Source of the DNA: Methanococcoides sp. | GTDB lineage: Archaea; Halobacteriota; Methanosarcinia; Methanosarcinales; Methanosarcinaceae | Length of the DNA stretch: 64,000 bases | Reading direction: 5' to 3' | Assembly: GCA_021108275.1 (NCBI GenBank) | Contig: JAIORD010000042.1 | Location: forward strand, 62,001-126,000 | Part shown: positions 1 to 64,000 of the stretch, in pieces | How the letters are laid out: each line of letters starts with the position of its first letter | Position numbering within the stretch: the first letter of the stretch is position 1 | Notes under the pieces: model-generated | Told to the model about the DNA's origin: nothing | The model's database searches: none | Seen by the model: only the letters and a program-made list of their open reading frames with translations | Position numbers and translations under genes: made by a program

Positions 1-714
1 ACTAATGATAAAATAAAAGATCTGCTGGCTGAAGGAAGCATTGACGGAAATACAAGGCTGATAATTACCAATGCAGTTTATTTCAATGGCACGTGGTTAC
101 AGGAGTTTGAAGAAATAGGCACTCGAAAAAGAGTATTCTATCTTTCCGACGGGAAGGGGAAGAAAGTTGACACAATGTATGTCATAGGTACATACAATTA
201 TGGAGAAGATAAGAATGCCCAAATCTTAGAATTACCATATAAGGGTGATGACATCAGTATGTATATTATTCTTCCGTCCGACAACAACATTGAAGAATTT
301 GAAAATGATCTTACGCTCGGTTATTACAATGAGCTAAAGGATAACCTTAATTCCGACGAAGTAAAAATCCTGTTGCCAAAGTTCACGTTTGAGACAAAGG
401 CTAAATTAAATGAACCGTTGCAGGACATGGGAATTGTTGATGCTTTTGATTCTGGTATGGCTGATTTTTCAGGCATCAGTACCAGTGGTGGTCTATCCAT
501 ATCTGAAGTAATTCATCAAGCATACATCGGTGTAAATGAAAAAGGAACTGAAGCTGCAGCAGCAACAGGAATCGAAATGAATAAAGGACTACCTTACTAC
601 AAGTATGAGTTTACGGCAGACCATCCTTTCATGTTCTTCATCGAAGATAAGAGAACAGGTTCCATACTTTTCATGGGAAAAGTTGAAAGTCCTGAATATG
701 AGGAAATGTCATAA
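1..714 (+). CDS. Serpin (serine protease inhibitor), 5' end outside window
   Basis: The frame is open from base 1, so the gene starts upstream; 237 codons are visible. The early part carries the serpin core motif TNAVYFNGTW. The C-terminal part has the reactive-centre hinge GTEAAAATG (about 541-570), small residues of the kind needed for loop insertion in inhibitory serpins, followed by the FTADHPFMFFI and GSILFMGKV strands. An inhibitory serpin is therefore likely; the P1 residue and target protease cannot be read with confidence. A signal peptide, if present, is outside the window. It is the only protease inhibitor here and shows no operon link to thiC, which is convergent. Confidence 0.93.
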   Translation, partial: TNDKIKDLLAEGSIDGNTRLIITNAVYFNGTWLQEFEEIGTRKRVFYLSDGKGKKVDTMYVIGTYNYGEDKNAQILELPYKGDDISMYIILPSDNNIEEFENDLTLGYYNELKDNLNSDEVKILLPKFTFETKAKLNEPLQDMGIVDAFDSGMADFSGISTSGGLSISEVIHQAYIGVNEKGTEAAAATGIEMNKGLPYYKYEFTADHPFMFFIEDKRTGSILFMGKVESPEYEEMS

Positions 715-938
715 CGACATTTTCTCCAATATCTTTCTCACTTCCTCCGTATTCAGTTCAAAATCTCATTCTTTCATTCGTTGACCAATAATTTTTACCG
801 TTGACCGAAAAATACCCTCTTTATTGATCAAAGCGTACATTTTTACAAATGGATCATATAAAATTAGCAATCTATTAAAAAAAGAAAAGTATAAAGAACT
901 TAATTATCCGTAGTTAAAAAGAAAGAGCTTCAGAATGA

Positions 939-2228
939 TCAATTGTCTTTCTGTCTGCTCTCTTCAAGTGCACTTTTGACTATCTTCATGGCACAGAGTT
1001 CACCGCACATGGAACACGCATCAGTACCGGTATTTCGGCTTTCCCTGATCTTGCGTGCCTTTTCACTGTCAATGGCAACTTCGTATTGGGTCTCCCAATC
1101 GAGTTCAGCACGTGCATGTGCCATCCTGTCATCTAGCTCACGTGCCTTTTCTTTCTGTCCCTCGCGGGTAAGATCGGCTGCATGTGCAGCGATATTTGTG
1201 ACAATAGCACCTTCGCGTATGTCATCTATGGTTGGCAATGCAAGATGTTCTGCCGGTGTTGTCATACAAAGGAAATCCGCTCCGTACATTCCTGCCAGTG
1301 TGCCACCAATAGCTCCGGTTATATGGTCATATCCTGGTGCAATATCGGTCACAAGAGGACCAAGCAAATAGAGTGGTGCACCGTGGCATAGTTCTTTCAT
1401 GGCTTTTACGCTAAGCTCTACTTCGTTCAAAGGTACATGTCCCGGACCTTCCACAAAGGTCTGCACATCCGATTCTCTTGCTTTGCTGACAAGTTCTCCG
1501 AGGGTGATGAACTCCATGAACTTTGGTGCATCGGATGCATCATGGATACAACCCGGTCTCATGCCATCGCCAAGACTTATCGTCAGATCGTATTCCTTGG
1601 CGATCTCCACAAGGTAGTCATATTCGGAATAGAACGGATTTTCCTGTTCATTGTGTATCATCCAAGCAATGGTGAAAGAACCGCCACGACTGACAACATT
1701 TGTGATCCTGTCGCCCTTTTTGAGCCTTTCCAATGCATTGTAGTTGACACCTGAATGTATAGTGACAAAATCGACTCCATCCTCAGCATGTTTGCGAACA
1801 GCATTGAACATGTCATCAGATGTCATATCGACCACAGTCTTATGGGATGCTGCTGCCTGGTATATTGGCACGGTTCCAATAGGCACATCCACTGCATCCA
1901 TTATCCTTGAACGTATCAGGTCGAGGTCGCCTCCGGTGGACAGGTCCATGATGGTATCTGCTCCGTATTCAACCGCTGTTTTTGCTTTATCGACCTCTTC
2001 ATCGATATCAACAAAATCCCTTGAGGTTCCGATATTGGCGTTTACCTTAACGCTCATGTATTTCCCGATGCCGAATGCGCGGGATTTACCTTTTATGTTC
2101 TTCGGGATGGTCACAAGTCCCTTTGCAACACAGGACCTTACAAGGTCCGCATCTATCCCTTCAACTTCGGCTACACTTCTAATCTCAGGGGTGATCAGTC
2201 CCTTCCTTGCATCTTCCATTAATGTCAT
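939..2228 (-). CDS. thiC: Phosphomethylpyrimidine synthase ThiC
   Basis: Radical-SAM enzyme that rearranges aminoimidazole ribotide to HMP phosphate, the pyrimidine half of thiamine. The 429-residue length fits the short archaeal form, which lacks the long N-terminal domain of many bacterial ThiC proteins. The C-terminal iron-sulfur motif is CSMCGELC (residues about 405-412). Conserved core segments such as TIHSGVNY and EGPGHVP are present. The ATG is preceded by CCGGAG at a workable distance. The gene is alone on its strand, convergent with the serpin and divergent from the stress-protein gene. No TPP riboswitch fold was recognised in the 5' region. Confidence 0.96.
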
Positions 2229-2360
2229 AGTTACTCCGGCAAAATGGTCTGTACCTTAAGATATTATGATTTCAAGTCTCGTTTGTAGTTGCAATACAGC
2301 ACAGGTGCATATATATGTTTCATATTCATGTGGCCGAACTTTCTCAGGACATTTTAGTAA

Positions 2361-2386
2361 ATATAATATACTATTGAAAAGTATAT
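2361..2386 (+). promoter_or_regulatory. Putative TATA box overlapped by an inverted repeat, upstream of the stress-protein gene
   Basis: An AT-rich TATA-like stretch (about 2361-2370) runs into a palindrome with arms ATATACT (2366-2372) and AGTATAT (2380-2386) around a 7-nt spacer. Such a repeat at the TATA position could be an operator, but AT-rich palindromes are common and no regulator is identified. Confidence 0.35.
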
Positions 2387-2441
2387 CTTACTTGGGTGAA
2401 TGTCTTTTCAAAGAGCACCTATGTATTACTGGGGGTATTAC

Positions 2442-2888
2442 ATGGCAGGTAAAAGTTATAATAAAATATTGATAGCTACTGACGGTTCTGATAATGCAAA
2501 GAATGCTATTTTTTCAGGAATGAACCTGGCAGGGCTGCTTGGAGCAAAGATCTATGCAGTTTGTGTCCTTCCAACACATCCCGCCTCTTCCATGCCTATC
2601 GGCTCAAGGATGATGCGATGGGAAATACCATTTGATATAATGAGGGAAGAGGGTACAAAAGCAGTGAACGAGGTTGTCGAACTCGCCAAAATAAATGGTG
2701 TGGATGCAGAACCTGTTCTGCTTGAAGGTCATCCTTCTGAAGAGATCCTCAGATATGCACAGGATAACGATATTGACCTGATCGTAATGGGAACTCTTGG
2801 TAAGACCGGTCTGACACGATTGCTTCTTGGAAGTGTGGCGGAAAATGTATTACGTCATTCTCCTGTGGAAGTTCTGGTAGTAAGGTGA
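2442..2888 (+). CDS. Universal stress protein (UspA family)
   Basis: A 148-residue single-domain Usp. It opens with the typical YNKILIATDGSDNAKNAI strand and phosphate-contact region. Near the C-terminus it has the ATP-binding signature GTLGKTG...LLLGSV, which fits G-x2-G-x9-G-S, so nucleotide binding is expected. The longer frame starts at 2400, but the ATG at 2442 is chosen because GGGGGT lies 5 nt before it and the residues upstream do not match the family. The gene is monocistronic: a hairpin terminator overlaps its stop codon. Its physiological partner is unknown. Confidence 0.92.
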   Translation: MAGKSYNKILIATDGSDNAKNAIFSGMNLAGLLGAKIYAVCVLPTHPASSMPIGSRMMRWEIPFDIMREEGTKAVNEVVELAKINGVDAEPVLLEGHPSEEILRYAQDNDIDLIVMGTLGKTGLTRLLLGSVAENVLRHSPVEVLVVR

Positions 2889-2925
2889 ACCTCTTGTTCA
2901 CCTCTATTTTTATTTGTTTTCTATA
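2884..2925 (+). terminator. Hairpin plus T-rich tract after the stress-protein gene
   Basis: A perfect 7-bp stem, GGTGAAC (2884-2890) with GTTCACC (2896-2902), encloses a 5-nt loop and is followed by a T-rich tract. The stop codon TGA (2886-2888) lies inside the left arm. Confidence 0.7.
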
Positions 2926-3038
2926 ATTTCATCATTTTTAGTATCAGATAACTTTAATGTAGTGTTAGCGCTATGTGTGGTCATACCTTTTTTAAGAACA
3001 GTATCGCTATTTGAACTACTTTATTCACCCAATTATCC

Positions 3039-5381
3039 ATGACCACAGTTGTATTCACCGAGAAGAACAAGGCCGCTGCACAGATATCTACCATCTTGTC
3101 CGGAGGTTCAGCAAAAAGAAGCATCGTGGATGGTGTTTCTGTATATGAGTTCCAGAGGGATGGATCTCTCTGGAAGATCATGGGACTTGCAGGTCATATT
3201 ATGGGCTATGACTATCCTGAAGAGTTCAGCAATTGGAGGGATGTTGACCCTGCTGCTCTGTTGGATACCGATCCTGTGAAGCAGATCAACAAAGCATCGT
3301 TTGGAAGTGCTATCCTGAAGATCTCCAAAGGTGCAGATCTTCTTGTGCTTGCTTGCGATTTTGATAGGGAAGGGGAGAATATAGGGTTCGAAGCGAAGTC
3401 CATTGCAGAGAAAGTGTGCAATTCAACAGTTAAACGTGCACGTTTTTCCTCTCTTTCCAAAAGTGAGATCGAAAAGGCTTTTAATGACCTTGTGGAGCCT
3501 GATGAGAACATGGCGATGTCCGCAGAGGCGAGACAGATACTTGATCTCAAGATGGGTGCATCCTTTACTCGATTTGTGACCCTTTCGGTGCGGGAAAGGG
3601 CAAGGACCAAGGGTGTTCTCTCTATAGGACCATGTCAGACGCCTACCTGTGGTTTTGTTTATGAACGTGAACTTGCCATTCGTAAGTTCGATTCCCGAGA
3701 TTTCTGGAAGATAGAGGGAGTGTTCACTGGAAAGGGTGCTGATATTACAGGTGTGCACCGAGGTGGTCACATCTATGATAAAGAAAAAGCGGATGCTATC
3801 TTTAAGAAACTGAAAGGTTGCAAGACTGCGGTCATTTCTAAAAAGACAGTAAAGGAGATGAATACAAATCCTCCCTTCCCGCTCAACACCAATGAGTTCC
3901 TAAAACGTGCCTCGAAATTCCTGGGTGTGAGTCCTGATAAGGCTCTTGAGATCGCTGAACAGCTCTATCTTTCAGGCTTTATCAGCTATCCGAGGACAGA
4001 GACGAACATGTATGCTGATGACATGGATTTTGCCAGCATACTCAAAGGCTTTACTAAAGGGGATTATCAGGATTTTGCATTGTTATTACTCTCACAAAAG
4101 GCCATTGTTCCTCGTAATGGTAAAAAGGACGGTCATGACCACCCGCCTATCCATCCTATCAAGGCAGGTTCACGCATGGAGGTCGAAAGAGCTGTCAAGA
4201 TGCCGCATGCATGGGATGTATATGATCTTATTGTAAGGCATTTCATTGCGAACTTACTTCCACCGGCGATATTTGAAAAGACAAGATTTGAGATCACCAT
4301 GGTGGACGAACTATTCGATTCTACGGGCTCGATACAGAAGAACGCCGGTTGGCTTGCTGTTTATCCTTTCGAGAAACCTCAGGACAAGATATTACCAGAA
4401 CTCGATCTGGGTGAGGTCCTCGATGTCAAGAAGGTCACTAATATAAAGTCACAGACCACACCCCCGAAAAGGCTAACTGAGGCCGAACTCCTTACGCTTA
4501 TGGATAAGCATGGCATCGGTACCAAAGCAACTGCTCCAAGCCATATAGAGACCAACAAGAAACGTGGGTATTTCGAGGTAAAGGGAAAGACCATTGCCAT
4601 ACTAGATACTGGTTTTACTTTGATGGATGCGCTGAACAGTTCCGTCCCTATCCTTGTCAAACCTGATATTCGTTCAAGTATAGAATCTCTCATACAGGAT
4701 GTTGAGGACGGCAACAAGAAGTTCGAGACGGCTCTTGAAGAAGGCACTTCGCTTATCAAGGAGATGTATTCACAGCTTTTGAGCAATCGTGATCTTATGG
4801 TCACTCGCATAGCAGGGACCATTACAGATGAAGCGGTCGAGGCTGATAAGAAGAACCATATTGGTAAATGCAGTGAATGTGAGCGGGTGCTTCGTATCAT
4901 CAGTACGGATAAGGGGCGTTTTGTAGGTTGTACAGGTTATCCGCAGTGCAAGAACACTTTCCCTTTGCCGAAAACAGGTGCTTTGGTCGTGCAGAGGTCA
5001 CGTACGTGTAAGAAAGGTGGAGCGGCTGTTTTGAAGGTGGGAAGCAAATATTTCTGGGCTGTGGGTATAGGCCCATGCTTTTCATGCGATATGGAAAAGG
5101 AATGTTATCCTCCGGAAGTTGTGGGTGACTGTCCTGCCTGCGATGGTCAGACATTTTTGATCACCACCAAGGACTCACGTTTCCTTGGCTGCACAAAACG
5201 TTGTGGACATACACAATCTGTTCCAAAGAATGGCAGGCTGACCATCACCGATAAGGCATGTGAAGGATGTGGATGGCGATGGTTGCGCGTCAAAGAACAG
5301 GGGAAGGATGCGAAGGAATATTGTGCAAATCGTAAATGTGAGGTTGCAGCACAGATGCGAAGCAGTTACAGGAAAAAATAA
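3039..5381 (+). CDS. topA: DNA topoisomerase I (type IA, archaeal)
   Basis: Relaxes negatively supercoiled DNA through a transient 5'-phosphotyrosyl break. The N-terminal Toprim domain starts with VVFTEKNKAAAQIS and contains the acidic DFDREGENIGF motif. The catalytic tyrosine is in ISYPRTETN (Tyr317 from this start). The C-terminal third carries several Cys4 zinc-finger units, for example CSECERV...GYPQC, CPACDG...KRC and CEGCGW...NRKC, used for DNA strand binding. The 780-residue length is usual for archaea. No clear Shine-Dalgarno precedes the ATG, so the message may be leaderless or nearly so. The gene stands alone between the stress-protein terminator and a convergent nitroreductase. Confidence 0.96.
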   Translation: MTTVVFTEKNKAAAQISTILSGGSAKRSIVDGVSVYEFQRDGSLWKIMGLAGHIMGYDYPEEFSNWRDVDPAALLDTDPVKQINKASFGSAILKISKGADLLVLACDFDREGENIGFEAKSIAEKVCNSTVKRARFSSLSKSEIEKAFNDLVEPDENMAMSAEARQILDLKMGASFTRFVTLSVRERARTKGVLSIGPCQTPTCGFVYERELAIRKFDSRDFWKIEGVFTGKGADITGVHRGGHIYDKEKADAIFKKLKGCKTAVISKKTVKEMNTNPPFPLNTNEFLKRASKFLGVSPDKALEIAEQLYLSGFISYPRTETNMYADDMDFASILKGFTKGDYQDFALLLLSQKAIVPRNGKKDGHDHPPIHPIKAGSRMEVERAVKMPHAWDVYDLIVRHFIANLLPPAIFEKTRFEITMVDELFDSTGSIQKNAGWLAVYPFEKPQDKILPELDLGEVLDVKKVTNIKSQTTPPKRLTEAELLTLMDKHGIGTKATAPSHIETNKKRGYFEVKGKTIAILDTGFTLMDALNSSVPILVKPDIRSSIESLIQDVEDGNKKFETALEEGTSLIKEMYSQLLSNRDLMVTRIAGTITDEAVEADKKNHIGKCSECERVLRIISTDKGRFVGCTGYPQCKNTFPLPKTGALVVQRSRTCKKGGAAVLKVGSKYFWAVGIGPCFSCDMEKECYPPEVVGDCPACDGQTFLITTKDSRFLGCTKRCGHTQSVPKNGRLTITDKACEGCGWRWLRVKEQGKDAKEYCANRKCEVAAQMRSSYRKK

Positions 5382-5384
5382 GCT

Positions 5385-5430
5385 GGGAACTATTATTACT
5401 TAAGGTTCCCATGTGACTGTCTTTATTTTA
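5385..5430 (+). terminator. Weak hairpin after topA
   Basis: GGGAAC (5385-5390) pairs with GTTCCC (5405-5410) across a 14-nt loop just after the topA stop, followed by a modest T-rich stretch. Possible terminator between convergent genes. Confidence 0.4.
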
Positions 5431-5461
5431 TGGTGGGTATGTGAGGACCTTTGTGGAGGGT

Positions 5462-5995
5462 TCAGTTCGAACCTGTCCACTTGTTGCCGAATTTGTTTTC
5501 GAAAGTAAGCTCAGCAATGCTTTTCCTGCTGGAAGTCCTTTCTTTTTCCACAGGTTTTCCAATAGCTATCACTGCCATGAGCTCATAACTTTCCGGGACC
5601 TCAAGGATGGAACTGACCTTTTCCGCCTGTTTGAGGATCTCGCCAAGCCATACTGAGCCAAGTCCAAGTTCGACACAGGCAAGCAATATGTTCTGTATTG
5701 CTGCTCCGATGGCCATTACATCTTTGTCATGGTGGTACATTTCGGAATTGTCAAGATAAACTGCGATCAATACTTTGGATCCTAGTACAATGGTTGAGTA
5801 ATTTGTGCATTGTGCCAGGTTCTTGATGGTGTTCTCATCTTGTATGACAATGAATTTCCAGGGCTGGTTGTTAAGACCCGATGGTGCCCATCTGGCACAG
5901 TCAAGGATGGTATTGATATCCTTTTCACTGACCGGTTCATCGGTGTATTCCCTGACACTTCGTCGGTTAAGAATGGTTTCTATGGTAGTTGACAT
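5462..5995 (-). CDS. Nitroreductase-family flavoprotein
   Basis: A 177-residue FMN-dependent oxidoreductase of the nitroreductase fold. The N-terminus has ILNRRSVREYTDEPVS, the FMN-phosphate region, and WAPSGLNNQPWKFIVI follows. The dimer-interface helix GAAIQNILLACVELGLGSVW is also intact. The frame can begin at a GTG at 6004, but the ATG at 5995 fits the family N-terminus better, and GTGATCC just before it can pair with the 16S 3' end. Physiological substrate unknown; methanogen members are often annotated only as NAD(P)H oxidoreductases. It lies downstream of ilvC on the same strand but is separated by a strong hairpin terminator. Confidence 0.9.
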   Translation of the reverse strand: MSTTIETILNRRSVREYTDEPVSEKDINTILDCARWAPSGLNNQPWKFIVIQDENTIKNLAQCTNYSTIVLGSKVLIAVYLDNSEMYHHDKDVMAIGAAIQNILLACVELGLGSVWLGEILKQAEKVSSILEVPESYELMAVIAIGKPVEKERTSSRKSIAELTFENKFGNKWTGSN

Positions 5996-6002
5996 AAGGA
6001 TC

Positions 6003-6043
6003 ACAAAAAAAGAAGGTTTTTCAGGACATGATGCCCTGAAAAA
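6003..6043 (-). terminator. Terminator of the ilv operon
   Basis: Read on the minus strand, TTTTTCAGG (6043-6035) pairs perfectly with CCTGAAAAA (6025-6017) over a 9-nt loop, and a run of seven T residues follows. It sits between the ilvC stop and the nitroreductase start. Confidence 0.75.
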
Positions 6044-6066
6044 GTATTTAGTTTATTTTTATAAGC

Positions 6067-7074
6067 TTACTCTTCGTTGAGTTCGCTGTTAAGCCATGGC
6101 ATCATTGCCCTGAGCTTCTTACCAACGACCTCTACAGGGTGTTCCCTTTCAAGGCGTTCCATGGAGGTCAGTACAGCATGGTTTGTCTGTCCTTCAAGGA
6201 CGAACTCACGTGCGAACTCACCGTTCTGGATCCTCTCGAGTGCAACGTACATTGCTTCACGGGACTCTTCGTTGATGATCTGTGGGCCTACTGTAAGACC
6301 GCCATATTCTGCGGTGTTGGATACTGAATACCACATTTTCTCAAGACCGCCCTCGTGGATGAGGTCGACAATGAGCTTGAGCTCGTGGAGTGTCTCGAAG
6401 TATGCCATCTCTGGCTGGTATCCTGCTTCGACAAGAACTTCGAAGGATGTCTTGATAAGACTTGCGACACCGCCACAAAGATCGACCTGCTCTCCGAAAA
6501 GGTCGGTTTCTGTCTCTTCACGGAATGTTGTCTCGATGACACCGGCTCTTGTACATCCGACACCCTTTGCGTGTGCGAGTGCCATTTCACGTGCATTTCC
6601 GCTTGCGTCCTGATAGACTGCGATAAGACCTGGTACGCCAGCTCCTTCATTGTATGTTCTTCTTACAAGGTGACCTGGGCTCTTTGGTGCTACCATGTAG
6701 ACATCAAGGTCCTTTGATGGTACGATCTGGTTGTAGTGGATGTTGAATCCGTGTGAGAACACAAGGGAATTTCCTGCTTCAAGTCCTGGCTCGATCTCTG
6801 AATAATATACCTTTGACTGGATCTCGTCAGGAAGGAGGATCTGGACAACATCTGCAGCTTTTGCAGCGTCTGCTACGGTCATGACCTTAAGGCCATCGTC
6901 TTCTGCCTGTTTCCAGCGGCGGCTTCCTTCTCTGAGGCCGATTACGACATTGAGGCCGGAGTCGTGAAGGTTCTGTGCCTGAGCATGACCCTGGCTACCA
7001 TAGCCCATTACAGCAATTGTTTTACCTTTAAGTGCGCCAAGATCGGCGTCTTTGTCATAGAACATTTCTACCAT
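6067..7074 (-). CDS. ilvC: Ketol-acid reductoisomerase
   Basis: Catalyses the Mg2+-dependent alkyl shift and NAD(P)H reduction of acetolactate or acetohydroxybutyrate, the second common step to valine, leucine and isoleucine. At 335 residues it is a class I (short) enzyme. The Rossmann motif [17 protein letters not shown] is near residue 25, and the metal-binding acidic residues lie in [13 protein letters not shown] and [10 protein letters not shown] of the C-terminal helical domain. GGAG precedes the ATG by about 8 nt. It is the last gene of ilvB-ilvN-ilvC, 47 nt after ilvN, and is followed by a terminator. Confidence 0.97.
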
Positions 7075-7121
7075 GTTTATTTCTCCTGATTCTGAATATG
7101 ATATTAAATATGAATGATCGA

Positions 7122-7607
7122 TTATGGGCTCTTTGAGCCTCTGTTAAGTGCTACTATTCCTGTTCTTGCCAGCTCTTTAATACCGAATGGCTTAAGCAAT
7201 GTCTGAATAGCTTTTATCTTCTCAACGTCACCGGTAACTTCGATGGTGAGTGACTTTGAAGCAACATCGATTATCCTTGCTCTGAAGATGTCGACTATCT
7301 GTATTATCTCTGCACGATTGTTGGCATCGGCATTAACTTTAATGAGGGCAAGTTCTCTCTCGACGAACTCCTCTGAACCGAGGTCTATCACACGAATGAC
7401 ATCGATGAGCTTGTTAAGCTGCTTCATAACTTGTTCAAGCACGTGATCATCACCATTGACAATGATGGTCATTCTTGAGAGGGTAGGGTCTTCAGTTGTC
7501 CCTACTGCAAGGCTGTCAATGTTGAAACCACGGCGTGAAAAGAGTCCGGCAACCCTTGCCAGTACTCCGTATTTGTTCTCCACCAGAACTGCGAGTGTGT
7601 GTCTCAT
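7122..7607 (-). CDS. ilvN: Acetolactate synthase, regulatory (small) subunit
   Basis: Regulatory partner of IlvB. The N-terminal ACT domain begins [34 protein letters not shown], the valine-binding region that mediates feedback control in this family. The rest is the small-subunit C-terminal domain ([22 protein letters not shown]...). The length of 161 residues is usual. Its ATG overlaps the ilvB stop codon by 4 nt (ATGA type), which implies translational coupling and matched subunit supply. Confidence 0.96.
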
Positions 7608-9295
7608 TGCGTGTCCTCCAGATCGAGTATTTCGTTTATTGCAGCACCTGCCGGGACCATTGGTGATACATTCTCCTCACGTTCGATGACGAAATCGATA
7701 AGTACAGGCCCATTGGCCTCAACTGCTTTTTCGATTGCAGCTTTCACTTCGGATGGCTTTGTTACGCGTATTCCCATTGCACCGTATGCTTCTGCCAGCT
7801 TGACGAAGTCAACACTGTTCTCAATGGTGGTGTGTGAATACCGGTGCTCGAAGAACAATGCCTGCCATTGTCTGACCATTCCAAGATAACCATTGTTGAA
7901 AATTGCAATGATTATGGGGATGTTGTTCTGGACAATGGTTGCCATCTCCTGTGAGTTCATCTGGAACGAACCGTCACCGGAAACATCGACAACGATCTTG
8001 TCGGGTCTTCCAAGCTTGGCACCGATAGCTGCCGGGAAACCATAGCCCATTGTTCCGAGTCCGCCTGAGGATATGAATGTACGAGGTTCTTTGTAGTTGA
8101 AATACTGGGCAGCCCACATCTGGTGTTGTCCGACCTCAGTGACGATTATCGCATCAGGACATACCTCGCTTATCTGTTCGAGGATGTACTGTGGCTTGAT
8201 GACATCATCCCTGTTGACATAGAACAATGGGAAATCCCTCTTCCATGTGGCAATTTTGTCGAGCCATTCTTTGGTATCACATTCAGAAACCTGGTCGACA
8301 AGTGATCCCAGGATCTGTTTTGCATCGCCGACGATCGGGACATCTACCTTTATGATCTTTGATATTTCCGCAGGGTCGATATCAATGTGGATAACCTTTG
8401 CATTCGGTGCGAAAGATGTTGTCTTGCCGGTTACTCTGTCATCGAAACGTACGCCTACTGCTATGAGAACGTCGCTTTCCTGAATTGCATAGTTCGCATA
8501 TTTCGTGCCGTGCATTCCAGGCATTCCGAGATAAAGTTCATTGTCGTTCGGGAATCCTCCGATACCGGTAAGTGTCGTCGTAACAGGTGCTTTTAGCTTC
8601 TCGGCAAATGCCAGTAGCTCTTTACTTGCTTCCGATCCTATCACACCGCCGCCTGCATAGATCACAGGTCTTTTTGCACCTTTAAGGACAGATGCAGCTC
8701 TCTTTACCTGCTGTGCATTGCCTTTGAATGTTGGTTTGTATCCACGCAGTTCGACCGTGTCAGGATATACAAAATCAAGCTCGTCTGTAGTAATATCCTT
8801 TGGAATATCGACGAGTACTGGTCCGGGTCTGCCTGTGGAGGCAATATGGAATGCTTCCTTGATGATCCTTGGCAGGTCCTTTACATCCTGTACGAGGTAA
8901 TTGTGTTTTGTGATGGGCATCGTAATGCCTGTGATATCAGCTTCCTGAAAGGCGTCATTGCCTAACATTGAGCTTGGTACCTGTCCGGTGAAAGCTACCA
9001 TTGGAATTGAATCCATGTATGCGTTCGCAATACCTGTGACAAGATTAGTTGCTCCTGGGCCTGATGTTGCGAGGCATACACCGACTTTACCTGTAGCTCT
9101 TGCGTATCCTTCGGCTGCATGGACTGCTGCCTGCTCGTGTCTGACGAGCAGATGGTGCAGGTGTGCATCATAAAGTTCATCATAGATGGGGAGCAGCACG
9201 CCTCCCGGATATCCGAAAATAATTTCGACGTTTTCCCGATACAGGCACTCGACGAATGCTCTTGCGCCTGTCATTCTTTCTGCTTTTCCGGTCAT
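7604..9295 (-). CDS. ilvB: Acetolactate synthase, catalytic (large) subunit
   Basis: Thiamine-diphosphate enzyme that condenses two pyruvates to acetolactate, or pyruvate with 2-oxobutyrate. The 563 residues show the three-domain order of the family: the N-terminal PYR domain with [15 protein letters not shown] and the cofactor-activating glutamate in [16 protein letters not shown], the central FAD-like domain, and the C-terminal PP domain with the ThDP motif [31 protein letters not shown] precedes the ATG; a second ATG seven codons in is a less likely start. First gene of the ilvBNC operon. Confidence 0.97.
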
Positions 9296-9412
9296 GCTAT
9301 CTTTTCCTTTGTTGATCGGTAAGATATTATCGATATGTGTTTGTTGATATCTATACTGACCATCAAACTATATATCGACATCTTTCAATTATTAATCATA
9401 AACTACTTGTTC

Positions 9413-10891
9413 TTAATCCTGTATAAGCTGGTTGATGCCGTTTATCACTGCTTCTACAGATGCCATTATTATGTCTGTTCGTGCGCCTCGTGAGGTGACC
9501 ATCTTTCCGTCCTTTGAAAGTTTTACCAGTACCTCCACAAGTGCATCTGTACCGCCGGTAATGGAATCTACGTGATATTCCTCAAGATGTATATCGGCAA
9601 CACCGGATACGGCTTTGCGAATTCCTTCAAAGGCAGCATCCACAGGTCCGTCTCCGATAGCCGCTTCAACGACCTCTTTTCCATCGACTGTCAACCTTAC
9701 AGAAGCTGTTGGAGTTACTCTGTTCCCTGATACGACAGTGAAATCCTCTAACTTGACCTTTGATTCCTGGTATATGTCAAGCACAGTTTCTGCAATTGTC
9801 TGAAGATCAGCATCAGTAACACGCTTTCCGTGATCGCCTAGTTCCTTCACACGTGAGACGATCTCATTGAGCTGTGAATTATTCACATCCAATCCCTGCT
9901 CTTTCAGTGCAAGTGTAACGGAACTCTTTCCTGCATGTTTTCCGAGGACGATCTGTCTTTCACGTCCGATACTTTCCGGGGTTATTGGTTCATAGGTGGA
10001 AGTGTCCGCGAGCAATCCGTGAACGTGGATACCTGCTTCATGGGTAAATGCATTTCCGCCTACAAGTGATTTATTCGGTGCAATGGCGAGGCCTGTGAGA
10101 CGACTGACAAGCCTTGAGACCTTGTAAAGTTCATTGGTCTTTATGCCAGTATCACGCTTGTAGAGCCATTCAAGGACCATGACAACCTCTTCAAGGGATG
10201 CGTTCCCTGCTCTTTCACCGATGCCGTTCACTGTCATATGTGCTTCTCTTGCACCGGCATTGAGCGCTGCTACTGTATTTGATACTGCAAGGCCGAAGTC
10301 GTTGTGGCAGTGAACAGCCACCGGTACGTCAATGGATGATGATAGATCTTTAAATATCTCGGTTGTTCTTTCAGGCACAAGCAATCCTACAGTATCACAG
10401 AAACACACTCTGTCAGCACCTACTTCAACGCCGGCCTTGTACAGGTCCTTCAAGAAGTCTAAGTCTGCTCTTGAAGCATCCTCTCCGCTAAGCTCCACTA
10501 TAAGGCCATGGTCCTTTGCATATTCCACGGCACTTAATGCCATTTCCTTCAATGCTGCCCTGTCTTTTTTCAGCTTCACACTAATATGTAGGTCAGATAC
10601 CGGTGCCACAAGGTGAATTGAATCCACATCACATTCTAATGCGAAATCCACGTCTTGCTGCATAATACGGCAATAGCTGCAGATCTCTGCGTCTAACCCT
10701 TCTGCTGATACGGCGCGAATTGCCTCACGCTCCCCTTCGGAAGTGATAGCTGAGCCTGCTTCGATAATGTCTACTCCCAACTCATCAAGCTTACGTGCTA
10801 TCCAGACCTTCTCTTCTGTTTTCAGTGCGACACCAGGTGTCTGTTCACCGTCTCTCAATGTTGTGTCCAAAAACCGGATATTTTCAAATAA
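9413..10891 (-). CDS. 2-isopropylmalate / citramalate synthase (LeuA/CimA type), apparent TTA start
   Basis: Claisen-condensing enzyme that adds acetyl-CoA to a 2-oxo acid, feeding leucine (isopropylmalate) or isoleucine (citramalate) synthesis; the sequence alone does not decide which. The HMG-like TIM barrel shows [15 protein letters not shown], metal site [12 protein letters not shown] and GNASLEEVV. The C-terminal regulatory dimer domain is complete. The family normally has about seven residues before [10 protein letters not shown]. In the open frame these are FENIRF, preceded by TTA at 10891-10889, six nt after GAGGG. The only conventional start is TTG at 10870, which would remove conserved IRF and has no Shine-Dalgarno. 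An in-frame TGA lies at 10903-10901. Transcribed towards ilvB, 117 nt away. Confidence 0.9.
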
Positions 10892-11165
10892 TGCAATCCC
10901 TCAGTTTATTTTTTTGTTTTTCAGTTTTAATGATCTATCCTTTCTCATCAGCGATCTGTATATTTATCACTAATAATAAAGACATTATTTATAGACGCAT
11001 GCCGCTGACTATAACAGCCAAAATAATACTCCTATTGTTTTTAGTCTTTTTGGTGTGATATAAATTTGCATATGCCCTATAGTCGCCTGTATATCGTTTA
11101 ATATTTGAGAATTCGATGATATATTTGCGTACATCAATTCCAATGAAATCCAAAACAAATTATTT
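10892..11165. other. AT-rich leader and promoter region of the leuA-like gene
   Basis: On the minus strand a TATA-like element AAATATA lies near 10960. Just downstream an ATG at 10948 opens a 15-codon basic reading frame (10948-10901) that is in frame with the leuA-like gene and ends at the TGA overlapping the GAGGG ribosome site. It contains only two leucine codons, so a classical leucine attenuator is not suggested. The rest is AT-rich with nothing recognised. Confidence 0.4.
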
Positions 11166-11209
11166 TAAAAAAAGGGAAAATGAGTATTCTGATATTTTAT
11201 CAGAAATAC
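11166..11209 (-). terminator. Terminator of the M42 peptidase gene
   Basis: On the minus strand TTCTGAT pairs with ATCAGAA (11205-11199 with 11193-11187), extended by GTA/TAC around a one-base bulge, and is followed by a T-rich tract near 11176-11166. The hairpin overlaps the last codons of the gene. Confidence 0.6.
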
Positions 11210-12252
11210 TTGTCGATGTTCTGAACAGCCTTTGCGATGAGATCGGCACAGGACCTTAGATCTTCAAGGGATAAGACTTCAACTGGTGAGTGGATGTATC
11301 TTGTAGGTACACTAATTGTGCTTGACGGGATACCTTCTCTTGTGAGATGTATTGCGGTCGCATCGGTGGTTCCGCCGCCACCTACATTGAGCTGGTATGG
11401 TATTTTATTCTCTTCAGCGGTCTCTTTTAACCATTTTACTACTGTCCTGTCTGCAATAAGTCCTCTGCCGGAAGCATCAACGACTGTGATAACGGCACCT
11501 TTTCCCATTTCCAGTGCAGAATCGTTCTTGCTTATTCCGGGGTGGTCTCCGGGGAATGTGACGTCTACTGCAATGGCGACATCCGGGTTAAGTCCGAAGG
11601 CAGATGTGCGTGCACCTTTGAGCCCTACCTCTTCCTGAACTGTCCCTACGGCATGTATGGTTGCATTTACTTTTGTTTTGGATATCTGCTTCATGGCATC
11701 GATGAGCATTGCTACTCCTGCTCTGTTGTCGAATGCTTTACATGTGACCAGGCCGTTGGCGAGGGTTGCAAAATCTCTGTCCATGGATATGGCGGTTCCT
11801 ACATCCACTCCCATCTTCATGGCATCTTCTTTGTCCTTTGCTCCGATGTCAATGAACATGTCCTCTGCCTTGACCGGTTTTTTTCTGTCCTCCTCTTTCA
11901 TAACATGTGGGGGTTTTGAACCGATAACGCCTGTTAGCTGTCCATTGTTTCCGTGGACTGCAACCCTTTGGCTGTGGAGGGTCTGGTCGAACCAGCCGCC
12001 AATCTTCACAAAGTGCAGGAAGCCATTGTCATCAATGTATTGCACCATCAGGCCGATCTCGTCCATGTGTGCCGCCAGCATGATCGTGGGTCCATCACCT
12101 TTCTTAGTGGCGATGAGATTTCCCATCTTGTCCGTTCTGGTCTCATCAACATATGGCGTGATCTCGTCTTCCATTATCTGTTTGACGTTATTCTCGTACC
12201 CAGATATTCCATGTGCATTAGATAAATTTTCAAGTAGCTTCTCAAGTTCCAT
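11200..12252 (-). CDS. M42-family metalloaminopeptidase (FrvX/TET-like)
   Basis: Cytosolic dinuclear-metal aminopeptidase of the type that forms large tetrahedral assemblies in archaea. The 350 residues carry the metal ligands in order: MLAAHMDEIGLMV (His), CKAFDNRAG (bridging Asp), VQEEVGLKGA (catalytic Glu pair), AVDVTFPGD (Asp) and VPTRYIHSPVEV (His). GGGGTTDATAIH, a typical M42 substrate-loop segment, is also present. GTGATC lies just before the ATG. Some relatives were once called endoglucanases; peptidase activity is much more likely. It lies between the leuA-like gene and a PEF-CTERM gene on the same strand but has its own terminator. Confidence 0.94.
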   Translation of the reverse strand: MELEKLLENLSNAHGISGYENNVKQIMEDEITPYVDETRTDKMGNLIATKKGDGPTIMLAAHMDEIGLMVQYIDDNGFLHFVKIGGWFDQTLHSQRVAVHGNNGQLTGVIGSKPPHVMKEEDRKKPVKAEDMFIDIGAKDKEDAMKMGVDVGTAISMDRDFATLANGLVTCKAFDNRAGVAMLIDAMKQISKTKVNATIHAVGTVQEEVGLKGARTSAFGLNPDVAIAVDVTFPGDHPGISKNDSALEMGKGAVITVVDASGRGLIADRTVVKWLKETAEENKIPYQLNVGGGGTTDATAIHLTREGIPSSTISVPTRYIHSPVEVLSLEDLRSCADLIAKAVQNIDKYF

Positions 12253-12377
12253 AGCTGATCACTGGTAGATTGACCTTTGAGAATATAAAGGTTTGAGTAG
12301 GATTGAATGGTGTAGGATGAAGGAATGGATTCCGGGTTTGTGTTACTAAAGAAAAAAGGGAATGATAGAAAATAAGT

Positions 12378-12881
12378 TTACTCTCCTTTGCGGCGCCGAA
12401 GGAAGAATGCCAGGCCAATGATCGTTGCTATTGGGAGAGCGATTATTGGGAATTCAGGGACTTCGTTCGTTCTTGAAGCAGCGTCAATTACTGCTCCTGC
12501 TCCCTGTGGACCAGCCTTGATCTGGATCGTATAAACGGTGTCCATTGGTGCACTTGCATTTTTGGTGATGGTTATATTGCCTACATCAACAAATGGATCT
12601 GATGTTGGTGTTACATCATGTGGATATGTGATCTCGATATCATTAGGGCTGCCTGAGCCGGATCTAACAGAAACAGCGTATTCGTAGATCAAGGGTTCAT
12701 TTAGGTTCGCGATACCCTCCATGTGGTAACTCATTACTAATGATTCACCTGGCTGGATAATAACCGTATGTGGCAAACTTGATGTCCCGGTCTCATCCCA
12801 TAGGTCCGCCCCATAACCCATTGTTGTACCACTTGTGGCTATAATTGCTACTATTAGGTATAGTAATATTTTCCCTTTCAT
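12378..12881 (-). CDS. PEF-CTERM surface protein
   Basis: A 167-residue exported protein. It has an N-terminal signal peptide (MKGKILLYLIVAIIATSG), a beta-rich middle of about 110 residues, and a tripartite C-terminal sorting tail: EVPEFP, then IIALPIATIIGLAFFL, then RRRKGE. This is the PEF-CTERM pattern handled by archaeosortases, so processing by the archaeosortase encoded at 22551-23405 is the natural hypothesis. The frame extends to 12974, but the ATG at 12881 gives a proper signal peptide and has GGCGGT upstream. The middle is unrecognised; it contains NITITKNASAPMDTVYTIQIKAG, reminiscent of CARDB-like beta domains. Confidence 0.9.
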   Translation of the reverse strand: MKGKILLYLIVAIIATSGTTMGYGADLWDETGTSSLPHTVIIQPGESLVMSYHMEGIANLNEPLIYEYAVSVRSGSGSPNDIEITYPHDVTPTSDPFVDVGNITITKNASAPMDTVYTIQIKAGPQGAGAVIDAASRTNEVPEFPIIALPIATIIGLAFFLRRRKGE

Positions 12882-13039
12882 GATTATACCGCCCCGCTCT
12901 AACGATCTATAGCTAATTTTTTGGATTATGTTATATTTAAACATTGTGAATCTGTGGGAGTAGTTGTCAGGCACTCAATTCACCCCCATATTTCTTCCGT
13001 TTTCACAACGAACAATGCTGGTCTATTTTATGGATTTAG

Positions 13040-14815
13040 TTATGTAATATTAACAAAATCCGGAAATTCTATATCTACAGTAGTTTTGGTGTCCGGAGTG
13101 TCGTGGAGACGTTCCCAGTTTCCAACTGCATCTCTTGCTCTGGTGCGGAAATAATAATCATTTCCATTAACTCCCGTGAATGTTGCGGAAGTTTCCTTTG
13201 ATTCGGCTAACCATGTCTGCCAGTTTTCCCCATCAATACTATATTCCACAAGATAGTAATCAATACCGCTTCCAATATCTGTGCCATTCCACTCTACTTC
13301 AAAATCGGCTGTATTCACGGTTGTTGGCAATGGGATCATTTCTGATCGTGGTGGGTGGAGTTCGAGAAGTGCGTTCTCTGAGTAAGGCGAAAGTTCCGAA
13401 ATTGGAAGTATTGTTACTTCGTCCCATATTATTTCTACAGGATGGACATCCTTATTGCCTCTCTGGATGGTTCTTAATGTTATGATATTGTTTCCTTCGT
13501 TCAATATTACTGGTATATGGACACGTTGCCAATTATAATCTCCACCGACCGCAGTTTCCCAAACTAATATATTGTTGATAAGTATCTGCTTGAATTGTGT
13601 CTGATCGATATCAATAATTCTGGGTTTGTATGTGTCCTTCACGAACAGTGACAGTACAACAGTTTCCATTTTATCCGATCTGACGTTCTGTGCCATCTCG
13701 TAATATTGTCCATTGTAATGTGGCAAATTTCCTTCGTATGGAAGCTTGAACACAAATCCCTGGGATTCAAATATTCCTTCTTCTTTAACATATGCTCCAC
13801 TGAAGTTCGCATCGGTGGTCTTAAAGTTCCAGCTGGTGTTTTGCTCCATGTCATAGTTCTTAAGTACGTGAAGTGGATCAATTGATCCATTTACCTCTCC
13901 TTCTGTCAGTTCTTGCGGATATTCCATGGGGTATTCGTGTGTTATCTGCAGATTCACGGAGCTATATGGATTGAGTGATACTTCTTCCTTGAAAAGGGCA
14001 TACTCAAGCTTTGATCGTCCCATTCGCATCTGTTCGGGATGGTATGTCAGTTCCTCTTCCCATTTTTCTTCATCAGATAATGTGACGTTCAACGTTTGAA
14101 GAACTTCGCCATCAAGCTGCATTTGAAGTATGTAGTTCACATCCTGCTTCTCATAGTTCTCGATCCCCACGGTAACTGTAATGGGTTCTTCGAGGAATGC
14201 GTTTGTGGGGTAGTTCTCTGCCATTCCTTCGGGTCCGAGCATATACAGTGCGGTGAACTGTTCTTCTTCTTGTGTGGTCTTTGCGTAGACTAGCATCCCT
14301 GCTGCTATGATAATGGATGCCACAAGGGCGATAATTAGCGCCTTCTCTATCTCAGGTGGTATACGGTTCTTTTCAGGAACATTTTCATCATCTGATCTTA
14401 TGGACTCTATGAATCCGTGAACTGAAAATGTGAATTGGTCTTCTTCCAGATGCCTTCGTCTGGCAGGATATGCAAGTACGGCAAAAATGACTGTTATTAT
14501 TAGTAATGATATTGATATGGAGTATGGTCTGAATAACCATTCTGTCTGGCTTAATGCAAAGCCATCAAAGACCGTTATAGCTATGCTGGACGCAATACTC
14601 AATGTAAAACGTTCGATGTTGCTGATGTCTCCTTTTGGGAACATCATGGCGATAAATGCATAACCAGGGATGAAAAATATCAGAGGCAGGGCAAAGACTA
14701 TCCGCAATGGAGTTTCGTTCAGTGGCGGAACAAGGATAAAGATCACTGCAAGTATTGCCAAGGCAATAACCGCTATAAGATCCTGCTTATATACACACTT
14801 ATCAGACTTGAACAT
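13040..14815 (-). CDS. DUF1616-family membrane protein with large extracellular region
   Basis: A 591-residue protein. Residues about 15-115 hold four hydrophobic segments and match the DUF1616 membrane module (LNETPLRIVFALPLIFFIPGYAFIAMMFP). A further membrane segment near residue 160 (ALIIALVASIIIAAGMLVYA) precedes a large probably external part with beta-rich repeats. The last 110 residues resemble a fibronectin-III-like fold (DYYLVEYSIDGENWQTW...YYFRTRARDAVGNW). DUF1616 proteins often occur beside archaeal glycan or S-layer genes; their role is unknown. No Shine-Dalgarno is visible before the ATG. Same strand as the PEF-CTERM gene, 158 nt away. Confidence 0.82.
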   Translation of the reverse strand: MFKSDKCVYKQDLIAVIALAILAVIFILVPPLNETPLRIVFALPLIFFIPGYAFIAMMFPKGDISNIERFTLSIASSIAITVFDGFALSQTEWLFRPYSISISLLIITVIFAVLAYPARRRHLEEDQFTFSVHGFIESIRSDDENVPEKNRIPPEIEKALIIALVASIIIAAGMLVYAKTTQEEEQFTALYMLGPEGMAENYPTNAFLEEPITVTVGIENYEKQDVNYILQMQLDGEVLQTLNVTLSDEEKWEEELTYHPEQMRMGRSKLEYALFKEEVSLNPYSSVNLQITHEYPMEYPQELTEGEVNGSIDPLHVLKNYDMEQNTSWNFKTTDANFSGAYVKEEGIFESQGFVFKLPYEGNLPHYNGQYYEMAQNVRSDKMETVVLSLFVKDTYKPRIIDIDQTQFKQILINNILVWETAVGGDYNWQRVHIPVILNEGNNIITLRTIQRGNKDVHPVEIIWDEVTILPISELSPYSENALLELHPPRSEMIPLPTTVNTADFEVEWNGTDIGSGIDYYLVEYSIDGENWQTWLAESKETSATFTGVNGNDYYFRTRARDAVGNWERLHDTPDTKTTVDIEFPDFVNIT

Positions 14816-14963
14816 CTATAAGAAGTACGTTTTTAAAAGATATAACTGTTTTCTTAAATTGTTTTCAAGCATTAATAGTAAAATATGATCCTTAATAGGA
14901 GTAACGGTCTTCTATGCATATTTTTAAGATTTCATTAGAAACCTTTTAAAGCATGAATTACAA

Positions 14964-14973
14964 TTATAATATA
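14964..14973 (+). promoter_or_regulatory. TATA box for the M48-like gene
   Basis: TTATAATATA lies about 20 nt before a GGGGAG ribosome site (14994-14999). This spacing predicts a very short leader and supports initiation close to 15005. Confidence 0.5.
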
Positions 14974-15004
14974 GATTACTATAAACTACTCGTGGGGAGT
15001 ATCC

Positions 15005-15838
15005 ATTAACAATCAAGTAAAGATCATCTTCCTCTTTGTTCTATTTTCAATCCCTGTTCCTGCGATAGTTTTCTTGATATTTGGGGATATTGCTGGTGTT
15101 ATCTCCTTATTAGTGTTCTTATTTTTAAGCTATATTATCTACCGTTATAGTGGCAAGATCCTTCTTAGATGGTATCGTGCAGAAAAGGTGGGCTCCTTGG
15201 ATAATCTTTCTAAAAAAGCAGAAATATCAACTCCTGATATGTATCTGTTTGATTATCCTTTACCTTTGATTTTCACGGTAGGCACAAGTGGGAAATACGA
15301 TATTGCGGTGTCCAGTGAGGCAATGGATTTGTTTGATAAATCTGAGCTTGAGACTATGCTCGCACGTGAAATTGGTCATATAAGGAATGGTGACGTCCCA
15401 TTAAATACCATTGTTGCTCTTTTCGCAGGCTCTTTTGCAGCTGTATCCACACTTGCATTGTGGGGGGCACTGTTTATGGGTTTTGGGCAGAAGTATGACC
15501 CTGCACCTCGATTCATTCGTTTCCTTTCAATGGGGTTGGTAGCTCCACCTGCAGCATTGGTTGCACAGTTGTTAGTTGCATGCTCAAGGGAACATGTGGC
15601 TGACGAAACTGCTGTAGAACTTACTGGAAATTCTCAGATGCTGGTGGAGTCCTTGGAACGATTGAAACATCAGGTCGATCTGAATCCAGTAGGTGTAAAT
15701 CCTGGACACGCTCACATGTTTCCTCTCAATGTATTACATGTTACAGATTTGTATGATATCCATTTATTACTGTTCAATACCCATCCTTCTATGGAAAGTA
15801 GATCTAATCGATTGAAGGAAGCATCAAAAAAGATATAA
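15005..15838 (+). CDS. M48/HtpX-like membrane protein with degenerate zinc motif, apparent ATT start
   Basis: A 277-residue homolog of M48 (HtpX/Ste24) membrane peptidases. Two N-terminal membrane segments (residues about 5-45) precede the soluble domain, and the family's tail FNTHPSMESRSNRLKEA is present. The zinc motif expected as HEIGH reads REIGH (codon CGT), so one metal ligand is lost. The third-ligand region SREHVADETAVE is kept. Catalysis is therefore doubtful; a regulatory or structural pseudoprotease is possible. No ATG, GTG or TTG precedes the first membrane segment. GGGGAG (14994-14999) is 5 nt before ATT at 15005, which gives the complete N-terminus; TTG at 15074 would cut it off. 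Followed 15 nt later by a small membrane-protein gene. Confidence 0.85.
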   Translation: MNNQVKIIFLFVLFSIPVPAIVFLIFGDIAGVISLLVFLFLSYIIYRYSGKILLRWYRAEKVGSLDNLSKKAEISTPDMYLFDYPLPLIFTVGTSGKYDIAVSSEAMDLFDKSELETMLAREIGHIRNGDVPLNTIVALFAGSFAAVSTLALWGALFMGFGQKYDPAPRFIRFLSMGLVAPPAALVAQLLVACSREHVADETAVELTGNSQMLVESLERLKHQVDLNPVGVNPGHAHMFPLNVLHVTDLYDIHLLLFNTHPSMESRSNRLKEASKKI

Positions 15839-15853
15839 TGGAGGCTATTACGT

Positions 15854-16072
15854 ATGGACCTGTTGAATAAATGGAAGTTGTCACTGCTCTTCAGCTTTGT
15901 ATCATACTCAATTGTGCTTTTTGGGATCATCATTTTGGATGTGTTCTGGATCCGGGATTTTGACTTCCAGAAGGTGTCAATGATCACAGGTATTTATATG
16001 GCATTTATTATTTTAGTCATGGTCATTGAGTTCATAGTATTCAGGATCAAGCTAGATTCTAGAGGAGAATAA
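15854..16072 (+). CDS. Small two-segment membrane protein
   Basis: A 72-residue protein with two hydrophobic helices (about residues 9-31 and 42-64) and a basic C-terminus (FRIKLDSRGE). GGAGG (15840-15844) precedes the ATG. It probably forms an operon with the M48-like gene 15 nt upstream and could be its partner. No family was recognised. A decayed copy of its 3' half lies at 22451-22560. Confidence 0.7.
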   Translation: MDLLNKWKLSLLFSFVSYSIVLFGIIILDVFWIRDFDFQKVSMITGIYMAFIILVMVIEFIVFRIKLDSRGE

Positions 16073-16137
16073 GCTTAGAATTTTCGTATAATTTTTCAAA
16101 TTTATTAGGTACAGACTTGATCTTGTGGAGAATGCAA

Positions 16138-16878
16138 TTAGATTATTTGGCATCCATCTACTCCGATGATCTGTCCACTTACATAGTCGCCAAGTTCTGA
16201 ACTCAAAAATAAAATCACTTTTGCAACATCTTCTGGAGTTCCACTCCTACCAAGAGCTATGTCAGAGATTATTTTTTCTTTGATTTCCTCTTTAACATCT
16301 TTGGTCAGGTCGGTTTCAATAAATCCTGGTGCAATTGCATTAACTGTTATTCCATATCTGCCAAGCTCCTTTGCTGCAGACTTTGTAAATCCAATGACTC
16401 CTGCTTTGCTTGTTGAATATGCTGTTTGCCCAGCATTTCCATTCAATCCTATTATAGATGATACATTAATTATTCTTCCGGATTTTTGCTTCCTCATAAT
16501 GTTTGAGGCGTATCGACTACACAAAAAAGTCCCTTTTAAATTAACGTCAATGATATTATCGAATAACTCAGTGCTTGTCATCATCAAATAATTATTTTTC
16601 ATTATTCCAGCATTATTTACAAGTATGTCGATCTTGAAGTATTGTTTTTTAATATATTCAAACATGTCTTTGACTTCATTTTCAACAGAAACATCTGCTT
16701 TTATCATGGTTGCATGAAGTCCTTTCTCATTAATGATGTCTACAAGTTCGGCTGCTTTATCTTCACTTTTGTGATAGTTAATGATCACTTGTGCATGATT
16801 CTCTGCTGCTAGTAGTGCCGTAGCTCTTCCGATCCCGCGGCTTGCTCCTGTAATCAGTACTACTTTATCTTTGAGCAT
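16138..16878 (-). CDS. FabG-like short-chain dehydrogenase/reductase
   Basis: A 246-residue classical SDR, the exact size of many 3-oxoacyl-ACP reductases. The NAD(P) motif TGASRGIG is at residues 10-17, then NNAG, the catalytic Ser in NVSSIIG, and YSTSK with catalytic Tyr/Lys. The frame continues to 16956, where an ATG would overlap the stop of the upstream gene, but those 26 extra residues are foreign to the family, so 16878 is preferred. It is the last gene of a minus-strand run that begins with an acyl carrier protein; reduction of an ACP- or nucleotide-bound intermediate is therefore plausible. Substrate unknown. Confidence 0.88.
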   Translation of the reverse strand: MLKDKVVLITGASRGIGRATALLAAENHAQVIINYHKSEDKAAELVDIINEKGLHATMIKADVSVENEVKDMFEYIKKQYFKIDILVNNAGIMKNNYLMMTSTELFDNIIDVNLKGTFLCSRYASNIMRKQKSGRIINVSSIIGLNGNAGQTAYSTSKAGVIGFTKSAAKELGRYGITVNAIAPGFIETDLTKDVKEEIKEKIISDIALGRSGTPEDVAKVILFLSSELGDYVSGQIIGVDGCQII

Positions 16879-16952
16879 TTTCACATTCCACTTTTTAAGC
16901 AGTTCAAAGTTCGAATCATAAAGATCTGGTATCGCTTGGCATAAATGTAATA

Positions 16953-17921
16953 TCATTTATCAAGATAGCATATAGTTGGTGGAGACACACTATAATTGGC
17001 TGCACTTCTTACCTTGTCGATGTGTTTTTTTGCTCTATCGATTGCTTCTTCTGACAGTTCGGTGTTCTCTTCTATCATTTCAATGGGCAGAGCATATTCC
17101 TGTGAGTATAATAGCTGATCCATAATTTGAATTGGCATACGCCAGTAAAAATCCTCATCAGATGTATAGTGGCTCCATGTATCTGGGCTTGGAGGTCTTT
17201 CTATTATCTCTTTATCTACACCAAGTAGATCTGCTAATGCATATACTTGAGTTTTATAACAATCTGCCAGGGGTTCGATGTCCACTCCACCATCTCCATA
17301 TTTTACGAACTGTCCCAGGATAAGTTCTGTTTTATTAGTTGTGCCACATACTATATAATTATTTTTTTCTGCATATAAATATTGGATCAACATCCTTGAC
17401 CTTTGTTTCACATTCTGGATGCCGATAAGTTCGAGATAGTCCTTTGCTTTCAACCTGTTCTCTGCAATTATCTCACCATCTTTTACCAGTCTTATGGATG
17501 GGATGTTTAGCATATCATTGTTTAAGAGTGCAGGCAGGACCAGTGAGGTCTTATGGATATCAGAATCATATTCATGACAGGTTTTCTTTATGATCCTATT
17601 CTTCTCAGCATATATGTCAAGTGACTGCAATATTGGGGTAATTGGAACCTTTTCATAAGAAACATCCAATAACTCACAAAGTCTCGCTCCAAGTTCCGTA
17701 CTTATGGTGGCTGATTCTTCTTCAGGAAGTAGTAATCCATAAACATTTTCATTGCCCAAAGCCTGAACAGCTAGTGTGAGTATGACTGCAGAATCGATTC
17801 CACCTGAAACTCCTACAACAACTCCTTTTTTCTTAAAATCCTGAACTTTTCTTTTAATAAAGGTTCTGATCTTAAAGGCGTTCTTTTCTGTATCTTTGTT
17901 CAGTTCATCAATAATTATCAT
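16953..17921 (-). CDS. NadE-like PP-loop ATP-dependent ligase
   Basis: A 322-residue member of the NAD synthetase family without a glutaminase domain. The PP-loop is SGGIDS (residues 39-44). The family signatures CGTTNKTELILGQFVKYGDGG, DIEPLADCYKTQVYALA and ERPPSPDTW follow in order. Authentic NadE adenylates and amidates nicotinate dinucleotide. Here the gene sits inside a surface-glycan operon, so a specialised amidation or ligation is at least as likely as a housekeeping role. The ATG at 17921 is preferred over GTG at 17930 because AGGGTGA lies 6 nt before it. The interval to the amidotransferase gene upstream is 80 nt. Confidence 0.85.
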   Translation of the reverse strand: MIIIDELNKDTEKNAFKIRTFIKRKVQDFKKKGVVVGVSGGIDSAVILTLAVQALGNENVYGLLLPEEESATISTELGARLCELLDVSYEKVPITPILQSLDIYAEKNRIIKKTCHEYDSDIHKTSLVLPALLNNDMLNIPSIRLVKDGEIIAENRLKAKDYLELIGIQNVKQRSRMLIQYLYAEKNNYIVCGTTNKTELILGQFVKYGDGGVDIEPLADCYKTQVYALADLLGVDKEIIERPPSPDTWSHYTSDEDFYWRMPIQIMDQLLYSQEYALPIEMIEENTELSEEAIDRAKKHIDKVRSAANYSVSPPTICYLDK

Positions 17922-18001
17922 AATGTTCACCCTGAAAATGATTAGTACTTTGAGCAGCTGTTTTGTTTAGAGCATTAGTGCATACAATTTGGAATTCTAG
18001 C

Positions 18002-19015
18002 TCACACGATTTCCATATTGAGTTTTTTTGCAGCCATTTCTATCAATGGTTTTGACAATTCTTTATGCAATTTATCCAATCCTTCTTCCCGGGTCATATC
18101 TCCGCTTCTCACAAGCCCTGCTATATCGAAAGCATATGGGTGGATCTCATATTTTTTGATATGGTTATCGCAGGCAAATGCATTTAGAAGGCAGTTTGTT
18201 GAATTGCTGTCACTGATCTTCGGTGGTATCCATCCGATATCAATTAGATTCTCTACTATCTTCTCTTCATTATAGTCCCACAGGCACAATGGGTGTAAAA
18301 TAATTGGAGTAGCCTCCTTGTTTATGGTTTCTATTATCTCATTTTTTATAAGGAAAATTTCATCTTTGTCCTCTATTCCGATATTTTGAAGCTGCTTCTC
18401 AAAAATATCTCTGGACCATTTTATGAAATTGGCCTGAAGGTCAATTATGGGATTGGGTGCCTGTCCAGATGTAAACGCAAAAACAATGAATGGTGCTTTA
18501 TGGACGATCGCCTGTTCTATCAGTTTCTGCTTGATAATGCTAATACAGGTATTGCAGATATCACTGGCTCGATATCTGGCTAATTTTGAGTATGCGTTGG
18601 TAGATTCAGCTGCTTTTTTAAATGTATCATAAAGCTTCTTTTCTTCCATTGTCAGCTTAAAATAATCGCATCCCACGATCTCACACATCTTTTTTGCATT
18701 GGCAACAGCAGTGTCTGAAATAAAAGCATTATCAAATTGAACTGCAAGTATATTCAGGAAAGGGTACTCTTTTTTAAGTTTATAGAGTCCATATGAAGAG
18801 TCTTTTCCACCGGAAAGTGCAAAAATAACATCATATTCCCCTACTCCGCTGTGTTCTTTAAGCAGGTTTTCTATAATCCCCAAATATTTCTTCTTTTCTT
18901 CTGAAGATATGGGTGTGTAATTCTCACAGAACTGGCAAAGGCCACTCTCTTCGCTTATTTTTATACCAGGAATGTCTGAATCTAAGATACATTTTTTACA
19001 TATTAGCTTTGACAT
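18002..19015 (-). CDS. N-acetyl sugar amidotransferase (WbpG/PseA-like)
   Basis: A 337-residue PP-loop ATPase of the WbpG type, which converts a sugar acetamido group to an amidine in several surface polysaccharides. The N-terminal zinc cluster is CKKC...CQFC (residues about 6-30), the PP-loop ALSGGKDSSYGLYKL follows, and later DICNTCISII supplies more cysteines. In Pseudomonas WbpG works with HisH- and HisF-like partners; none is seen in this window. The start overlaps the end of the AMP-ligase gene by 20 nt, which indicates coupling. Confidence 0.85.
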   Translation of the reverse strand: MSKLICKKCILDSDIPGIKISEESGLCQFCENYTPISSEEKKKYLGIIENLLKEHSGVGEYDVIFALSGGKDSSYGLYKLKKEYPFLNILAVQFDNAFISDTAVANAKKMCEIVGCDYFKLTMEEKKLYDTFKKAAESTNAYSKLARYRASDICNTCISIIKQKLIEQAIVHKAPFIVFAFTSGQAPNPIIDLQANFIKWSRDIFEKQLQNIGIEDKDEIFLIKNEIIETINKEATPIILHPLCLWDYNEEKIVENLIDIGWIPPKISDSNSTNCLLNAFACDNHIKKYEIHPYAFDIAGLVRSGDMTREEGLDKLHKELSKPLIEMAAKKLNMEIV

Positions 19016-20474
19016 TTTTATACCCCTCTATTATAGACCTGTTTGATATTTTTCCGCTTTTGCTTAGTGGTAAGTTCTCGATAAGAATAATTTCCAGTGG
19101 ACACAAAAAACCGGGCAGGTTCTTCCTGCAAAATGTATACAATGTTTCAACTTCTGTATCCGAGGTTGGAATTACCATAAGGCTGATTGCATTTCCTAGG
19201 TACTCATGATCGACTGGGACAACGAATACATCAGATACTTCATTATTTTTCCCAATATATTTTTCCACTTCTCTTGGATTTATTCGATGATCGGCAACTT
19301 TGATCAGATCGTCCTTGCGGCCTAATAATTTAAAGTAACCATTTGGTAACTTCTGTGCCAGATCTCCGGTATGCATCCAACCATCTATGATCTTTTTACG
19401 GGTAGCTTCCTCATCGTTAAGGTAACCTATCAGTATATTTTTACCTCTGGCGATCAATTCTCCCGTGACACCGGAATCAACTGACTTATTGCTATCATCA
19501 ACTACATCAAGCTCAACTCCTGGAATTGGTCTGCCTATTGTATCGGGGTATTTTTCCAGGTCGGCTGACGGAAGATAGGAAAGTCTTGCTGTTGCTTCTG
19601 TTTGTCCATACATAGGGATTATTTCGATCCCGTCACTCAATTGCTTGATCATTTCTATGGTCTCTATTCCCATGGCACCGCCTGCAGAAGCAGCAAGTCT
19701 GACGTTCCTGAACGATTTCTGGAATCTGGAAGGATACTTGAGAAGGATACGGTAGGTACTTGGAACTCCATAAAATATAGTTACCCCTGATTCTATAAGT
19801 TTAAAGGTAGATTCGAGGAAAGTAAGGCCACCGATCTTAATAGCACCTCCTGCTATCAACTGGGAATTAATTATCGAATTTCCAAAAGCATGGTGTGGAG
19901 ATATCACCTGTGCAGCTTTGTCCTTCGGTGTTATATTAAGTACATCGATTATGGAATTTGCATTTGCTATTAGATTTTCATCACTTAGCATGACACCTTT
20001 TGGAGTTCCGGTCGTCCCGGAAGTATACATTACGAGCCTTAATAGCTCATTATTGTTCTCAGTAATGGTCTTTTTACGTAAAGTCATCACAGAGGAATCG
20101 TTTGAAATATTGATCACAGTGGCGAATCCTTCAAAGAAAGCATTTCCAAATCTCGAATATTGCTGGTCTGTGACAATAATATTATTTATCCGGTTACTAT
20201 CAAGTATCTCTCGAATGTTAGATTCCATCAGTTCCACAGGTAGGGGGACAGCGATGTTATCCGATCGATAAACTGCCATTAGAGCCTGAATATATTCTAT
20301 GCCTGATTCGGCAAGGATTGCAAATTTACAATTCTCAAAATCATTTATTTCTGATGCTATAGTGCTTATATTTTCATCAAGAAGACTATAGGAAACAGAT
20401 CTTTCCTTCTCTTCCAGAGCAATGTTCTTAGGAATTGTTTTTGCATGGTTTGCAATATATTCATCAATTCTCAT
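18996..20474 (-). CDS. AMP-forming acyl-CoA/ACP ligase (ANL superfamily)
   Basis: A 492-residue adenylating enzyme. It shows the P-loop-like motif YTSGTTGTPKGVMLS, the acyl-adenylate region YGQTEATARL, the hinge motif GWMHTGDLAQKLPNGYFKLLGRKDDLIK and the catalytic lysine region LPLSKSGKISN. It should activate a carboxylic or amino acid as adenylate and pass it to a thiol. The acyl carrier protein gene 4 nt upstream makes ACP loading the best guess. Comparable AMP ligases are standard members of bacterial exosortase A loci. The acid cannot be predicted from sequence. Confidence 0.9.
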   Translation of the reverse strand: MRIDEYIANHAKTIPKNIALEEKERSVSYSLLDENISTIASEINDFENCKFAILAESGIEYIQALMAVYRSDNIAVPLPVELMESNIREILDSNRINNIIVTDQQYSRFGNAFFEGFATVINISNDSSVMTLRKKTITENNNELLRLVMYTSGTTGTPKGVMLSDENLIANANSIIDVLNITPKDKAAQVISPHHAFGNSIINSQLIAGGAIKIGGLTFLESTFKLIESGVTIFYGVPSTYRILLKYPSRFQKSFRNVRLAASAGGAMGIETIEMIKQLSDGIEIIPMYGQTEATARLSYLPSADLEKYPDTIGRPIPGVELDVVDDSNKSVDSGVTGELIARGKNILIGYLNDEEATRKKIIDGWMHTGDLAQKLPNGYFKLLGRKDDLIKVADHRINPREVEKYIGKNNEVSDVFVVPVDHEYLGNAISLMVIPTSDTEVETLYTFCRKNLPGFLCPLEIILIENLPLSKSGKISNRSIIEGYKNVKANM

Positions 20475-20478
20475 TGTC

Positions 20479-20724
20479 TCACTTTGTCAATTTTTGGATA
20501 ATATTTACAATTCCATTGATCGAATCAAAATTTTCAGGAGTTAATAGGTCTTCAGGAATATCGATGGAATATTTTTCAGAAATAAAATCTATTAATTCGA
20601 TCAATCCAATAGAATCGATGATTCCTTTCATAGTTAAAGAATCATCATCATTTAATTTTGTACCACTGTCCATAAATGATTTATTTTGCAAGTATGCCAT
20701 CATTTCTTCTTTAATTTGTTCCAT
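20479..20724 (-). CDS. Acyl carrier protein
   Basis: An 81-residue four-helix carrier protein. The phosphopantetheine attachment serine is Ser38 in IIDSIGLIEL. Acidic helix II and the C-terminal helix are as expected. The frame begins with TTG at 20742, but the ATG at 20724 has GGTGGAG upstream and gives the usual length. Archaea lack bacterial fatty-acid synthase, so a lone ACP beside an AMP ligase points to a dedicated acyl- or aminoacyl-transfer pathway and requires a phosphopantetheinyl transferase, which is not seen here. First gene of the operon running down to 16138. Confidence 0.9.
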   Translation of the reverse strand: MEQIKEEMMAYLQNKSFMDSGTKLNDDDSLTMKGIIDSIGLIELIDFISEKYSIDIPEDLLTPENFDSINGIVNIIQKLTK

Positions 20725-21245
20725 ACGTGTCGCTCCACCCAACTTATTAATTATTTAAATAGCATAATAATGCAGCATTGATACAACAAAACCATGTCCC
20801 AGAAATATAAGGAATACTTTCTGTTTCATAGCTTTTTGACCCAATTCCCATAAGTAAATAACTTTAATCGTATATAATATGTTGTGATTTTACACAACTT
20901 CTTCTATCTGTTGAAGATCAATCTATAATACTTTAATTGTAATTATTATTAATTTCTATTTATAACTTTCAGAAACTACTAGTTATATACTTTTTATGAG
21001 TGTTACGCATCTAATGGTTGAATGTTTTTTTGTAGATAGCTTATATTGATCTTGTAATTATTTGAAGCAAAAGCAACAGACAATATGTATCTGCTATTAA
21101 TAAGAAATTCTTAATGTTTGATATCAGTGAGATCAATTTCCTTATTCAAACTGATTTTAATGTTTTTATAGGCGTATTTTCATCGCTACTCAGATCAAGG
21201 TATATCAGCGTAAATCTAAGTATATTTTTAAGTTCCCATGCCAAG
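20725..21245. other. AT-rich gap between the GNAT and ACP genes
   Basis: About 520 nt with no supported gene. On the minus strand an ATTTAAATAA element near 20750-20760 is a candidate TATA box for the ACP operon. The remainder is very AT-rich, consistent with decayed or regulatory DNA; no repeat or RNA was recognised. Confidence 0.5.
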
Positions 21246-22376
21246 TTATAAGACCCCTCGATTTGGGTCGAAAATGGACAGTAAGAGTTCAGATTGACTT
21301 GCTTTTTCATTGTCTTTATCTTCAGTATTAACGAATTTATACAAGTATGGTATCTTGTTCGATCTTTTTATTTTGATCTCTTTTTTCAAGATTTCATTCA
21401 TTTCCTCATTAATTGGCCAGAAACTCACTGCAGCAACATCATGTTTCTTTGCTAAAATTTTTGCAAAAGGAATAACTGCTCGAATTATTCCCTCATCATA
21501 TTTTGGGATATATACATCTTTTAATTGCATGACTTTGGCATCATGTTTGTATGTTATGTCAAATACAAAGTATCCAACGAGTTTGTTGTTCTGTGAGTCC
21601 ATACATTTAATAACATGCCTTCTGCCATCAAAAGCCTTTGAGAAAAATAACCATCGTAATGTTTCTACATCCCGATATAATGTTGTTGAGTTCTCTTTTC
21701 GATTATTATGCCATAGCTCTGCAAATGATTCATCACAGTCACTACACAACGAACAAATGAAGTTATTGCGCTTTTTCGGATGTGTTCTTTTATCTTCTAT
21801 CAATTTAATAAAAGGTGATATCAATTTTGTAGGGACTAATAGAATTTTCAGTATGACCAGCTTTGGTTGGGATATAACACTTTTTTTAATCAAAAAATTA
21901 AGCATTTTTCCATAATCGCGTACATACAAGTATTCAATTCCATCGAAAGGGATCTCAAAGTCTTCAAAGCCAAATTTTTTAAAAATTCCATATGATGCTT
22001 CATTTGGACTATTATTGAGTAGTAGTTTAACATTTTTTTGCTTGGCGAAGGCACGCAGTAGCTGGATACCTGTCATTCCGCGCATTGAAGGTCTTACATA
22101 GAATGGCATGCCTGCTATAGCTATATCCACTGATCCGTTGATCTGATATTTCACAGGAATATTTCCAAAGAATCCAACGATCTCACCATCTTTTTCGACA
22201 ACCCAACCATATGGAATGCCTGGATCCATGCTCGGATTCTCTACCCACCATGTATAGATACGATTTTTCCAGACATCAAGTGAGTCTGATTGGAAACCTT
22301 CTGCCAAGAACTCAGCAATCTTTCCAAAATCTTTTTCTTCCACGTATCTTAACTTGGCCGATGACATGATCTTCAT
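21246..22376 (-). CDS. GNAT-fold acyltransferase-like protein
   Basis: A 376-residue protein whose first 160 residues look like a GNAT fold: KLRYVEEKDFGKIAEFLAEGF, YGWVVEKDGEIVGFFGNIPV, IAGMPFYVRPSMRGMTGIQLLRAF (acyl-CoA pyrophosphate loop region) and NEASYGIFKKFGFEDFE. The second half may be a further GNAT-like repeat and is unassigned. It could transfer the acyl group produced by the neighbouring ligase and ACP to a sugar amine, but this is inference. The start is uncertain: ATG at 22376 or 22367; neither has a clear Shine-Dalgarno and the TATA-like ACATATATTTAT upstream suggests a leaderless message. Confidence 0.72.
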   Translation of the reverse strand: MKIMSSAKLRYVEEKDFGKIAEFLAEGFQSDSLDVWKNRIYTWWVENPSMDPGIPYGWVVEKDGEIVGFFGNIPVKYQINGSVDIAIAGMPFYVRPSMRGMTGIQLLRAFAKQKNVKLLLNNSPNEASYGIFKKFGFEDFEIPFDGIEYLYVRDYGKMLNFLIKKSVISQPKLVILKILLVPTKLISPFIKLIEDKRTHPKKRNNFICSLCSDCDESFAELWHNNRKENSTTLYRDVETLRWLFFSKAFDGRRHVIKCMDSQNNKLVGYFVFDITYKHDAKVMQLKDVYIPKYDEGIIRAVIPFAKILAKKHDVAAVSFWPINEEMNEILKKEIKIKRSNKIPYLYKFVNTEDKDNEKASQSELLLSIFDPNRGVL

Positions 22377-22450
22377 ATAAATATATGTAACATAACGATT
22401 TAACAATTTCTATATGTGATCTAAGGCAGGATCTACAATCATTACAAGTA

Positions 22451-22560
22451 GTGACAATGATCACAGGTAATTATGTGAGGTAATAATTTTTGCCATGACT
22501 ATTGCATTTTTGGTTTTCAGGATAAAACTAGATGTTTAAGGAAAACAGATTTAGAGTTTG
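22451..22560 (+). pseudogene. Decayed copy of the small membrane-protein gene at 15854-16072
   Basis: This stretch aligns with 15974-16084 over about 110 nt. It starts with TGACAATGATCACAGGTA against TGTCAATGATCACAGGTA and ends with TTTTCAGGATAAAACTAGAT against TATTCAGGATCAAGCTAGAT. Stops and a frameshift break it: VTMITG is in one frame and VFRIKLD in another. The two copies flank the block 16085-22450, which suggests that a duplication or insertion accompanied arrival of the ACP operon. Confidence 0.75.
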
Positions 22561-23405
22561 TTCTGATTTATGCTGATTTCTGTTTTTAGATTCATGATGT
22601 ACATAATACCACCTGCAACGATGGCAAAAATGATCCATCCTATATGTGTGTGGACCGACATCATAACCTCAGTTCCATATGAGTATGCAGCTATGTAAAG
22701 GATTATTACTCGCACAAGGTTTGCGATATAGGCAACAACAACAGCAAATCCTAGCAAATATAATGTCTTACTAAAATTCATTTTCTCTATGCGACTATAA
22801 CCAGCAACAATTCCTATCAGTAGGAACATTGAATATAATCCAGAGCATGGTCCGCCTATCACTATAGTCATATCTTCAACACCACTGAGCTTCACAGTCT
22901 CAGTTGCAATTACTTCAATGGGTATTCCTGCCAGTTTAATGATAGTTACTGTTGGTAATAGGACAAAGTAATGATTGAACAGATGAAAAAAGTTGATTTC
23001 TAATGCACCAAACAATGTATAGAATATCAAGTACAAAAAAGTAAATATGGCGGCTATGTATGCACCAAATTCTCCCATACGGCGAATTTGGGGGTTGTTT
23101 ATTCCAAAAGCTATGAGTGATATCCCTAAGAAGAATACCATAGTATCAAGTGTGCCAAGTTGACTATTGGTCCTAAAGTTATAGAATAGATCTGCAAAAG
23201 CAATGAAAGTACCTATGGAAATGTACAATTTTGAACTTTCTATTGTTCTGGTCTCTGTCAAACGTATGCGTGTGACCAAGGCTGCAGCAGCTAAGATCAA
23301 GAATATACCAACATACGTAGAGCCTTCGCTGAACTCTATTGTAGCCCCTGTGAACAATGAAAGTATAAGGAGTATGAGAAATACATTCTTATTTTCGTTT
23401 ATCAT
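22551..23405 (-). CDS. Archaeosortase/exosortase-family transpeptidase
   Basis: A 284-residue polytopic membrane protein with about eight hydrophobic segments. The catalytic triad of the family is visible in order: Cys187 in IGGPCSGLYSM, Arg232 in YIANLVRVIIL, and His252/His254 in MMSVHTHIGW. It should cleave C-terminal sorting tails and join the protein to a lipid or glycan. The PEF-CTERM protein at 12378-12881 is a candidate substrate, so an ArtC-like type is suspected; the subtype needs a profile search. It is divergent from the polysaccharide deacetylase gene and surrounded by glycan genes, as typical for sortases of this family. Confidence 0.9.
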   Translation of the reverse strand: MINENKNVFLILLILSLFTGATIEFSEGSTYVGIFLILAAAALVTRIRLTETRTIESSKLYISIGTFIAFADLFYNFRTNSQLGTLDTMVFFLGISLIAFGINNPQIRRMGEFGAYIAAIFTFLYLIFYTLFGALEINFFHLFNHYFVLLPTVTIIKLAGIPIEVIATETVKLSGVEDMTIVIGGPCSGLYSMFLLIGIVAGYSRIEKMNFSKTLYLLGFAVVVAYIANLVRVIILYIAAYSYGTEVMMSVHTHIGWIIFAIVAGGIMYIMNLKTEISINQNKL

Positions 23406-23487
23406 CTATATGTTTTACTTGTCAATTACTGCATATTAAAGTACTGTTTATGCTTTCAAGTCTTGTTGAACTTTAAAGCATCTGTAC

Positions 23488-23498
23488 ATATATAAATA
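23488..23498 (+). promoter_or_regulatory. TATA box of the plus-strand glycan series
   Basis: ATATATAAATA lies about 100 nt before the polysaccharide deacetylase start, in the gap divergent from the archaeosortase gene. It is a good archaeal TATA match; the start site is not determined. Confidence 0.45.
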
Positions 23499-23600
23499 CT
23501 AAAACAGCTAATCTAAAATATGAAAGCTTGATCATTCGATTTCTATCGTCTGAACAGTTCAATTGTGAAAATCATATTTGTTCATTGGGGGTAAATAATT

Positions 23601-24392
23601 GTGAGAGATTTCACATTATCAATGTACGGACAATTTCTTGAAGCCATCACCAATACGGAGTACACTGCAATCTCCGTGCACGATTATCTCAAATCCGCGC
23701 CTGATCGGTGTGTAATTCTTCGCCATGATGTAGATCGTGCTGTGAAACGTTCGCTTGATATGGCGCAACTTGAGCATGAATATGGCATTAGGTCTACGTA
23801 TTACTTCAGACACACCGATGAAGTATTTAAACCAGATTACATGCATGCGATTGCAGATCTGGGGCATGAAATAGGGTTCCATTACGAAGTTCTGGATAAG
23901 GCTAAGGGTGATCTGAAAAAAGCCATCAATATCTTCGAAAAGGAACTGAATGAATTGAGAGACGTGGAAGAGATAACTACGGTTTGCATGCATGGAAATC
24001 CCTTGTCTCAGTGGTTGAATCGTGATATATGGAAGAAATACGATTTCAAGGAATTCGGGATCTTAGGTGAACCCTATCTTTCTATAGACTACAATAAGGT
24101 ACTGTACCTGACTGACACTGGCAGGACCTGGGCAGATCTGAAAATCCGCGTTAAGGATGTGCTGAATTCTGGTGGATCTGGAGCAAATTCTGGCTTTGTT
24201 GGAAAGATAGCCTCTACGAAAGATTTGATCGAATTTGTCAAAAGTGAAGAGGTCCCACAGATGTGCATCCTTGCACATCCTAACAGATGGTGCGACGATA
24301 CTTTCGGATGGACAAAAGAGATAATCTCGCAGAACATCAAAAATATCGGCAAGGCTGGGTTAGTCTGGTACAGGAACAGAAGGTCCTTGTGA
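23601..24392 (+). CDS. Polysaccharide deacetylase-like protein
   Basis: A 263-residue NodB-like TIM-barrel protein. The metal motif pair is RHDVDR (residues about 39-44) and GHEIGFHYE (about 92-100), and YYFRHTDE matches the core strand between them. It would remove N-acetyl groups from glycan sugars. Bacterial exosortase A loci include a deacetylase of this family, which strengthens the link to the divergent archaeosortase gene. The start is GTG at 23601 with GGGGGT (23587-23592) 8 nt upstream. No signal peptide is visible, so action on cytosolic, lipid-linked precursors is likely. Confidence 0.85.
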   Translation: MRDFTLSMYGQFLEAITNTEYTAISVHDYLKSAPDRCVILRHDVDRAVKRSLDMAQLEHEYGIRSTYYFRHTDEVFKPDYMHAIADLGHEIGFHYEVLDKAKGDLKKAINIFEKELNELRDVEEITTVCMHGNPLSQWLNRDIWKKYDFKEFGILGEPYLSIDYNKVLYLTDTGRTWADLKIRVKDVLNSGGSGANSGFVGKIASTKDLIEFVKSEEVPQMCILAHPNRWCDDTFGWTKEIISQNIKNIGKAGLVWYRNRRSL

Positions 24393-24417
24393 TCCTGGTT
24401 GGGATGTGTGCTGAGAT

Positions 24418-25431
24418 ATGATCGAGATAACAGATTCATTCGATAAGGTCCAGTGGGACAATTTCGTAAGCGATCATCCACATGGCAATATCTTCCAAAC
24501 CACGGAGATGGTTGAGGTCTACAGACAGGCAAAGAACTATGAACCTGTATCGTTGGCTGCGGTAGATTCTGTGTCTGGAGATATCTTAGCGTTAGTACAG
24601 GCAGCTGTTATATGTGAAATTAGTGGAATCGGAAGTTCGTATTCAGCACGTTCTGTGATACATGGAGGACCTCTTGCTGTTGAAAGTAGAGAAGGTGCTG
24701 AAGCAGTTTCTGTTTTGATGGGTCACTATAATGCTGTGATGAAAAAGAAGGCAATATATACCCAGATCCGCAATATATGGGATATACATGAATCTAAACA
24801 GATGCTGGAATCCCTGGGTTATACATATAGTGAGCATCTGAACTATCTGATCGACCTTAACAGGACTGCTGATACTGTGTGGCAAAGTATTCATAAATCA
24901 CGCCGAAAAGGTATCAACAGGGCAGAAAAAGCCGGTATCAAGATTAAGATGATCGAGAATGATGCTGAATTGGTATATTCATATAATTTGATTGAACAAA
25001 CTTATAAGAATGTTCGAATGCCGATTGCAGATATTTCTTTATTTAGGGCTGTATATAATTTATTTGCGCCAACAGGTATGGCTGATTTCTATGTCGCTAT
25101 TCAGGACGGAATGCCTGTAGGTACCCGGATAGTGCTCAAATATAATGATCTGGTGTATGACTGGTATGCAGGATCAAAAAAAGATGTGGAGTATGTGGAC
25201 GAAGCGCTCGTCTGGTGGGTTCTCAAAGAAAACGTTGGTACATATAAGACATTTGACTTTGGTGGTGCAGGTCACCCGAGCAAACCATATGGTGTAAGGG
25301 AATTCAAAAGACGTTTTGGTGGTAAGGAAGTGAATTTTGGTAGGTATGAGATAACACATGACAAGTTCAAGAATAAAATTGCTGAAGTTGGGTATGTTAT
25401 ATACAAGAAATTGAAGTGTGGACAATTCTAA
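24418..25431 (+). CDS. FemAB-like aminoacyl/acyl transferase, copy 1
   Basis: A 337-residue double-GNAT protein of the FemAB/BioF2-like class. Recognisable parts are NIFQTTEMVEVY near the N-terminus, LIDLNRTADTVWQSIHKSRR in the middle, and YDWYAGSKKD with the end motif FDFGGAG...VREFKRRFGG. FemAB enzymes add amino acids to glycan precursors; a member of the family is characteristic of exosortase A loci. It follows the deacetylase by 25 nt and precedes the DegT gene. It is clearly paralogous to the protein at 28137-29141. Confidence 0.87.
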   Translation: MIEITDSFDKVQWDNFVSDHPHGNIFQTTEMVEVYRQAKNYEPVSLAAVDSVSGDILALVQAAVICEISGIGSSYSARSVIHGGPLAVESREGAEAVSVLMGHYNAVMKKKAIYTQIRNIWDIHESKQMLESLGYTYSEHLNYLIDLNRTADTVWQSIHKSRRKGINRAEKAGIKIKMIENDAELVYSYNLIEQTYKNVRMPIADISLFRAVYNLFAPTGMADFYVAIQDGMPVGTRIVLKYNDLVYDWYAGSKKDVEYVDEALVWWVLKENVGTYKTFDFGGAGHPSKPYGVREFKRRFGGKEVNFGRYEITHDKFKNKIAEVGYVIYKKLKCGQF

Positions 25432-25475
25432 CATCGATATGTACTTATAAAATTGAACTAGAACCAATATTAAGA

Positions 25476-26660
25476 ATGAATTCGATTAAACCCGACCCCA
25501 GATTAATTCCCAGATTTAACATTGACTATTATACTGGGGATTTCCTATCATCAATGCTACATCTAGAGAAAAAACCAGATGTAGACAAGATTACAAATCT
25601 ATTTGCAGATGTATCCATTAATTACACAAATAGCGGTCGAACTTCTCTTTATATCATTTTAAAAGCTCTGAATTTGCCTGAGAATTCAAACATTGGTGTT
25701 TCTTTATATACGTGCCCAAGTGATTTCGATGCGATAATACATGCTGGACATAATCCAGTATTTATTGACATTGAACCTGATAATTATACTCTCGATCCAC
25801 AAGATCTGAATAAAAAAATAGATGATCTTGCTGCTGTTGTTGTAGTCCATGCCTTAGGTCGTCCCGCTGACCTTGAAGGGATACTGAAGGTTGCAGGGGA
25901 CAAGCCGGTGATCGAGGACTGTGCTCATGCATTGTTGAGCAGGTACAAAGGGATGCTTGTTGGAACAATTGCAACTGCTGGATTTTTTAGTTTCAGAACT
26001 GGGAAATATATTTCCGCAGGTGAGGGTGGAATGATCACTACTAATGATCTTCAGCTTGCATCAAATATAGAGAATGAGATTGAAAAACTCCAACTTCCTT
26101 CAATTACTGACGAGATAAAACATGCAACAATAACGTATGCACGCTCGCTACTGTATCACAGGCCCTGGTTTGGATTGTTTTCTTTGCCACTTGGTAGTAG
26201 GATTGAAGATAAGATTGATATTATGAACAAACGCTCATTTAGTAAAACAAAGATCCGGAACACGGATCTTCATGTTATTACTAAAAAAATAAAGGATTTT
26301 CAGGGAAAAGTGGATAAAACTAGGGATAATTCCCTTTATTTAATAGAACAACTAAAAGGTCTTGATCTAATACTTCCATTTGAGCGTTCGGAAACCTACT
26401 GTAATTATTTCCTTTTTCCAATACAGTTTAAAAACATTTCTGTAAGGGACAATTTGAGTGAAGAGCTCAGAAAAGCAGGATTTGATACAGTCATGCTGTT
26501 CAGTGCGACACCAGAAATCGCAAAATTGAGTTATGGATATGAGGGGGATTGCCTTGCTACTGAAAATGTAGCAAAGAGGCTACTTGTTATGCCTAACCAT
26601 TATACATTGAGAAAAAAAGAACTTGATAAAATATGTAATATCATAAAAAATTGTATTTGA
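25476..26660 (+). CDS. DegT/DnrJ/EryC1-family aminotransferase
   Basis: A 394-residue PLP enzyme of the sugar aminotransferase family, which aminates nucleotide keto-sugars. The internal-aldimine lysine is in FFSFRTGKYISAGEGGMITTND, and the cofactor-binding aspartate region is PVIEDCAHALLSRYKG. The frame opens at GTG 25416 within the previous gene, but the ATG at 25476 gives the usual N-terminus (MNSIKPDPRLIPRFN). No Shine-Dalgarno is visible. An amino-sugar product would fit the nearby deacetylase, amidotransferase and FemAB genes. Confidence 0.87.
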   Translation: MNSIKPDPRLIPRFNIDYYTGDFLSSMLHLEKKPDVDKITNLFADVSINYTNSGRTSLYIILKALNLPENSNIGVSLYTCPSDFDAIIHAGHNPVFIDIEPDNYTLDPQDLNKKIDDLAAVVVVHALGRPADLEGILKVAGDKPVIEDCAHALLSRYKGMLVGTIATAGFFSFRTGKYISAGEGGMITTNDLQLASNIENEIEKLQLPSITDEIKHATITYARSLLYHRPWFGLFSLPLGSRIEDKIDIMNKRSFSKTKIRNTDLHVITKKIKDFQGKVDKTRDNSLYLIEQLKGLDLILPFERSETYCNYFLFPIQFKNISVRDNLSEELRKAGFDTVMLFSATPEIAKLSYGYEGDCLATENVAKRLLVMPNHYTLRKKELDKICNIIKNCI

Positions 26661-26959
26661 TAAGAATTGTTATCAAAAATATGAATAAGCGTTTGCTTCG
26701 AGATTTCCTTAAATAGTTTCGGATCATTTCGTTAAGTGCATATAATTACCATATTGGGGATAACGTATATATTAGAGGGAATAAACAATTATATACAATC
26801 TGTTTGATTGGGATCATCTTGTTGTATGGTAGGGGTTCCATATAACCAGGTGTTATCTTTGTAACTACCTCAGGCCCATTTTTGTCAAAAATTGGACCAT
26901 CTATAAAAGCTATAAAGAGCAATATAATATATTAGGTAACCTTAAAATCGGGGGCAATT
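26661..26959. other. AT-rich gap after the DegT gene
   Basis: About 300 nt with no supported gene. An ATAATATATTA element near 26919-26933 could be the promoter of the short frame at 26960. Nothing else was recognised. Confidence 0.4.
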
Positions 26960-27097
26960 ATGCTGCCAAATATATCTATTGGAACTGGGCATGTGGTTGG
27001 TGTGGGGCTGGTTAGTGCGGGGTTAGCTTCTGCAAAAGATATTGATAATTATGTTATTGTAACAGATGTTCCTGCAAAGAAGCTGAATGGGGTGTAA
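26960..27097 (+). pseudogene. Remnant of a hexapeptide-repeat sugar acyltransferase
   Basis: A 45-codon frame whose product reads like the last coils and tail of a left-handed beta-helix acetyltransferase: ISIGTGHVVGVGLVSAGLAS, then KDIDNYVIVTDVPAKKLNG, matching the common pattern IG...VGAGSVVTKDI..Y.IVAGVPAK. Everything upstream of these coils is missing. Curiously, the ATG has GGGGG 6-10 nt before it and a TATA-like element further up, so it may still be expressed. It stops 5 nt before the DUF354 gene. Confidence 0.6.
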
Positions 27098-27102
27098 GAG
27101 AA

Positions 27103-28140
27103 TTGAATGTATTATTGGATATTGGTCATCCTAAAGATGTAAATGTGTTCAGCAATGTGATTCGATTACTTCAGGAAAGGGGACATAAAATTAAAATCTT
27201 TGCACGGGCTAAAGAAAGCACCAGAAAAATGCTGGAAGAGAATGGTTTTGAATATAAACTCTGCAAACATTATAAGACAATGCCGGGCAAAGCTTTTGGT
27301 GTTCTTGCTAATGATCTACTTTTGTACAGAATGGCAAGAAAGTTCAAACCTGACATTTTTGTAAGTCCGGGTTCTCCTTATTCAGCACATGTTAGCAGAC
27401 TTATGGGGAAGCCCCATCTGGCATTTTCAGATACTGAAATAGCAGGTCTGGTCACAAAACTTGCCTTTCCATTTACAGATAGGATTTACACGTCGACATC
27501 GTTCTATCTGGACCTTGGACCAAAACAGACACGTTTCAGAGGCTATTATGAGTTAACATACCTTCACCCCAAATATTTTAAACCCGATGAGAATGTGTTG
27601 ACTAAATATGGTTTAAAAGCAGGATATATATTGGTTCGTCTATCTGCTCTCTCCTCACATCATGATCTACATGCAAAAGGCTTTAATTTCAAGGCGGAAA
27701 AAGAATTAATAGAATATATCTCTGTGCTTGAAAAGTATGGAAAAGTTATTATCTCCTCTGAGATTTCAGATTGGCAAACAATTAAGGATTATCAGCTTGA
27801 AATGGACCCCAAAGACCTGCATAATATAATCTATCATGCTGCACTGTGCATTAGTGAAGGTGCAACTATGGCTTCGGAGGCCGCTGTACTTGGAGTTCCT
27901 TCTATCTATGTTTCCAATAATCAAAGGGGTTATCTCAACGAGCTTGAGCAAAAATATGGACTTGCTTATACGATCCCTGATAAGGATCTGGCACTAAAAA
28001 AAGCGATTGAGATACTGGAGAATGGATCAAATAGAGATGTATGGAAATCAAAAAAAGATGAAATGTTAAGCGATACCATAGACGTTGTTGATTTTATTGT
28101 TGATACCATTGAGTTTCATGACCAAAAGGGAGTCCAATGA
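27103..28140 (+). CDS. DUF354-family protein (GT-B-like), copy 1
   Basis: A 345-residue DUF354 protein. The N-terminal strand is VLLDIGHPKDVNVFSNVIRLL, followed by RGHKIKIFAR. The C-terminal half has the sugar-nucleotide-like region SEGATMASEAAVLGVPSIYVS. Its fold resembles GT-B glycosyltransferases and UDP-GlcNAc 2-epimerases; activity is unproven. The start is TTG at 27103 with GGGGTG about 8 nt upstream and puts the conserved strand right at the N-terminus. Its stop overlaps the ATG of the second FemAB gene (ATGA), so the two are coupled. Paralogous to 42799-43845. Confidence 0.85.
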   Translation: MNVLLDIGHPKDVNVFSNVIRLLQERGHKIKIFARAKESTRKMLEENGFEYKLCKHYKTMPGKAFGVLANDLLLYRMARKFKPDIFVSPGSPYSAHVSRLMGKPHLAFSDTEIAGLVTKLAFPFTDRIYTSTSFYLDLGPKQTRFRGYYELTYLHPKYFKPDENVLTKYGLKAGYILVRLSALSSHHDLHAKGFNFKAEKELIEYISVLEKYGKVIISSEISDWQTIKDYQLEMDPKDLHNIIYHAALCISEGATMASEAAVLGVPSIYVSNNQRGYLNELEQKYGLAYTIPDKDLALKKAIEILENGSNRDVWKSKKDEMLSDTIDVVDFIVDTIEFHDQKGVQ

Positions 28141-29141
28141 CAGAATTTAGCATAATGAAACCAGAAAAGGACATGCTAAATAAGTTTGTCTCTAAAAACA
28201 AGTATGCTACTATTTTCCAAACAGGTCACATGCTTGATATCTATCATGATGTGCCTAATTGTGAACCACTGGCTTTGGCGGCAGTTGATGATAACGGTGA
28301 AATTCTGGCATCGTTGGTCAGCATCAAGTTTACAGAAATAAGCGAAATCGGGTATCTTTCTTCCCACATCACTATTCGCGATGCTCCCCTCTGGGTAAAT
28401 AGCGAATGTGGAAAAAGTGCAGCCCTTGAACTTATTAACAAGCATGATAAAATTACTAAAAAAGGATCCCTTTATAATCGAATATATTCAAACTCTAATG
28501 TTGACATGCCTGATTTATTGTGTTCATGCGATTATAATTACGAGGATAATTTAAATTTCTTTATTGACTTGAACCGAACCGAGGAGGAGTTATGGAGTTC
28601 GTTAGGAAAAAAGAAACGTAATGGTATTAGAAAAGCTCAAAAAAATAATGTGGTGATCAAGGAAGTAGAAAATTATGATGAATTAAAAAGTTTTTATAAG
28701 CTTTTGTCAGAAACTTCAGAAACTGCCAAGATACCAGTTAAAGATTTTAAGTTGTTCTATAACGTCTATAACCTACTGGTACCAAAAGGATTGTCTAAGA
28801 TATATCTGGCAACTTACGATGGCTTACCAATTGCTGGAATACTTACGCTTAATTATAATAATACCATTTATGATTGGTATGCGTGTTCATCACGTAAACA
28901 TTTGCATCTGCATCCTAATGAATATTTAGTCTGGAATATACTATCATGGGGCGCTAAGAACGGTTACTCTACTTTTGATTTTGGGGGAGCAGGCAGTCCG
29001 AAAGTAAAGTATACTGTCCGAAATTTCAAAAAACAATTTGGAGGGACATTAGTAAACTATGGTACATACACAAAAATAAACAAACCACTTACTTTCAAGG
29101 TATGTAAAAAATGTTATGAGCTATATTGTAAAATGTTATAA
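28137..29141 (+). CDS. FemAB-like aminoacyl/acyl transferase, copy 2
   Basis: A 334-residue paralog of the protein at 24418-25431, collinear over its whole length: ATIFQTGHMLDIY, FFIDLNRTEEELWSSLGKKKRNGIR, YDWYACSSRKH and FDFGGAGSPKVKYTVRNFKKQFGG. Its codon use is more AT-rich than that of copy 1. Two different FemAB-like enzymes in one cluster could add two successive residues, as FemA/FemB do in staphylococcal cross-bridges; this is inference. Translationally coupled to the DUF354 gene upstream. Confidence 0.86.
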   Translation: MTEFSIMKPEKDMLNKFVSKNKYATIFQTGHMLDIYHDVPNCEPLALAAVDDNGEILASLVSIKFTEISEIGYLSSHITIRDAPLWVNSECGKSAALELINKHDKITKKGSLYNRIYSNSNVDMPDLLCSCDYNYEDNLNFFIDLNRTEEELWSSLGKKKRNGIRKAQKNNVVIKEVENYDELKSFYKLLSETSETAKIPVKDFKLFYNVYNLLVPKGLSKIYLATYDGLPIAGILTLNYNNTIYDWYACSSRKHLHLHPNEYLVWNILSWGAKNGYSTFDFGGAGSPKVKYTVRNFKKQFGGTLVNYGTYTKINKPLTFKVCKKCYELYCKML

Positions 29142-29314
29142 TGTTTCTTTAAGATCTTATGTGTTATTTATTTTTGTTGAATTACTTTCCAGTGTTTGTG
29201 AAGCTCTTGAAAAGCTTATCTATCATAATTTGGATATTGGCTGACCATTGTCATTCTGGCCCCCCAATTCAGTAATTAAGAGCCAAGATCATTAATTAGA
29301 GAACAGGTGAAATA

Positions 29315-30745
29315 TTGAGCACAATTGATAAGGTAGCCAAAAATACAGGTGTCCTGCTAGTAGGGAATCTGCTTTTCAGGTTGATCTCTTTAGTTGTTGT
29401 AATATATCTCGCAAAATACTTGGGAGTCGATGAGTTTGGGAAATACAATTTTGTGTTTGCCTACATTGCATTTTTTGGCATAGTTATTGATTTCGGCCTC
29501 AGTGAAATACTTGTAAGGGAGATGTCAAGAGATGCTGAAAGCATGGCAAAAATGCTTGGAAATGCATATATTATTAAAATAATACTCTCTATATTTTCTA
29601 TTCTTCTGTCAATATCGATCATATCACTGATGGATTATCCGGTAGATACGACCACATACGTGTATCTGATATCATTCACACTACTGTTCATATCATTTAG
29701 CGATAATTGCCGTTCGGTGTATCAAACCACACTTAAAATGGAATACGACATAGTAGCAAAACTGATCTCTAAAATAGTTTCTGCCTCTCTGATCTTCTTC
29801 ATAATTGCTATGCATGGCACCTTATATCAGTTAATACTTGTATTCCTATTTTCAGAAGTATTGAAAGCCTTGTTAAATTATTTTTTTGTGAAAAGATTTG
29901 TTAGGGTCAAGTTCGATATCGATCTCAAATTGTGGAAGCATTTATTCAAAGAAGCTCTACCAATCGCATTCTCCAGTGTGTTTCTCATAATATATCATCG
30001 AATAGATGTACTGATGCTTTCTATGATGGTCGGTGATCATGCCGTGGGCCTGTATTCAGCTGCATATAAATTATGCGAACCATTAGGCTTGATCCCATAT
30101 GCAATAGTCATCTCATTGTTTCCTGTTATGTCAAGAGCATTTACAAGTTCAAGTGAGACTTTAATTAAATATTATGAAATGGGTTTTAAATTCCTTGTAA
30201 TACTTATGCTGCCAATTACAGTGGGAACTGCTCTTATCGCTGAGCGTATCATATTCCTTATTTATGATCAATCCTTTGCGGGTTCAATAATTGCGCTCGA
30301 AATACTAATATGGTCGGTCTTCCTCATATCTGTGAATTTATCTTTAACGAGTCTGTTAACATCAATTAATAAGCAAGGATTGAACACCTTGAGCATGGGT
30401 GTCTGTGTTGTGGCAAATATCTTACTCAATTTCCTGGTAATCCCTAAGTATAGCTATTATGGAGCAAGTATTACAACGGTCGTAACAGAATTGATCTTAT
30501 TATTTATGAGCCTTTATTTTGTTTCCACTAATTTAGTCACTCCAGGGATATTCAGGATATTCGTTAAGCCCATACTGGCGTGCTTGCTCATGGCTATGCC
30601 TGTTTATTATCTGAATAATTTTGTAAGTGTCAACATTTTTTTAATAGTGGTCTCAGGAGCACTTACTTATGGGGTGGCTTTGGTGGCTTTACGGATATTT
30701 TCAAAGGATGAAACCAAAACTATAAGAAGGGTTTTGAAGATATAA
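29315..30745 (+). CDS. Polysaccharide flippase (Wzx/MATE-like, MOP superfamily)
   Basis: A 476-residue membrane protein with about 12-14 hydrophobic segments. The N-terminal NTGVLLVGNLLFRLISLVVVIYLAKYLGVDEFGKYNF and the following GIVIDFGLSEILVREMSR are typical of polysaccharide-biosynthesis flippases. It would move a lipid-linked glycan to the outer face of the membrane. The start is TTG at 29315, with CAGGTGA 5 nt upstream. After the stop (30746-30953) a short hydrophobic frame without an obvious start is seen, probably a relic. Confidence 0.9.
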   Translation: MSTIDKVAKNTGVLLVGNLLFRLISLVVVIYLAKYLGVDEFGKYNFVFAYIAFFGIVIDFGLSEILVREMSRDAESMAKMLGNAYIIKIILSIFSILLSISIISLMDYPVDTTTYVYLISFTLLFISFSDNCRSVYQTTLKMEYDIVAKLISKIVSASLIFFIIAMHGTLYQLILVFLFSEVLKALLNYFFVKRFVRVKFDIDLKLWKHLFKEALPIAFSSVFLIIYHRIDVLMLSMMVGDHAVGLYSAAYKLCEPLGLIPYAIVISLFPVMSRAFTSSSETLIKYYEMGFKFLVILMLPITVGTALIAERIIFLIYDQSFAGSIIALEILIWSVFLISVNLSLTSLLTSINKQGLNTLSMGVCVVANILLNFLVIPKYSYYGASITTVVTELILLFMSLYFVSTNLVTPGIFRIFVKPILACLLMAMPVYYLNNFVSVNIFLIVVSGALTYGVALVALRIFSKDETKTIRRVLKI

Positions 30746-30953
30746 TTATAATTGGAACAAGTCTTATTGCAACAATGGGGATTATTGCATTAATGAATGT
30801 CTGGATACTCGAGGAAACAACGATACTACCATCATAAATGAAAGTTTATTGGTGAAGATAAGTTGTATTTTGTCTGCGAACAATGACTGGAACATATGGT
30901 TCTAAAGGAATTCGAATGTATATGGTTTTTAGTTTAGAAAGGACAAATGGCAT

Positions 30954-31856
30954 ATGAGCATGAGAACATATATTTTGGTGACGCCTTGTAAAGACGAAGA
31001 ATACAGTTTGCCAAAACTTGCAGAGTCGGTTATCAACCAGACGGTGAGGCCAAAGCTATGGGTAATAGTCGATGATGGTAGTACGGATAAAACTCCTTTA
31101 ATATTACAAGAACTTACCACGTCCCATGACTGGATCAGATCCGTACGACTGGATGAAACTCCAAGAGATCTGGGGATCCACGTTGCACATGTTTATCGAG
31201 TGGGTTTTGATCATGCACTGGAATATTGTGATAGCAACAATATCGCATATGATCATATCGGGGTCGCGGATTCAGATGTTGTACTTGATGATAATTATTT
31301 TGAATATCTAATGGATCAGCTTGAAATGAATCCTAAACTTGGCATCTGTAGTGGTCGTATCGGCTCTACTGTTAATGGTAAAATACTGTGGGACCGAGAT
31401 CGTGATGATCTGCCAACAGGTGGTGCCAGGCTATGGAATATAAAATGCTTTGAAGAGACGGGGGGTTATCTTTTAACCTGTAGTCCTGACAGTATTGCTA
31501 TTGTAAAAGCTAAACTTAGGGGATGGGAAACAAAAAAGTTCGATGACGTAAGAATGGTATCTTTAAGACCATTCGCAGGTGCTGAAGGTCAATGGATCGG
31601 ATACAAAAAAATGGGTTCCAACAATTATCATATCGGTTTCACTCCGCTGCATATTTTACTAAAAGGGATAAAACTTTTATGGAGCAATGATGATTTTCAT
31701 AAAAATGGTGTTGGCATACCTTATATGCTAGGGTACTTCACAGATTATGTTAAAAGAGAACCCAGAATTGATGATAAAGAAGTTATCGACTATTACAGGA
31801 ATACCAGGCTGAAGGAGGTATTATGTTTAAAGACAATCCACCGAAAAACAAGGTGA
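30954..31856 (+). CDS. Family 2 glycosyltransferase
   Basis: A 300-residue GT-A enzyme. It opens with TYILVTPCKDEEYSLPKLAESVINQTVRPKLWVIVDDGSTDKT, the nucleotide-sugar site, and has VADSDVVLDDNYFEYLM as the DxD-type metal motif. GGARLWNIKCFEETGGY matches the acceptor region. Cytosolic face of the membrane. Its 3' end overlaps the next gene by 34 nt, and a GGAGG ribosome site for that gene lies inside its coding sequence. Linkage and sugar are not predictable. Confidence 0.9.
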   Translation: MSMRTYILVTPCKDEEYSLPKLAESVINQTVRPKLWVIVDDGSTDKTPLILQELTTSHDWIRSVRLDETPRDLGIHVAHVYRVGFDHALEYCDSNNIAYDHIGVADSDVVLDDNYFEYLMDQLEMNPKLGICSGRIGSTVNGKILWDRDRDDLPTGGARLWNIKCFEETGGYLLTCSPDSIAIVKAKLRGWETKKFDDVRMVSLRPFAGAEGQWIGYKKMGSNNYHIGFTPLHILLKGIKLLWSNDDFHKNGVGIPYMLGYFTDYVKREPRIDDKEVIDYYRNTRLKEVLCLKTIHRKTR

Positions 31857-33358
31857 TAATTTTTGCACTTCTTGTTGTGCTGAACATAGTGATAAGGATC
31901 CCCTCTATCCCTCATGAAAAAGGAAGCGATTCTTTTTTTGTTCATTCACTTGCAAACTCGATCACGATGTATGGACAGGCTAACTGGTGGGAAAGTTGGC
32001 TTTCAATCTTTGGTTTATATCCATTGTCATATGCAAGTGGGATTCCGTATTTCTTGTCTGGTATTTCCCAGCTTGCAAATATTGATATGGAAATCACGAT
32101 TTTGGTTTTCTCTTTAGTTTTGGGTATTTTTAGCCTATTTGCCTCTTATTTACTTGGAAATATGCTCTATCCAGATTCAATTTTTAAATATATATTTGCA
32201 TTTCTTTTTTCAGTGTCTCAGGGTGTATTGATCTTTACTACATGGGAGGTCAGTACAAGAGGTCCTTTTATTGCACTATTTCCTTTGTTCTTATATTTGC
32301 TATTGAAATTTTCGAACGGTTCAAGGTTAAAGATAGGTGCTCTGTTGCTTATGTTATTAATTTTACTATTTAGCATTCATAAATTTTCTTACTTTGCAGC
32401 GTTATCTCTTGGATTGATGGTGTTCTTGTTATTGACCAGAAATAGAATAAAAATACCTTCCAATCTTCAGACAATAGGCTACACTGCATTGTTTTCATTC
32501 TTCATGCTACTTCCGTTTTTCAAAAGAAGCCTAGTACCTTTTGCAGGTTCCAGGTATGATTGGATATTGGAAATATTCATAGTTCAAGTAAGGCATGTGG
32601 GACCATTGACCCTATTAGTTTTTGGTGGCTTGGTTTACATGCTGTTGAAACAGCCTAAGAGAAAAGAAGAGTCGTTCATTCTATTGTTATGCGCATTCCT
32701 TTTGCCAATTATATATTCTGATATCTATGGGCATTTTGTTTATCTGATCTTCTCAATATTATTGGTTAGCATTGCTCTTACTAATATTCTTAATGTGCCC
32801 TCCAAACATTTTAAAACATTCGCAATATTATTACTTATTTGTTCGGTATCATTTTCGGGCTTTTATAATCACTGGCGTACTGGAGAATCTGCGGAAGAAT
32901 GGGTGATGGATGACAAGACATATGTTTCTGCAAAATGGGCCAATCAATATATTGATGATACAGCTGGAGCTTTCGGGAACGGTGATAGAACAATGCGCCG
33001 TTTTATGGCTATATCAGATGGAAGTCCAAGAGTACTTTTAGATTCGATATCAGCTCTCACGTATGGATTTGTGAATTTTTCTGAAATTGATGTGCAAAAG
33101 AGGTCTCCATTGTCCAGTTCATATTATTTTGACAATCCCTATTTTGCGGGAGATTTTCATTCAACAGATGGGAATGTCAACTGGGTCTTGATACAGGAAA
33201 ATATAGATTACAGGTCCTCAAAAGAGATATACGACAAATATGACCTTTCTTATCTTATAATGGACACTAAGTATCCTGAACCTGTATTTGAATCAGTATA
33301 TGAGAAAAAGATAAGTGTCTATGATAATAGCAGGATAAAGATATGGATAATAGACTAA
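31823..33358 (+). CDS. Polytopic membrane protein, probable GT-C glycosyltransferase
   Basis: A 511-residue protein with about ten membrane segments and a C-terminal external domain of about 150 residues. The first loop after helix 1 holds acidic residues (PHEKGSDSFFVHSLANSI), as in GT-C enzymes that use polyprenyl-phosphate sugars. The C-terminal domain contains DDTAGAFGNGDRTMRRFMA and DSISALTYG. It has no clear PMT, ArnT or oligosaccharyltransferase signature, so the GT-C call is inference from layout and context. GGAGG precedes the ATG by 5 nt. Last gene of the plus-strand glycan series. Confidence 0.7.
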   Translation: MFKDNPPKNKVIIFALLVVLNIVIRIPSIPHEKGSDSFFVHSLANSITMYGQANWWESWLSIFGLYPLSYASGIPYFLSGISQLANIDMEITILVFSLVLGIFSLFASYLLGNMLYPDSIFKYIFAFLFSVSQGVLIFTTWEVSTRGPFIALFPLFLYLLLKFSNGSRLKIGALLLMLLILLFSIHKFSYFAALSLGLMVFLLLTRNRIKIPSNLQTIGYTALFSFFMLLPFFKRSLVPFAGSRYDWILEIFIVQVRHVGPLTLLVFGGLVYMLLKQPKRKEESFILLLCAFLLPIIYSDIYGHFVYLIFSILLVSIALTNILNVPSKHFKTFAILLLICSVSFSGFYNHWRTGESAEEWVMDDKTYVSAKWANQYIDDTAGAFGNGDRTMRRFMAISDGSPRVLLDSISALTYGFVNFSEIDVQKRSPLSSSYYFDNPYFAGDFHSTDGNVNWVLIQENIDYRSSKEIYDKYDLSYLIMDTKYPEPVFESVYEKKISVYDNSRIKIWIID

Positions 33359-33610
33359 TTTATTATCCTATGAACCTTTTTTTATTTTTATTTTTTTGGA
33401 CATCTTCATAAAGTGCAATATATATAGGAAGCATAAGCCACACGAAAATTCGGATTAGTCCAATCGTACGATTTGCTCATATCCTTCTTATTTAACCTGT
33501 GCATGATCTGTATCTAAAATATGGATATTATATATTTATTACTGCAATTGTATATAATTATAATTTGTTAGAAAGGAATCTACATAATATGTGTTCCATC
33601 TCCTTTTATA

Positions 33611-34534
33611 TTACAGTTGTAACTTTGCGATCCCTTCGCGAACAGAGTTAGCAGACATTGAAAATGCTTGTTGCTGGCTTTCTGTCAATTCAAGTTCGAT
33701 GATTTCTTCCACACCGTTCTTACCTAATATCACAGGTACTCCCAGGTATAAATTGCTCTCGTTGTATTCTCCTTGCAAATAAGCGGCTGCAGGAATAACT
33801 CGTTTTTGATCTTTTATCACAGATTCTACCATGGTAGCAATGGATGCTGCCGGGGCATAGAAAGCGCTACCTGTCTTAAGATATTCAACAATTTCAGTTC
33901 CAGCGTTGATGGTGCGCTGAATCAACCTATCAATCGTTTCTTGTGGAAGCATTTTTGATATCGGTACTCCTGCTACTGTGGTATATTGTGGGAGTGCTAC
34001 GAGGGAATCACCATGGCCTCCAAGTACAAGTGCAGAAACATCCTTTACTGAAATTCCAAGTTCCATTGCAATGAATGCTGCAAAACGACTTGAATCAAGT
34101 ACTCCACTCATTCCAAATACCCGTTCAGGTTTCAGTCCTGTATATTTCTGTGTGGCATAGGTCATTAGGTCAAGTGGATTGGAGACCGTGATAACTATGG
34201 CTTCAGGTGCATACTCCGAGATATTTTCAGAGACATCTTTTATGATATTTGCATTGATCCTCATCAGGTCGTCACGCATCATTCCCTTTTTCCGGGCAAT
34301 TCCTGCGGTAATGATGACAACATCAGAATCTGCAATGTCCGCGTAATTGGTTGTGCCCAGTATGTCCACATTGTATCCAAGAACAGGGGCAGCCTGTATA
34401 ATATCAAGTGCTTTCCCCTCAGGCAGACCCTCAACAACATCGGTCATTACAATATTCCCGAGTTCAAGTTCTGCAAGACGCTGAACAGTAGTAGAGCCAA
34501 CGTTACCTGATCCTATGACTGCTATTTTCTTCAT
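33611..34534 (-). CDS. mdh: Malate dehydrogenase (LDH/MDH family)
   Basis: Interconverts malate and oxaloacetate with NAD(P)H. The 307 residues include the Rossmann motif GSGNVGST, the substrate-specificity loop AGIARKKGMMRDDLMRINANI, where an arginine at the usual discriminating position favours malate over lactate, the conserved TVSNPLDLMTY, and the catalytic histidine in LGGHGDSLVAL. GGAGG lies before the ATG (read on the minus strand). Monocistronic and unrelated to the flanking surface genes. It fits the partial reductive or oxidative TCA branch of methanogens. Confidence 0.95.
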   Translation of the reverse strand: MKKIAVIGSGNVGSTTVQRLAELELGNIVMTDVVEGLPEGKALDIIQAAPVLGYNVDILGTTNYADIADSDVVIITAGIARKKGMMRDDLMRINANIIKDVSENISEYAPEAIVITVSNPLDLMTYATQKYTGLKPERVFGMSGVLDSSRFAAFIAMELGISVKDVSALVLGGHGDSLVALPQYTTVAGVPISKMLPQETIDRLIQRTINAGTEIVEYLKTGSAFYAPAASIATMVESVIKDQKRVIPAAAYLQGEYNESNLYLGVPVILGKNGVEEIIELELTESQQQAFSMSANSVREGIAKLQL

Positions 34535-35325
34535 TTCTTAACTACCTCCGAATGATTGGACTTATTCAATGATCAATACATTATAATCTAAGTTTGATGC
34601 TTACCATTAATATATGTGCTCTTGGTTTGTTTGAATCGAGCAAATGCAGATCAAATTAAGAACAATGGCATGGTTCCAAATTTGACATTATTGAATTAGC
34701 AGGTCCAATAACCCTGCCTCTCGAAATTATTGTGGTAAAAGGCAATATGAAACCTTGAGGGTATGGTTGGACTAGGTCATTTGTGGTGCTATTATCATCG
34801 GGTTTATTGTGAAGCTATTCATATGCTGATATGATATGAATTTGCATAGTTGAAAATATGTCAAGAAAATTAATTAAAAAGTCGATTTCGAATTTGACAG
34901 TTATCGTGGAAAATGCCAGAGAACAATCAAAAAAGTACATTTATGCCAACTTTAATGATATAAAAGTTGATTTTTGGTCATAAATTGATAATTTAATATT
35001 AGTATATGTATATTTAGTGTGACTATGTCCCTTCTCTTCTTAATAGGTAATTCGAGCGAATGATGTTGTTTTTATGAATGTAAAATATAACTCTTAATAT
35101 ATCTAAACTTATAAAAATAATTTTTTAATAGGAACCTTTTTATTAAATAAATGAATCACGCTATTAGTCGAAGGAACCTGTAATAATTACCGGAAATTAT
35201 ATTTCAAAAGCTATAACCCCAGGAATGATACAAAAACCATTATATTGTTTACCAACATTTTTTTATGAGTTGTAAGTAGGTGAAAATTGCCTGATTATGG
35301 ATACTTTGTCTTTTTGGGGGTTATT
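34535..35325. other. Long AT-rich gap before the beta-helix genes
   Basis: Nearly 800 nt. The only frame with a clean ATG is 34858-34983 (plus, 41 codons: MSRKLIKKSISNLTVIVENAR...), which has no obvious Shine-Dalgarno and no recognised family. Around 34785-34825 another frame reads like a membrane-segment relic (CGAIIIGFIVKLF). The 3' part probably holds the promoter of the beta-helix gene. Confidence 0.45.
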
Positions 35326-37329
35326 ATGAAAAGATATAACAAACCTGTATTTTGTTCAGAAATATTATGTTTTCGATCAATACAAAATATCAATACTGTA
35401 AAATCACTTTCAATAAATATAATTTGTATTATTTTTATGCTATTGGCATTATCCGGTACGGCAAGTGCGAATGAATACTATGTTGCTACGTGGGGTGACG
35501 ATGCTCACACAGGTCTAACCCACGAACAATCTGTAAGATCCCTGGATCATGCTCTATCCTTAATGGGCGCAGGTGATACTTTATACATGTCTGACGGAAT
35601 CTGGTACGGAGAAGTATTGGATTTTGTGGGGCATGATCTGCAGGGTACATCTGGCAATCCTGTTACCGTAAAAGCATATGATGGAAACCCAACCCTAAGC
35701 AATGGTCCCTCACAAGCGAATATGATCGATACGTCTTATCAAGACTGGATTACGATAGATGGGATAACTGTTACAAACGGTTATCAGGGGTATCATGCTT
35801 CATGGAATAGTCACCTTGTTATCCGAAATAGTACTTTTTCGAACATGCGTATGGATGGAATTAATTTCTGGAGGCAGGTAAGTGATACCTTAGTAGAGAA
35901 TACTGTTGTTACCAACTGTGGTGAACATGGGATCCATTATTATAATCAGTTGGATGAAGAGATAATGTATAATCATGTTATCAGGAACAATGATATCTCT
36001 AACTCTGCCCATAATCTGATCGATCTTCATACAAGGATAAGTAATGTAATAGTTGAAAACAATGAACTCTATTTCACATCTGATTATTCGGATCTGAAAC
36101 AGGTTGGACTGTATTTACATAATGGTGATACTGACAACATAACAATACGCAACAACTACTTCCATGATCAACCAAGACCTCTGGAAATTTTTAATTCAGA
36201 AGAAGTAGTTATTGAATATAACAAATTCGAGGATATAAGTGGTAGAGCATTAATGCTATCCTCATTTAATGACGAATCTTATGAACAGAATGCTCGTGTT
36301 TACAATATATGTTTTAGAAACAATATCATAGAAAATGCTGACTATGGTGTCATGTTCTGGGGTGAGGAGTCGATATACCAGAATATCTACTTTATCAATA
36401 ATACTTTATTGAATATGGGATATTCTGATTTTTATATCCATAGTGGTACTTTTAAGAACCCAATAATACTTGAAGGTAATTTGCCACGTGAGCAAAGTAA
36501 AACATTCACGTTCCGTATTTATCCGAGTGATGCTATCTCTTTAATGGATTCGTCCAATGCCATTATGTTCAGTGATGACGAATCTATTACCGTATGTGAC
36601 GTTGATGCTTCATCGATCGAGGTTGAATCTATTGATGGCTATTTGACCATAAACAAGTATCCTATATATGCTCACCCGACTACGGGGTACGTGAATGTTG
36701 AAGTGAACAAATATGATACATCTCTTCCACAAGGTGAGATTCTCGTAGATTTCACTGCTAAATCAACAGATGGGGGAAGTGTGGTGTTCACTGTTGATGA
36801 ATTGCAACCAAATAACTGTTATGACATCAAAATGGATGGCTTTGACTTTAATTCAAAACAAGCAGATTCTTCGGGTCAAATCCAGTTTACAATTTCAGAC
36901 TGGCCAATGGAACATTCTTTCTCTATAGAAGAAACGTATTCCTCAAATTTTTTAACGACCGCCGATGCTGGCTCAGACAAGTTTATCGTTCTTGGCGAGA
37001 CAACATTTTTCGATGACTCGAGTTCCTATGATGACGGCGGCATCATATCTTATATATGGAATTTCGAATCTGATGTTGGACTTCAGTCAGATATCACTGG
37101 TATGTTGTTAGAGCATAGCTATGAAGAAGTAGGAACCTACACAATGGTTCTTACTATTTTAAATAATAATAGTGACGATGCTAATTCTTATGCGATCATT
37201 GTAGCAGAAAATTATGTCGCCCATATTCCATTCCTATTTTGTCTGGATCGTGGCCAAATTTCTTCAAACAATGGTCATACTAATTATAACTATGTCCACA
37301 ATTCTGTTTTATTATCTACAAATAAATAA
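35326..37329 (+). CDS. Exported parallel beta-helix protein with PKD domain, copy 1 (no dockerin)
   Basis: A 667-residue secreted protein. A long signal region ends at LLALSGTASA, then YYVATWGDDAHTGLTHEQSVRSLDHAL opens a right-handed parallel beta-helix of about 400 residues (repeats such as HLVIRNSTFSNM, ITIRNNYFHDQ). A PKD-like domain follows (ADAGSDKFIVLGETTFFDDSSSYDD...YIWNFES). The last 40 residues match nothing and seem to replace the modules kept by the next gene. The ATG at 35326 has GGGGGTT upstream; the frame from 35287 is less likely. It forms a tandem pair with 37350-40358. Confidence 0.85.
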   Translation: MKRYNKPVFCSEILCFRSIQNINTVKSLSINIICIIFMLLALSGTASANEYYVATWGDDAHTGLTHEQSVRSLDHALSLMGAGDTLYMSDGIWYGEVLDFVGHDLQGTSGNPVTVKAYDGNPTLSNGPSQANMIDTSYQDWITIDGITVTNGYQGYHASWNSHLVIRNSTFSNMRMDGINFWRQVSDTLVENTVVTNCGEHGIHYYNQLDEEIMYNHVIRNNDISNSAHNLIDLHTRISNVIVENNELYFTSDYSDLKQVGLYLHNGDTDNITIRNNYFHDQPRPLEIFNSEEVVIEYNKFEDISGRALMLSSFNDESYEQNARVYNICFRNNIIENADYGVMFWGEESIYQNIYFINNTLLNMGYSDFYIHSGTFKNPIILEGNLPREQSKTFTFRIYPSDAISLMDSSNAIMFSDDESITVCDVDASSIEVESIDGYLTINKYPIYAHPTTGYVNVEVNKYDTSLPQGEILVDFTAKSTDGGSVVFTVDELQPNNCYDIKMDGFDFNSKQADSSGQIQFTISDWPMEHSFSIEETYSSNFLTTADAGSDKFIVLGETTFFDDSSSYDDGGIISYIWNFESDVGLQSDITGMLLEHSYEEVGTYTMVLTILNNNSDDANSYAIIVAENYVAHIPFLFCLDRGQISSNNGHTNYNYVHNSVLLSTNK

Positions 37330-37349
37330 TTTATTAAGGGAATTACATA

Positions 37350-40300
37350 ATGAATCTCAAAAACGAAAGTTATTCCGAGAAAACAAAACATAGCTTTTTA
37401 CAAGGCACGAAGAATTCTAGATATTTTTTACGAAATATCCTTTATGCAGTTTGTATCCTATTAGCTTTGTCTGGTACAGCAAGTGCAACTGATTACTATG
37501 TTGCTACTTGGGGTGATGACGCACACACAGGTCTAACCCACGAACAATCTGTAAGATCCCTTGATCATGCTCTATCCTTAATGGGTGCAGGTGATACCTT
37601 ATACATGTCTGATGGAACCTGGTCCGGAGAAATATTGGATTTTACGGCACATGATTTGGAAGGTACTACTAACAATCCTGTTACGGTGAAAGCATACGAT
37701 GGAAACCCAACTATGACCAATGGTCCCTCAGGAGCAGCTATGATCAAGACATCTTATCGAGACTGGATCACGATAGATGGAATAACTGTTTCCAATGGCT
37801 ATACGGGTTATCTTGCTGAACATAATAGCCATCTCGTTATCAGAAATTCTGAGTTTTCGAACATGGACCTTGAGGGAATTGATTTCCGAACACATACAAG
37901 TGATACATTAGTAGAAAATAATGTTATTACCAATTGTGTTGAACATGGGATCCATTATTTTAATCAGATGGGTACAGAGATAATGTATAACCATGTTATC
38001 AGGAACAATAAAATCTCTAACGCTGGCCATAATCTGCTCGACATTCATACAAGAATAAATGATGTGATAGTTGAAGACAATGAACTCTATTTCACATCTG
38101 ATTATTCAGGTCCGAAACAGGTTGGACTATATCTTCATAATGGTGATACTGATAACATAATGATACGCAACAACTATTTCCATGATCAGCCAAGACCTCT
38201 GGAAATTTTTAATTCCGAAAATGTCGTTATAGAAGATAACAGATTCGAGGATATAAATGGCAGAGCATTAATGTTGTCCTCATTTAACGACGCGAAGTAT
38301 GACAAGAATGCTCGTGTTTACGACATATATTTTAGAAATAATATCCTGAAAAATGTTGACTATGGTGTCCTGTTCTGGGGTGATGAGTCAATATATCAGA
38401 ATATCTATATTACTGATAATACTTTATCTAATGTCAGAAATTATGATTTCTGGATATACAGTGGTAATTTTAAAAATCCAATAATACTTGGGGACAATTT
38501 GCCACGTGAGCAAAGCAAAACATTCCTGTTCCGCGTTTACCCAGTTGGTGCTATCTCTTTGGTAGATTCGTCCAATGCTATCATGGTCAGTGATGACGAA
38601 TCTGTTACCGTATCTGATGTTGATGGTTCATCGATCAATGTTGAATCCAGTGATAGGACTTTGACCGTAAACACATATCCTATGTATGCTCATCCGACTA
38701 CAGGATCTGTAAATGTAGAAGTGAACAAATATGACACATCTCTTTCACAGGGCGAGATCCTCGTAGATTTCACTGCCCAATCCACCGATGGGGACAATGT
38801 GGTGTTCACTGTTGGTGACCTGCAACCAAACCGCTATTATAACGTCAAAATGGATGGAAGTGACTTTGTTTCAAAACAGGCAGATTCCTCTGGTCAGATC
38901 AAGTTTGCAAGTTCTGAGTGGTCTGTGCATTCTTTCTCCGTAGAAGAGGTCTCGTCAGCTCCATCTAATCTCTCACCAACTGCTAATGCTGGTTCTGGCA
39001 TGACAGTTGTTGTTGGTGAAACCATTTCCTTTGATGGTTCAGATTCAACAGATGACAAGGGCATTGCTTCCTATGCATGGGATTTCGATGCTTCTAACGG
39101 ACTCCAAGAAGATGCGAAAAGTGCTGTTGTCCAGCATTCCTATGATTCTGCAGGTACCTATAAAGTAACCCTTACTGTAGAAGATGCTGACGGCAAAACA
39201 GACTCTGATACTGTTACTGTAGCAGTAACAACAACAGTAAATGAGGTTAACCATGCACCTTCTATCACTACATTCAAACCAGCAAACAATGCAGTCTTTG
39301 ATGAAGGTGATTCTATTTCCTTCGATGTCATAGCATCCGATGCTGATGGGGATGCATTGAGTTATACCATCCTGATTGATGGCGTTATTCGCAGCACCTC
39401 TTCTAATTATATATGGAACCCTGACAGCACAAGTGCTGGCGCTCATACGATCGAAGCAATTGTAAGTGATGGTCTCAATAAGGCAACGTCCATTCATACC
39501 GTTACGATCAATGATGTACCTATTATCATCGAGGCACTTGACATAGTGCAGGGGGATGCTACTATCGACGGTGATCTTAGCGACTGGCAGGATGTGGCCG
39601 GTATGACTCTGGCTGCGTCAACCAGCAGAGGCCCTATGGAAGACAATACTGCTGTGATAAAGGCAAAACATGATGACAATTACTTGTACCTTGCCTTTGA
39701 GGTAACTGACACGAACCTTCAGGCTTCCGGTCAGGATGAAGTTAGCCATATCTATCTAGATGATGGTGTCGAGATATTCCTTGACACGCAGCACGATAAT
39801 GCTGGTGTGATGCAGTCAGATGACTATCACTTTATCATTAACCTGAATGGTGCAGTAATCGATGAAGTGGGTACTGGTGGCGGCAAGGATTACTCGTATG
39901 CCAGTAACATAGTGACAGGCATAACTTTGCTGGGTAGCAATGGTGACGAAAGTGACACGGATACTGGTTACGTGATCGAAGCCTCAATCCCCTGGAGTGA
40001 TATTGGCGGGAAACCTTCGAATGATGCTGTCGGCTTGAACGTTGGAATAAACGATCGGGATAATGGGTTTGATGGACGCCAGTATTTAGACTCGTGTGGT
40101 CTGACAAGCTCAACCAATGATGCGCCTAACAATTGGGGTGATGCGACCATTGTAGCTACGGACAACATAGCACCTGTTACGCATCCACGGTGGGATGTGA
40201 ATAAGGATGGTGTGGTGAATATTCTGGATATTACTCTGGTGAGTCAGAATATGGGCAGTCAAAATTTAGATACTGTCTGGGACGTAAACCAGGATGGTGA

Positions 40301-40358
40301 AGTGAACATCCAGGATCTTACCTTCGTAGCATACCACTTCGGTGAATCAGTAGAGTGA
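37350..40358 (+). CDS. Exported beta-helix, PKD, CBM9-like and dockerin protein, copy 2
   Basis: A 1002-residue multidomain surface protein. Order: signal region ending LLALSGTASA (about residue 48), parallel beta-helix to about 400, a linker domain, PKD domain (TANAGSGMTVVVGETISFDGSDSTDD, about 550-630), an Ig/cadherin-like domain (APSITTFKPANNAVFDEGDSISF), a CBM9/DOMON-like sugar-binding domain starting near DGDLSDWQDVAG, and a C-terminal type I dockerin made of WDVNKDGVVNILDITLVSQNMG and WDVNQDGEVNIQDLTFVAYHFG. Each dockerin half has the Ca2+-loop residues. It can therefore dock onto a cohesin such as those encoded next. Ends in a strong terminator. Confidence 0.9.
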   Translation: MNLKNESYSEKTKHSFLQGTKNSRYFLRNILYAVCILLALSGTASATDYYVATWGDDAHTGLTHEQSVRSLDHALSLMGAGDTLYMSDGTWSGEILDFTAHDLEGTTNNPVTVKAYDGNPTMTNGPSGAAMIKTSYRDWITIDGITVSNGYTGYLAEHNSHLVIRNSEFSNMDLEGIDFRTHTSDTLVENNVITNCVEHGIHYFNQMGTEIMYNHVIRNNKISNAGHNLLDIHTRINDVIVEDNELYFTSDYSGPKQVGLYLHNGDTDNIMIRNNYFHDQPRPLEIFNSENVVIEDNRFEDINGRALMLSSFNDAKYDKNARVYDIYFRNNILKNVDYGVLFWGDESIYQNIYITDNTLSNVRNYDFWIYSGNFKNPIILGDNLPREQSKTFLFRVYPVGAISLVDSSNAIMVSDDESVTVSDVDGSSINVESSDRTLTVNTYPMYAHPTTGSVNVEVNKYDTSLSQGEILVDFTAQSTDGDNVVFTVGDLQPNRYYNVKMDGSDFVSKQADSSGQIKFASSEWSVHSFSVEEVSSAPSNLSPTANAGSGMTVVVGETISFDGSDSTDDKGIASYAWDFDASNGLQEDAKSAVVQHSYDSAGTYKVTLTVEDADGKTDSDTVTVAVTTTVNEVNHAPSITTFKPANNAVFDEGDSISFDVIASDADGDALSYTILIDGVIRSTSSNYIWNPDSTSAGAHTIEAIVSDGLNKATSIHTVTINDVPIIIEALDIVQGDATIDGDLSDWQDVAGMTLAASTSRGPMEDNTAVIKAKHDDNYLYLAFEVTDTNLQASGQDEVSHIYLDDGVEIFLDTQHDNAGVMQSDDYHFIINLNGAVIDEVGTGGGKDYSYASNIVTGITLLGSNGDESDTDTGYVIEASIPWSDIGGKPSNDAVGLNVGINDRDNGFDGRQYLDSCGLTSSTNDAPNNWGDATIVATDNIAPVTHPRWDVNKDGVVNILDITLVSQNMGSQNLDTVWDVNQDGEVNIQDLTFVAYHFGESVE

Positions 40359-40397
40359 GATGCATATCTGCATCTCTCTTTTCTTTCTTTTTTTTTT
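40357..40397 (+). terminator. Strong hairpin terminator after the dockerin protein
   Basis: GAGATGCA (40357-40364) pairs perfectly with TGCATCTC (40369-40376) over a 4-nt loop, followed by a long T-rich tract to about 40397. Confidence 0.8.
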
Positions 40398-40701
40398 AAG
40401 ATCTGTAAATTCAACTGCTGATACTACATAAATTTTCTTTTCATTTTAATTAAAACTTAATTATCTTCATGTATAAGTATATTACTTTTTTAATTATATT
40501 AGTAGTAATTACTATGTAATTTCATTTCTCAGCCTATTGAAAACCAATCGAATTTGTAAAGTGGCCTCATAATGATGGTGCTCATCACATGTGTTAGTTT
40601 TTCACAATGTTTATATAGCACCAACACTATGATAAATTGGGGATTATAAATTTTATTGATTAGAATAAGTCCTCAAAGTTATTTCAAATAAAGGGGAAAA
40701 C
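40398..40701. promoter_or_regulatory. Promoter region of the cohesin genes
   Basis: About 300 nt, AT-rich, without a gene. TTTATATA at 40610-40617 is a good TATA box, about 90 nt before the ATG at 40702, and AAAGGGGAAAAC immediately before that ATG gives the ribosome site. Confidence 0.5.
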
Positions 40702-41361
40702 ATGTTTAGCATAAAAAACGTATTCATGATAGTTTTTATAATCACATTGTTTGCAGCTCTTAGTAATGTTTCTGCAGCTGCTTCCGATGTAGTTTTAAAA
40801 CCATCATCACAGGTTGTTGCACCTGGAGAAACTTTCACAATTGATATATTCGTTTCTCCGGATGTTGATATTGCAGGAATGCAGTTTGATCTACTTTACG
40901 ATGGTTCTAAGTTCCAGATCACAGATGTGAACGAAGGCAACCTGTTCAAACAAAGTGGTATGGGAACATTTTTTGTTGCCGGTTCTATAAATTCGGATCA
41001 GATCAATGATGCATACGGTTGTATTCTCGGTGCGTCAGATACCTCAACACCAGCAACTTTTGCCAGCATCACGCTAGCAGCAGATGAACAGGCAAGTGGG
41101 AAATCTGACCTAGTCCTAAAAGATGTCATAATCAGTGATCCAAATGGTAATGCTGTGGATATCGAAATAATGAACACAGAGGTTATTATTCTGGTTTTCG
41201 ATGTCAATCAGGATCATATGGTTGACTATAGTGATTATGGCCTAGTTCAGCAGCATTTCGATGAAACCACGTCATATCCTTATCCACTATGGGATGTGAA
41301 TAAGGATAATATTGTAAATGTTCTCGATATGATGCTTGTCCTATCGCATATGGATTCATAA
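40702..41361 (+). CDS. Exported cohesin-dockerin scaffold protein
   Basis: A 219-residue protein. The signal peptide (FSIKNVFMIVFIITLFAALSNVSAAA) is followed by one cohesin domain (DVVLKPSSQVVAPGETFTID...IAGMQFDLLYDGSKFQITDVNEGNLF) and a dockerin-like pair, FDVNQDHMVDYSDYGLVQQHF and WDVNKDNIVNVLDMMLVLSHM. It can in principle receive a dockerin and itself dock elsewhere, as an adaptor scaffoldin does. The first dockerin loop has a His where Gly is usual, so its calcium binding may be weak. The next gene, a cohesin with a membrane segment, starts 15 nt after its stop. Confidence 0.88.
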   Translation: MFSIKNVFMIVFIITLFAALSNVSAAASDVVLKPSSQVVAPGETFTIDIFVSPDVDIAGMQFDLLYDGSKFQITDVNEGNLFKQSGMGTFFVAGSINSDQINDAYGCILGASDTSTPATFASITLAADEQASGKSDLVLKDVIISDPNGNAVDIEIMNTEVIILVFDVNQDHMVDYSDYGLVQQHFDETTSYPYPLWDVNKDNIVNVLDMMLVLSHMDS

Positions 41362-41376
41362 TTGTGAGGGATTCCG

Positions 41377-42573
41377 ATAAGAAAATATATTTTCATCTCT
41401 GGGAAAAGTATATTTTATTCCTTCCTCCTTTTTTCTCTATTTTCAATTATTTGCCTTAGTGGAATTGCCAGTGCCACTACCGAAATCAGCATCATACCCA
41501 CATCTCAATCAGTAGAAGAAGGGCAGAACTTTGTTGTGAATATCTATTTGCAGCCAGACCTTCCGATTGCTGGTATGCAGTTCGATCTATCTTATGACAG
41601 TAAACTAATAGAGGTGGTTCAGGTCTCAGAAGGTGAATTCTTAAGACAGGATGGTGCACTTGTCTGGTTCAGTCCCGGTGAGATAGATGGCCCAAATGGA
41701 AAAATTGATTCTGTATATGGTTTGATATTGGACAAGACAAGTGTCACAGAACCGGAAATTTTTGCTACCATCCAGATGACCGCTGGCAATGTATCTGGTA
41801 CAAGTTCTTTGGAAATATCTAACGTTGTGGTTAGTGATAATCAAGGATTGATCATCCCTATTGATGTTGTTAATGGAGTAATTACTATTGCATCTGGTAC
41901 ATCTCCTTCCAATGTATCCACAACCCTTGATAGACGCAGTGATGAGTCCAATTATGGAGTTGCCGGAATTAGCACAACAAGTGGATCATATGAGGAAGTT
42001 GAGATAGTAGAAAAATCCAGTCAATCGGTTCACCTCGGCTCTCAAATTTCCTACCAGTTCGTTGAGCATGAAAACCCTATTACATATATTAACTATAGAT
42101 CTCTCACAAACGCCGGTAATGTCATAACAACTGTTGAAGTCCTTAAGCAAACATCTGCACTCGTCTCATCTCCCCCTCCCGGGATAGTCTACAAGAATTT
42201 GAATATATGGATGGGGAAACCCGGTTATGCCATAGAAAGTAATATACAGGATGCAGTTGTTGGTTTCAAGGTAAATCGATCATGGCTTGAAGGTAATCAT
42301 ATCTCTGATAGTTCTATAATGATGTACCGTTATGATCAGGGCACATGGGAGCCTCTTTCAACAAAGAAGATCAGTGAGAGCAGTAGTTATATGGCTTTTG
42401 AAGCAGAGACTTCTGTTTTTTCACCATTTGCGATAGTCGGAGTTAGCTCAGATGATATAATTGAAATAACAGGGGTTGATGATGCTCCTGCAGAGAATGA
42501 AAGCCTTGATCAAAATGCAGCCTTTACTCTGTGTCTGTCAATGTTGGTGCTGCTATTTGCTAGAAGACGATAA
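41377..42573 (+). CDS. Membrane-anchored cohesin protein with PGF-pre-PGF domain, apparent ATA start
   Basis: A 398-residue protein. A full signal peptide (RKYIFISGKSIFYSFLLFSLFSIICLSGIASA) precedes a cohesin domain (TEISIIPTSQSVEEGQNFVVNIY...AGMQFDLSYD). A PGF-pre-PGF domain follows (FKVNRSWLEGNHI...WEPLSTKKI...FSPFAIVG). The tail is a single hydrophobic segment ending FARRR, without PGF or PEF before it. GAGGG (41366-41370) lies 6 nt before ATA at 41377, which begins the signal peptide; an in-frame TGA is just upstream (41365-41367). The first conventional start, GTG at 41536, would delete the signal peptide and the first cohesin strand. Confidence 0.85.
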   Translation: MRKYIFISGKSIFYSFLLFSLFSIICLSGIASATTEISIIPTSQSVEEGQNFVVNIYLQPDLPIAGMQFDLSYDSKLIEVVQVSEGEFLRQDGALVWFSPGEIDGPNGKIDSVYGLILDKTSVTEPEIFATIQMTAGNVSGTSSLEISNVVVSDNQGLIIPIDVVNGVITIASGTSPSNVSTTLDRRSDESNYGVAGISTTSGSYEEVEIVEKSSQSVHLGSQISYQFVEHENPITYINYRSLTNAGNVITTVEVLKQTSALVSSPPPGIVYKNLNIWMGKPGYAIESNIQDAVVGFKVNRSWLEGNHISDSSIMMYRYDQGTWEPLSTKKISESSSYMAFEAETSVFSPFAIVGVSSDDIIEITGVDDAPAENESLDQNAAFTLCLSMLVLLFARRR

Positions 42574-42798
42574 TTTATAATTACTGACTATTAACTATTT
42601 TTTATCTACTCACGCTTTATTATATTGCTTGTAATTTTACTGCTAAAATTTATCAAAACAATGAATATATTATTTTTGACTTTTCACAGTGATTAGTTAT
42701 TTCAAGTAGAAATGTACATAATAACAACAATGAGTTTCTAAAGAACTAAAATAAGGTTAAATAAAGACAATTCTCAATATTGATAAAAGGAATATAAT

Positions 42799-43845
42799 AT
42801 GAAAATACTGGTTGGAATCTCTCATCCGAAACATGTTTACATGTTCAAAAATTTCATTAATGAAATGGGGAATAGAGGTCATCAGATCAAAATAGTCTTA
42901 ATAAAAAAAGACAATAATAATGAATTACTGGATGATTTTAACCTAGATTATATTCAGATCGGTGAGAACAAACCAACATTTCTTAAGAAATTATTATCTT
43001 TGCTCAAACTTGAACTGAATACATACAATGTTGTAAGGGACTTTAAACCGGATGTTTTTATAGGGCAAGCTCTTCCATCTTTAGCACATATTAGTTTTTT
43101 AGTAAGAAAACCATATTTTATTTTCGAAGATACTGAACATGCAACTCAGGTTCATTATCTCACTTTCCCGTTCACAAAATACATCGTAACTCAAAAAGGT
43201 TATTGGGACGATCTTGGGGAAAAACAGATACATTACAATGGTTATTTTGAACTCAATTACCTCCATCCTAACCATTTTCAACCCGACCCTTCTATTTTAG
43301 AAAAACTTGGGCTTGCTGAGGATGAAACATATTCAATTTTGAGGTTTGTATCCTGGGAAGCACTTCACGATCAATCTAACAAAGGTTTTTCTTTACCTAT
43401 GAAAAGAAAGATTGTGAGAGAACTGGAAAAGTATGGGAAAGTTTTCATCTCGTCGGAAAAAGAACTTCCTGAAGATCTTCGTAAATATCAAATGCAATTG
43501 CCTGCAAGCGATATGCATTATCTAATGAATTATGCAACTCTTTTTATGGGCGAGAGTTCAACTATGGCATCGGAATGTGCTGTGTTGGGTACACCTGCTA
43601 TTTTTATCGATTTCTGTGGAAGAGGATATACCAATCATCAAGAAGCAGAATATGGCCTCGTATTCAATTTCAAGAACGATGTAGAGTCTCAGGAAAAAGC
43701 GTTAGAAAAAGCTATTGAGCTAATTTCTGACAATGATCTTAAAAATAAGTGGGAAACTAAGAGAGAGAGAATGCTTAAAGAGATGGATGATGGAACACAA
43801 TTCATGGTCAAACTTATTGAAGATCGAATAGGTGCCATAAAATGA
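42799..43845 (+). CDS. DUF354-family protein (GT-B-like), copy 2
   Basis: A 348-residue paralog of 27103-28140, with the same landmarks: ILVGISHPKHVYMFKNFINEM, KPDVFIGQALPSLAHISFLV, YNGYFELNYLHPNHFQPD and GESSTMASECAVLGTPAIFIDF. Preceded by AAAGGAATATAAT. It stands alone after the cohesin genes with its own AT-rich leader and might be a detached member of the glycan island. Catalytic role unproven. Confidence 0.84.
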   Translation: MKILVGISHPKHVYMFKNFINEMGNRGHQIKIVLIKKDNNNELLDDFNLDYIQIGENKPTFLKKLLSLLKLELNTYNVVRDFKPDVFIGQALPSLAHISFLVRKPYFIFEDTEHATQVHYLTFPFTKYIVTQKGYWDDLGEKQIHYNGYFELNYLHPNHFQPDPSILEKLGLAEDETYSILRFVSWEALHDQSNKGFSLPMKRKIVRELEKYGKVFISSEKELPEDLRKYQMQLPASDMHYLMNYATLFMGESSTMASECAVLGTPAIFIDFCGRGYTNHQEAEYGLVFNFKNDVESQEKALEKAIELISDNDLKNKWETKRERMLKEMDDGTQFMVKLIEDRIGAIK

Positions 43846-44083
43846 TGGTTTTTTTTACCCTTGTCTCCTTTCTTAAATGTGATCTATTTATTAATTACCA
43901 ATCATTGTTTTTTGATTATTGATTCGGTTTATATCTATCAGTGAAATAATAAGTCAATATTTCCTTATGATTTTCTGGAATACTTTTAATAATAACGTAA
44001 TTCAATCTATTATTGTTGTCATTCACAATAACATATTACTTATTTTTCTATAACAAATCACTTCCACAAAAGGTTACTCCCAC

Positions 44084-44488
44084 ATGCTCGATCGCTTAAT
44101 TCCCCAACAAAGATCAACATCCACCCGCCTTGGCGGTCTCCTAATCCTTGTAGGCGAGACTATGTTCCTCTTCTCCCTCCTGAACTTCATCATGATAACC
44201 CGCATCCAGTATTACAGTTCGAACGACACATTGTTCAGGACACTATTTCCAGAATACATATTATTCCTTGGGGGGATGATCGTTGTAGCTTTTATCGGTA
44301 TGTGGCTAACCTATGTCTATATCTTTCCAAGCAAGCAGAAGTTCTCACAGGAGCAGGCCATCAAAGATGGTAGAAGTCCTATGTATGACCGGCTTGTGCA
44401 GATGCATGAAGAGATGCATGAAATGCAGTCCATGATAAAACAACTTCAAGAGCAGGTTGACATATTGGGCAAAGAAAGGAAAACATGA
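44084..44488 (+). CDS. Small membrane protein with C-terminal coiled coil
   Basis: A 134-residue protein. Two hydrophobic segments (about residues 17-42 and 55-82) are followed by a polar tail with heptad-like pattern (YDRLVQMHEEMHEMQSMIKQLQEQVDIL), a probable cytosolic coiled coil. AAAGGTT precedes the ATG. No family was recognised. Its stop overlaps the start of the phosphoesterase gene (ATGA), so it is the first gene of the Lhr series and its product may tether or regulate that machinery. Confidence 0.78.
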   Translation: MLDRLIPQQRSTSTRLGGLLILVGETMFLFSLLNFIMITRIQYYSSNDTLFRTLFPEYILFLGGMIVVAFIGMWLTYVYIFPSKQKFSQEQAIKDGRSPMYDRLVQMHEEMHEMQSMIKQLQEQVDILGKERKT

Positions 44489-45354
44489 AAATGGAGATAT
44501 CAGTAGACCCTGTCATTGATGAGCCTGCACTTGTGGTATCTGGGGAGTTCACATCTCTTGTCTTGGCTGATATCCATCTGGGGATCGAGTGGGACCTTTA
44601 TCAAAGTGGTTTTTCCATACCCAGTCAGATAGAGCAACGCCTTGAACGCATAATGGGACTCGTTGAGCAGACATCTCCTGATCACATAATCCTTCTTGGC
44701 GACATCAAGCACAATGTTCCTCAGGTCTCGTGGCAGGAGAGGGACGAGATCCCCTACTTCATTAGTACCCTTGCAGAGCAAGCAACAGTTGATGTCTTTC
44801 CCGGTAATCACGATGGGGGTCTCGAATTCTTACTTCCCAAAGGTTGTGACGTAAAGCTTCATTCTCCACGGGGTGCCATCATCGACGGTGTGGGTTATTT
44901 CCATGGACACACATGGCCAGCTCTCGAGATCCTCTCTGCAGAAAAGATCATTGTAGCTCACAATCACCCTACTGTACGGTTTACCGATGCAATGGGATAT
45001 TCAGTGGTCGAACAGGTTTGGCTAAAGACACGCTTCAAAAAGGAAGTATTCGTGGACCATTTCAAAAATTCGTCCTTTGATCAGGAAAACGGTAATTGGG
45101 CTGATCCTGAGGTTCTGATAGTGCCTGCATTCAACGAGCTTTGCGGCGGTGTAGCATTTAATGAGTCTGTACGTGATGATCTCTTAGGTCCTATCTTTTC
45201 CTCAGGAGCTGTCGAGCTTGACAATTCCGAAATATACTTACTTGATGGAACATTTCTTGGAATCCTGAAAAATATCAGGAAACTTGAGGAAACAAAGCCA
45301 CGAACCGGTAAAAGACGGTCAAGGAAAAAACGTTCTGGGGAGGTTGGTAAATGA
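44485..45354 (+). CDS. Mre11/SbcD-related metallophosphoesterase
   Basis: A 289-residue calcineurin-like phosphoesterase of the archaeal SbcD-related group. Metal motifs appear in order: LADIHLG (residues about 27-33), [22 protein letters not shown] and VAHNHP. The basic C-terminus ([15 protein letters not shown]) suggests nucleic-acid contact. This family is regularly encoded beside Lhr helicases in archaea, and bacterial Lhr operons pair a phosphoesterase with the helicase in the same way. Start overlaps the previous stop by 4 nt, and its stop overlaps the Lhr start by 4 nt. Confidence 0.9.
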
Positions 45355-48185
45355 AATTCGATAACATGTTCGACAACTTTCACCCTGCAATTTTAAAAGC
45401 TCTCGAAAAACAGGGATTCAAAGCACCTACACAGCCTCAGGAAATGTCCTTCCCTCACATCCTTGCAGGGGAACACACATTTCTTATAGCCCCCACGGGT
45501 TCAGGAAAAACTGAATCAGCAGTGCTTCCTATGTTCGATCACATCCTTCGCAAGAGCGAGGGGGGTCGTGTAGGGATGTCCGGCCTTTACATTACACCGC
45601 TACGTGCACTCAACCGTGACATGTTGACACGTATACAGTGGTGGGGAAAAGAACTGGGTATTGATGTGCAGGTACGTCATGGGGACACTACTCCATATCA
45701 GAGACAAAAACAATCCAAAAATCCGCCTGACCTTTTAATAACCACACCTGAAACCCTCCAGGCAATGTTCACAGGTTCGCGTTTGAGGAAGAATCTCGAA
45801 TGTGTCAGTTATGTCGTTGTCGATGAGATACATGAGCTTGCCTCCTCCAAGCGGGGTGCTCAGCTATCGGTGGGACTTGAGCGCCTTGTCGAAATATCCG
45901 GTGAGTTTCAGAGGGTCGGCCTGTCGGCCACAGTGGGCAATCCCGACGTTGTTGCCCATTTTCTTGCAGGTGCAAAAAGGGATGTATCCATCGTACAGGT
46001 TTCCATGCTCAGTCTTCTTGAGTTCAACATCATATATCCGCAAGTTACAGATGAGGACATCGAGATCGGAAAGAAGATAGGATGTGAACCGGAATTCGCA
46101 TCCCACCTTCGTTGCATCAGGGAGATCGTTGAAACTCATATATCGACCCTCATCTTCGTGAACACACGCCAAAGCGCCGAAGCTCTCGCATCAGGATTCA
46201 AATTGCTCGGAGCATCTGTTGGTGTGCATCATGGCTCTCTTTCAGTGGATGCCCGAATTGAGGCCGAGGAATCCTTCAAAGCAGGTGATCTTCAGGGACT
46301 CATATGCACTTCATCAATGGAGCTGGGTATTGATATCGGTAAAGTTGACCACGTTGTCCAGTATGGCTCTCCCAGGCAGGTATCCCGATTGTTACAACGT
46401 GTGGGGCGTGCAGGTCACAGGATACACGAAATATCCCGGGGTACTATCCTCACAATGGGAGCCGATGACATTGCGGAAAGCATGGCCATAGCAAAAGCAG
46501 CTCTACTGGGAGAGGTTGAGGACATAATACCTCATACGGGCTCCCTTGACGTTGTCGCAAACCAGATATCAGGAATGGTAATCGATTTTGGGGATGTGGA
46601 GATCGAAAAGATACATTCCATTCTGGCACGGGCATATCCTTATCGTGACCTTTCTCTTGAACAGTTAAAAGGTGTCATAGAACAGATCACTGAGTATCGT
46701 ATGGTATGGCGGGAGGAAGGTTCTAACACTATCAGCAGGAGAAAGAAAAGCTGGCAGTATTATTATGCCAACCTTTCCATGATACCGGACGAAAGGAAGT
46801 TCGAGATATTCGACATTGTCTCTGGCAGGTCTGTCGGTGTGTTGGATGAGGCTTTTGTGGTGAACTTCGCATCTCCCGGTGCGGTCTTCATCACGAAAGG
46901 CGAAATGTGGCGTGTTATCGAGATGAACACCGACAGGGACAGGATAAAGGTCGAACCGATAAAGGCAATGGGCGAGATCCCAAGCTGGGTCGGTGAGGAG
47001 ATACCTGTTCCGTTCGATGTTGCACAGGAAGTAGGTCGTATACGTTTCAGGATCTCGTTCCTTATTCATGATGGAAAAGAGGATGATGAGATCGTTGAAG
47101 ATCTTATGAAAGACTATCCGGTGGATGTTCCCAGCGCTCTTACGATCATCGAGCTGGTGCGTGAGCATATCTCTAAAGGTTGTCCACTTCCTGATAATGA
47201 TACAATTGTGATCGAAGATGAAGGCGAGGCCGTAATAATCAATTCCTGTTTCGGACACAATGTCAACGAGACCCTTGGAAAGGTGATAACTTCTCTTCTG
47301 GCTGCCCGGTTTGGGGGCAGTGTCGGTCAGGAGGTCGACCCATACAGGATAAGATTGCAGCTTCCAAGACGTATGAAAGCTTTGCATATTCAGGAGATGA
47401 TCTATGACATACAGCCTGAACATATCGAACCTATAATCGAGATGACCCTTAAGAACACCTCGGTCATGAAATGGAAGATGGTCCATGTGGCACGAAAGTT
47501 CGGTGCTTTGAACCGTGAGATCGATTATGATCGTATAAGTATGAAGAAGCTCCTCGAGATTTACAAGGGCACGCCCATGTATGATGAGGTCATACGTGAG
47601 ATCTTCCACAACATGCTCGATGTGGATAAAGCCTCTGAGGTATTGGGGCTGATAGCTTCCGAGGAAATTATCATCCTTTCAAGTCCTGTACCAACTCCTA
47701 TAGGAGGTGCGGGATTTGCAATGAAACGTGATCTTGTGGCACCGGAAAAGGCGGACAGGTCCATCGTCCTTGCATTAAAGGACAGGATAATGCATGATCG
47801 TATCATCCTTTTCTGTGTCAATTGCAAGAAATGGATATCCCGAAGGAAAGTGATGAACGTACCTGATGAGATAATATGTCCGGTGTGTGATTCCAAAATG
47901 ATAGCCGCTCTCAAACCGTGGGAAGAGGATGAGATAAAGCTTGTTCGGAAACAGGATAAGGTGACCGCAAAAGAGGACGTGAAACGTATCCAGAAGGTCT
48001 ATCGTAATTCCCATATTGTAATGGCCAGTGGAAAACTTGCTGTTATTGCTCTTGCAAGCAGGGGTGTTGGTCCCGAGACAGCTTCAAGGGTCATCGAGAA
48101 GATGCGTGTGGACGAGGAAACCTTTTACAGGGACATCATGGCAGCTGAAAGGAATTATGCCAAGAACAAGCAGTTCTGGAAATGA
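45351..48185 (+). CDS. Lhr-family ATP-dependent DNA/RNA helicase
   Basis: A 944-residue superfamily 2 helicase. Helicase domain 1 has the Walker A motif [20 protein letters not shown] (Walker B) and SAT. Domain 2 has [14 protein letters not shown] and the arginine-finger motif [12 protein letters not shown] winged helix and the Lhr-core domain follow, and the C-terminal 110 residues hold a CxxC...CxxC zinc site (CVNCKKW...ICPVCDSKM). Lhr proteins unwind RNA:DNA hybrids and branched DNA in repair. Coupled by ATGA overlaps to the phosphoesterase before and adenine deaminase frame after, so a shared transcript is very likely. Confidence 0.95.
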
Positions 48186-48238
48186 AACGCTTGTTCTGTT
48201 TTTATTTTCGCCGCAATATCCTTATACTTTGCAAATCC

Positions 48239-49993
48239 ATGGATTTTGTTATGGATATAAGGGACAGGGTCTTTGCAGCTACCGGTAAGGTCAAGGCAGA
48301 TACTATCTTTTTCGGCGGTCTTCTGATCAATGTCAACACAAAAGAGATGCTGTATAGGGATATTGCGGTAAAGGATGGCTACATTGTTGGCATCGGGGAT
48401 GTTTCTTCCCTCAAAGGTGATGATACCGAGATGATCGATGTGACCGGCCGATATCTCTGTCCCGGATTAATGGATGGCCATGTTCACTTTGAATCCAGTA
48501 TGGTGACCTTAAGCCAGTTTGCAGTATCGGCACTGGCACATGGCACTACTTCGGTTGTTATAGATCCTCATGAGGTAGCTAATGTTCTTGGCAGGGGTGG
48601 TATCGAACTTGTTCTCGAGGAAGCGTCTACCCTTCCACTAAATACTTTTGTTGCTATCTCTTCCTGCGTTCCTGCAACTTCCTTTGAGACTGCTGGAGCT
48701 TCTCTAAATGTTGATGATATTTCATCCCTGATAACTAATGAGAACGTTGTCGGACTTGGTGAGATGATGGACTATCCCGGAGTTGTCTTTTGTGATGAAG
48801 CAAAGCTTTCAATGATACGGGCAGCGCTCAAGGAAAGGTTGGTCGTTGACGGGCACTGCCCTGCACTTTCCAGGGAGCAGCTGTTCGGTTACATGTGTGC
48901 CGGAATATCCACTGACCACGAATCCATTGAGTATGAAGAAGCTCTTGAGAAGTTGCGTCTTGGAATGAAACTTATGATACGTGAAGGTTCGGCTGCAAAA
49001 GCCCTTGATGAATTCCTTCCCCGCTTGATCGAGGATGGTGTTTCCCTTGAAAACGTTTTCTTTGTGACGGATGACAAGCACCCATCTGACCTGCTGAAAG
49101 GCTATATGGACGTGATCGTCAGAAGGGCGATGGAACTGGGACTTTCACCTCTAGATGCTATTTCCATGTGTACCATCAATGCTGCGAAACATTATCGTGT
49201 GGACCATATTGTCGGTTCGCTTTCCATGGGGAGAAAGGCTGACATTATCGTATTGGATGACCTTGAGAAATTCCTTATAGACTCGGTCTATGCATCTGGA
49301 AGGCCGGTGGAAAGTTTTGTTCCTTCTTACGAATATCCGGATACGGTTTTCAATACTGTGGAATTCGATACAGTTACTGCCACAGACCTTCAAATAAGGT
49401 CCAATGTGGACAAGGATCACAGGGTGTGGGTCATCAAAGTAGTTCCTGACCTTATAGTGACTGAGAAAGAGACCTTTGTGCTGCATTCGGATAAGGATGG
49501 AATATTGATGCCTGATGTTGAGAATGATGTACTTTCGGTCGTTGTAATTGAAAGGCATGGAAGGAACGGGAACATTGGTGCAGGTTTCATTAAAGGGATG
49601 GGTATCAAGAACGGTGCTATCGGGCAAAGTATAGGTCACGACAGTCATAACGTGGTAGTTACAGGTGTCGATCATTCTGACATGGCATTGTGTGCCAATA
49701 CGATACGCAGTATGAATGGTGGAATATGTGTGGTCAATAATGGTAAGGTCGTGGGAAAGCTCGAACTTCCATTTGCAGGTCTGTTGAGCACATTACCTGC
49801 AGATGAGGTTGAAAAGAAGCTTCATGATCTTCATAAAGCAGTAAAAGAGACTGGGTGTACTCTTCCTGCTCCATTTATCACACATTCTTTCATAGCCCTC
49901 CCGGTAATACCTTCTTTAAGGCTTACCGACATGGGGCTTTTTGATGTGGATGAGTTCAGTCTTATATCTCCAATAGATGAAATGATAGATTGA
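48239..49993 (+). CDS. ade: Adenine deaminase
   Basis: Amidohydrolase-superfamily enzyme converting adenine to hypoxanthine. The metal motif GLMDGHVHFESSMV, the conserved DPHEVANVLG, the histidine motifs DGHCPALS and STDHESIEYEE, and the catalytic-aspartate region VTDDKHPSD appear in the order of the family. The frame begins at 48182, overlapping the Lhr stop (ATGA), but those first 19 residues (FCFYFRRN...) are unlike the family; ATG at 48239 or 48251 gives the usual length (584 or 580 residues). A TATA-like CTTATACTTTG just upstream suggests an extra internal promoter. Purine salvage. Confidence 0.93.
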   Translation: MDFVMDIRDRVFAATGKVKADTIFFGGLLINVNTKEMLYRDIAVKDGYIVGIGDVSSLKGDDTEMIDVTGRYLCPGLMDGHVHFESSMVTLSQFAVSALAHGTTSVVIDPHEVANVLGRGGIELVLEEASTLPLNTFVAISSCVPATSFETAGASLNVDDISSLITNENVVGLGEMMDYPGVVFCDEAKLSMIRAALKERLVVDGHCPALSREQLFGYMCAGISTDHESIEYEEALEKLRLGMKLMIREGSAAKALDEFLPRLIEDGVSLENVFFVTDDKHPSDLLKGYMDVIVRRAMELGLSPLDAISMCTINAAKHYRVDHIVGSLSMGRKADIIVLDDLEKFLIDSVYASGRPVESFVPSYEYPDTVFNTVEFDTVTATDLQIRSNVDKDHRVWVIKVVPDLIVTEKETFVLHSDKDGILMPDVENDVLSVVVIERHGRNGNIGAGFIKGMGIKNGAIGQSIGHDSHNVVVTGVDHSDMALCANTIRSMNGGICVVNNGKVVGKLELPFAGLLSTLPADEVEKKLHDLHKAVKETGCTLPAPFITHSFIALPVIPSLRLTDMGLFDVDEFSLISPIDEMID

Positions 49994-50143
49994 ACCGTTC
50001 CTTATGGTGAAAATCTGGTAAATATGGAAAGTGCAGCGTGGTCTGACAAAATAGACCTTTAGCATAACATAAAAGAGAAAAACAGTGGCATGCAATTCTT
50101 TACATGACAAAGATGATGAAAGCATGCCCTTTATTTAAGTGCT
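49994..50143. other. Convergent intergenic region
   Basis: Contains an inverted pair GGCATGC (50087-50093) and GCATGCC (50122-50128) with a 28-nt spacer between converging genes; possibly a bidirectional terminator, weakly supported. Confidence 0.3.
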
Positions 50144-51376
50144 TTATCCGAACTTTTCAATGTAGTCTTTGTATGCTCTGATATATTCTGCATGTGGCCA
50201 GATAAGCGGAATGGTCACATATGCCATTCCATCCTTCCACTTTGGATGTTTGCGAACGTTCTCTATCATGGTCAGTTTACTATCTCTTAGTATCTTTGCA
50301 TTGGTATAATCCTCTAACCACATCTCGAATCGTTCTATGGTTGAAATGTGTTCAGGCAGAAGATAGTTGTGTGCCATATCGACCACCCAGCCAAGATACA
50401 TTTCTGCCATGTCCTGATCATCAATGGCAGTGTAATGGCTTGCCAGTTGGCAGGTAAAATGACACCATGGTCCATATCCGCCATTGTTCCTACCCCACAT
50501 CTCAGGGTAGCGGTTCAATCCGCCGATTTCTTTATCCCAGAGATTTTCATGGATCCTCCTGACAGTATAACGGTTCTTAATATCCTGTTGTTCAATGATA
50601 CCAAAGTAGGCAGGAGCATATTCGACAACATCTACATCAATGACACTGGATGCAAAAGCATCGTAACCAATGGGGTTGCTGTTCTTTTCTTTTACACGTA
50701 TACACTTGATGAACGATCGCCTTCTGGGACTGTACATTCGGGTAAGGATCGCCTCTTTTATTTTTTCAGCTTCCATTTCCCATGTGGTAACATCCTTTCC
50801 TAAAGCTGCTCCCATTTTCACTGCAGCTTGTATTCCGGCACAACAGGCACAATTCGCATATATCTCGAATCCGTGTTCATATGCCGGATATTCGTGAATG
50901 CTATTTATTGTATGTACAAGATCTACCTCTTCATTCTTGTTCATGAGAATGAAGTCGACTGCCTTTGAAATAGTTTCCCAGTGTTTTTCAACAAATTTTT
51001 TGTCTGCCAGTTTTTCAAAGAACATCCCACCAGTAGCTTCAAAATATTTTCCTGTGGAATAAAGGACCAAACCATTTCCATCTATCTGAAGGTCTTTGTA
51101 GCTGGCATCATTCCCATCGACATCATATCTCTGAGAAAATTCTCCAAGAGGCTTTTGGGAATTAAGTACAAATTCAAGTCCTTTCTTTGCTTCATCCATC
51201 ATGTCTGCTGCAATGCATCCCAGAATATCGATTGAGTGATCCCTAGGGTAAATGAAAGGGTAACGTGTTCCTGGTGGACTTGCATAGAACCCTCCTTTCT
51301 CATGCTGGTTGTTTTTCAGTATCTTCACGCTGTTCTCGTAAAGTCTTTCTGCTTCGATAAGATTCAATGGTCTCAC
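50144..51376 (-). CDS. Six-hairpin glycoside hydrolase-like protein beside the glucosylglycerate genes
   Basis: A 410-residue (alpha/alpha)6-barrel protein resembling GH15/GH63-type hydrolases. Landmarks: PFIYPRDHSIDILGCIAADMMDEAKKGLEFVL near the N-terminus, LQIDGNGLVLYSTGKYFEATG in the centre, and GGLNRYPEMWGRNNGGYGPWCHFTCQLASHYT near the C-terminus. No signal peptide, so cytosolic. Because it lies with gpgP and opposite gpgS, hydrolysis of glucosylglycerate, as done by GH63 enzymes in mycobacteria, is a reasonable guess. The start is GTG at 51376 overlapping the upstream stop, or TTG at 51367, which is better spaced from AAGGAG. Confidence 0.7.
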   Translation of the reverse strand: MRPLNLIEAERLYENSVKILKNNQHEKGGFYASPPGTRYPFIYPRDHSIDILGCIAADMMDEAKKGLEFVLNSQKPLGEFSQRYDVDGNDASYKDLQIDGNGLVLYSTGKYFEATGGMFFEKLADKKFVEKHWETISKAVDFILMNKNEEVDLVHTINSIHEYPAYEHGFEIYANCACCAGIQAAVKMGAALGKDVTTWEMEAEKIKEAILTRMYSPRRRSFIKCIRVKEKNSNPIGYDAFASSVIDVDVVEYAPAYFGIIEQQDIKNRYTVRRIHENLWDKEIGGLNRYPEMWGRNNGGYGPWCHFTCQLASHYTAIDDQDMAEMYLGWVVDMAHNYLLPEHISTIERFEMWLEDYTNAKILRDSKLTMIENVRKHPKWKDGMAYVTIPLIWPHAEYIRAYKDYIEKFG

Positions 51377-51903
51377 TCCTTGTCAGGATATTGGATCTTG
51401 CTAACGTAATACGATCTTTCGAGGTATTTGTCTACTTCTTCTTTATTCATCCCAGCTCTTTCAAGGGCTTTTTCGTTATACACATTATTATGTGTTCGAG
51501 GGCATTTTGCGCCTACATTGAGAAGTTCGACACCAGCGAGCTCAGCACGCTTTCTTGTATAACTGTGATAAAGGATTCCGGTAACGGTTGTTAGTGCCGG
51601 ATATTTCCATCCATCTTCAGCTTCCTTCATTTTCCTGTTGGAAAGATTTACAAGTTCGGTGAACTGTGATGGACGCTCACCGTACATCTGGATGAAATCT
51701 AAAAGTATGTTGGAGAACGGACAGAGTGGTATGTAATTGACATCATTTTCACGTGCACCTTCAAATCCAGGCCCTTCGATCTCTGCAAGTTTAATACCTA
51801 TCCTTTGGAGCCAGTCAGTTGTCTCTTCCAGCCCGTCCTTGTCAACCATCTCGATTATGCCCAATAAAAAGGCCTTCGAGATCATATTTTCAACGCGTAT
51901 CAA
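51373..51903 (-). CDS. Conserved-looking protein of unknown function in the glucosylglycerate operon
   Basis: A 176-residue soluble protein. I do not recognise the family. It is mostly helical in appearance, with two Cys-Pro sites (YIPLCPFSNILLDF and LNVGAKCPRTHNN) that could bind a ligand or metal. TTG at 51903 is a good start: GGGGGT lies 6 nt before it. It is 29 nt downstream of gpgP and its stop overlaps the hydrolase start, so it belongs to the gpgP operon and may sense or modulate solute metabolism. Confidence 0.65.
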   Translation of the reverse strand: MIRVENMISKAFLLGIIEMVDKDGLEETTDWLQRIGIKLAEIEGPGFEGARENDVNYIPLCPFSNILLDFIQMYGERPSQFTELVNLSNRKMKEAEDGWKYPALTTVTGILYHSYTRKRAELAGVELLNVGAKCPRTHNNVYNEKALERAGMNKEEVDKYLERSYYVSKIQYPDKE

Positions 51904-51932
51904 TTAATTACCCCCTTTATTCTCAAGTATGC

Positions 51933-52751
51933 TCAAATGTTATCGTTTTTTCCGATAAGGTCCATTATCGCATTGTTCCAACCGACAGGCCCGATTCCTT
52001 CAGCATGCCTTATCTCTGTCAGTATTATCGATGGATCATATTTACCATCCGGCTTTTGCACAAGGAATGGAATATCCACGGCTTTTAGCATGGGAAGATC
52101 GTTCAGGCTGTCTCCGAGTGCTATTGTGGTGACTTCTTTGAATTGTTGCCTGTAGATCTCGGTCAATGCTCTGACGGCTTTTCCTTTGTTATTGTCTCCC
52201 ATAATATGCCAGTAGCGTCCCCCTTTTGTATAATTCAGTCCGGCAGCGTGTATCAGTTCGATGACCGTTGCAGTTGCATTCTCATCTTCTTCAAGCCTAA
52301 ACGCTTCATCATATTCTCGCATTTTGGCAAGCTTTGCCGATTGGATGTCAAGGCCTGTGTCCTTGCTCACACCCTCAGCATCAAGGTCACCAAATCCTGT
52401 TATCTTTAAACCGGTCTTCTTGCGGATATCTTCAAGAACTTCCCTGATCCTGGTATATGGTGTTCCAAATTCTATAACTTTATAATTACCAATTTCATGT
52501 GCTTCTTTCAGCTCAATGCTGAAATAATCCTTTGGTATGAAAATTGCTCCTCCGTTCTCTGATATGAACGGATGGTGGCATTCAAGTTCATCAACATATA
52601 CTTCAAGTTCTGCACGTGTTTTGCTTGTACAGAATATCAATGGTATCTCTTTCTCTTTTAAGATATCAAGTGCTGGCTTTGCAGCATCGTATGAGTACGT
52701 GTCATGGTCTATCAGCGTGCCATCAAGATCTGTAAAGATGATGTGTTTCAA
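51933..52751 (-). CDS. gpgP: Glucosyl-3-phosphoglycerate phosphatase (mannosyl-3-phosphoglycerate phosphatase family)
   Basis: A 272-residue HAD phosphatase with Cof-type cap. Motif I is FTDLDGTLID (nucleophile Asp), motif II is FCTSKTRAE, and motif IV is ALGDSLNDLPML. The family removes phosphate from mannosyl- or glucosyl-3-phosphoglycerate to give the compatible solute. The divergent neighbour is a GpgS, so the glucosyl substrate is most likely, as shown for this pair in Methanococcoides burtonii. Start TTG at 52751 with GGGGGGC upstream. First gene of a three-gene minus-strand operon. Confidence 0.88.
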   Translation of the reverse strand: MKHIIFTDLDGTLIDHDTYSYDAAKPALDILKEKEIPLIFCTSKTRAELEVYVDELECHHPFISENGGAIFIPKDYFSIELKEAHEIGNYKVIEFGTPYTRIREVLEDIRKKTGLKITGFGDLDAEGVSKDTGLDIQSAKLAKMREYDEAFRLEEDENATATVIELIHAAGLNYTKGGRYWHIMGDNNKGKAVRALTEIYRQQFKEVTTIALGDSLNDLPMLKAVDIPFLVQKPDGKYDPSIILTEIRHAEGIGPVGWNNAIMDLIGKNDNI

Positions 52752-52923
52752 AATACGCCCCCCGGCAAATATTCTGTGTGCAGTGCCTATTGCTGCTGCT
52801 TATGCTGAATTATCTAATTTGTGATTTCCTTTATTATAAAAGCTTATATTGTATGTCCTATATATAGATACTCTAGTCATTAACATTATATTCCTTAATA
52901 TCGTCAATCTGGGGGTTGGCATC

Positions 52924-52931
52924 CTTATAAA
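52924..52931 (+). promoter_or_regulatory. TATA box of gpgS
   Basis: CTTATAAA lies about 60 nt before the gpgS ATG in the 237-nt divergent region shared with gpgP. Solute genes are usually salt- or nitrogen-regulated, but no operator is recognisable here. Confidence 0.45.
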
Positions 52932-52988
52932 GGGTTACATGGGAGTTAACTCTTGAATTATGGGTGCTTTCGCTATTCGGGGAGTTAA

Positions 52989-54203
52989 ATGGATTTTTAT
53001 CAAGAATACATTACAACGATTCATGATTTTTGTATCGACAAAGAAAAGCTTGTTAGGAGGATAGAGGAGCTAAAGGTCAGCAGACCTGCTTCACTTATCA
53101 TTCCTATTCTTTATGGGGAAGTTGAGAAGCCTCCTCTTAAAAAGATAATCACGGACCTTAATGAATGCACTTACATAAGTCAGGTTGTTATCGCTCTGGC
53201 GGCTGAATCCACTGAACAGTACGTGCATGTGGTCGAATATTTTAAAGATCTTAAGTTGCCACATCTTATTGTATGGTGCGATGGTCCACGAATACAGCAT
53301 ATCATTTTCGATATGAAAAAGAAAGGTATCGATCTTACATCTTTTAAGGGAAAAGGAAAGGATGTCTGGATAGCTACTGGCATAGCAACTCTTGATTCGT
53401 ATGCTATTGCTTACCACGATGCGGACATTGTGACATATTCGGTGGATTTTCCGGCAAAGCTCCTTTATCCTATTGTCGAGACCGAACTTAATTTCTTCTT
53501 CAATAAAGGCTACTATGCAAGGATTGATATGGATGGCATGGCCATGCATGGGCGTGTTTTTAGACTCTTTGTCCGTCCTTTGCTCGATACTTTGCAATCC
53601 GATTCTAAAGCAGATATTTTGAGGTATTTCCTTGCTTTCAGGTATACTCTTGCAGGGGAGTTCGCTATGACCAGTGACCTTGCCATGAACATACGCATTC
53701 CTGCTGACTGGGGGCTTGAAGTTGGTCTTCTTGCAGAAGTTTACAGGAACGCTACAACAAAAAAGATATGTCAGATCGATCTGGGCTATTATGACCACAA
53801 ACATCAGGAACTGGGTGCAAATAGATCAGAAGGTCTTTGCAAGATGGTGGGTGATATTTTCACAACATTTATGCGCGTTGTGACAGAGTCTACGGATAAC
53901 CGCATGTCAGAGTCATACCTCCACGGGATCCATGTCAGATATAAACGATTAGGTCAGGACCTTATCCGAAGATACCATGCGGATGCTCTTTGCAATGGAC
54001 TTTATTATAACAGGCATGAGGAAGAGACATATGTGGATATGTTCGCACGTGTGATAAGAAGTGCTGGTGATGATTACAGACATGATCCTTCTGATATGCT
54101 GATGCCGGATTGGACACGGGCTCTTTCTGCTGTGCCTGATCTCAGGGAAAAATTATACGAGGCATGTATTGCTGATGTTAAGGAGTATTGCGAAGAGGGG
54201 TGA
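52989..54203 (+). CDS. gpgS: Glucosyl-3-phosphoglycerate synthase
   Basis: A 404-residue retaining glycosyltransferase (GT81) that transfers glucose from a nucleotide donor to 3-phosphoglycerate, the first step to the compatible solute glucosylglycerate. SLIIPILYGEVEKPPLKKIITDL opens the GT-A domain, GKGKDVWIATGIAT is the donor loop, and the metal motif sits in AYHDADIVTYS. MTSDLAMNIRIPADWGLEVGLLAEVYRN is a long stretch typical of GpgS. GGGGAG precedes the ATG. Divergent from gpgP, matching the characterised M. burtonii pathway. Confidence 0.93.
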   Translation: MDFYQEYITTIHDFCIDKEKLVRRIEELKVSRPASLIIPILYGEVEKPPLKKIITDLNECTYISQVVIALAAESTEQYVHVVEYFKDLKLPHLIVWCDGPRIQHIIFDMKKKGIDLTSFKGKGKDVWIATGIATLDSYAIAYHDADIVTYSVDFPAKLLYPIVETELNFFFNKGYYARIDMDGMAMHGRVFRLFVRPLLDTLQSDSKADILRYFLAFRYTLAGEFAMTSDLAMNIRIPADWGLEVGLLAEVYRNATTKKICQIDLGYYDHKHQELGANRSEGLCKMVGDIFTTFMRVVTESTDNRMSESYLHGIHVRYKRLGQDLIRRYHADALCNGLYYNRHEEETYVDMFARVIRSAGDDYRHDPSDMLMPDWTRALSAVPDLREKLYEACIADVKEYCEEG

Positions 54204-54314
54204 TATCCTTCTCCTTAATATATTGGCTTTTCGAATGGATTATATTAAGTCATCCTTAAATATCATCTCATCAGGAACACATTATTATTTTTAATATCAG
54301 GAGACTTTGCTAAT

Positions 54315-55469
54315 ATGAGCCCTTTGTCATTATCCAAAAGATCGGTCAATATTCCTCCGTTCTATGTGATGGAAGTTCTTGAAAGTGCACAGAAACTGGA
54401 ACATGAAGGTAAAGATGTGGTGCATCTTGAGATCGGAGAGCCGGACTTTCCAACAGCACCTCACATATGTGAGGCTGCTCACCAGGCTTTGACCTCATGC
54501 AAGACACGATATACTCACAGTCAGGGCATTTACGAACTTAGAACTGCGATAGTTGATGATTATAATAACCGGTTCGGACTCGACCTGATTCCCGAACAGG
54601 TGCTTGTAACTTCCGGTACCAGTCCTGCTCTTATGCTCAGTTTCATGGCCCTTCTGGACCAGGGCGATAAAGTACTACTTCCGAATCCGCATTATGCTTG
54701 TTATCCGAATTTTGCGACAGCTCTTGGTTCTGTTCCCAGTTTTGCATATACTTCTGAGGAGAACGGGTTCGGGCTGACACCGGAACTGGTTTCCGAGAAT
54801 ATGGAAGAAGATACGAAAGCCATCCTTGTGAACAGTCCTTCAAATCCCACGGGCTATGTCATGTCTTCAAGGGAGATGCAGGGTATCGCTGAGGTGGCTG
54901 GGGATGTTCCTATCATCTCGGATGAGATATATCAGGGGCTTGTGTATGAGGGCGAGGACCACAGCATCCTTGAATATACTGAGAATGCGTTCGTTCTGAA
55001 CGGTTTTTCAAAGAAGTACTGTATGACAGGCTGGCGGCTTGGTTATTTGATAGCTCCGCCTGATTGTATGAGGGTGTTGCAGAAATTACAGCAGAACTTC
55101 TTTATCTGTGCCAATAGCTTCGTTCAGGAGGCAGGTATTGCTGCCCTGGAAGGCCCACAGGACCATGTGGATAAGATGGTGGCCACCTATGATGAGCGCA
55201 GGAAGTATCTTCTGAAACGCCTGAAGGATATAGGGTTCAATATAGGGTACGAGCCAAAGGGTGCTTTCTATGTTCTTGCCGATGCACGTGAGTTCGGTTC
55301 TGATTCTCTGGAGATGAGCCGCAGGATACTGAACGAAGCGGGGGTGGCTGTGACACCGGGAATTGACTTTGGCAGCGGTGCGGAAGGTTATATCAGATTT
55401 TCGTATGCGAACAGCCTTGAGAATATCGAGGAAGGTATCAGAAGGCTCGATGGTTTTTTGAATGGATGA
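54315..55469 (+). CDS. Class I/II PLP-dependent aminotransferase
   Basis: A 384-residue fold-type I aminotransferase, AspC/aromatic-type. Conserved parts are HLEIGEPDFPTAPHI, TSGTSPALML, NSPSNPTGYVMS, SDEIYQGLVYEGE and the PLP lysine in NGFSKKYCMTGWRLGYLIAPP, with the substrate-carboxylate arginine in EGYIRFSYANS. Probable role is aspartate, alanine or aromatic amino-acid transamination; specificity cannot be read from sequence. It follows gpgS on the same strand by 111 nt but shows no functional tie. Confidence 0.92.
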   Translation: MSPLSLSKRSVNIPPFYVMEVLESAQKLEHEGKDVVHLEIGEPDFPTAPHICEAAHQALTSCKTRYTHSQGIYELRTAIVDDYNNRFGLDLIPEQVLVTSGTSPALMLSFMALLDQGDKVLLPNPHYACYPNFATALGSVPSFAYTSEENGFGLTPELVSENMEEDTKAILVNSPSNPTGYVMSSREMQGIAEVAGDVPIISDEIYQGLVYEGEDHSILEYTENAFVLNGFSKKYCMTGWRLGYLIAPPDCMRVLQKLQQNFFICANSFVQEAGIAALEGPQDHVDKMVATYDERRKYLLKRLKDIGFNIGYEPKGAFYVLADAREFGSDSLEMSRRILNEAGVAVTPGIDFGSGAEGYIRFSYANSLENIEEGIRRLDGFLNG

Positions 55470-55729
55470 TTGCTGAAGGTCTAAGAATTAACGTAAAATA
55501 ATACAGAATAATTTGGAATGTTCCTGGGAATATTTCAGTGAATGTGCATCATATTTTGGTAATTGGAGCATATTAAAGACCTTAAATGTAAGAAGATGGG
55601 TTTCTCCAAAGGTACATTACATGAAGCAGAATGCTAAAGATGATAAGCCTTTTACTCTCAATGCTCATGTGAGGGAGAGATTGGAGAATTGGAAAAAATA
55701 ATATATATTGCCACATGTATTATAATCAA
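55470..55729. other. AT-rich gap with a possible short frame
   Basis: A 26-codon frame (55621-55701, MKQNAKDDKPFTLNAHVRER...) has AAAGGT 7 nt before its ATG. It is too short to assign and may be the end of a lost gene. Nothing else is recognised. Confidence 0.3.
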
Positions 55730-55879
55730 ATGACGCCTACCGAAAGGGTAAAAACAGCAATGAATCTCAAAGAGCCTGACAAAATCCCACCATATAACCC
55801 TTGCAGTTGGGAAATAACTTGGCCGGTGATGGAAAGAAGAAACTTGGATCTTGTGAAAAAAATAGATAAGTGGGATTAA
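55730..55879 (+). pseudogene. N-terminal fragment of a uroporphyrinogen decarboxylase-family (corrinoid methyltransferase-like) gene
   Basis: A 49-codon frame reading MTPTERVKTAMNLKEPDKIP, then PYNPCSWEITWPVMERRNLDLVKKIDKWD and stop. The beginning matches the usual start of UroD-family proteins, including methanogen MtaA/MtbA-like methyltransferases (MTPRERV..AL....PDR.P). Such proteins are about 340 residues, so only the first seventh remains. It ends 50 nt before the GT4 gene, which suggests that insertion of the GT4 segment truncated it. Confidence 0.6.
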
Positions 55880-55928
55880 TTGATTGAAGGGATTAATACA
55901 GATCAATCATTTTCAAGGGAGGGATTAT

Positions 55929-57512
55929 ATAAACATATTATTTTGGCATGGATATTATCTTCATGGAAGCGGGAGCAATATTTTTGCTCTAAATATTTCC
56001 AGAGAACTTTCAAAGCAACATAGGGTATTTCTCTTTTCTCAGGAAAATAACTTTGAATATATTGAAGGGGTGAAAAATTTCATCACATTGGATGAAAGAG
56101 GAGATACAAAAGATGAAAGAAGTTTTTCATCAACCGGTTTTACAGCTGTCAGACCACATATAGGAGAACTGTTGCCGGTTTTCGTATACGATGATTACGA
56201 AGGATTCAAGGTTAAGATCACTCCTGACCTAACTAATGAGGAGCTGGAAAGATACATTGAGCATAATGTGATTTCCTTAGTATCCTTCATAGAGAAAAAT
56301 AATGTGGATATAATATATGCCAATCACTTTGCCATCGCACCTTATATAATGAAAAAAGTTAAAGAGATCACAGGTACCTCCTATATCATTATCGGTCATG
56401 GAAGTTCACTTAATTATACTGTGGCAAAAGATGAAAGGTATATGGAACTTTCCTATGAAGGGTTCTTAGATGCCGAGAGTATCGTAATCCAAAGTGAATA
56501 CATAAAAAAAAGATGTAAAGAAGTATATGGAAAATACAAAAGTTTCTTTGATGGGCCTAAGATAAAAATAGTCCCTGCAGGAGTAAACTTAGAGCAATTC
56601 AAAACCAATTTCACAAAGGAGCAGTTCAATGAAATTGCCAGACGTAAAGTTCTATCTTCAAAAGGGACCACTTCACTGGTAAACAAAATCCTTTTTGAAA
56701 AAGCACAGAGTGAAACTTGTATAGAAAATCTCTATGAGCTAATTTTAGATACTGAGAAAAATGCTGATTACAGGGAGTTTGATAGGGATTTGGTAGAGAA
56801 AATCCCGGAAATAGGGGAAGATGAAAAGGGTATATGTTATGTGGGGAAGCTCATTATCTCCAAGGGAGTACAGCTTCTTATTATGAGCCTCCCGTACATA
56901 TTCCGTGAGTCCCCTAAAACGGTTGTTAGTATAATAGGTTATGGTAAATTCCGTTATCCCTTGGAACTCCTTTCAAATGCGCTGATCTCGGGAAACAAAA
57001 ACCTTGTTGAGATGATCATTGAAAACGGTAGGTATCTGGAAAACGGACATGAAAAAGAGCCGCTTGAATTATGCAAAGAATTCTGGGAAAAATTAAGGGA
57101 AAATGGAAAAATAAACGAGTACATGGAACTTGCATCTAGAATCCCAAAGGATAAGGTGGTATTTACCGGGAAGCTGGATCACGATACACTGCCGTATATA
57201 CTGCAACAAAATCACATGATAATTATCCCTTCCATATTCCCTGAATCATTTGGAATGGTTTGCGCCGAAGGGATGGCTCTAGGACTTGTTCCAGTAACTA
57301 TGAATCATTCCGGGCTTAAGGAGGTCATCCCCTTTGAGGACAACTTGGTGGATTTGGATGAAAATGTGATCGAATCACTGACAGCCAAAGTAAACCTTAA
57401 CCTGAAAAAACTTAAAGAGGATATGAATCTTCCACACCGCTTTATAGAAGAGGGGCATAAGTACTCATTTGAAGAGGTTGCAAATAATATTTTAAAACTC
57501 TACACCCCCTGA
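55929..57512 (+). CDS. Family 4 glycosyltransferase, apparent ATA start
   Basis: A 527-residue GT-B enzyme. The first strand and glycine loop are NILFWHGYYLHGSGSNIFALNISREL, right at the predicted N-terminus. IYANHFAIAPYIMKKV and IIGHGSSLNYT follow. The C-terminal donor domain begins near KGICYVGKLIISKGVQLL and contains the retaining-GT E-x7-E motif in FPESFGMVCAEGMALGLVPV. About 60 residues between the domains form a helical insert. AGGGAGGG (55916-55923) has its GGAGG core 6 nt before ATA at 55929; the only conventional upstream start is TTG at 55884, lacking a Shine-Dalgarno and adding foreign residues. Isolated in AT-rich DNA; possible transfer. Confidence 0.85.
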   Translation: MNILFWHGYYLHGSGSNIFALNISRELSKQHRVFLFSQENNFEYIEGVKNFITLDERGDTKDERSFSSTGFTAVRPHIGELLPVFVYDDYEGFKVKITPDLTNEELERYIEHNVISLVSFIEKNNVDIIYANHFAIAPYIMKKVKEITGTSYIIIGHGSSLNYTVAKDERYMELSYEGFLDAESIVIQSEYIKKRCKEVYGKYKSFFDGPKIKIVPAGVNLEQFKTNFTKEQFNEIARRKVLSSKGTTSLVNKILFEKAQSETCIENLYELILDTEKNADYREFDRDLVEKIPEIGEDEKGICYVGKLIISKGVQLLIMSLPYIFRESPKTVVSIIGYGKFRYPLELLSNALISGNKNLVEMIIENGRYLENGHEKEPLELCKEFWEKLRENGKINEYMELASRIPKDKVVFTGKLDHDTLPYILQQNHMIIIPSIFPESFGMVCAEGMALGLVPVTMNHSGLKEVIPFEDNLVDLDENVIESLTAKVNLNLKKLKEDMNLPHRFIEEGHKYSFEEVANNILKLYTP

Positions 57513-58009
57513 ATATGAAGGATGTAACTAATAGGATGTAGATTGTGAAAAGCGCTTCAAAGCCAGGAGTTTGTTCAGGTACTTAGCAGATATATTCTTT
57601 TGGCTCTGTAGAAATCCTCAACCAAACTAAACACATAATCTTGACATACCTATCAAGATTGTGTATCAATTATTTTATCTTCACTTCTTTACTTGATTTC
57701 TATACTTCCTTGTACAAAGACTCTCCCTATATTTCTACTCTGAGACCTAGGAAGAGATTTTAGTAAGACTTACTTAAAATATGCTGTAAGAAAACGGACC
57801 TTACTAGGCATCAATTATTCGAAAGTTTTAGGAGTTGCCTTTTCGTACTTTCCCTATATCCCCTTTTTTTAGTGCGAGGGATAAGATTCGAACTCTTTTA
57901 CCTAGTACAGTACAACATACCTTAAATATGGGGTATGTTTTCACCCAAGAATTTAAACCGCATGAATTGTCTGGAATTAAATTTAGAACGATTCGAATCA
58001 AATTAAAAG
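57513..58009. repeat. AT-rich gap with IS-like end and hairpins
   Basis: No gene is supported. GGCTCTGTAGAAATCCTCAA (57602-57621) resembles GGCTCTATAAAAATCCTTAA at 63819-63838, differing only by transitions, and may be an insertion-sequence end. A hairpin at 57631-57664 pairs AATCTTGA with TCAAGATT, extended by ACAC/GTGT. A second palindrome pairs AACATACC (57914-57921) with GGTATGTT (57932-57939). Confidence 0.45.
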
Positions 58010-58051
58010 CAATAAATAAAAAAAGAAGTTCGTATGCAACAAACGCATACG
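58010..58051 (-). terminator. Terminator of the carA-carB-argG operon
   Basis: On the minus strand CGTATGC (58051-58045) pairs with GCATACG (58037-58031) over a 7-nt loop and a T-rich tract follows, 13 nt after the argG stop. Confidence 0.75.
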
Positions 58052-58063
58052 AGTATAATATTA

Positions 58064-59251
58064 TTAGTTCTTGACTACGAATTTTCTGTACAGGCGTGCC
58101 TGGAATCCGTGATATTTAGCAAACCCTTCAGCATCCTTCTGGTCGATGCTTGTGCCATCAAAGGATACAAGTTCTTCTGAGTAAAGAGCATACGGGGATG
58201 TCCTTGCAAGAACGAGGACGCTACCTTTGAAGAGCTTCATTGTTACTGTACCTGCGACACGTTCCTGTGTCTTGTCAATGAACGCATTGAGGTCATCGTA
58301 GAGTGGTTCGTCCACGAGGCCGTAGTATGCAAGCTCAGACCACTGTTCATCAACTGCTGACTTGAACTTGAGCTCTGCACGGGTAAGCACGAGCTTTTCG
58401 AGGTCTTTGTGTGCTGCAAGCAGAACTGTTGCTGCAGGATGTTCGTAGTTCTCACGTGCCTTGAGTCCGAGAACACGGTCCTCGATCATGTCGGTACGAC
58501 CTACGCCGTGTGTTCCTGCAATGATGTTCATCTTCTCGATAAGTTCGACACCGCCGAGCTTCTGGCCATCAAGGGATACAGGTACACCGTTCTCGAATCC
58601 GATTTCAATGATCTGTGGTGCATCAGGTGCATCTTCCGGAGCTGTGGTCCATTTGTATATCTCTTCAGGAGGGATATATCCCGGGTCTTCGAGCTTTCCG
58701 CCTTCAATGCTTCTGCTCCAGATGTTCTCATCAACGCTCCATGGCTTTGCAGTGGTGACTCCCACAGGTATGCCATGTTCTTTAGCGTATTCGATCTCCC
58801 ATTCACGGGTGAGGTTCATCTCTCTCATGGGTGCGATGACATCCATGTCGGTGAGCCTGAACACTGCCTCAAAACGAAGCTGGTCGTTACCTTTGCCGGT
58901 GCAACCGTGTGCAAGTGCAACTGCGCCTTCCTGTTCTGCGATCTCCACTACCTTCTTGGCGATGAGTGGGCGTGCAATGGATGTTCCCATTACATAGCCT
59001 TCGTAGTCGCCGTTAGCTCGGATAAGCGGGAAGATATAGTCGTTCACGAACTCTTCGCGAACATCAAGTGTGAAGTGCTTGTCACTGATCTTCTGTGCTT
59101 TCTCTTCTGCCTGTGCGACATCTTCCTTTGGCTGTCCCACATCAACTGCTACTGTAATTACTTCATCGTATCCGTATTCTTCCTTGAGGAGGGGGATACA
59201 GATAGATGTGTCAAGTCCTCCGGAATACGCGAGTGCTACTTTCTTTGACAT
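58064..59251 (-). CDS. argG: Argininosuccinate synthase
   Basis: Ligates citrulline and aspartate with ATP in arginine synthesis. The 395 residues open with the PP-loop [17 protein letters not shown]. Further family motifs are [14 protein letters not shown], the citrulline/aspartate-binding [22 protein letters not shown] and [28 protein letters not shown] precedes the ATG. It lies 25 nt after carB on the same strand and is the last gene before the terminator, so carbamoyl phosphate supply and arginine synthesis are co-expressed. Confidence 0.97.
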
Positions 59252-59276
59252 GATATTGTTTCCTTGTGATTGATGA

Positions 59277-62200
59277 TTAGTTCTTGATCTCTTTGTGATA
59301 TTCGTTGATGGACTTGATGGTTATCTCACCTGTTTTCATAGATGTGATAGCATCAGCGGCTGCTTTTGCTGCCTGTATGGTGGTGATGTATGGCACCTTG
59401 AAGTCCACTGCAGCACGGCGGATATTGAACCCGTCCTTTCGTGACTGGCTTCCTGTTGGAGTGTTCACGATAAGTCCTACCTCATCCCTGCGCAACATGT
59501 CTATGACGTTAGGACTGCCTTCGTGCAACTTCATGACCGCTTCCATGTTGATACCTTTCTCTGCCAGGTAGTTCGCGGTCCCTTTGGTACCTATGAGCTT
59601 AAGTCCGGCATCCTGCATCTTCTTTGCAATCTCGACAAACTCTTCCCTGTCTGCTTCCTTTATGGACATGAAAACATATCCGCTAAGTGGCAACAGGTTA
59701 TCTGCACTGAGCTGTGCCTTGAAGAACGCACGTCCGAAATCATAGTCTATGCCCATTACCTCTCCGGTACTCTTCATCTCCGGACCAAGGACCGGGTCAG
59801 CTCCAGGCAATTTATCGAATGGCAAGAGTACTTCCTTGACGGAATAGTGCTCGACATGTAACTCGTCCTGCTTTGCATATCCCATTTCTTCAAGGGAGTG
59901 ACCGATGATGACCTGTGCAGCGATCTTGGCAAGTGGAAGTCCCACTGCTTTTGATACGAATGGAATTGTTCGGCTGGAACGAGGGTTCGCTTCAAGCACG
60001 TAGACCTTTCCGTCCTGTTCTGCCATCTGAATGTTGATAAGCCCTATTACGTTGAGTGATAGTGCTATCTTGCGTGTGTAGTCACGTACTGTCTGAAGGG
60101 TTTCTTCTGACAGATAACGTGGCGGGATGACACAAGCTGAGTCACCTGAGTGTACGCCGGCTTCTTCGATGTGCTCCATTATCGCACCGATAAGCACGTC
60201 TTTGCCGTCACAGACCGCATCCACATCTATCTCGACCGCACCTTCAAGGAAGTCATCGATGAGTACTGGCTGTTCAGGGGATACGCGTACTGCTTCCCTC
60301 ATGTAGCGTTCGAGATCATTTTGCTCATAGACGATCTCCATTGCACGTCCGCCGAGTACGTATGATGGCCTGACAAGTACCGGATATCCAATACGGTTGG
60401 CTATCTCGATGGCATCTTCCTGTGAGGTCGCATAACCGGCTTCAGGCTGTGCAACACCGAGCTCGCTCATCATCAGGTTGAACTTTTCCCTGTTCTCTGC
60501 CATATCGATGTCCTCAGGGGATGTTCCCATGATGATTGTGTCGAGGTCAGTACGGCGTGCGAGTTCCTTCTGGAGAGGTAGTGCAAGATTGACAGAGGTC
60601 TGTCCACCGAACTGTACCAGTACACCATAAGGTTTCTCACGCTCGATTATGTTCATGACATCCTCGAGTGTAAGCGGTTCAAAGAACAGTTTGTCAGAGG
60701 TGTCGTAATCGGTTGAAACGGTTTCAGGATTGTTGTTCACGATGTGTGCTTCAATTCCATCTTCACGGATAGCTGTCACAGCATGGACAGTACAGTAATC
60801 GAACTCGATACCCTGACCGATGCGTATAGGACCTGCACCGAGGATGAGGATCTTCTTCCTGTCGGTTGGGACATCCTCGCACATCGATTCATAGCATGAA
60901 TAATAGTAAGGTGTCTCTGCAGCGAATTCCGCAGCACAGGTATCGACCATCTTGTAGGTCGAGATGAGGTCGTTAGCACGGCGTAGATCGTTGATCTCTT
61001 CGCGGCTCTTTCCTGTCATTTCTCCGATGCGTTCATCTGTGAATCCCAGGCGTTTCGCTTCTGTTAGGAGAGCGATATCAGGCTCGCCTGCGAAAAGTTC
61101 TGCTGCAAGCTTCTTTTCCATCTTGACGATGTTGTCTATCTTCTCAATGAAGAAGACATCTATACCGCTGAGTTCGGAAACTTCCTCTATGCTCATTCCG
61201 GTATTAAGGGCATGGAAGATTACGAACAGCCTTTCGCTTGTAGGGGTCTTCAAAAGGGTGATGACCTCTGCCTGTTCCCATGTCTTGTTGCCGAACTTCA
61301 TATCGATGTCAAGGGACCTGACCGCCTTCTGAAGTGATTCCTCGATGGTACGTCCGATGGACATTACTTCACCGGTACTCTTCATAGCGGTGGTGAGTGT
61401 CTTGTCAGCGGTGACGAACTTGTCGAATGGCCATCTTGGGATCTTTGTGACAATGTAATCGATGGTAGGTTCAAAGGATGCAGGTGTCTTCTTGGTGACA
61501 TCATTGAGTATCTCGTCAAGTGTCATTCCAATTGCGATCTTCGCTGTGACCCTTGCTATAGGATATCCGGTCGCTTTTGAAGCGAGAGCGGATGATCTTG
61601 AGATACGTGGATTCACTTCCACGATCCTGTATTCGCCATCCTTAGCAGCGAACTGGATGTTACATCCACCTTCAATGTCGAGAGCACGTATGATCTTTAT
61701 AGCTGCTGTACGAAGCATCTGGTGTTCGATGTCGTTAAGCGTCTGGGAAGGTGTCACTACAATGGATTCGCCTGTGTGAACTCCCATCGGGTCAAGGTTC
61801 TCCATGTTACAGATAACGATACAGGTATCGTTGGAGTCACGCATGACCTCGTATTCGAATTCCTTCCATCCTAGAACGCTTTCCTCTATGAGAACCTGAT
61901 TTATCCTGCTGCGGCGCAGGCCTCTTTCGGATATCTCGAGAAGCTGTTCTCTTGTGTATGCGATACCGCCACCGGCACCTCCAAGGGTGTATGCGGGGCG
62001 TATGATAAGGGGTAATCCGAGCTCATCGATGATCGCTTCAGCTTCTTTAAGTGTGGAAACTGCCACACTTCTAGGCACTTTCTCACCGATGGCTTCCATC
62101 TTGTTCTTGAAGAGCTCACGGTCCTCGGTGTTCTTGATAGCTTCAAGGGATGTTCCAAGCAGTTCCACATTGAACTTCTCGAACACACCCATCTCAGCAA

Positions 62201-62504
62201 GCTCACTTGTAAGGTTAAGGCCTGTCTGACCGCCGATACCTGCAATGATGCTGTCAGGTCTTTCCTTCTCGATGATCTTGGCGATTATCTTTGCTTCAAG
62301 TGGTTCGATGTAAACAGCATCTGCCATTTCCGGATCTGTCATGATAGTTGCCGGATTGGAGTTTACAAGGACTACTTTGTATCCTTCTTCTCTCAATGAC
62401 CTGCAAGCCTGAGTTCCGGAGAAATCGAATTCTGCTGCTTGTCCGATCATTATCGGACCGGAGCCTATGAGCAGGATCTTCTTAATATCGTTTCGTTTTG
62501 CCAT
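59277..62504 (-). CDS. carB: Carbamoyl-phosphate synthase, large subunit
   Basis: A 1075-residue enzyme with two homologous halves, each an ATP-grasp synthetase: [30 protein letters not shown] starts the first and [27 protein letters not shown] the second (about residue 550). Oligomerisation and C-terminal allosteric MGS-like domains ([32 protein letters not shown]) complete it. It makes carbamoyl phosphate from bicarbonate, ammonia passed from CarA and two ATP. A single unsplit gene, unlike the divided carB of some methanogens. Its ATG overlaps the carA stop by one base, and AGGGTATA precedes it. Confidence 0.97.
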
Positions 62505-63601
62505 TATACCCTGCCTCCCATAGCTTTCATTACTTTGCCAAAGAAGATCTTCTCTGTATCTCTTGGGCCAGCATGTGCTTCTGGATGATACTGAACACTG
62601 AATATATCGAGGTCCTTCTGCTCGATACCTTCCACGGTCCTGTCATTGGTGTTGACCTGTGTGACAGTTACATCGGTGTCATCGAAGGAATCCCCTTCCA
62701 CAGCGAATCCGTGGTTCTGTGATGTTATGTGTACAATTCCTGTTTCAAGGTCCTTGACCGGTTGGTTTGCTCCACGGTGTCCGAACTTGAGCTTGTATGT
62801 GTCAGCTCCAAGTGCCCTTGCAATGATCTGATGACCAAGGCATATTCCTGCAATAGGAACAGTTCCTGCCATTTCTTTTACTGCATCTATGGCTGCATTT
62901 GCATTCTGTGGGTCACCTGGTCCGTTGGACAGGAATAAAAGATCAGGATCAAATTCCTGAATTACAGAAGCGGGTGTAGTGGCTGGTACCACTGTTACAT
63001 CAATACCTCTGTTCAAAAGACTTGTAGAAATGTTCTTCTTCATTCCGAGGTCGATAAGTACTACATTTTTCTTGTCACCGGTATTGACCTGACTTTTTAT
63101 TGTGTAGGGCTCTTTACAGGTTACCCTTGAGATCAGGTCGAGACTGGATATATCCGGCTGCGCTCTTGCCAGCCTTACAGCCTCTTCACCATCGTCACTG
63201 CCATTGATAAGTGCAGCACGCATGGTACCATGCTCTCTAGTACCGATGGTAAGCATACGGGTATCGACACCGGATATTCCGGGCTTTCCCTCATCTTCCA
63301 TCAGCTTGTAGATACTACGCATGGATTGGTGGTGACTTGGAGACGGACATGCTTCCCTTACAACAAGGCCCTCAGCCTTTACACCGTCGGATTGGAAGGT
63401 CTCATCATTGACCCCATAATTTCCGATAAGAGGATATGTGAACATCAAGATCTGACCGCTATATGAAGGGTCTGTCAGTGATTCCTCATAACCAGTGTAC
63501 TGAGTAGTGAAAACAAGCTCTCCGCAAACGATACCTTCAGCACCGAAACCGGTACCTTTTAAAAATGTTCCATCTTCTAATCCTATTACCGCATTCATCA
63601 T
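62504..63601 (-). CDS. carA: Carbamoyl-phosphate synthase, small (glutaminase) subunit
   Basis: A 365-residue amidotransferase subunit that releases ammonia from glutamine for CarB. The N-terminal CPSase domain shows GEVVFTTxxTGYEE-like LVFTTQYTGYEESLTDPSY. The class I glutaminase domain has the nucleophile in GICLGHQIIARALG and the His-Glu pair in FSVQYHPEAHAGPRDT. First gene of the carA-carB-argG operon. The ATG pair at the start has only a weak AGGTTCAG upstream. Confidence 0.96.
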   Translation of the reverse strand: MMNAVIGLEDGTFLKGTGFGAEGIVCGELVFTTQYTGYEESLTDPSYSGQILMFTYPLIGNYGVNDETFQSDGVKAEGLVVREACPSPSHHQSMRSIYKLMEDEGKPGISGVDTRMLTIGTREHGTMRAALINGSDDGEEAVRLARAQPDISSLDLISRVTCKEPYTIKSQVNTGDKKNVVLIDLGMKKNISTSLLNRGIDVTVVPATTPASVIQEFDPDLLFLSNGPGDPQNANAAIDAVKEMAGTVPIAGICLGHQIIARALGADTYKLKFGHRGANQPVKDLETGIVHITSQNHGFAVEGDSFDDTDVTVTQVNTNDRTVEGIEQKDLDIFSVQYHPEAHAGPRDTEKIFFGKVMKAMGGRV

Positions 63602-63630
63602 CTGAACCTGCGATTAGATATCATGAATGG

Positions 63631-63638
63631 TTTATAAG
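63631..63638 (-). promoter_or_regulatory. TATA box of the car operon
   Basis: On the minus strand CTTATAAA lies about 30-37 nt before the carA ATG, giving a very short leader. A second TATA-like CTATAAATA is near 63655-63665. Confidence 0.45.
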
Positions 63639-63817
63639 GGTTATGATGGATTTGTCTATTTATAGGTGTGTTGTGTGAAATATTGAGGGGGTGTGGGACA
63701 GATGAAATATATATGTGTCTCGATGATCTTCGAGTTGTATTTTTGTTCGGATTAACATAACTATGAACACTGATAAAATTTTGATTGTAATATTTAGGTT
63801 CTAAAAATGTTAATTAA

Positions 63818-63937
63818 TGGCTCTATAAAAATCCTTAATCCTAATTTTAAGTTTGACAAAAAGAGGAAATGTTAAATTTAAACGACTTCCGGTTAAATAT
63901 AAGCCATAAATAAAGATTAACGCGAGCAATAGAGCCA
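63818..63937. repeat. Small element with inverted terminal repeats (possible MITE or IS remnant)
   Basis: TGGCTCTAT (63818-63826) is matched in inverse orientation by ATAGAGCCA (63929-63937), and TTAATC sits inside each end at a similar distance. The 120-nt interior is AT-rich and codes for nothing recognisable. The left end resembles the sequence at 57601-57622. The rest of the gap (63639-63817 and 63938-64000) shows nothing. Confidence 0.5.
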
Positions 63938-64000
63938 CGATTAAGTTTAAAATTTTTACATTAGGAATGTAACAATTAAGTACCCTTCACGATTCAATTA

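Follow-up and report, generated by a model that had tools for sequence, protein, structure and literature searches.

Which of the genes around an archaeosortase belong to its sorting system, and what could accept the sorted protein? The question is raised by a gene island at positions 12378-33358 of a stretch of 64,000 nucleotides of Methanococcoides sp. DNA (the window). A sequence-only reading had described the island as a mirror of the bacterial exosortase A (XrtA) locus, with an AMP-forming ligase, an acyl carrier protein (ACP), FemAB-like transferases, a polysaccharide deacetylase and a DegT aminotransferase around an archaeosortase. All the genes that it named were found in the sequence, and the end coordinates that it gave are ORF ends.

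Sortase and substrate

The sortase gene (22551-23405, minus strand) encodes archaeosortase C (ArtC). The protein scored 365.9 bits against the equivalog model TIGR03762 (cutoff 100) and 29.1 bits against the exosortase A model TIGR03109, under the cutoff of 208. The motifs GPCSG (185), LVRV (230), and HTHIGW (252) are conserved. The predicted ArtC substrate is a PEF-CTERM protein encoded about 10 kb away (12378-12974, minus strand). It has the tail VPEFPIIALPIATIIGLAFFLRRRKGE and scored 34.3 bits against TIGR03024 (cutoff 23), and a genome-wide search found it to be the only protein above that cutoff in the 2.67-Mb genome. Enzyme and substrate both exceed curated cutoffs, which bears out the archaeosortase and PEF-CTERM pair that had been named from the sequence. 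The second exosortase-family protein of the genome is ArtA.

A conserved core is linked to ArtC

The ArtC profile was searched over 186 genomes of the same order, 62 of which were above the cutoff, and synteny was compared over about 20 kb around each of 20 ArtC loci. The recurrent order is PEF-CTERM protein, DUF1616 protein, M48 peptidase, ArtC, deacetylase, FemAB, optional DegT, DUF354, GT2, and a membrane protein of 511 amino acids. The DUF1616 membrane protein of the window (13040-14815, minus strand; PF07760, 3e-65) is kept in 17/20 loci and the M48/HtpX-like membrane peptidase (15074-15838, plus strand; PF01435) in 15/20. The deacetylase (23601-24392, plus strand) is present in 17 of the 20 loci. 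The FemAB protein, the DUF354 (GT-B-like) probable glycosyltransferase (27103-28140, plus strand; PF04007), the GT2 glycosyltransferase (30954-31856, plus strand; PF00535), and the membrane protein (31823-33358, plus strand) are each present in 14, and the absences are upper bounds because some loci are contig ends. No Pfam family was matched by the membrane protein and four of its homologues. The DegT sugar aminotransferase (25416-26660, plus strand; PF01041, 1.2e-43), with K197 as candidate PLP lysine, is an optional member that occurs in 10/20 loci, some of these being distant paralogues. The core is not obligatory because 3/20 loci have no deacetylase within about 10 kb and 6/20 have no FemAB, contig ends accounting for some of them. 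The island also holds a Wzx-type flippase (29315-30745, plus strand; PF01943, 3e-40) and a GNAT-like acyltransferase (21246-22406, minus strand; PF13508, 2.5e-5). The latter lies between the ligase/ACP genes and ArtC and was found elsewhere only in a close relative (L035) among the 20 loci.

The linkage is also seen in co-occurrence across the 186 genomes. The ArtC-type deacetylase (at least 364 bits) is present in 41/62 genomes with ArtC and in 2/124 others (odds ratio 119, Fisher p 4e-23, a value that, like the other p-values of this survey, overstates independence because the surveyed genomes are related). In 36 of the 41 genomes it lies no more than 15 kb from ArtC. A second class of the same deacetylase family scored 240-300 bits, and none of its 53 copies, spread over 38 genomes, lies within 15 kb of ArtC. 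Likewise, the ArtC-type deacetylase was never found within 15 kb of ArtA in the 39 genomes with both listed (0/39). For the FemAB lineage of the window, termed type I, ArtC is present in 31 of the 34 genomes that carry one, 26 of them near ArtC (odds ratio 40). The deacetylase, FemAB, DUF354, GT2, and membrane protein genes are therefore a conserved core linked to ArtC. Synteny and co-occurrence agree on the deacetylase and FemAB, joined by DegT at some loci, as the archaeosortase partners that the sequence-only reading had taken them to be.

ArtC proteins above the cutoff are also found elsewhere in the phylum, outside the order. Six distant loci (33-38% identity; L192, L193, L194, L196, L198, and L199) have two FemAB-like stretches with DUF354 and often DegT, and L200 is similar. 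L198 has the window-type deacetylase as well, and L184 has the deacetylase, FemAB, DegT, and DUF354 together. In L194, a gene for a PIG-L de-N-acetylase immediately precedes ArtC on its upstream side, and the FemAB genes flank one for a hexapeptide acyltransferase. A variable slot in other ArtC loci holds formyltransferase, hexapeptide acyltransferase, GNAT, or WbqC genes.

The ligase and ACP genes form an independent module

Five consecutive genes on the minus strand separate the M48 peptidase from the GNAT-like gene. They encode an SDR/FabG-like protein (16138-16956; PF13561), a NadE-like ATP pyrophosphatase (16953-17930; NF002048, 424 bits), a WbuX-like ATP pyrophosphatase (18002-19015; TIGR03573, 96.7 bits, under cutoff), the AMP-forming acyl ligase (18996-20474; PF00501), and the ACP (20479-20742). 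The ACP has DSIG at residue 43 and was matched weakly by Pfam (E 0.0019) and by NCBIfam ACP models down to 7e-12. The ACP, ligase, WbuX-like, and NadE-like genes are a conserved unit, usually with the SDR gene.

The distribution of this unit is independent of ArtC. None of its five genes was found in any of the 20 surveyed ArtC loci. The WbuX marker was matched in 53/186 genomes, a few of which have weaker paralogues only, and is not associated with ArtC (odds ratio 1.09, p 0.86). The module and ArtC are both present in 17 genomes and are close together only in the window genome and a close relative, G096, where the contig ends inside the island (L169) and the flanking order matches that of the window genome. 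Three congeners that lack ArtC (G092, G095, and G099) have the module at the same chromosomal site, next to genes for an M42 peptidase, a homocitrate/isopropylmalate synthase-type enzyme, and malate dehydrogenase. Because the same site is occupied in congeners without ArtC, the module is a neighbour outside the sorting system. The ligase also scored 223.9 bits against the XrtA ligase model TIGR03098, far under the cutoff of 592. The ligase and ACP were thus rejected as archaeosortase components. The five genes are a separate pathway at a shared chromosomal hotspot, and, as far as the ligase and ACP are concerned, the likeness to an exosortase locus comes from chance proximity.

Relatives of the deacetylase and FemAB proteins

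The deacetylase has no informative match in Pfam or NCBIfam, and the label polysaccharide deacetylase therefore rests on a predicted CE4 fold. The structure was modelled with AlphaFold2 from a 38-sequence alignment (pLDDT 88.8), and the best Foldseek matches of the model are CE4 deacetylases. On re-alignment, the model matched PplD at Z 12.2 (rmsd 3.4 over 176 residues) and WbmS at Z 11.8. The conserved motifs RHDVD and GHEIGFHYE are consistent with CE4 chemistry. The protein is predicted to be a CE4-fold de-N-acetylase that belongs to a different family from TIGR03006, the deacetylase family of XrtA loci. That profile gave no match at E<=1 to the window protein, which rules out membership, and gave 411.7 bits to a control from the XrtA locus of N. 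vulgaris (L053).

Across 84,980 species genomes that were scanned, nearly all of the 80 best matches listed are from Bacteroidota, a breadth that is biased by a query led by a Bacteroidota sequence and by the cut at the 80 best. Many of them adjoin FemAB and DUF354 genes, and an exosortase-family protein is above the cutoff in only 6/48 of the genomes of these relatives. The window-type deacetylase is rare in one Bacteroidota family that was searched (2/101 genomes). Haloarchaeal plasmids hold the same deacetylase family. One haloarchaeal copy (L168) is flanked, by annotation, by a nucleotide-sugar dehydrogenase, a Gfo/Idh oxidoreductase, DegT, and an acyltransferase, which is a Wbp-like set.

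The window has two type I FemAB genes, both on the plus strand. Fem1 (24418-25431; PF02388) is the core member and Fem2 (28137-29141; PF02388, 1.5e-19) follows DUF354. They scored 55.6 and 61.0 bits against the XrtA FemAB model TIGR03019, under the cutoff of 260. FemAB trees were built quickly and without bootstrap. In a tree of 73 proteins, the ArtC-linked type I FemABs group with those of the Bacteroidota cassette, and five FemABs from XrtA-type loci are a separate group. A clade of the window type I FemABs with the XrtA FemABs was rejected by the AU test (p-AU 8e-63).

A type II FemAB occupies the same slot in four other ArtC loci (L036, L043, L044, and L051). The type II proteins are XrtA-like, at 192-225 bits to TIGR03019 (under the cutoff of 260), and their union with the XrtA clade was not rejected (AU p 0.30). 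A single clade of type I and type II was rejected (p-AU 3e-9). The slot between the deacetylase and DegT/DUF354 thus holds two distinct FemAB lineages across ArtC loci, and it can be argued from this that the activity is important in that position.

From these sequence comparisons, the core is not the XrtA set by descent, and the shared ancestry proposed for the two sets is contradicted by the missing TIGR03006 match and the rejected FemAB clade. The sequence-only reading had staked its case on phylogeny and co-occurrence together, and the two part ways here: phylogeny opposes kinship with XrtA, but the genes co-occur strongly with the archaeosortase.

A candidate acceptor for the sorted protein

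We propose that the island is an ArtC/PEF-CTERM sorting system with its own acceptor genes, in which an amino-acyl sugar would accept the C-terminus of the substrate. The probability of this reading, which is drawn by analogy, is put at about 0.5. Against it count the many causes that can bring polysaccharide genes together, the ArtC loci that lack the deacetylase or FemAB, and a deacetylase family that differs from that of XrtA. An N-aminoacyl sugar is proposed because of the logic of two published systems. The cargo of the type IX secretion system (T9SS) is joined to a linking sugar, where the putative CE4 deacetylase VimE is thought to expose an amine, to which VimA, a TIGR03019-like protein, would add Ser or Gly (PMC7468200). 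Processing by ArtA requires PssA and PssD, and archaetidylethanolamine has been proposed as its amine nucleophile (PMC7157517).

For the substrates, the chemical steps and the acceptor we infer the following route. DegT would aminate a nucleotide sugar, the CE4-fold enzyme would strip an N-acetyl group from the sugar, and FemAB would attach an amino acid to the freed amine, although the group transferred could be other than an amino acid. The DUF354 protein, GT2, and the 511-amino-acid membrane protein would assemble and display the glycan, which the flippase would export. ArtC would then cut the PEF-CTERM tail and link the C-terminus thus exposed to the amino group of the amino-acyl sugar, so that the sorted protein would end up on a surface glycan. 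An amino-acylated or acylated glycan that carries the sorted protein had been suggested from the sequence; an amino-acylated glycan is likely, and as acceptor it is a sensible reading.

The main rival is that an ordinary surface-glycan cluster lies beside ArtC. The deacetylase and FemAB would then tailor a glycan that decorates proteins or the surface, unrelated to the sortase step, and ArtC would use a lipid amine such as archaetidylethanolamine. This is possible, with about one chance in three. The Bacteroidota capsule clusters, where the FemAB-DUF354-deacetylase cassette seldom accompanies an exosortase-family protein, fit such an arrangement, as do the ArtC loci without FemAB. However, the rival does not account well for a deacetylase that is linked to ArtC and never to ArtA, nor for the reappearance of FemAB next to ArtC genes of distant lineages.

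It is improbable that FemAB and the GNAT-like protein vary the glycan chemotype by transferring acyl groups that are not amino acids (formyl, acetyl, or ACP-carried) while ArtC uses a different nucleophile. The acyl-transfer genes in the variable slot of other ArtC loci, and the GNAT and ACP genes that adjoin ArtC in the window, would agree with it, but the PDB proteins matched by the FemAB profile are FemX, Lipid II:glycine glycyltransferase, and aminoacyl-tRNA-dependent peptide synthases. Least probable is a complete XrtA-type set, ligase and ACP included, that the two kinds of locus have in common through transfer or convergence and that works on the protein-carrying glycan. The gene order in the XrtA locus of N. 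vulgaris and the XrtA-like type II FemABs of other ArtC loci speak for it. It is refuted for the ligase and ACP by a module that is unlinked to ArtC and keeps its site in congeners without it, and for the descent of the deacetylase and FemABs of the window by the profile and AU results. The analogy of role remains.

On the preferred reading of an amino-acyl sugar acceptor, the ArtC-specific deacetylase-FemAB core is a concrete and genetically testable acceptor candidate. More tentatively, and at somewhat less than even odds, ArtC may be a glycan ligase, and the deacetylase and FemAB acceptor route may have been recruited independently by archaeosortase, exosortase, and T9SS sortase.

Comparison with known systems

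The enzyme and substrate are those of the known archaeosortase C/PEF-CTERM system, to which the deacetylase-FemAB core is an addition. The ArtC literature that was found reports only the pairing of enzyme and signal, and a description of the acceptor was not found in it.

The XrtA locus of N. vulgaris (L053) has the order deacetylase-FemAB-DegT as in the island, together with a flippase, a GT2, and a sortase-family enzyme. However, its deacetylase and FemAB belong to other families or lineages, and its ligase is not comparable with that of the window. The XrtA exopolysaccharide machinery (TIGR03013 sugar transferase, chain-length, autokinase, and export proteins) is present in L053, unlike in the window, where none was among the NCBIfam matches of the 20 proteins scanned. 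The exosortase A mirror holds for a deacetylase/FemAB set, with DegT at some loci, that is linked to ArtC in an XrtA-like order, and fails for the ligase and ACP and for kinship with the XrtA enzymes. In XrtA loci, a relative of the VimA gene has been noted together with a deacetylase gene, and the exosortase acceptor was called unidentified in the same 2020 paper (PMC7468200); a literature search on exosortase with FemAB, or on exosortase A, found nothing beyond it.

The closest relatives of the window proteins are in the FemAB-DUF354-deacetylase cassette of Bacteroidota capsule or exopolysaccharide clusters (L058-L137 and L054), with identities of about 40% for the deacetylase and 27-31% for the FemABs. 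Unlike the window genome, most genomes that hold this cassette have no exosortase-family protein.

ArtA with PssA and PssD is like ArtC in that the archaeosortase gene adjoins genes proposed to make an amine acceptor. The acceptor proposed for ArtA is a lipid, whereas that proposed for ArtC is an amino-acyl sugar.

The T9SS Wbp/Vim pathway, by its published description, is likened to the core through a CE4-type deacetylase, a TIGR03019-like aminoacyl transferase, and a DegT-type aminotransferase. The ArtC locus likewise has a predicted CE4 deacetylase, a FemAB-type transferase, and, in linkage with them, a C-terminal sortase. PorU, the sortase of T9SS, differs from ArtC in not being an archaeosortase, and the island is without the full Wbp set: DegT is present, and no WbpA/B/D-like protein was among the island proteins scanned with Pfam. 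The core suggests that unrelated C-terminal sorting systems share a chemical trick, the use of an amino-acyl sugar as nucleophile.

Variation among archaeosortase C loci

The FemAB slot, the gene position between the deacetylase and DegT or DUF354 in the loci of archaeosortase C (ArtC), is not always occupied by a FemAB protein of the window type. An XrtA-like FemAB lineage, resembling that of bacterial exosortase A loci, is found in this slot in the ArtC loci L036 (11494-12564), L043 (14767-15828), L044 (11446-12507), and L051 (4492-5556). Both FemAB types are found inside the same genera. The 511-aa membrane protein (window 31823-33358), for which the Pfam search returned no family, is kept in 14 of the 20 ArtC loci compared. 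The locus of a distant ArtC lineage (L194) carries a PIG-L de-N-acetylase gene (L194:8961-9584) directly upstream of ArtC, and downstream a hexapeptide acyltransferase is located between two FemAB proteins.

The window also exhibits a tandem of two alike beta-helix-like secreted proteins that is followed by a cohesin-domain protein (PF00963) (window 35287-40358 and 41536-42573). Since the second beta-helix-like protein ends in a dockerin-like repeat and the cohesin-domain protein comes next, their sequences suggest a candidate cohesin-dockerin pair at the cell surface.

An unlinked module and related genes elsewhere

The ACP, AMP ligase, WbuX-like and NadE-like ATP pyrophosphatases, and SDR (window 16138-20742) form a conserved module. 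Its WbuX marker has matches in 53 of the 186 genomes of the order, among which it exhibits no linkage to ArtC. A Paludibaculum plasmid carries an akin ACP-ligase pair (L056:7702-9482; ligase identity of 32%) with an adjoining flippase and an EpsI-type gene close by.

A second class of the window deacetylase family consists of 53 copies in 38 genomes (G080, G139, G140, G148, and others) that are located away from ArtC, partly in open frames of about 570 aa and at times in adjoining pairs.

The haloarchaeal plasmids L167, L168 (4530-13482), and L055 have no sortase in the nearby annotation. The window-type deacetylase and DUF354 occur together in L167 and L168. In all three plasmids a FemAB-like protein adjoins a polysaccharide deacetylase, which is a second deacetylase in L167 and L168, and the L055 pair is similar to TIGR03006 and TIGR03019, the deacetylase and FemAB models of bacterial exosortase A loci.
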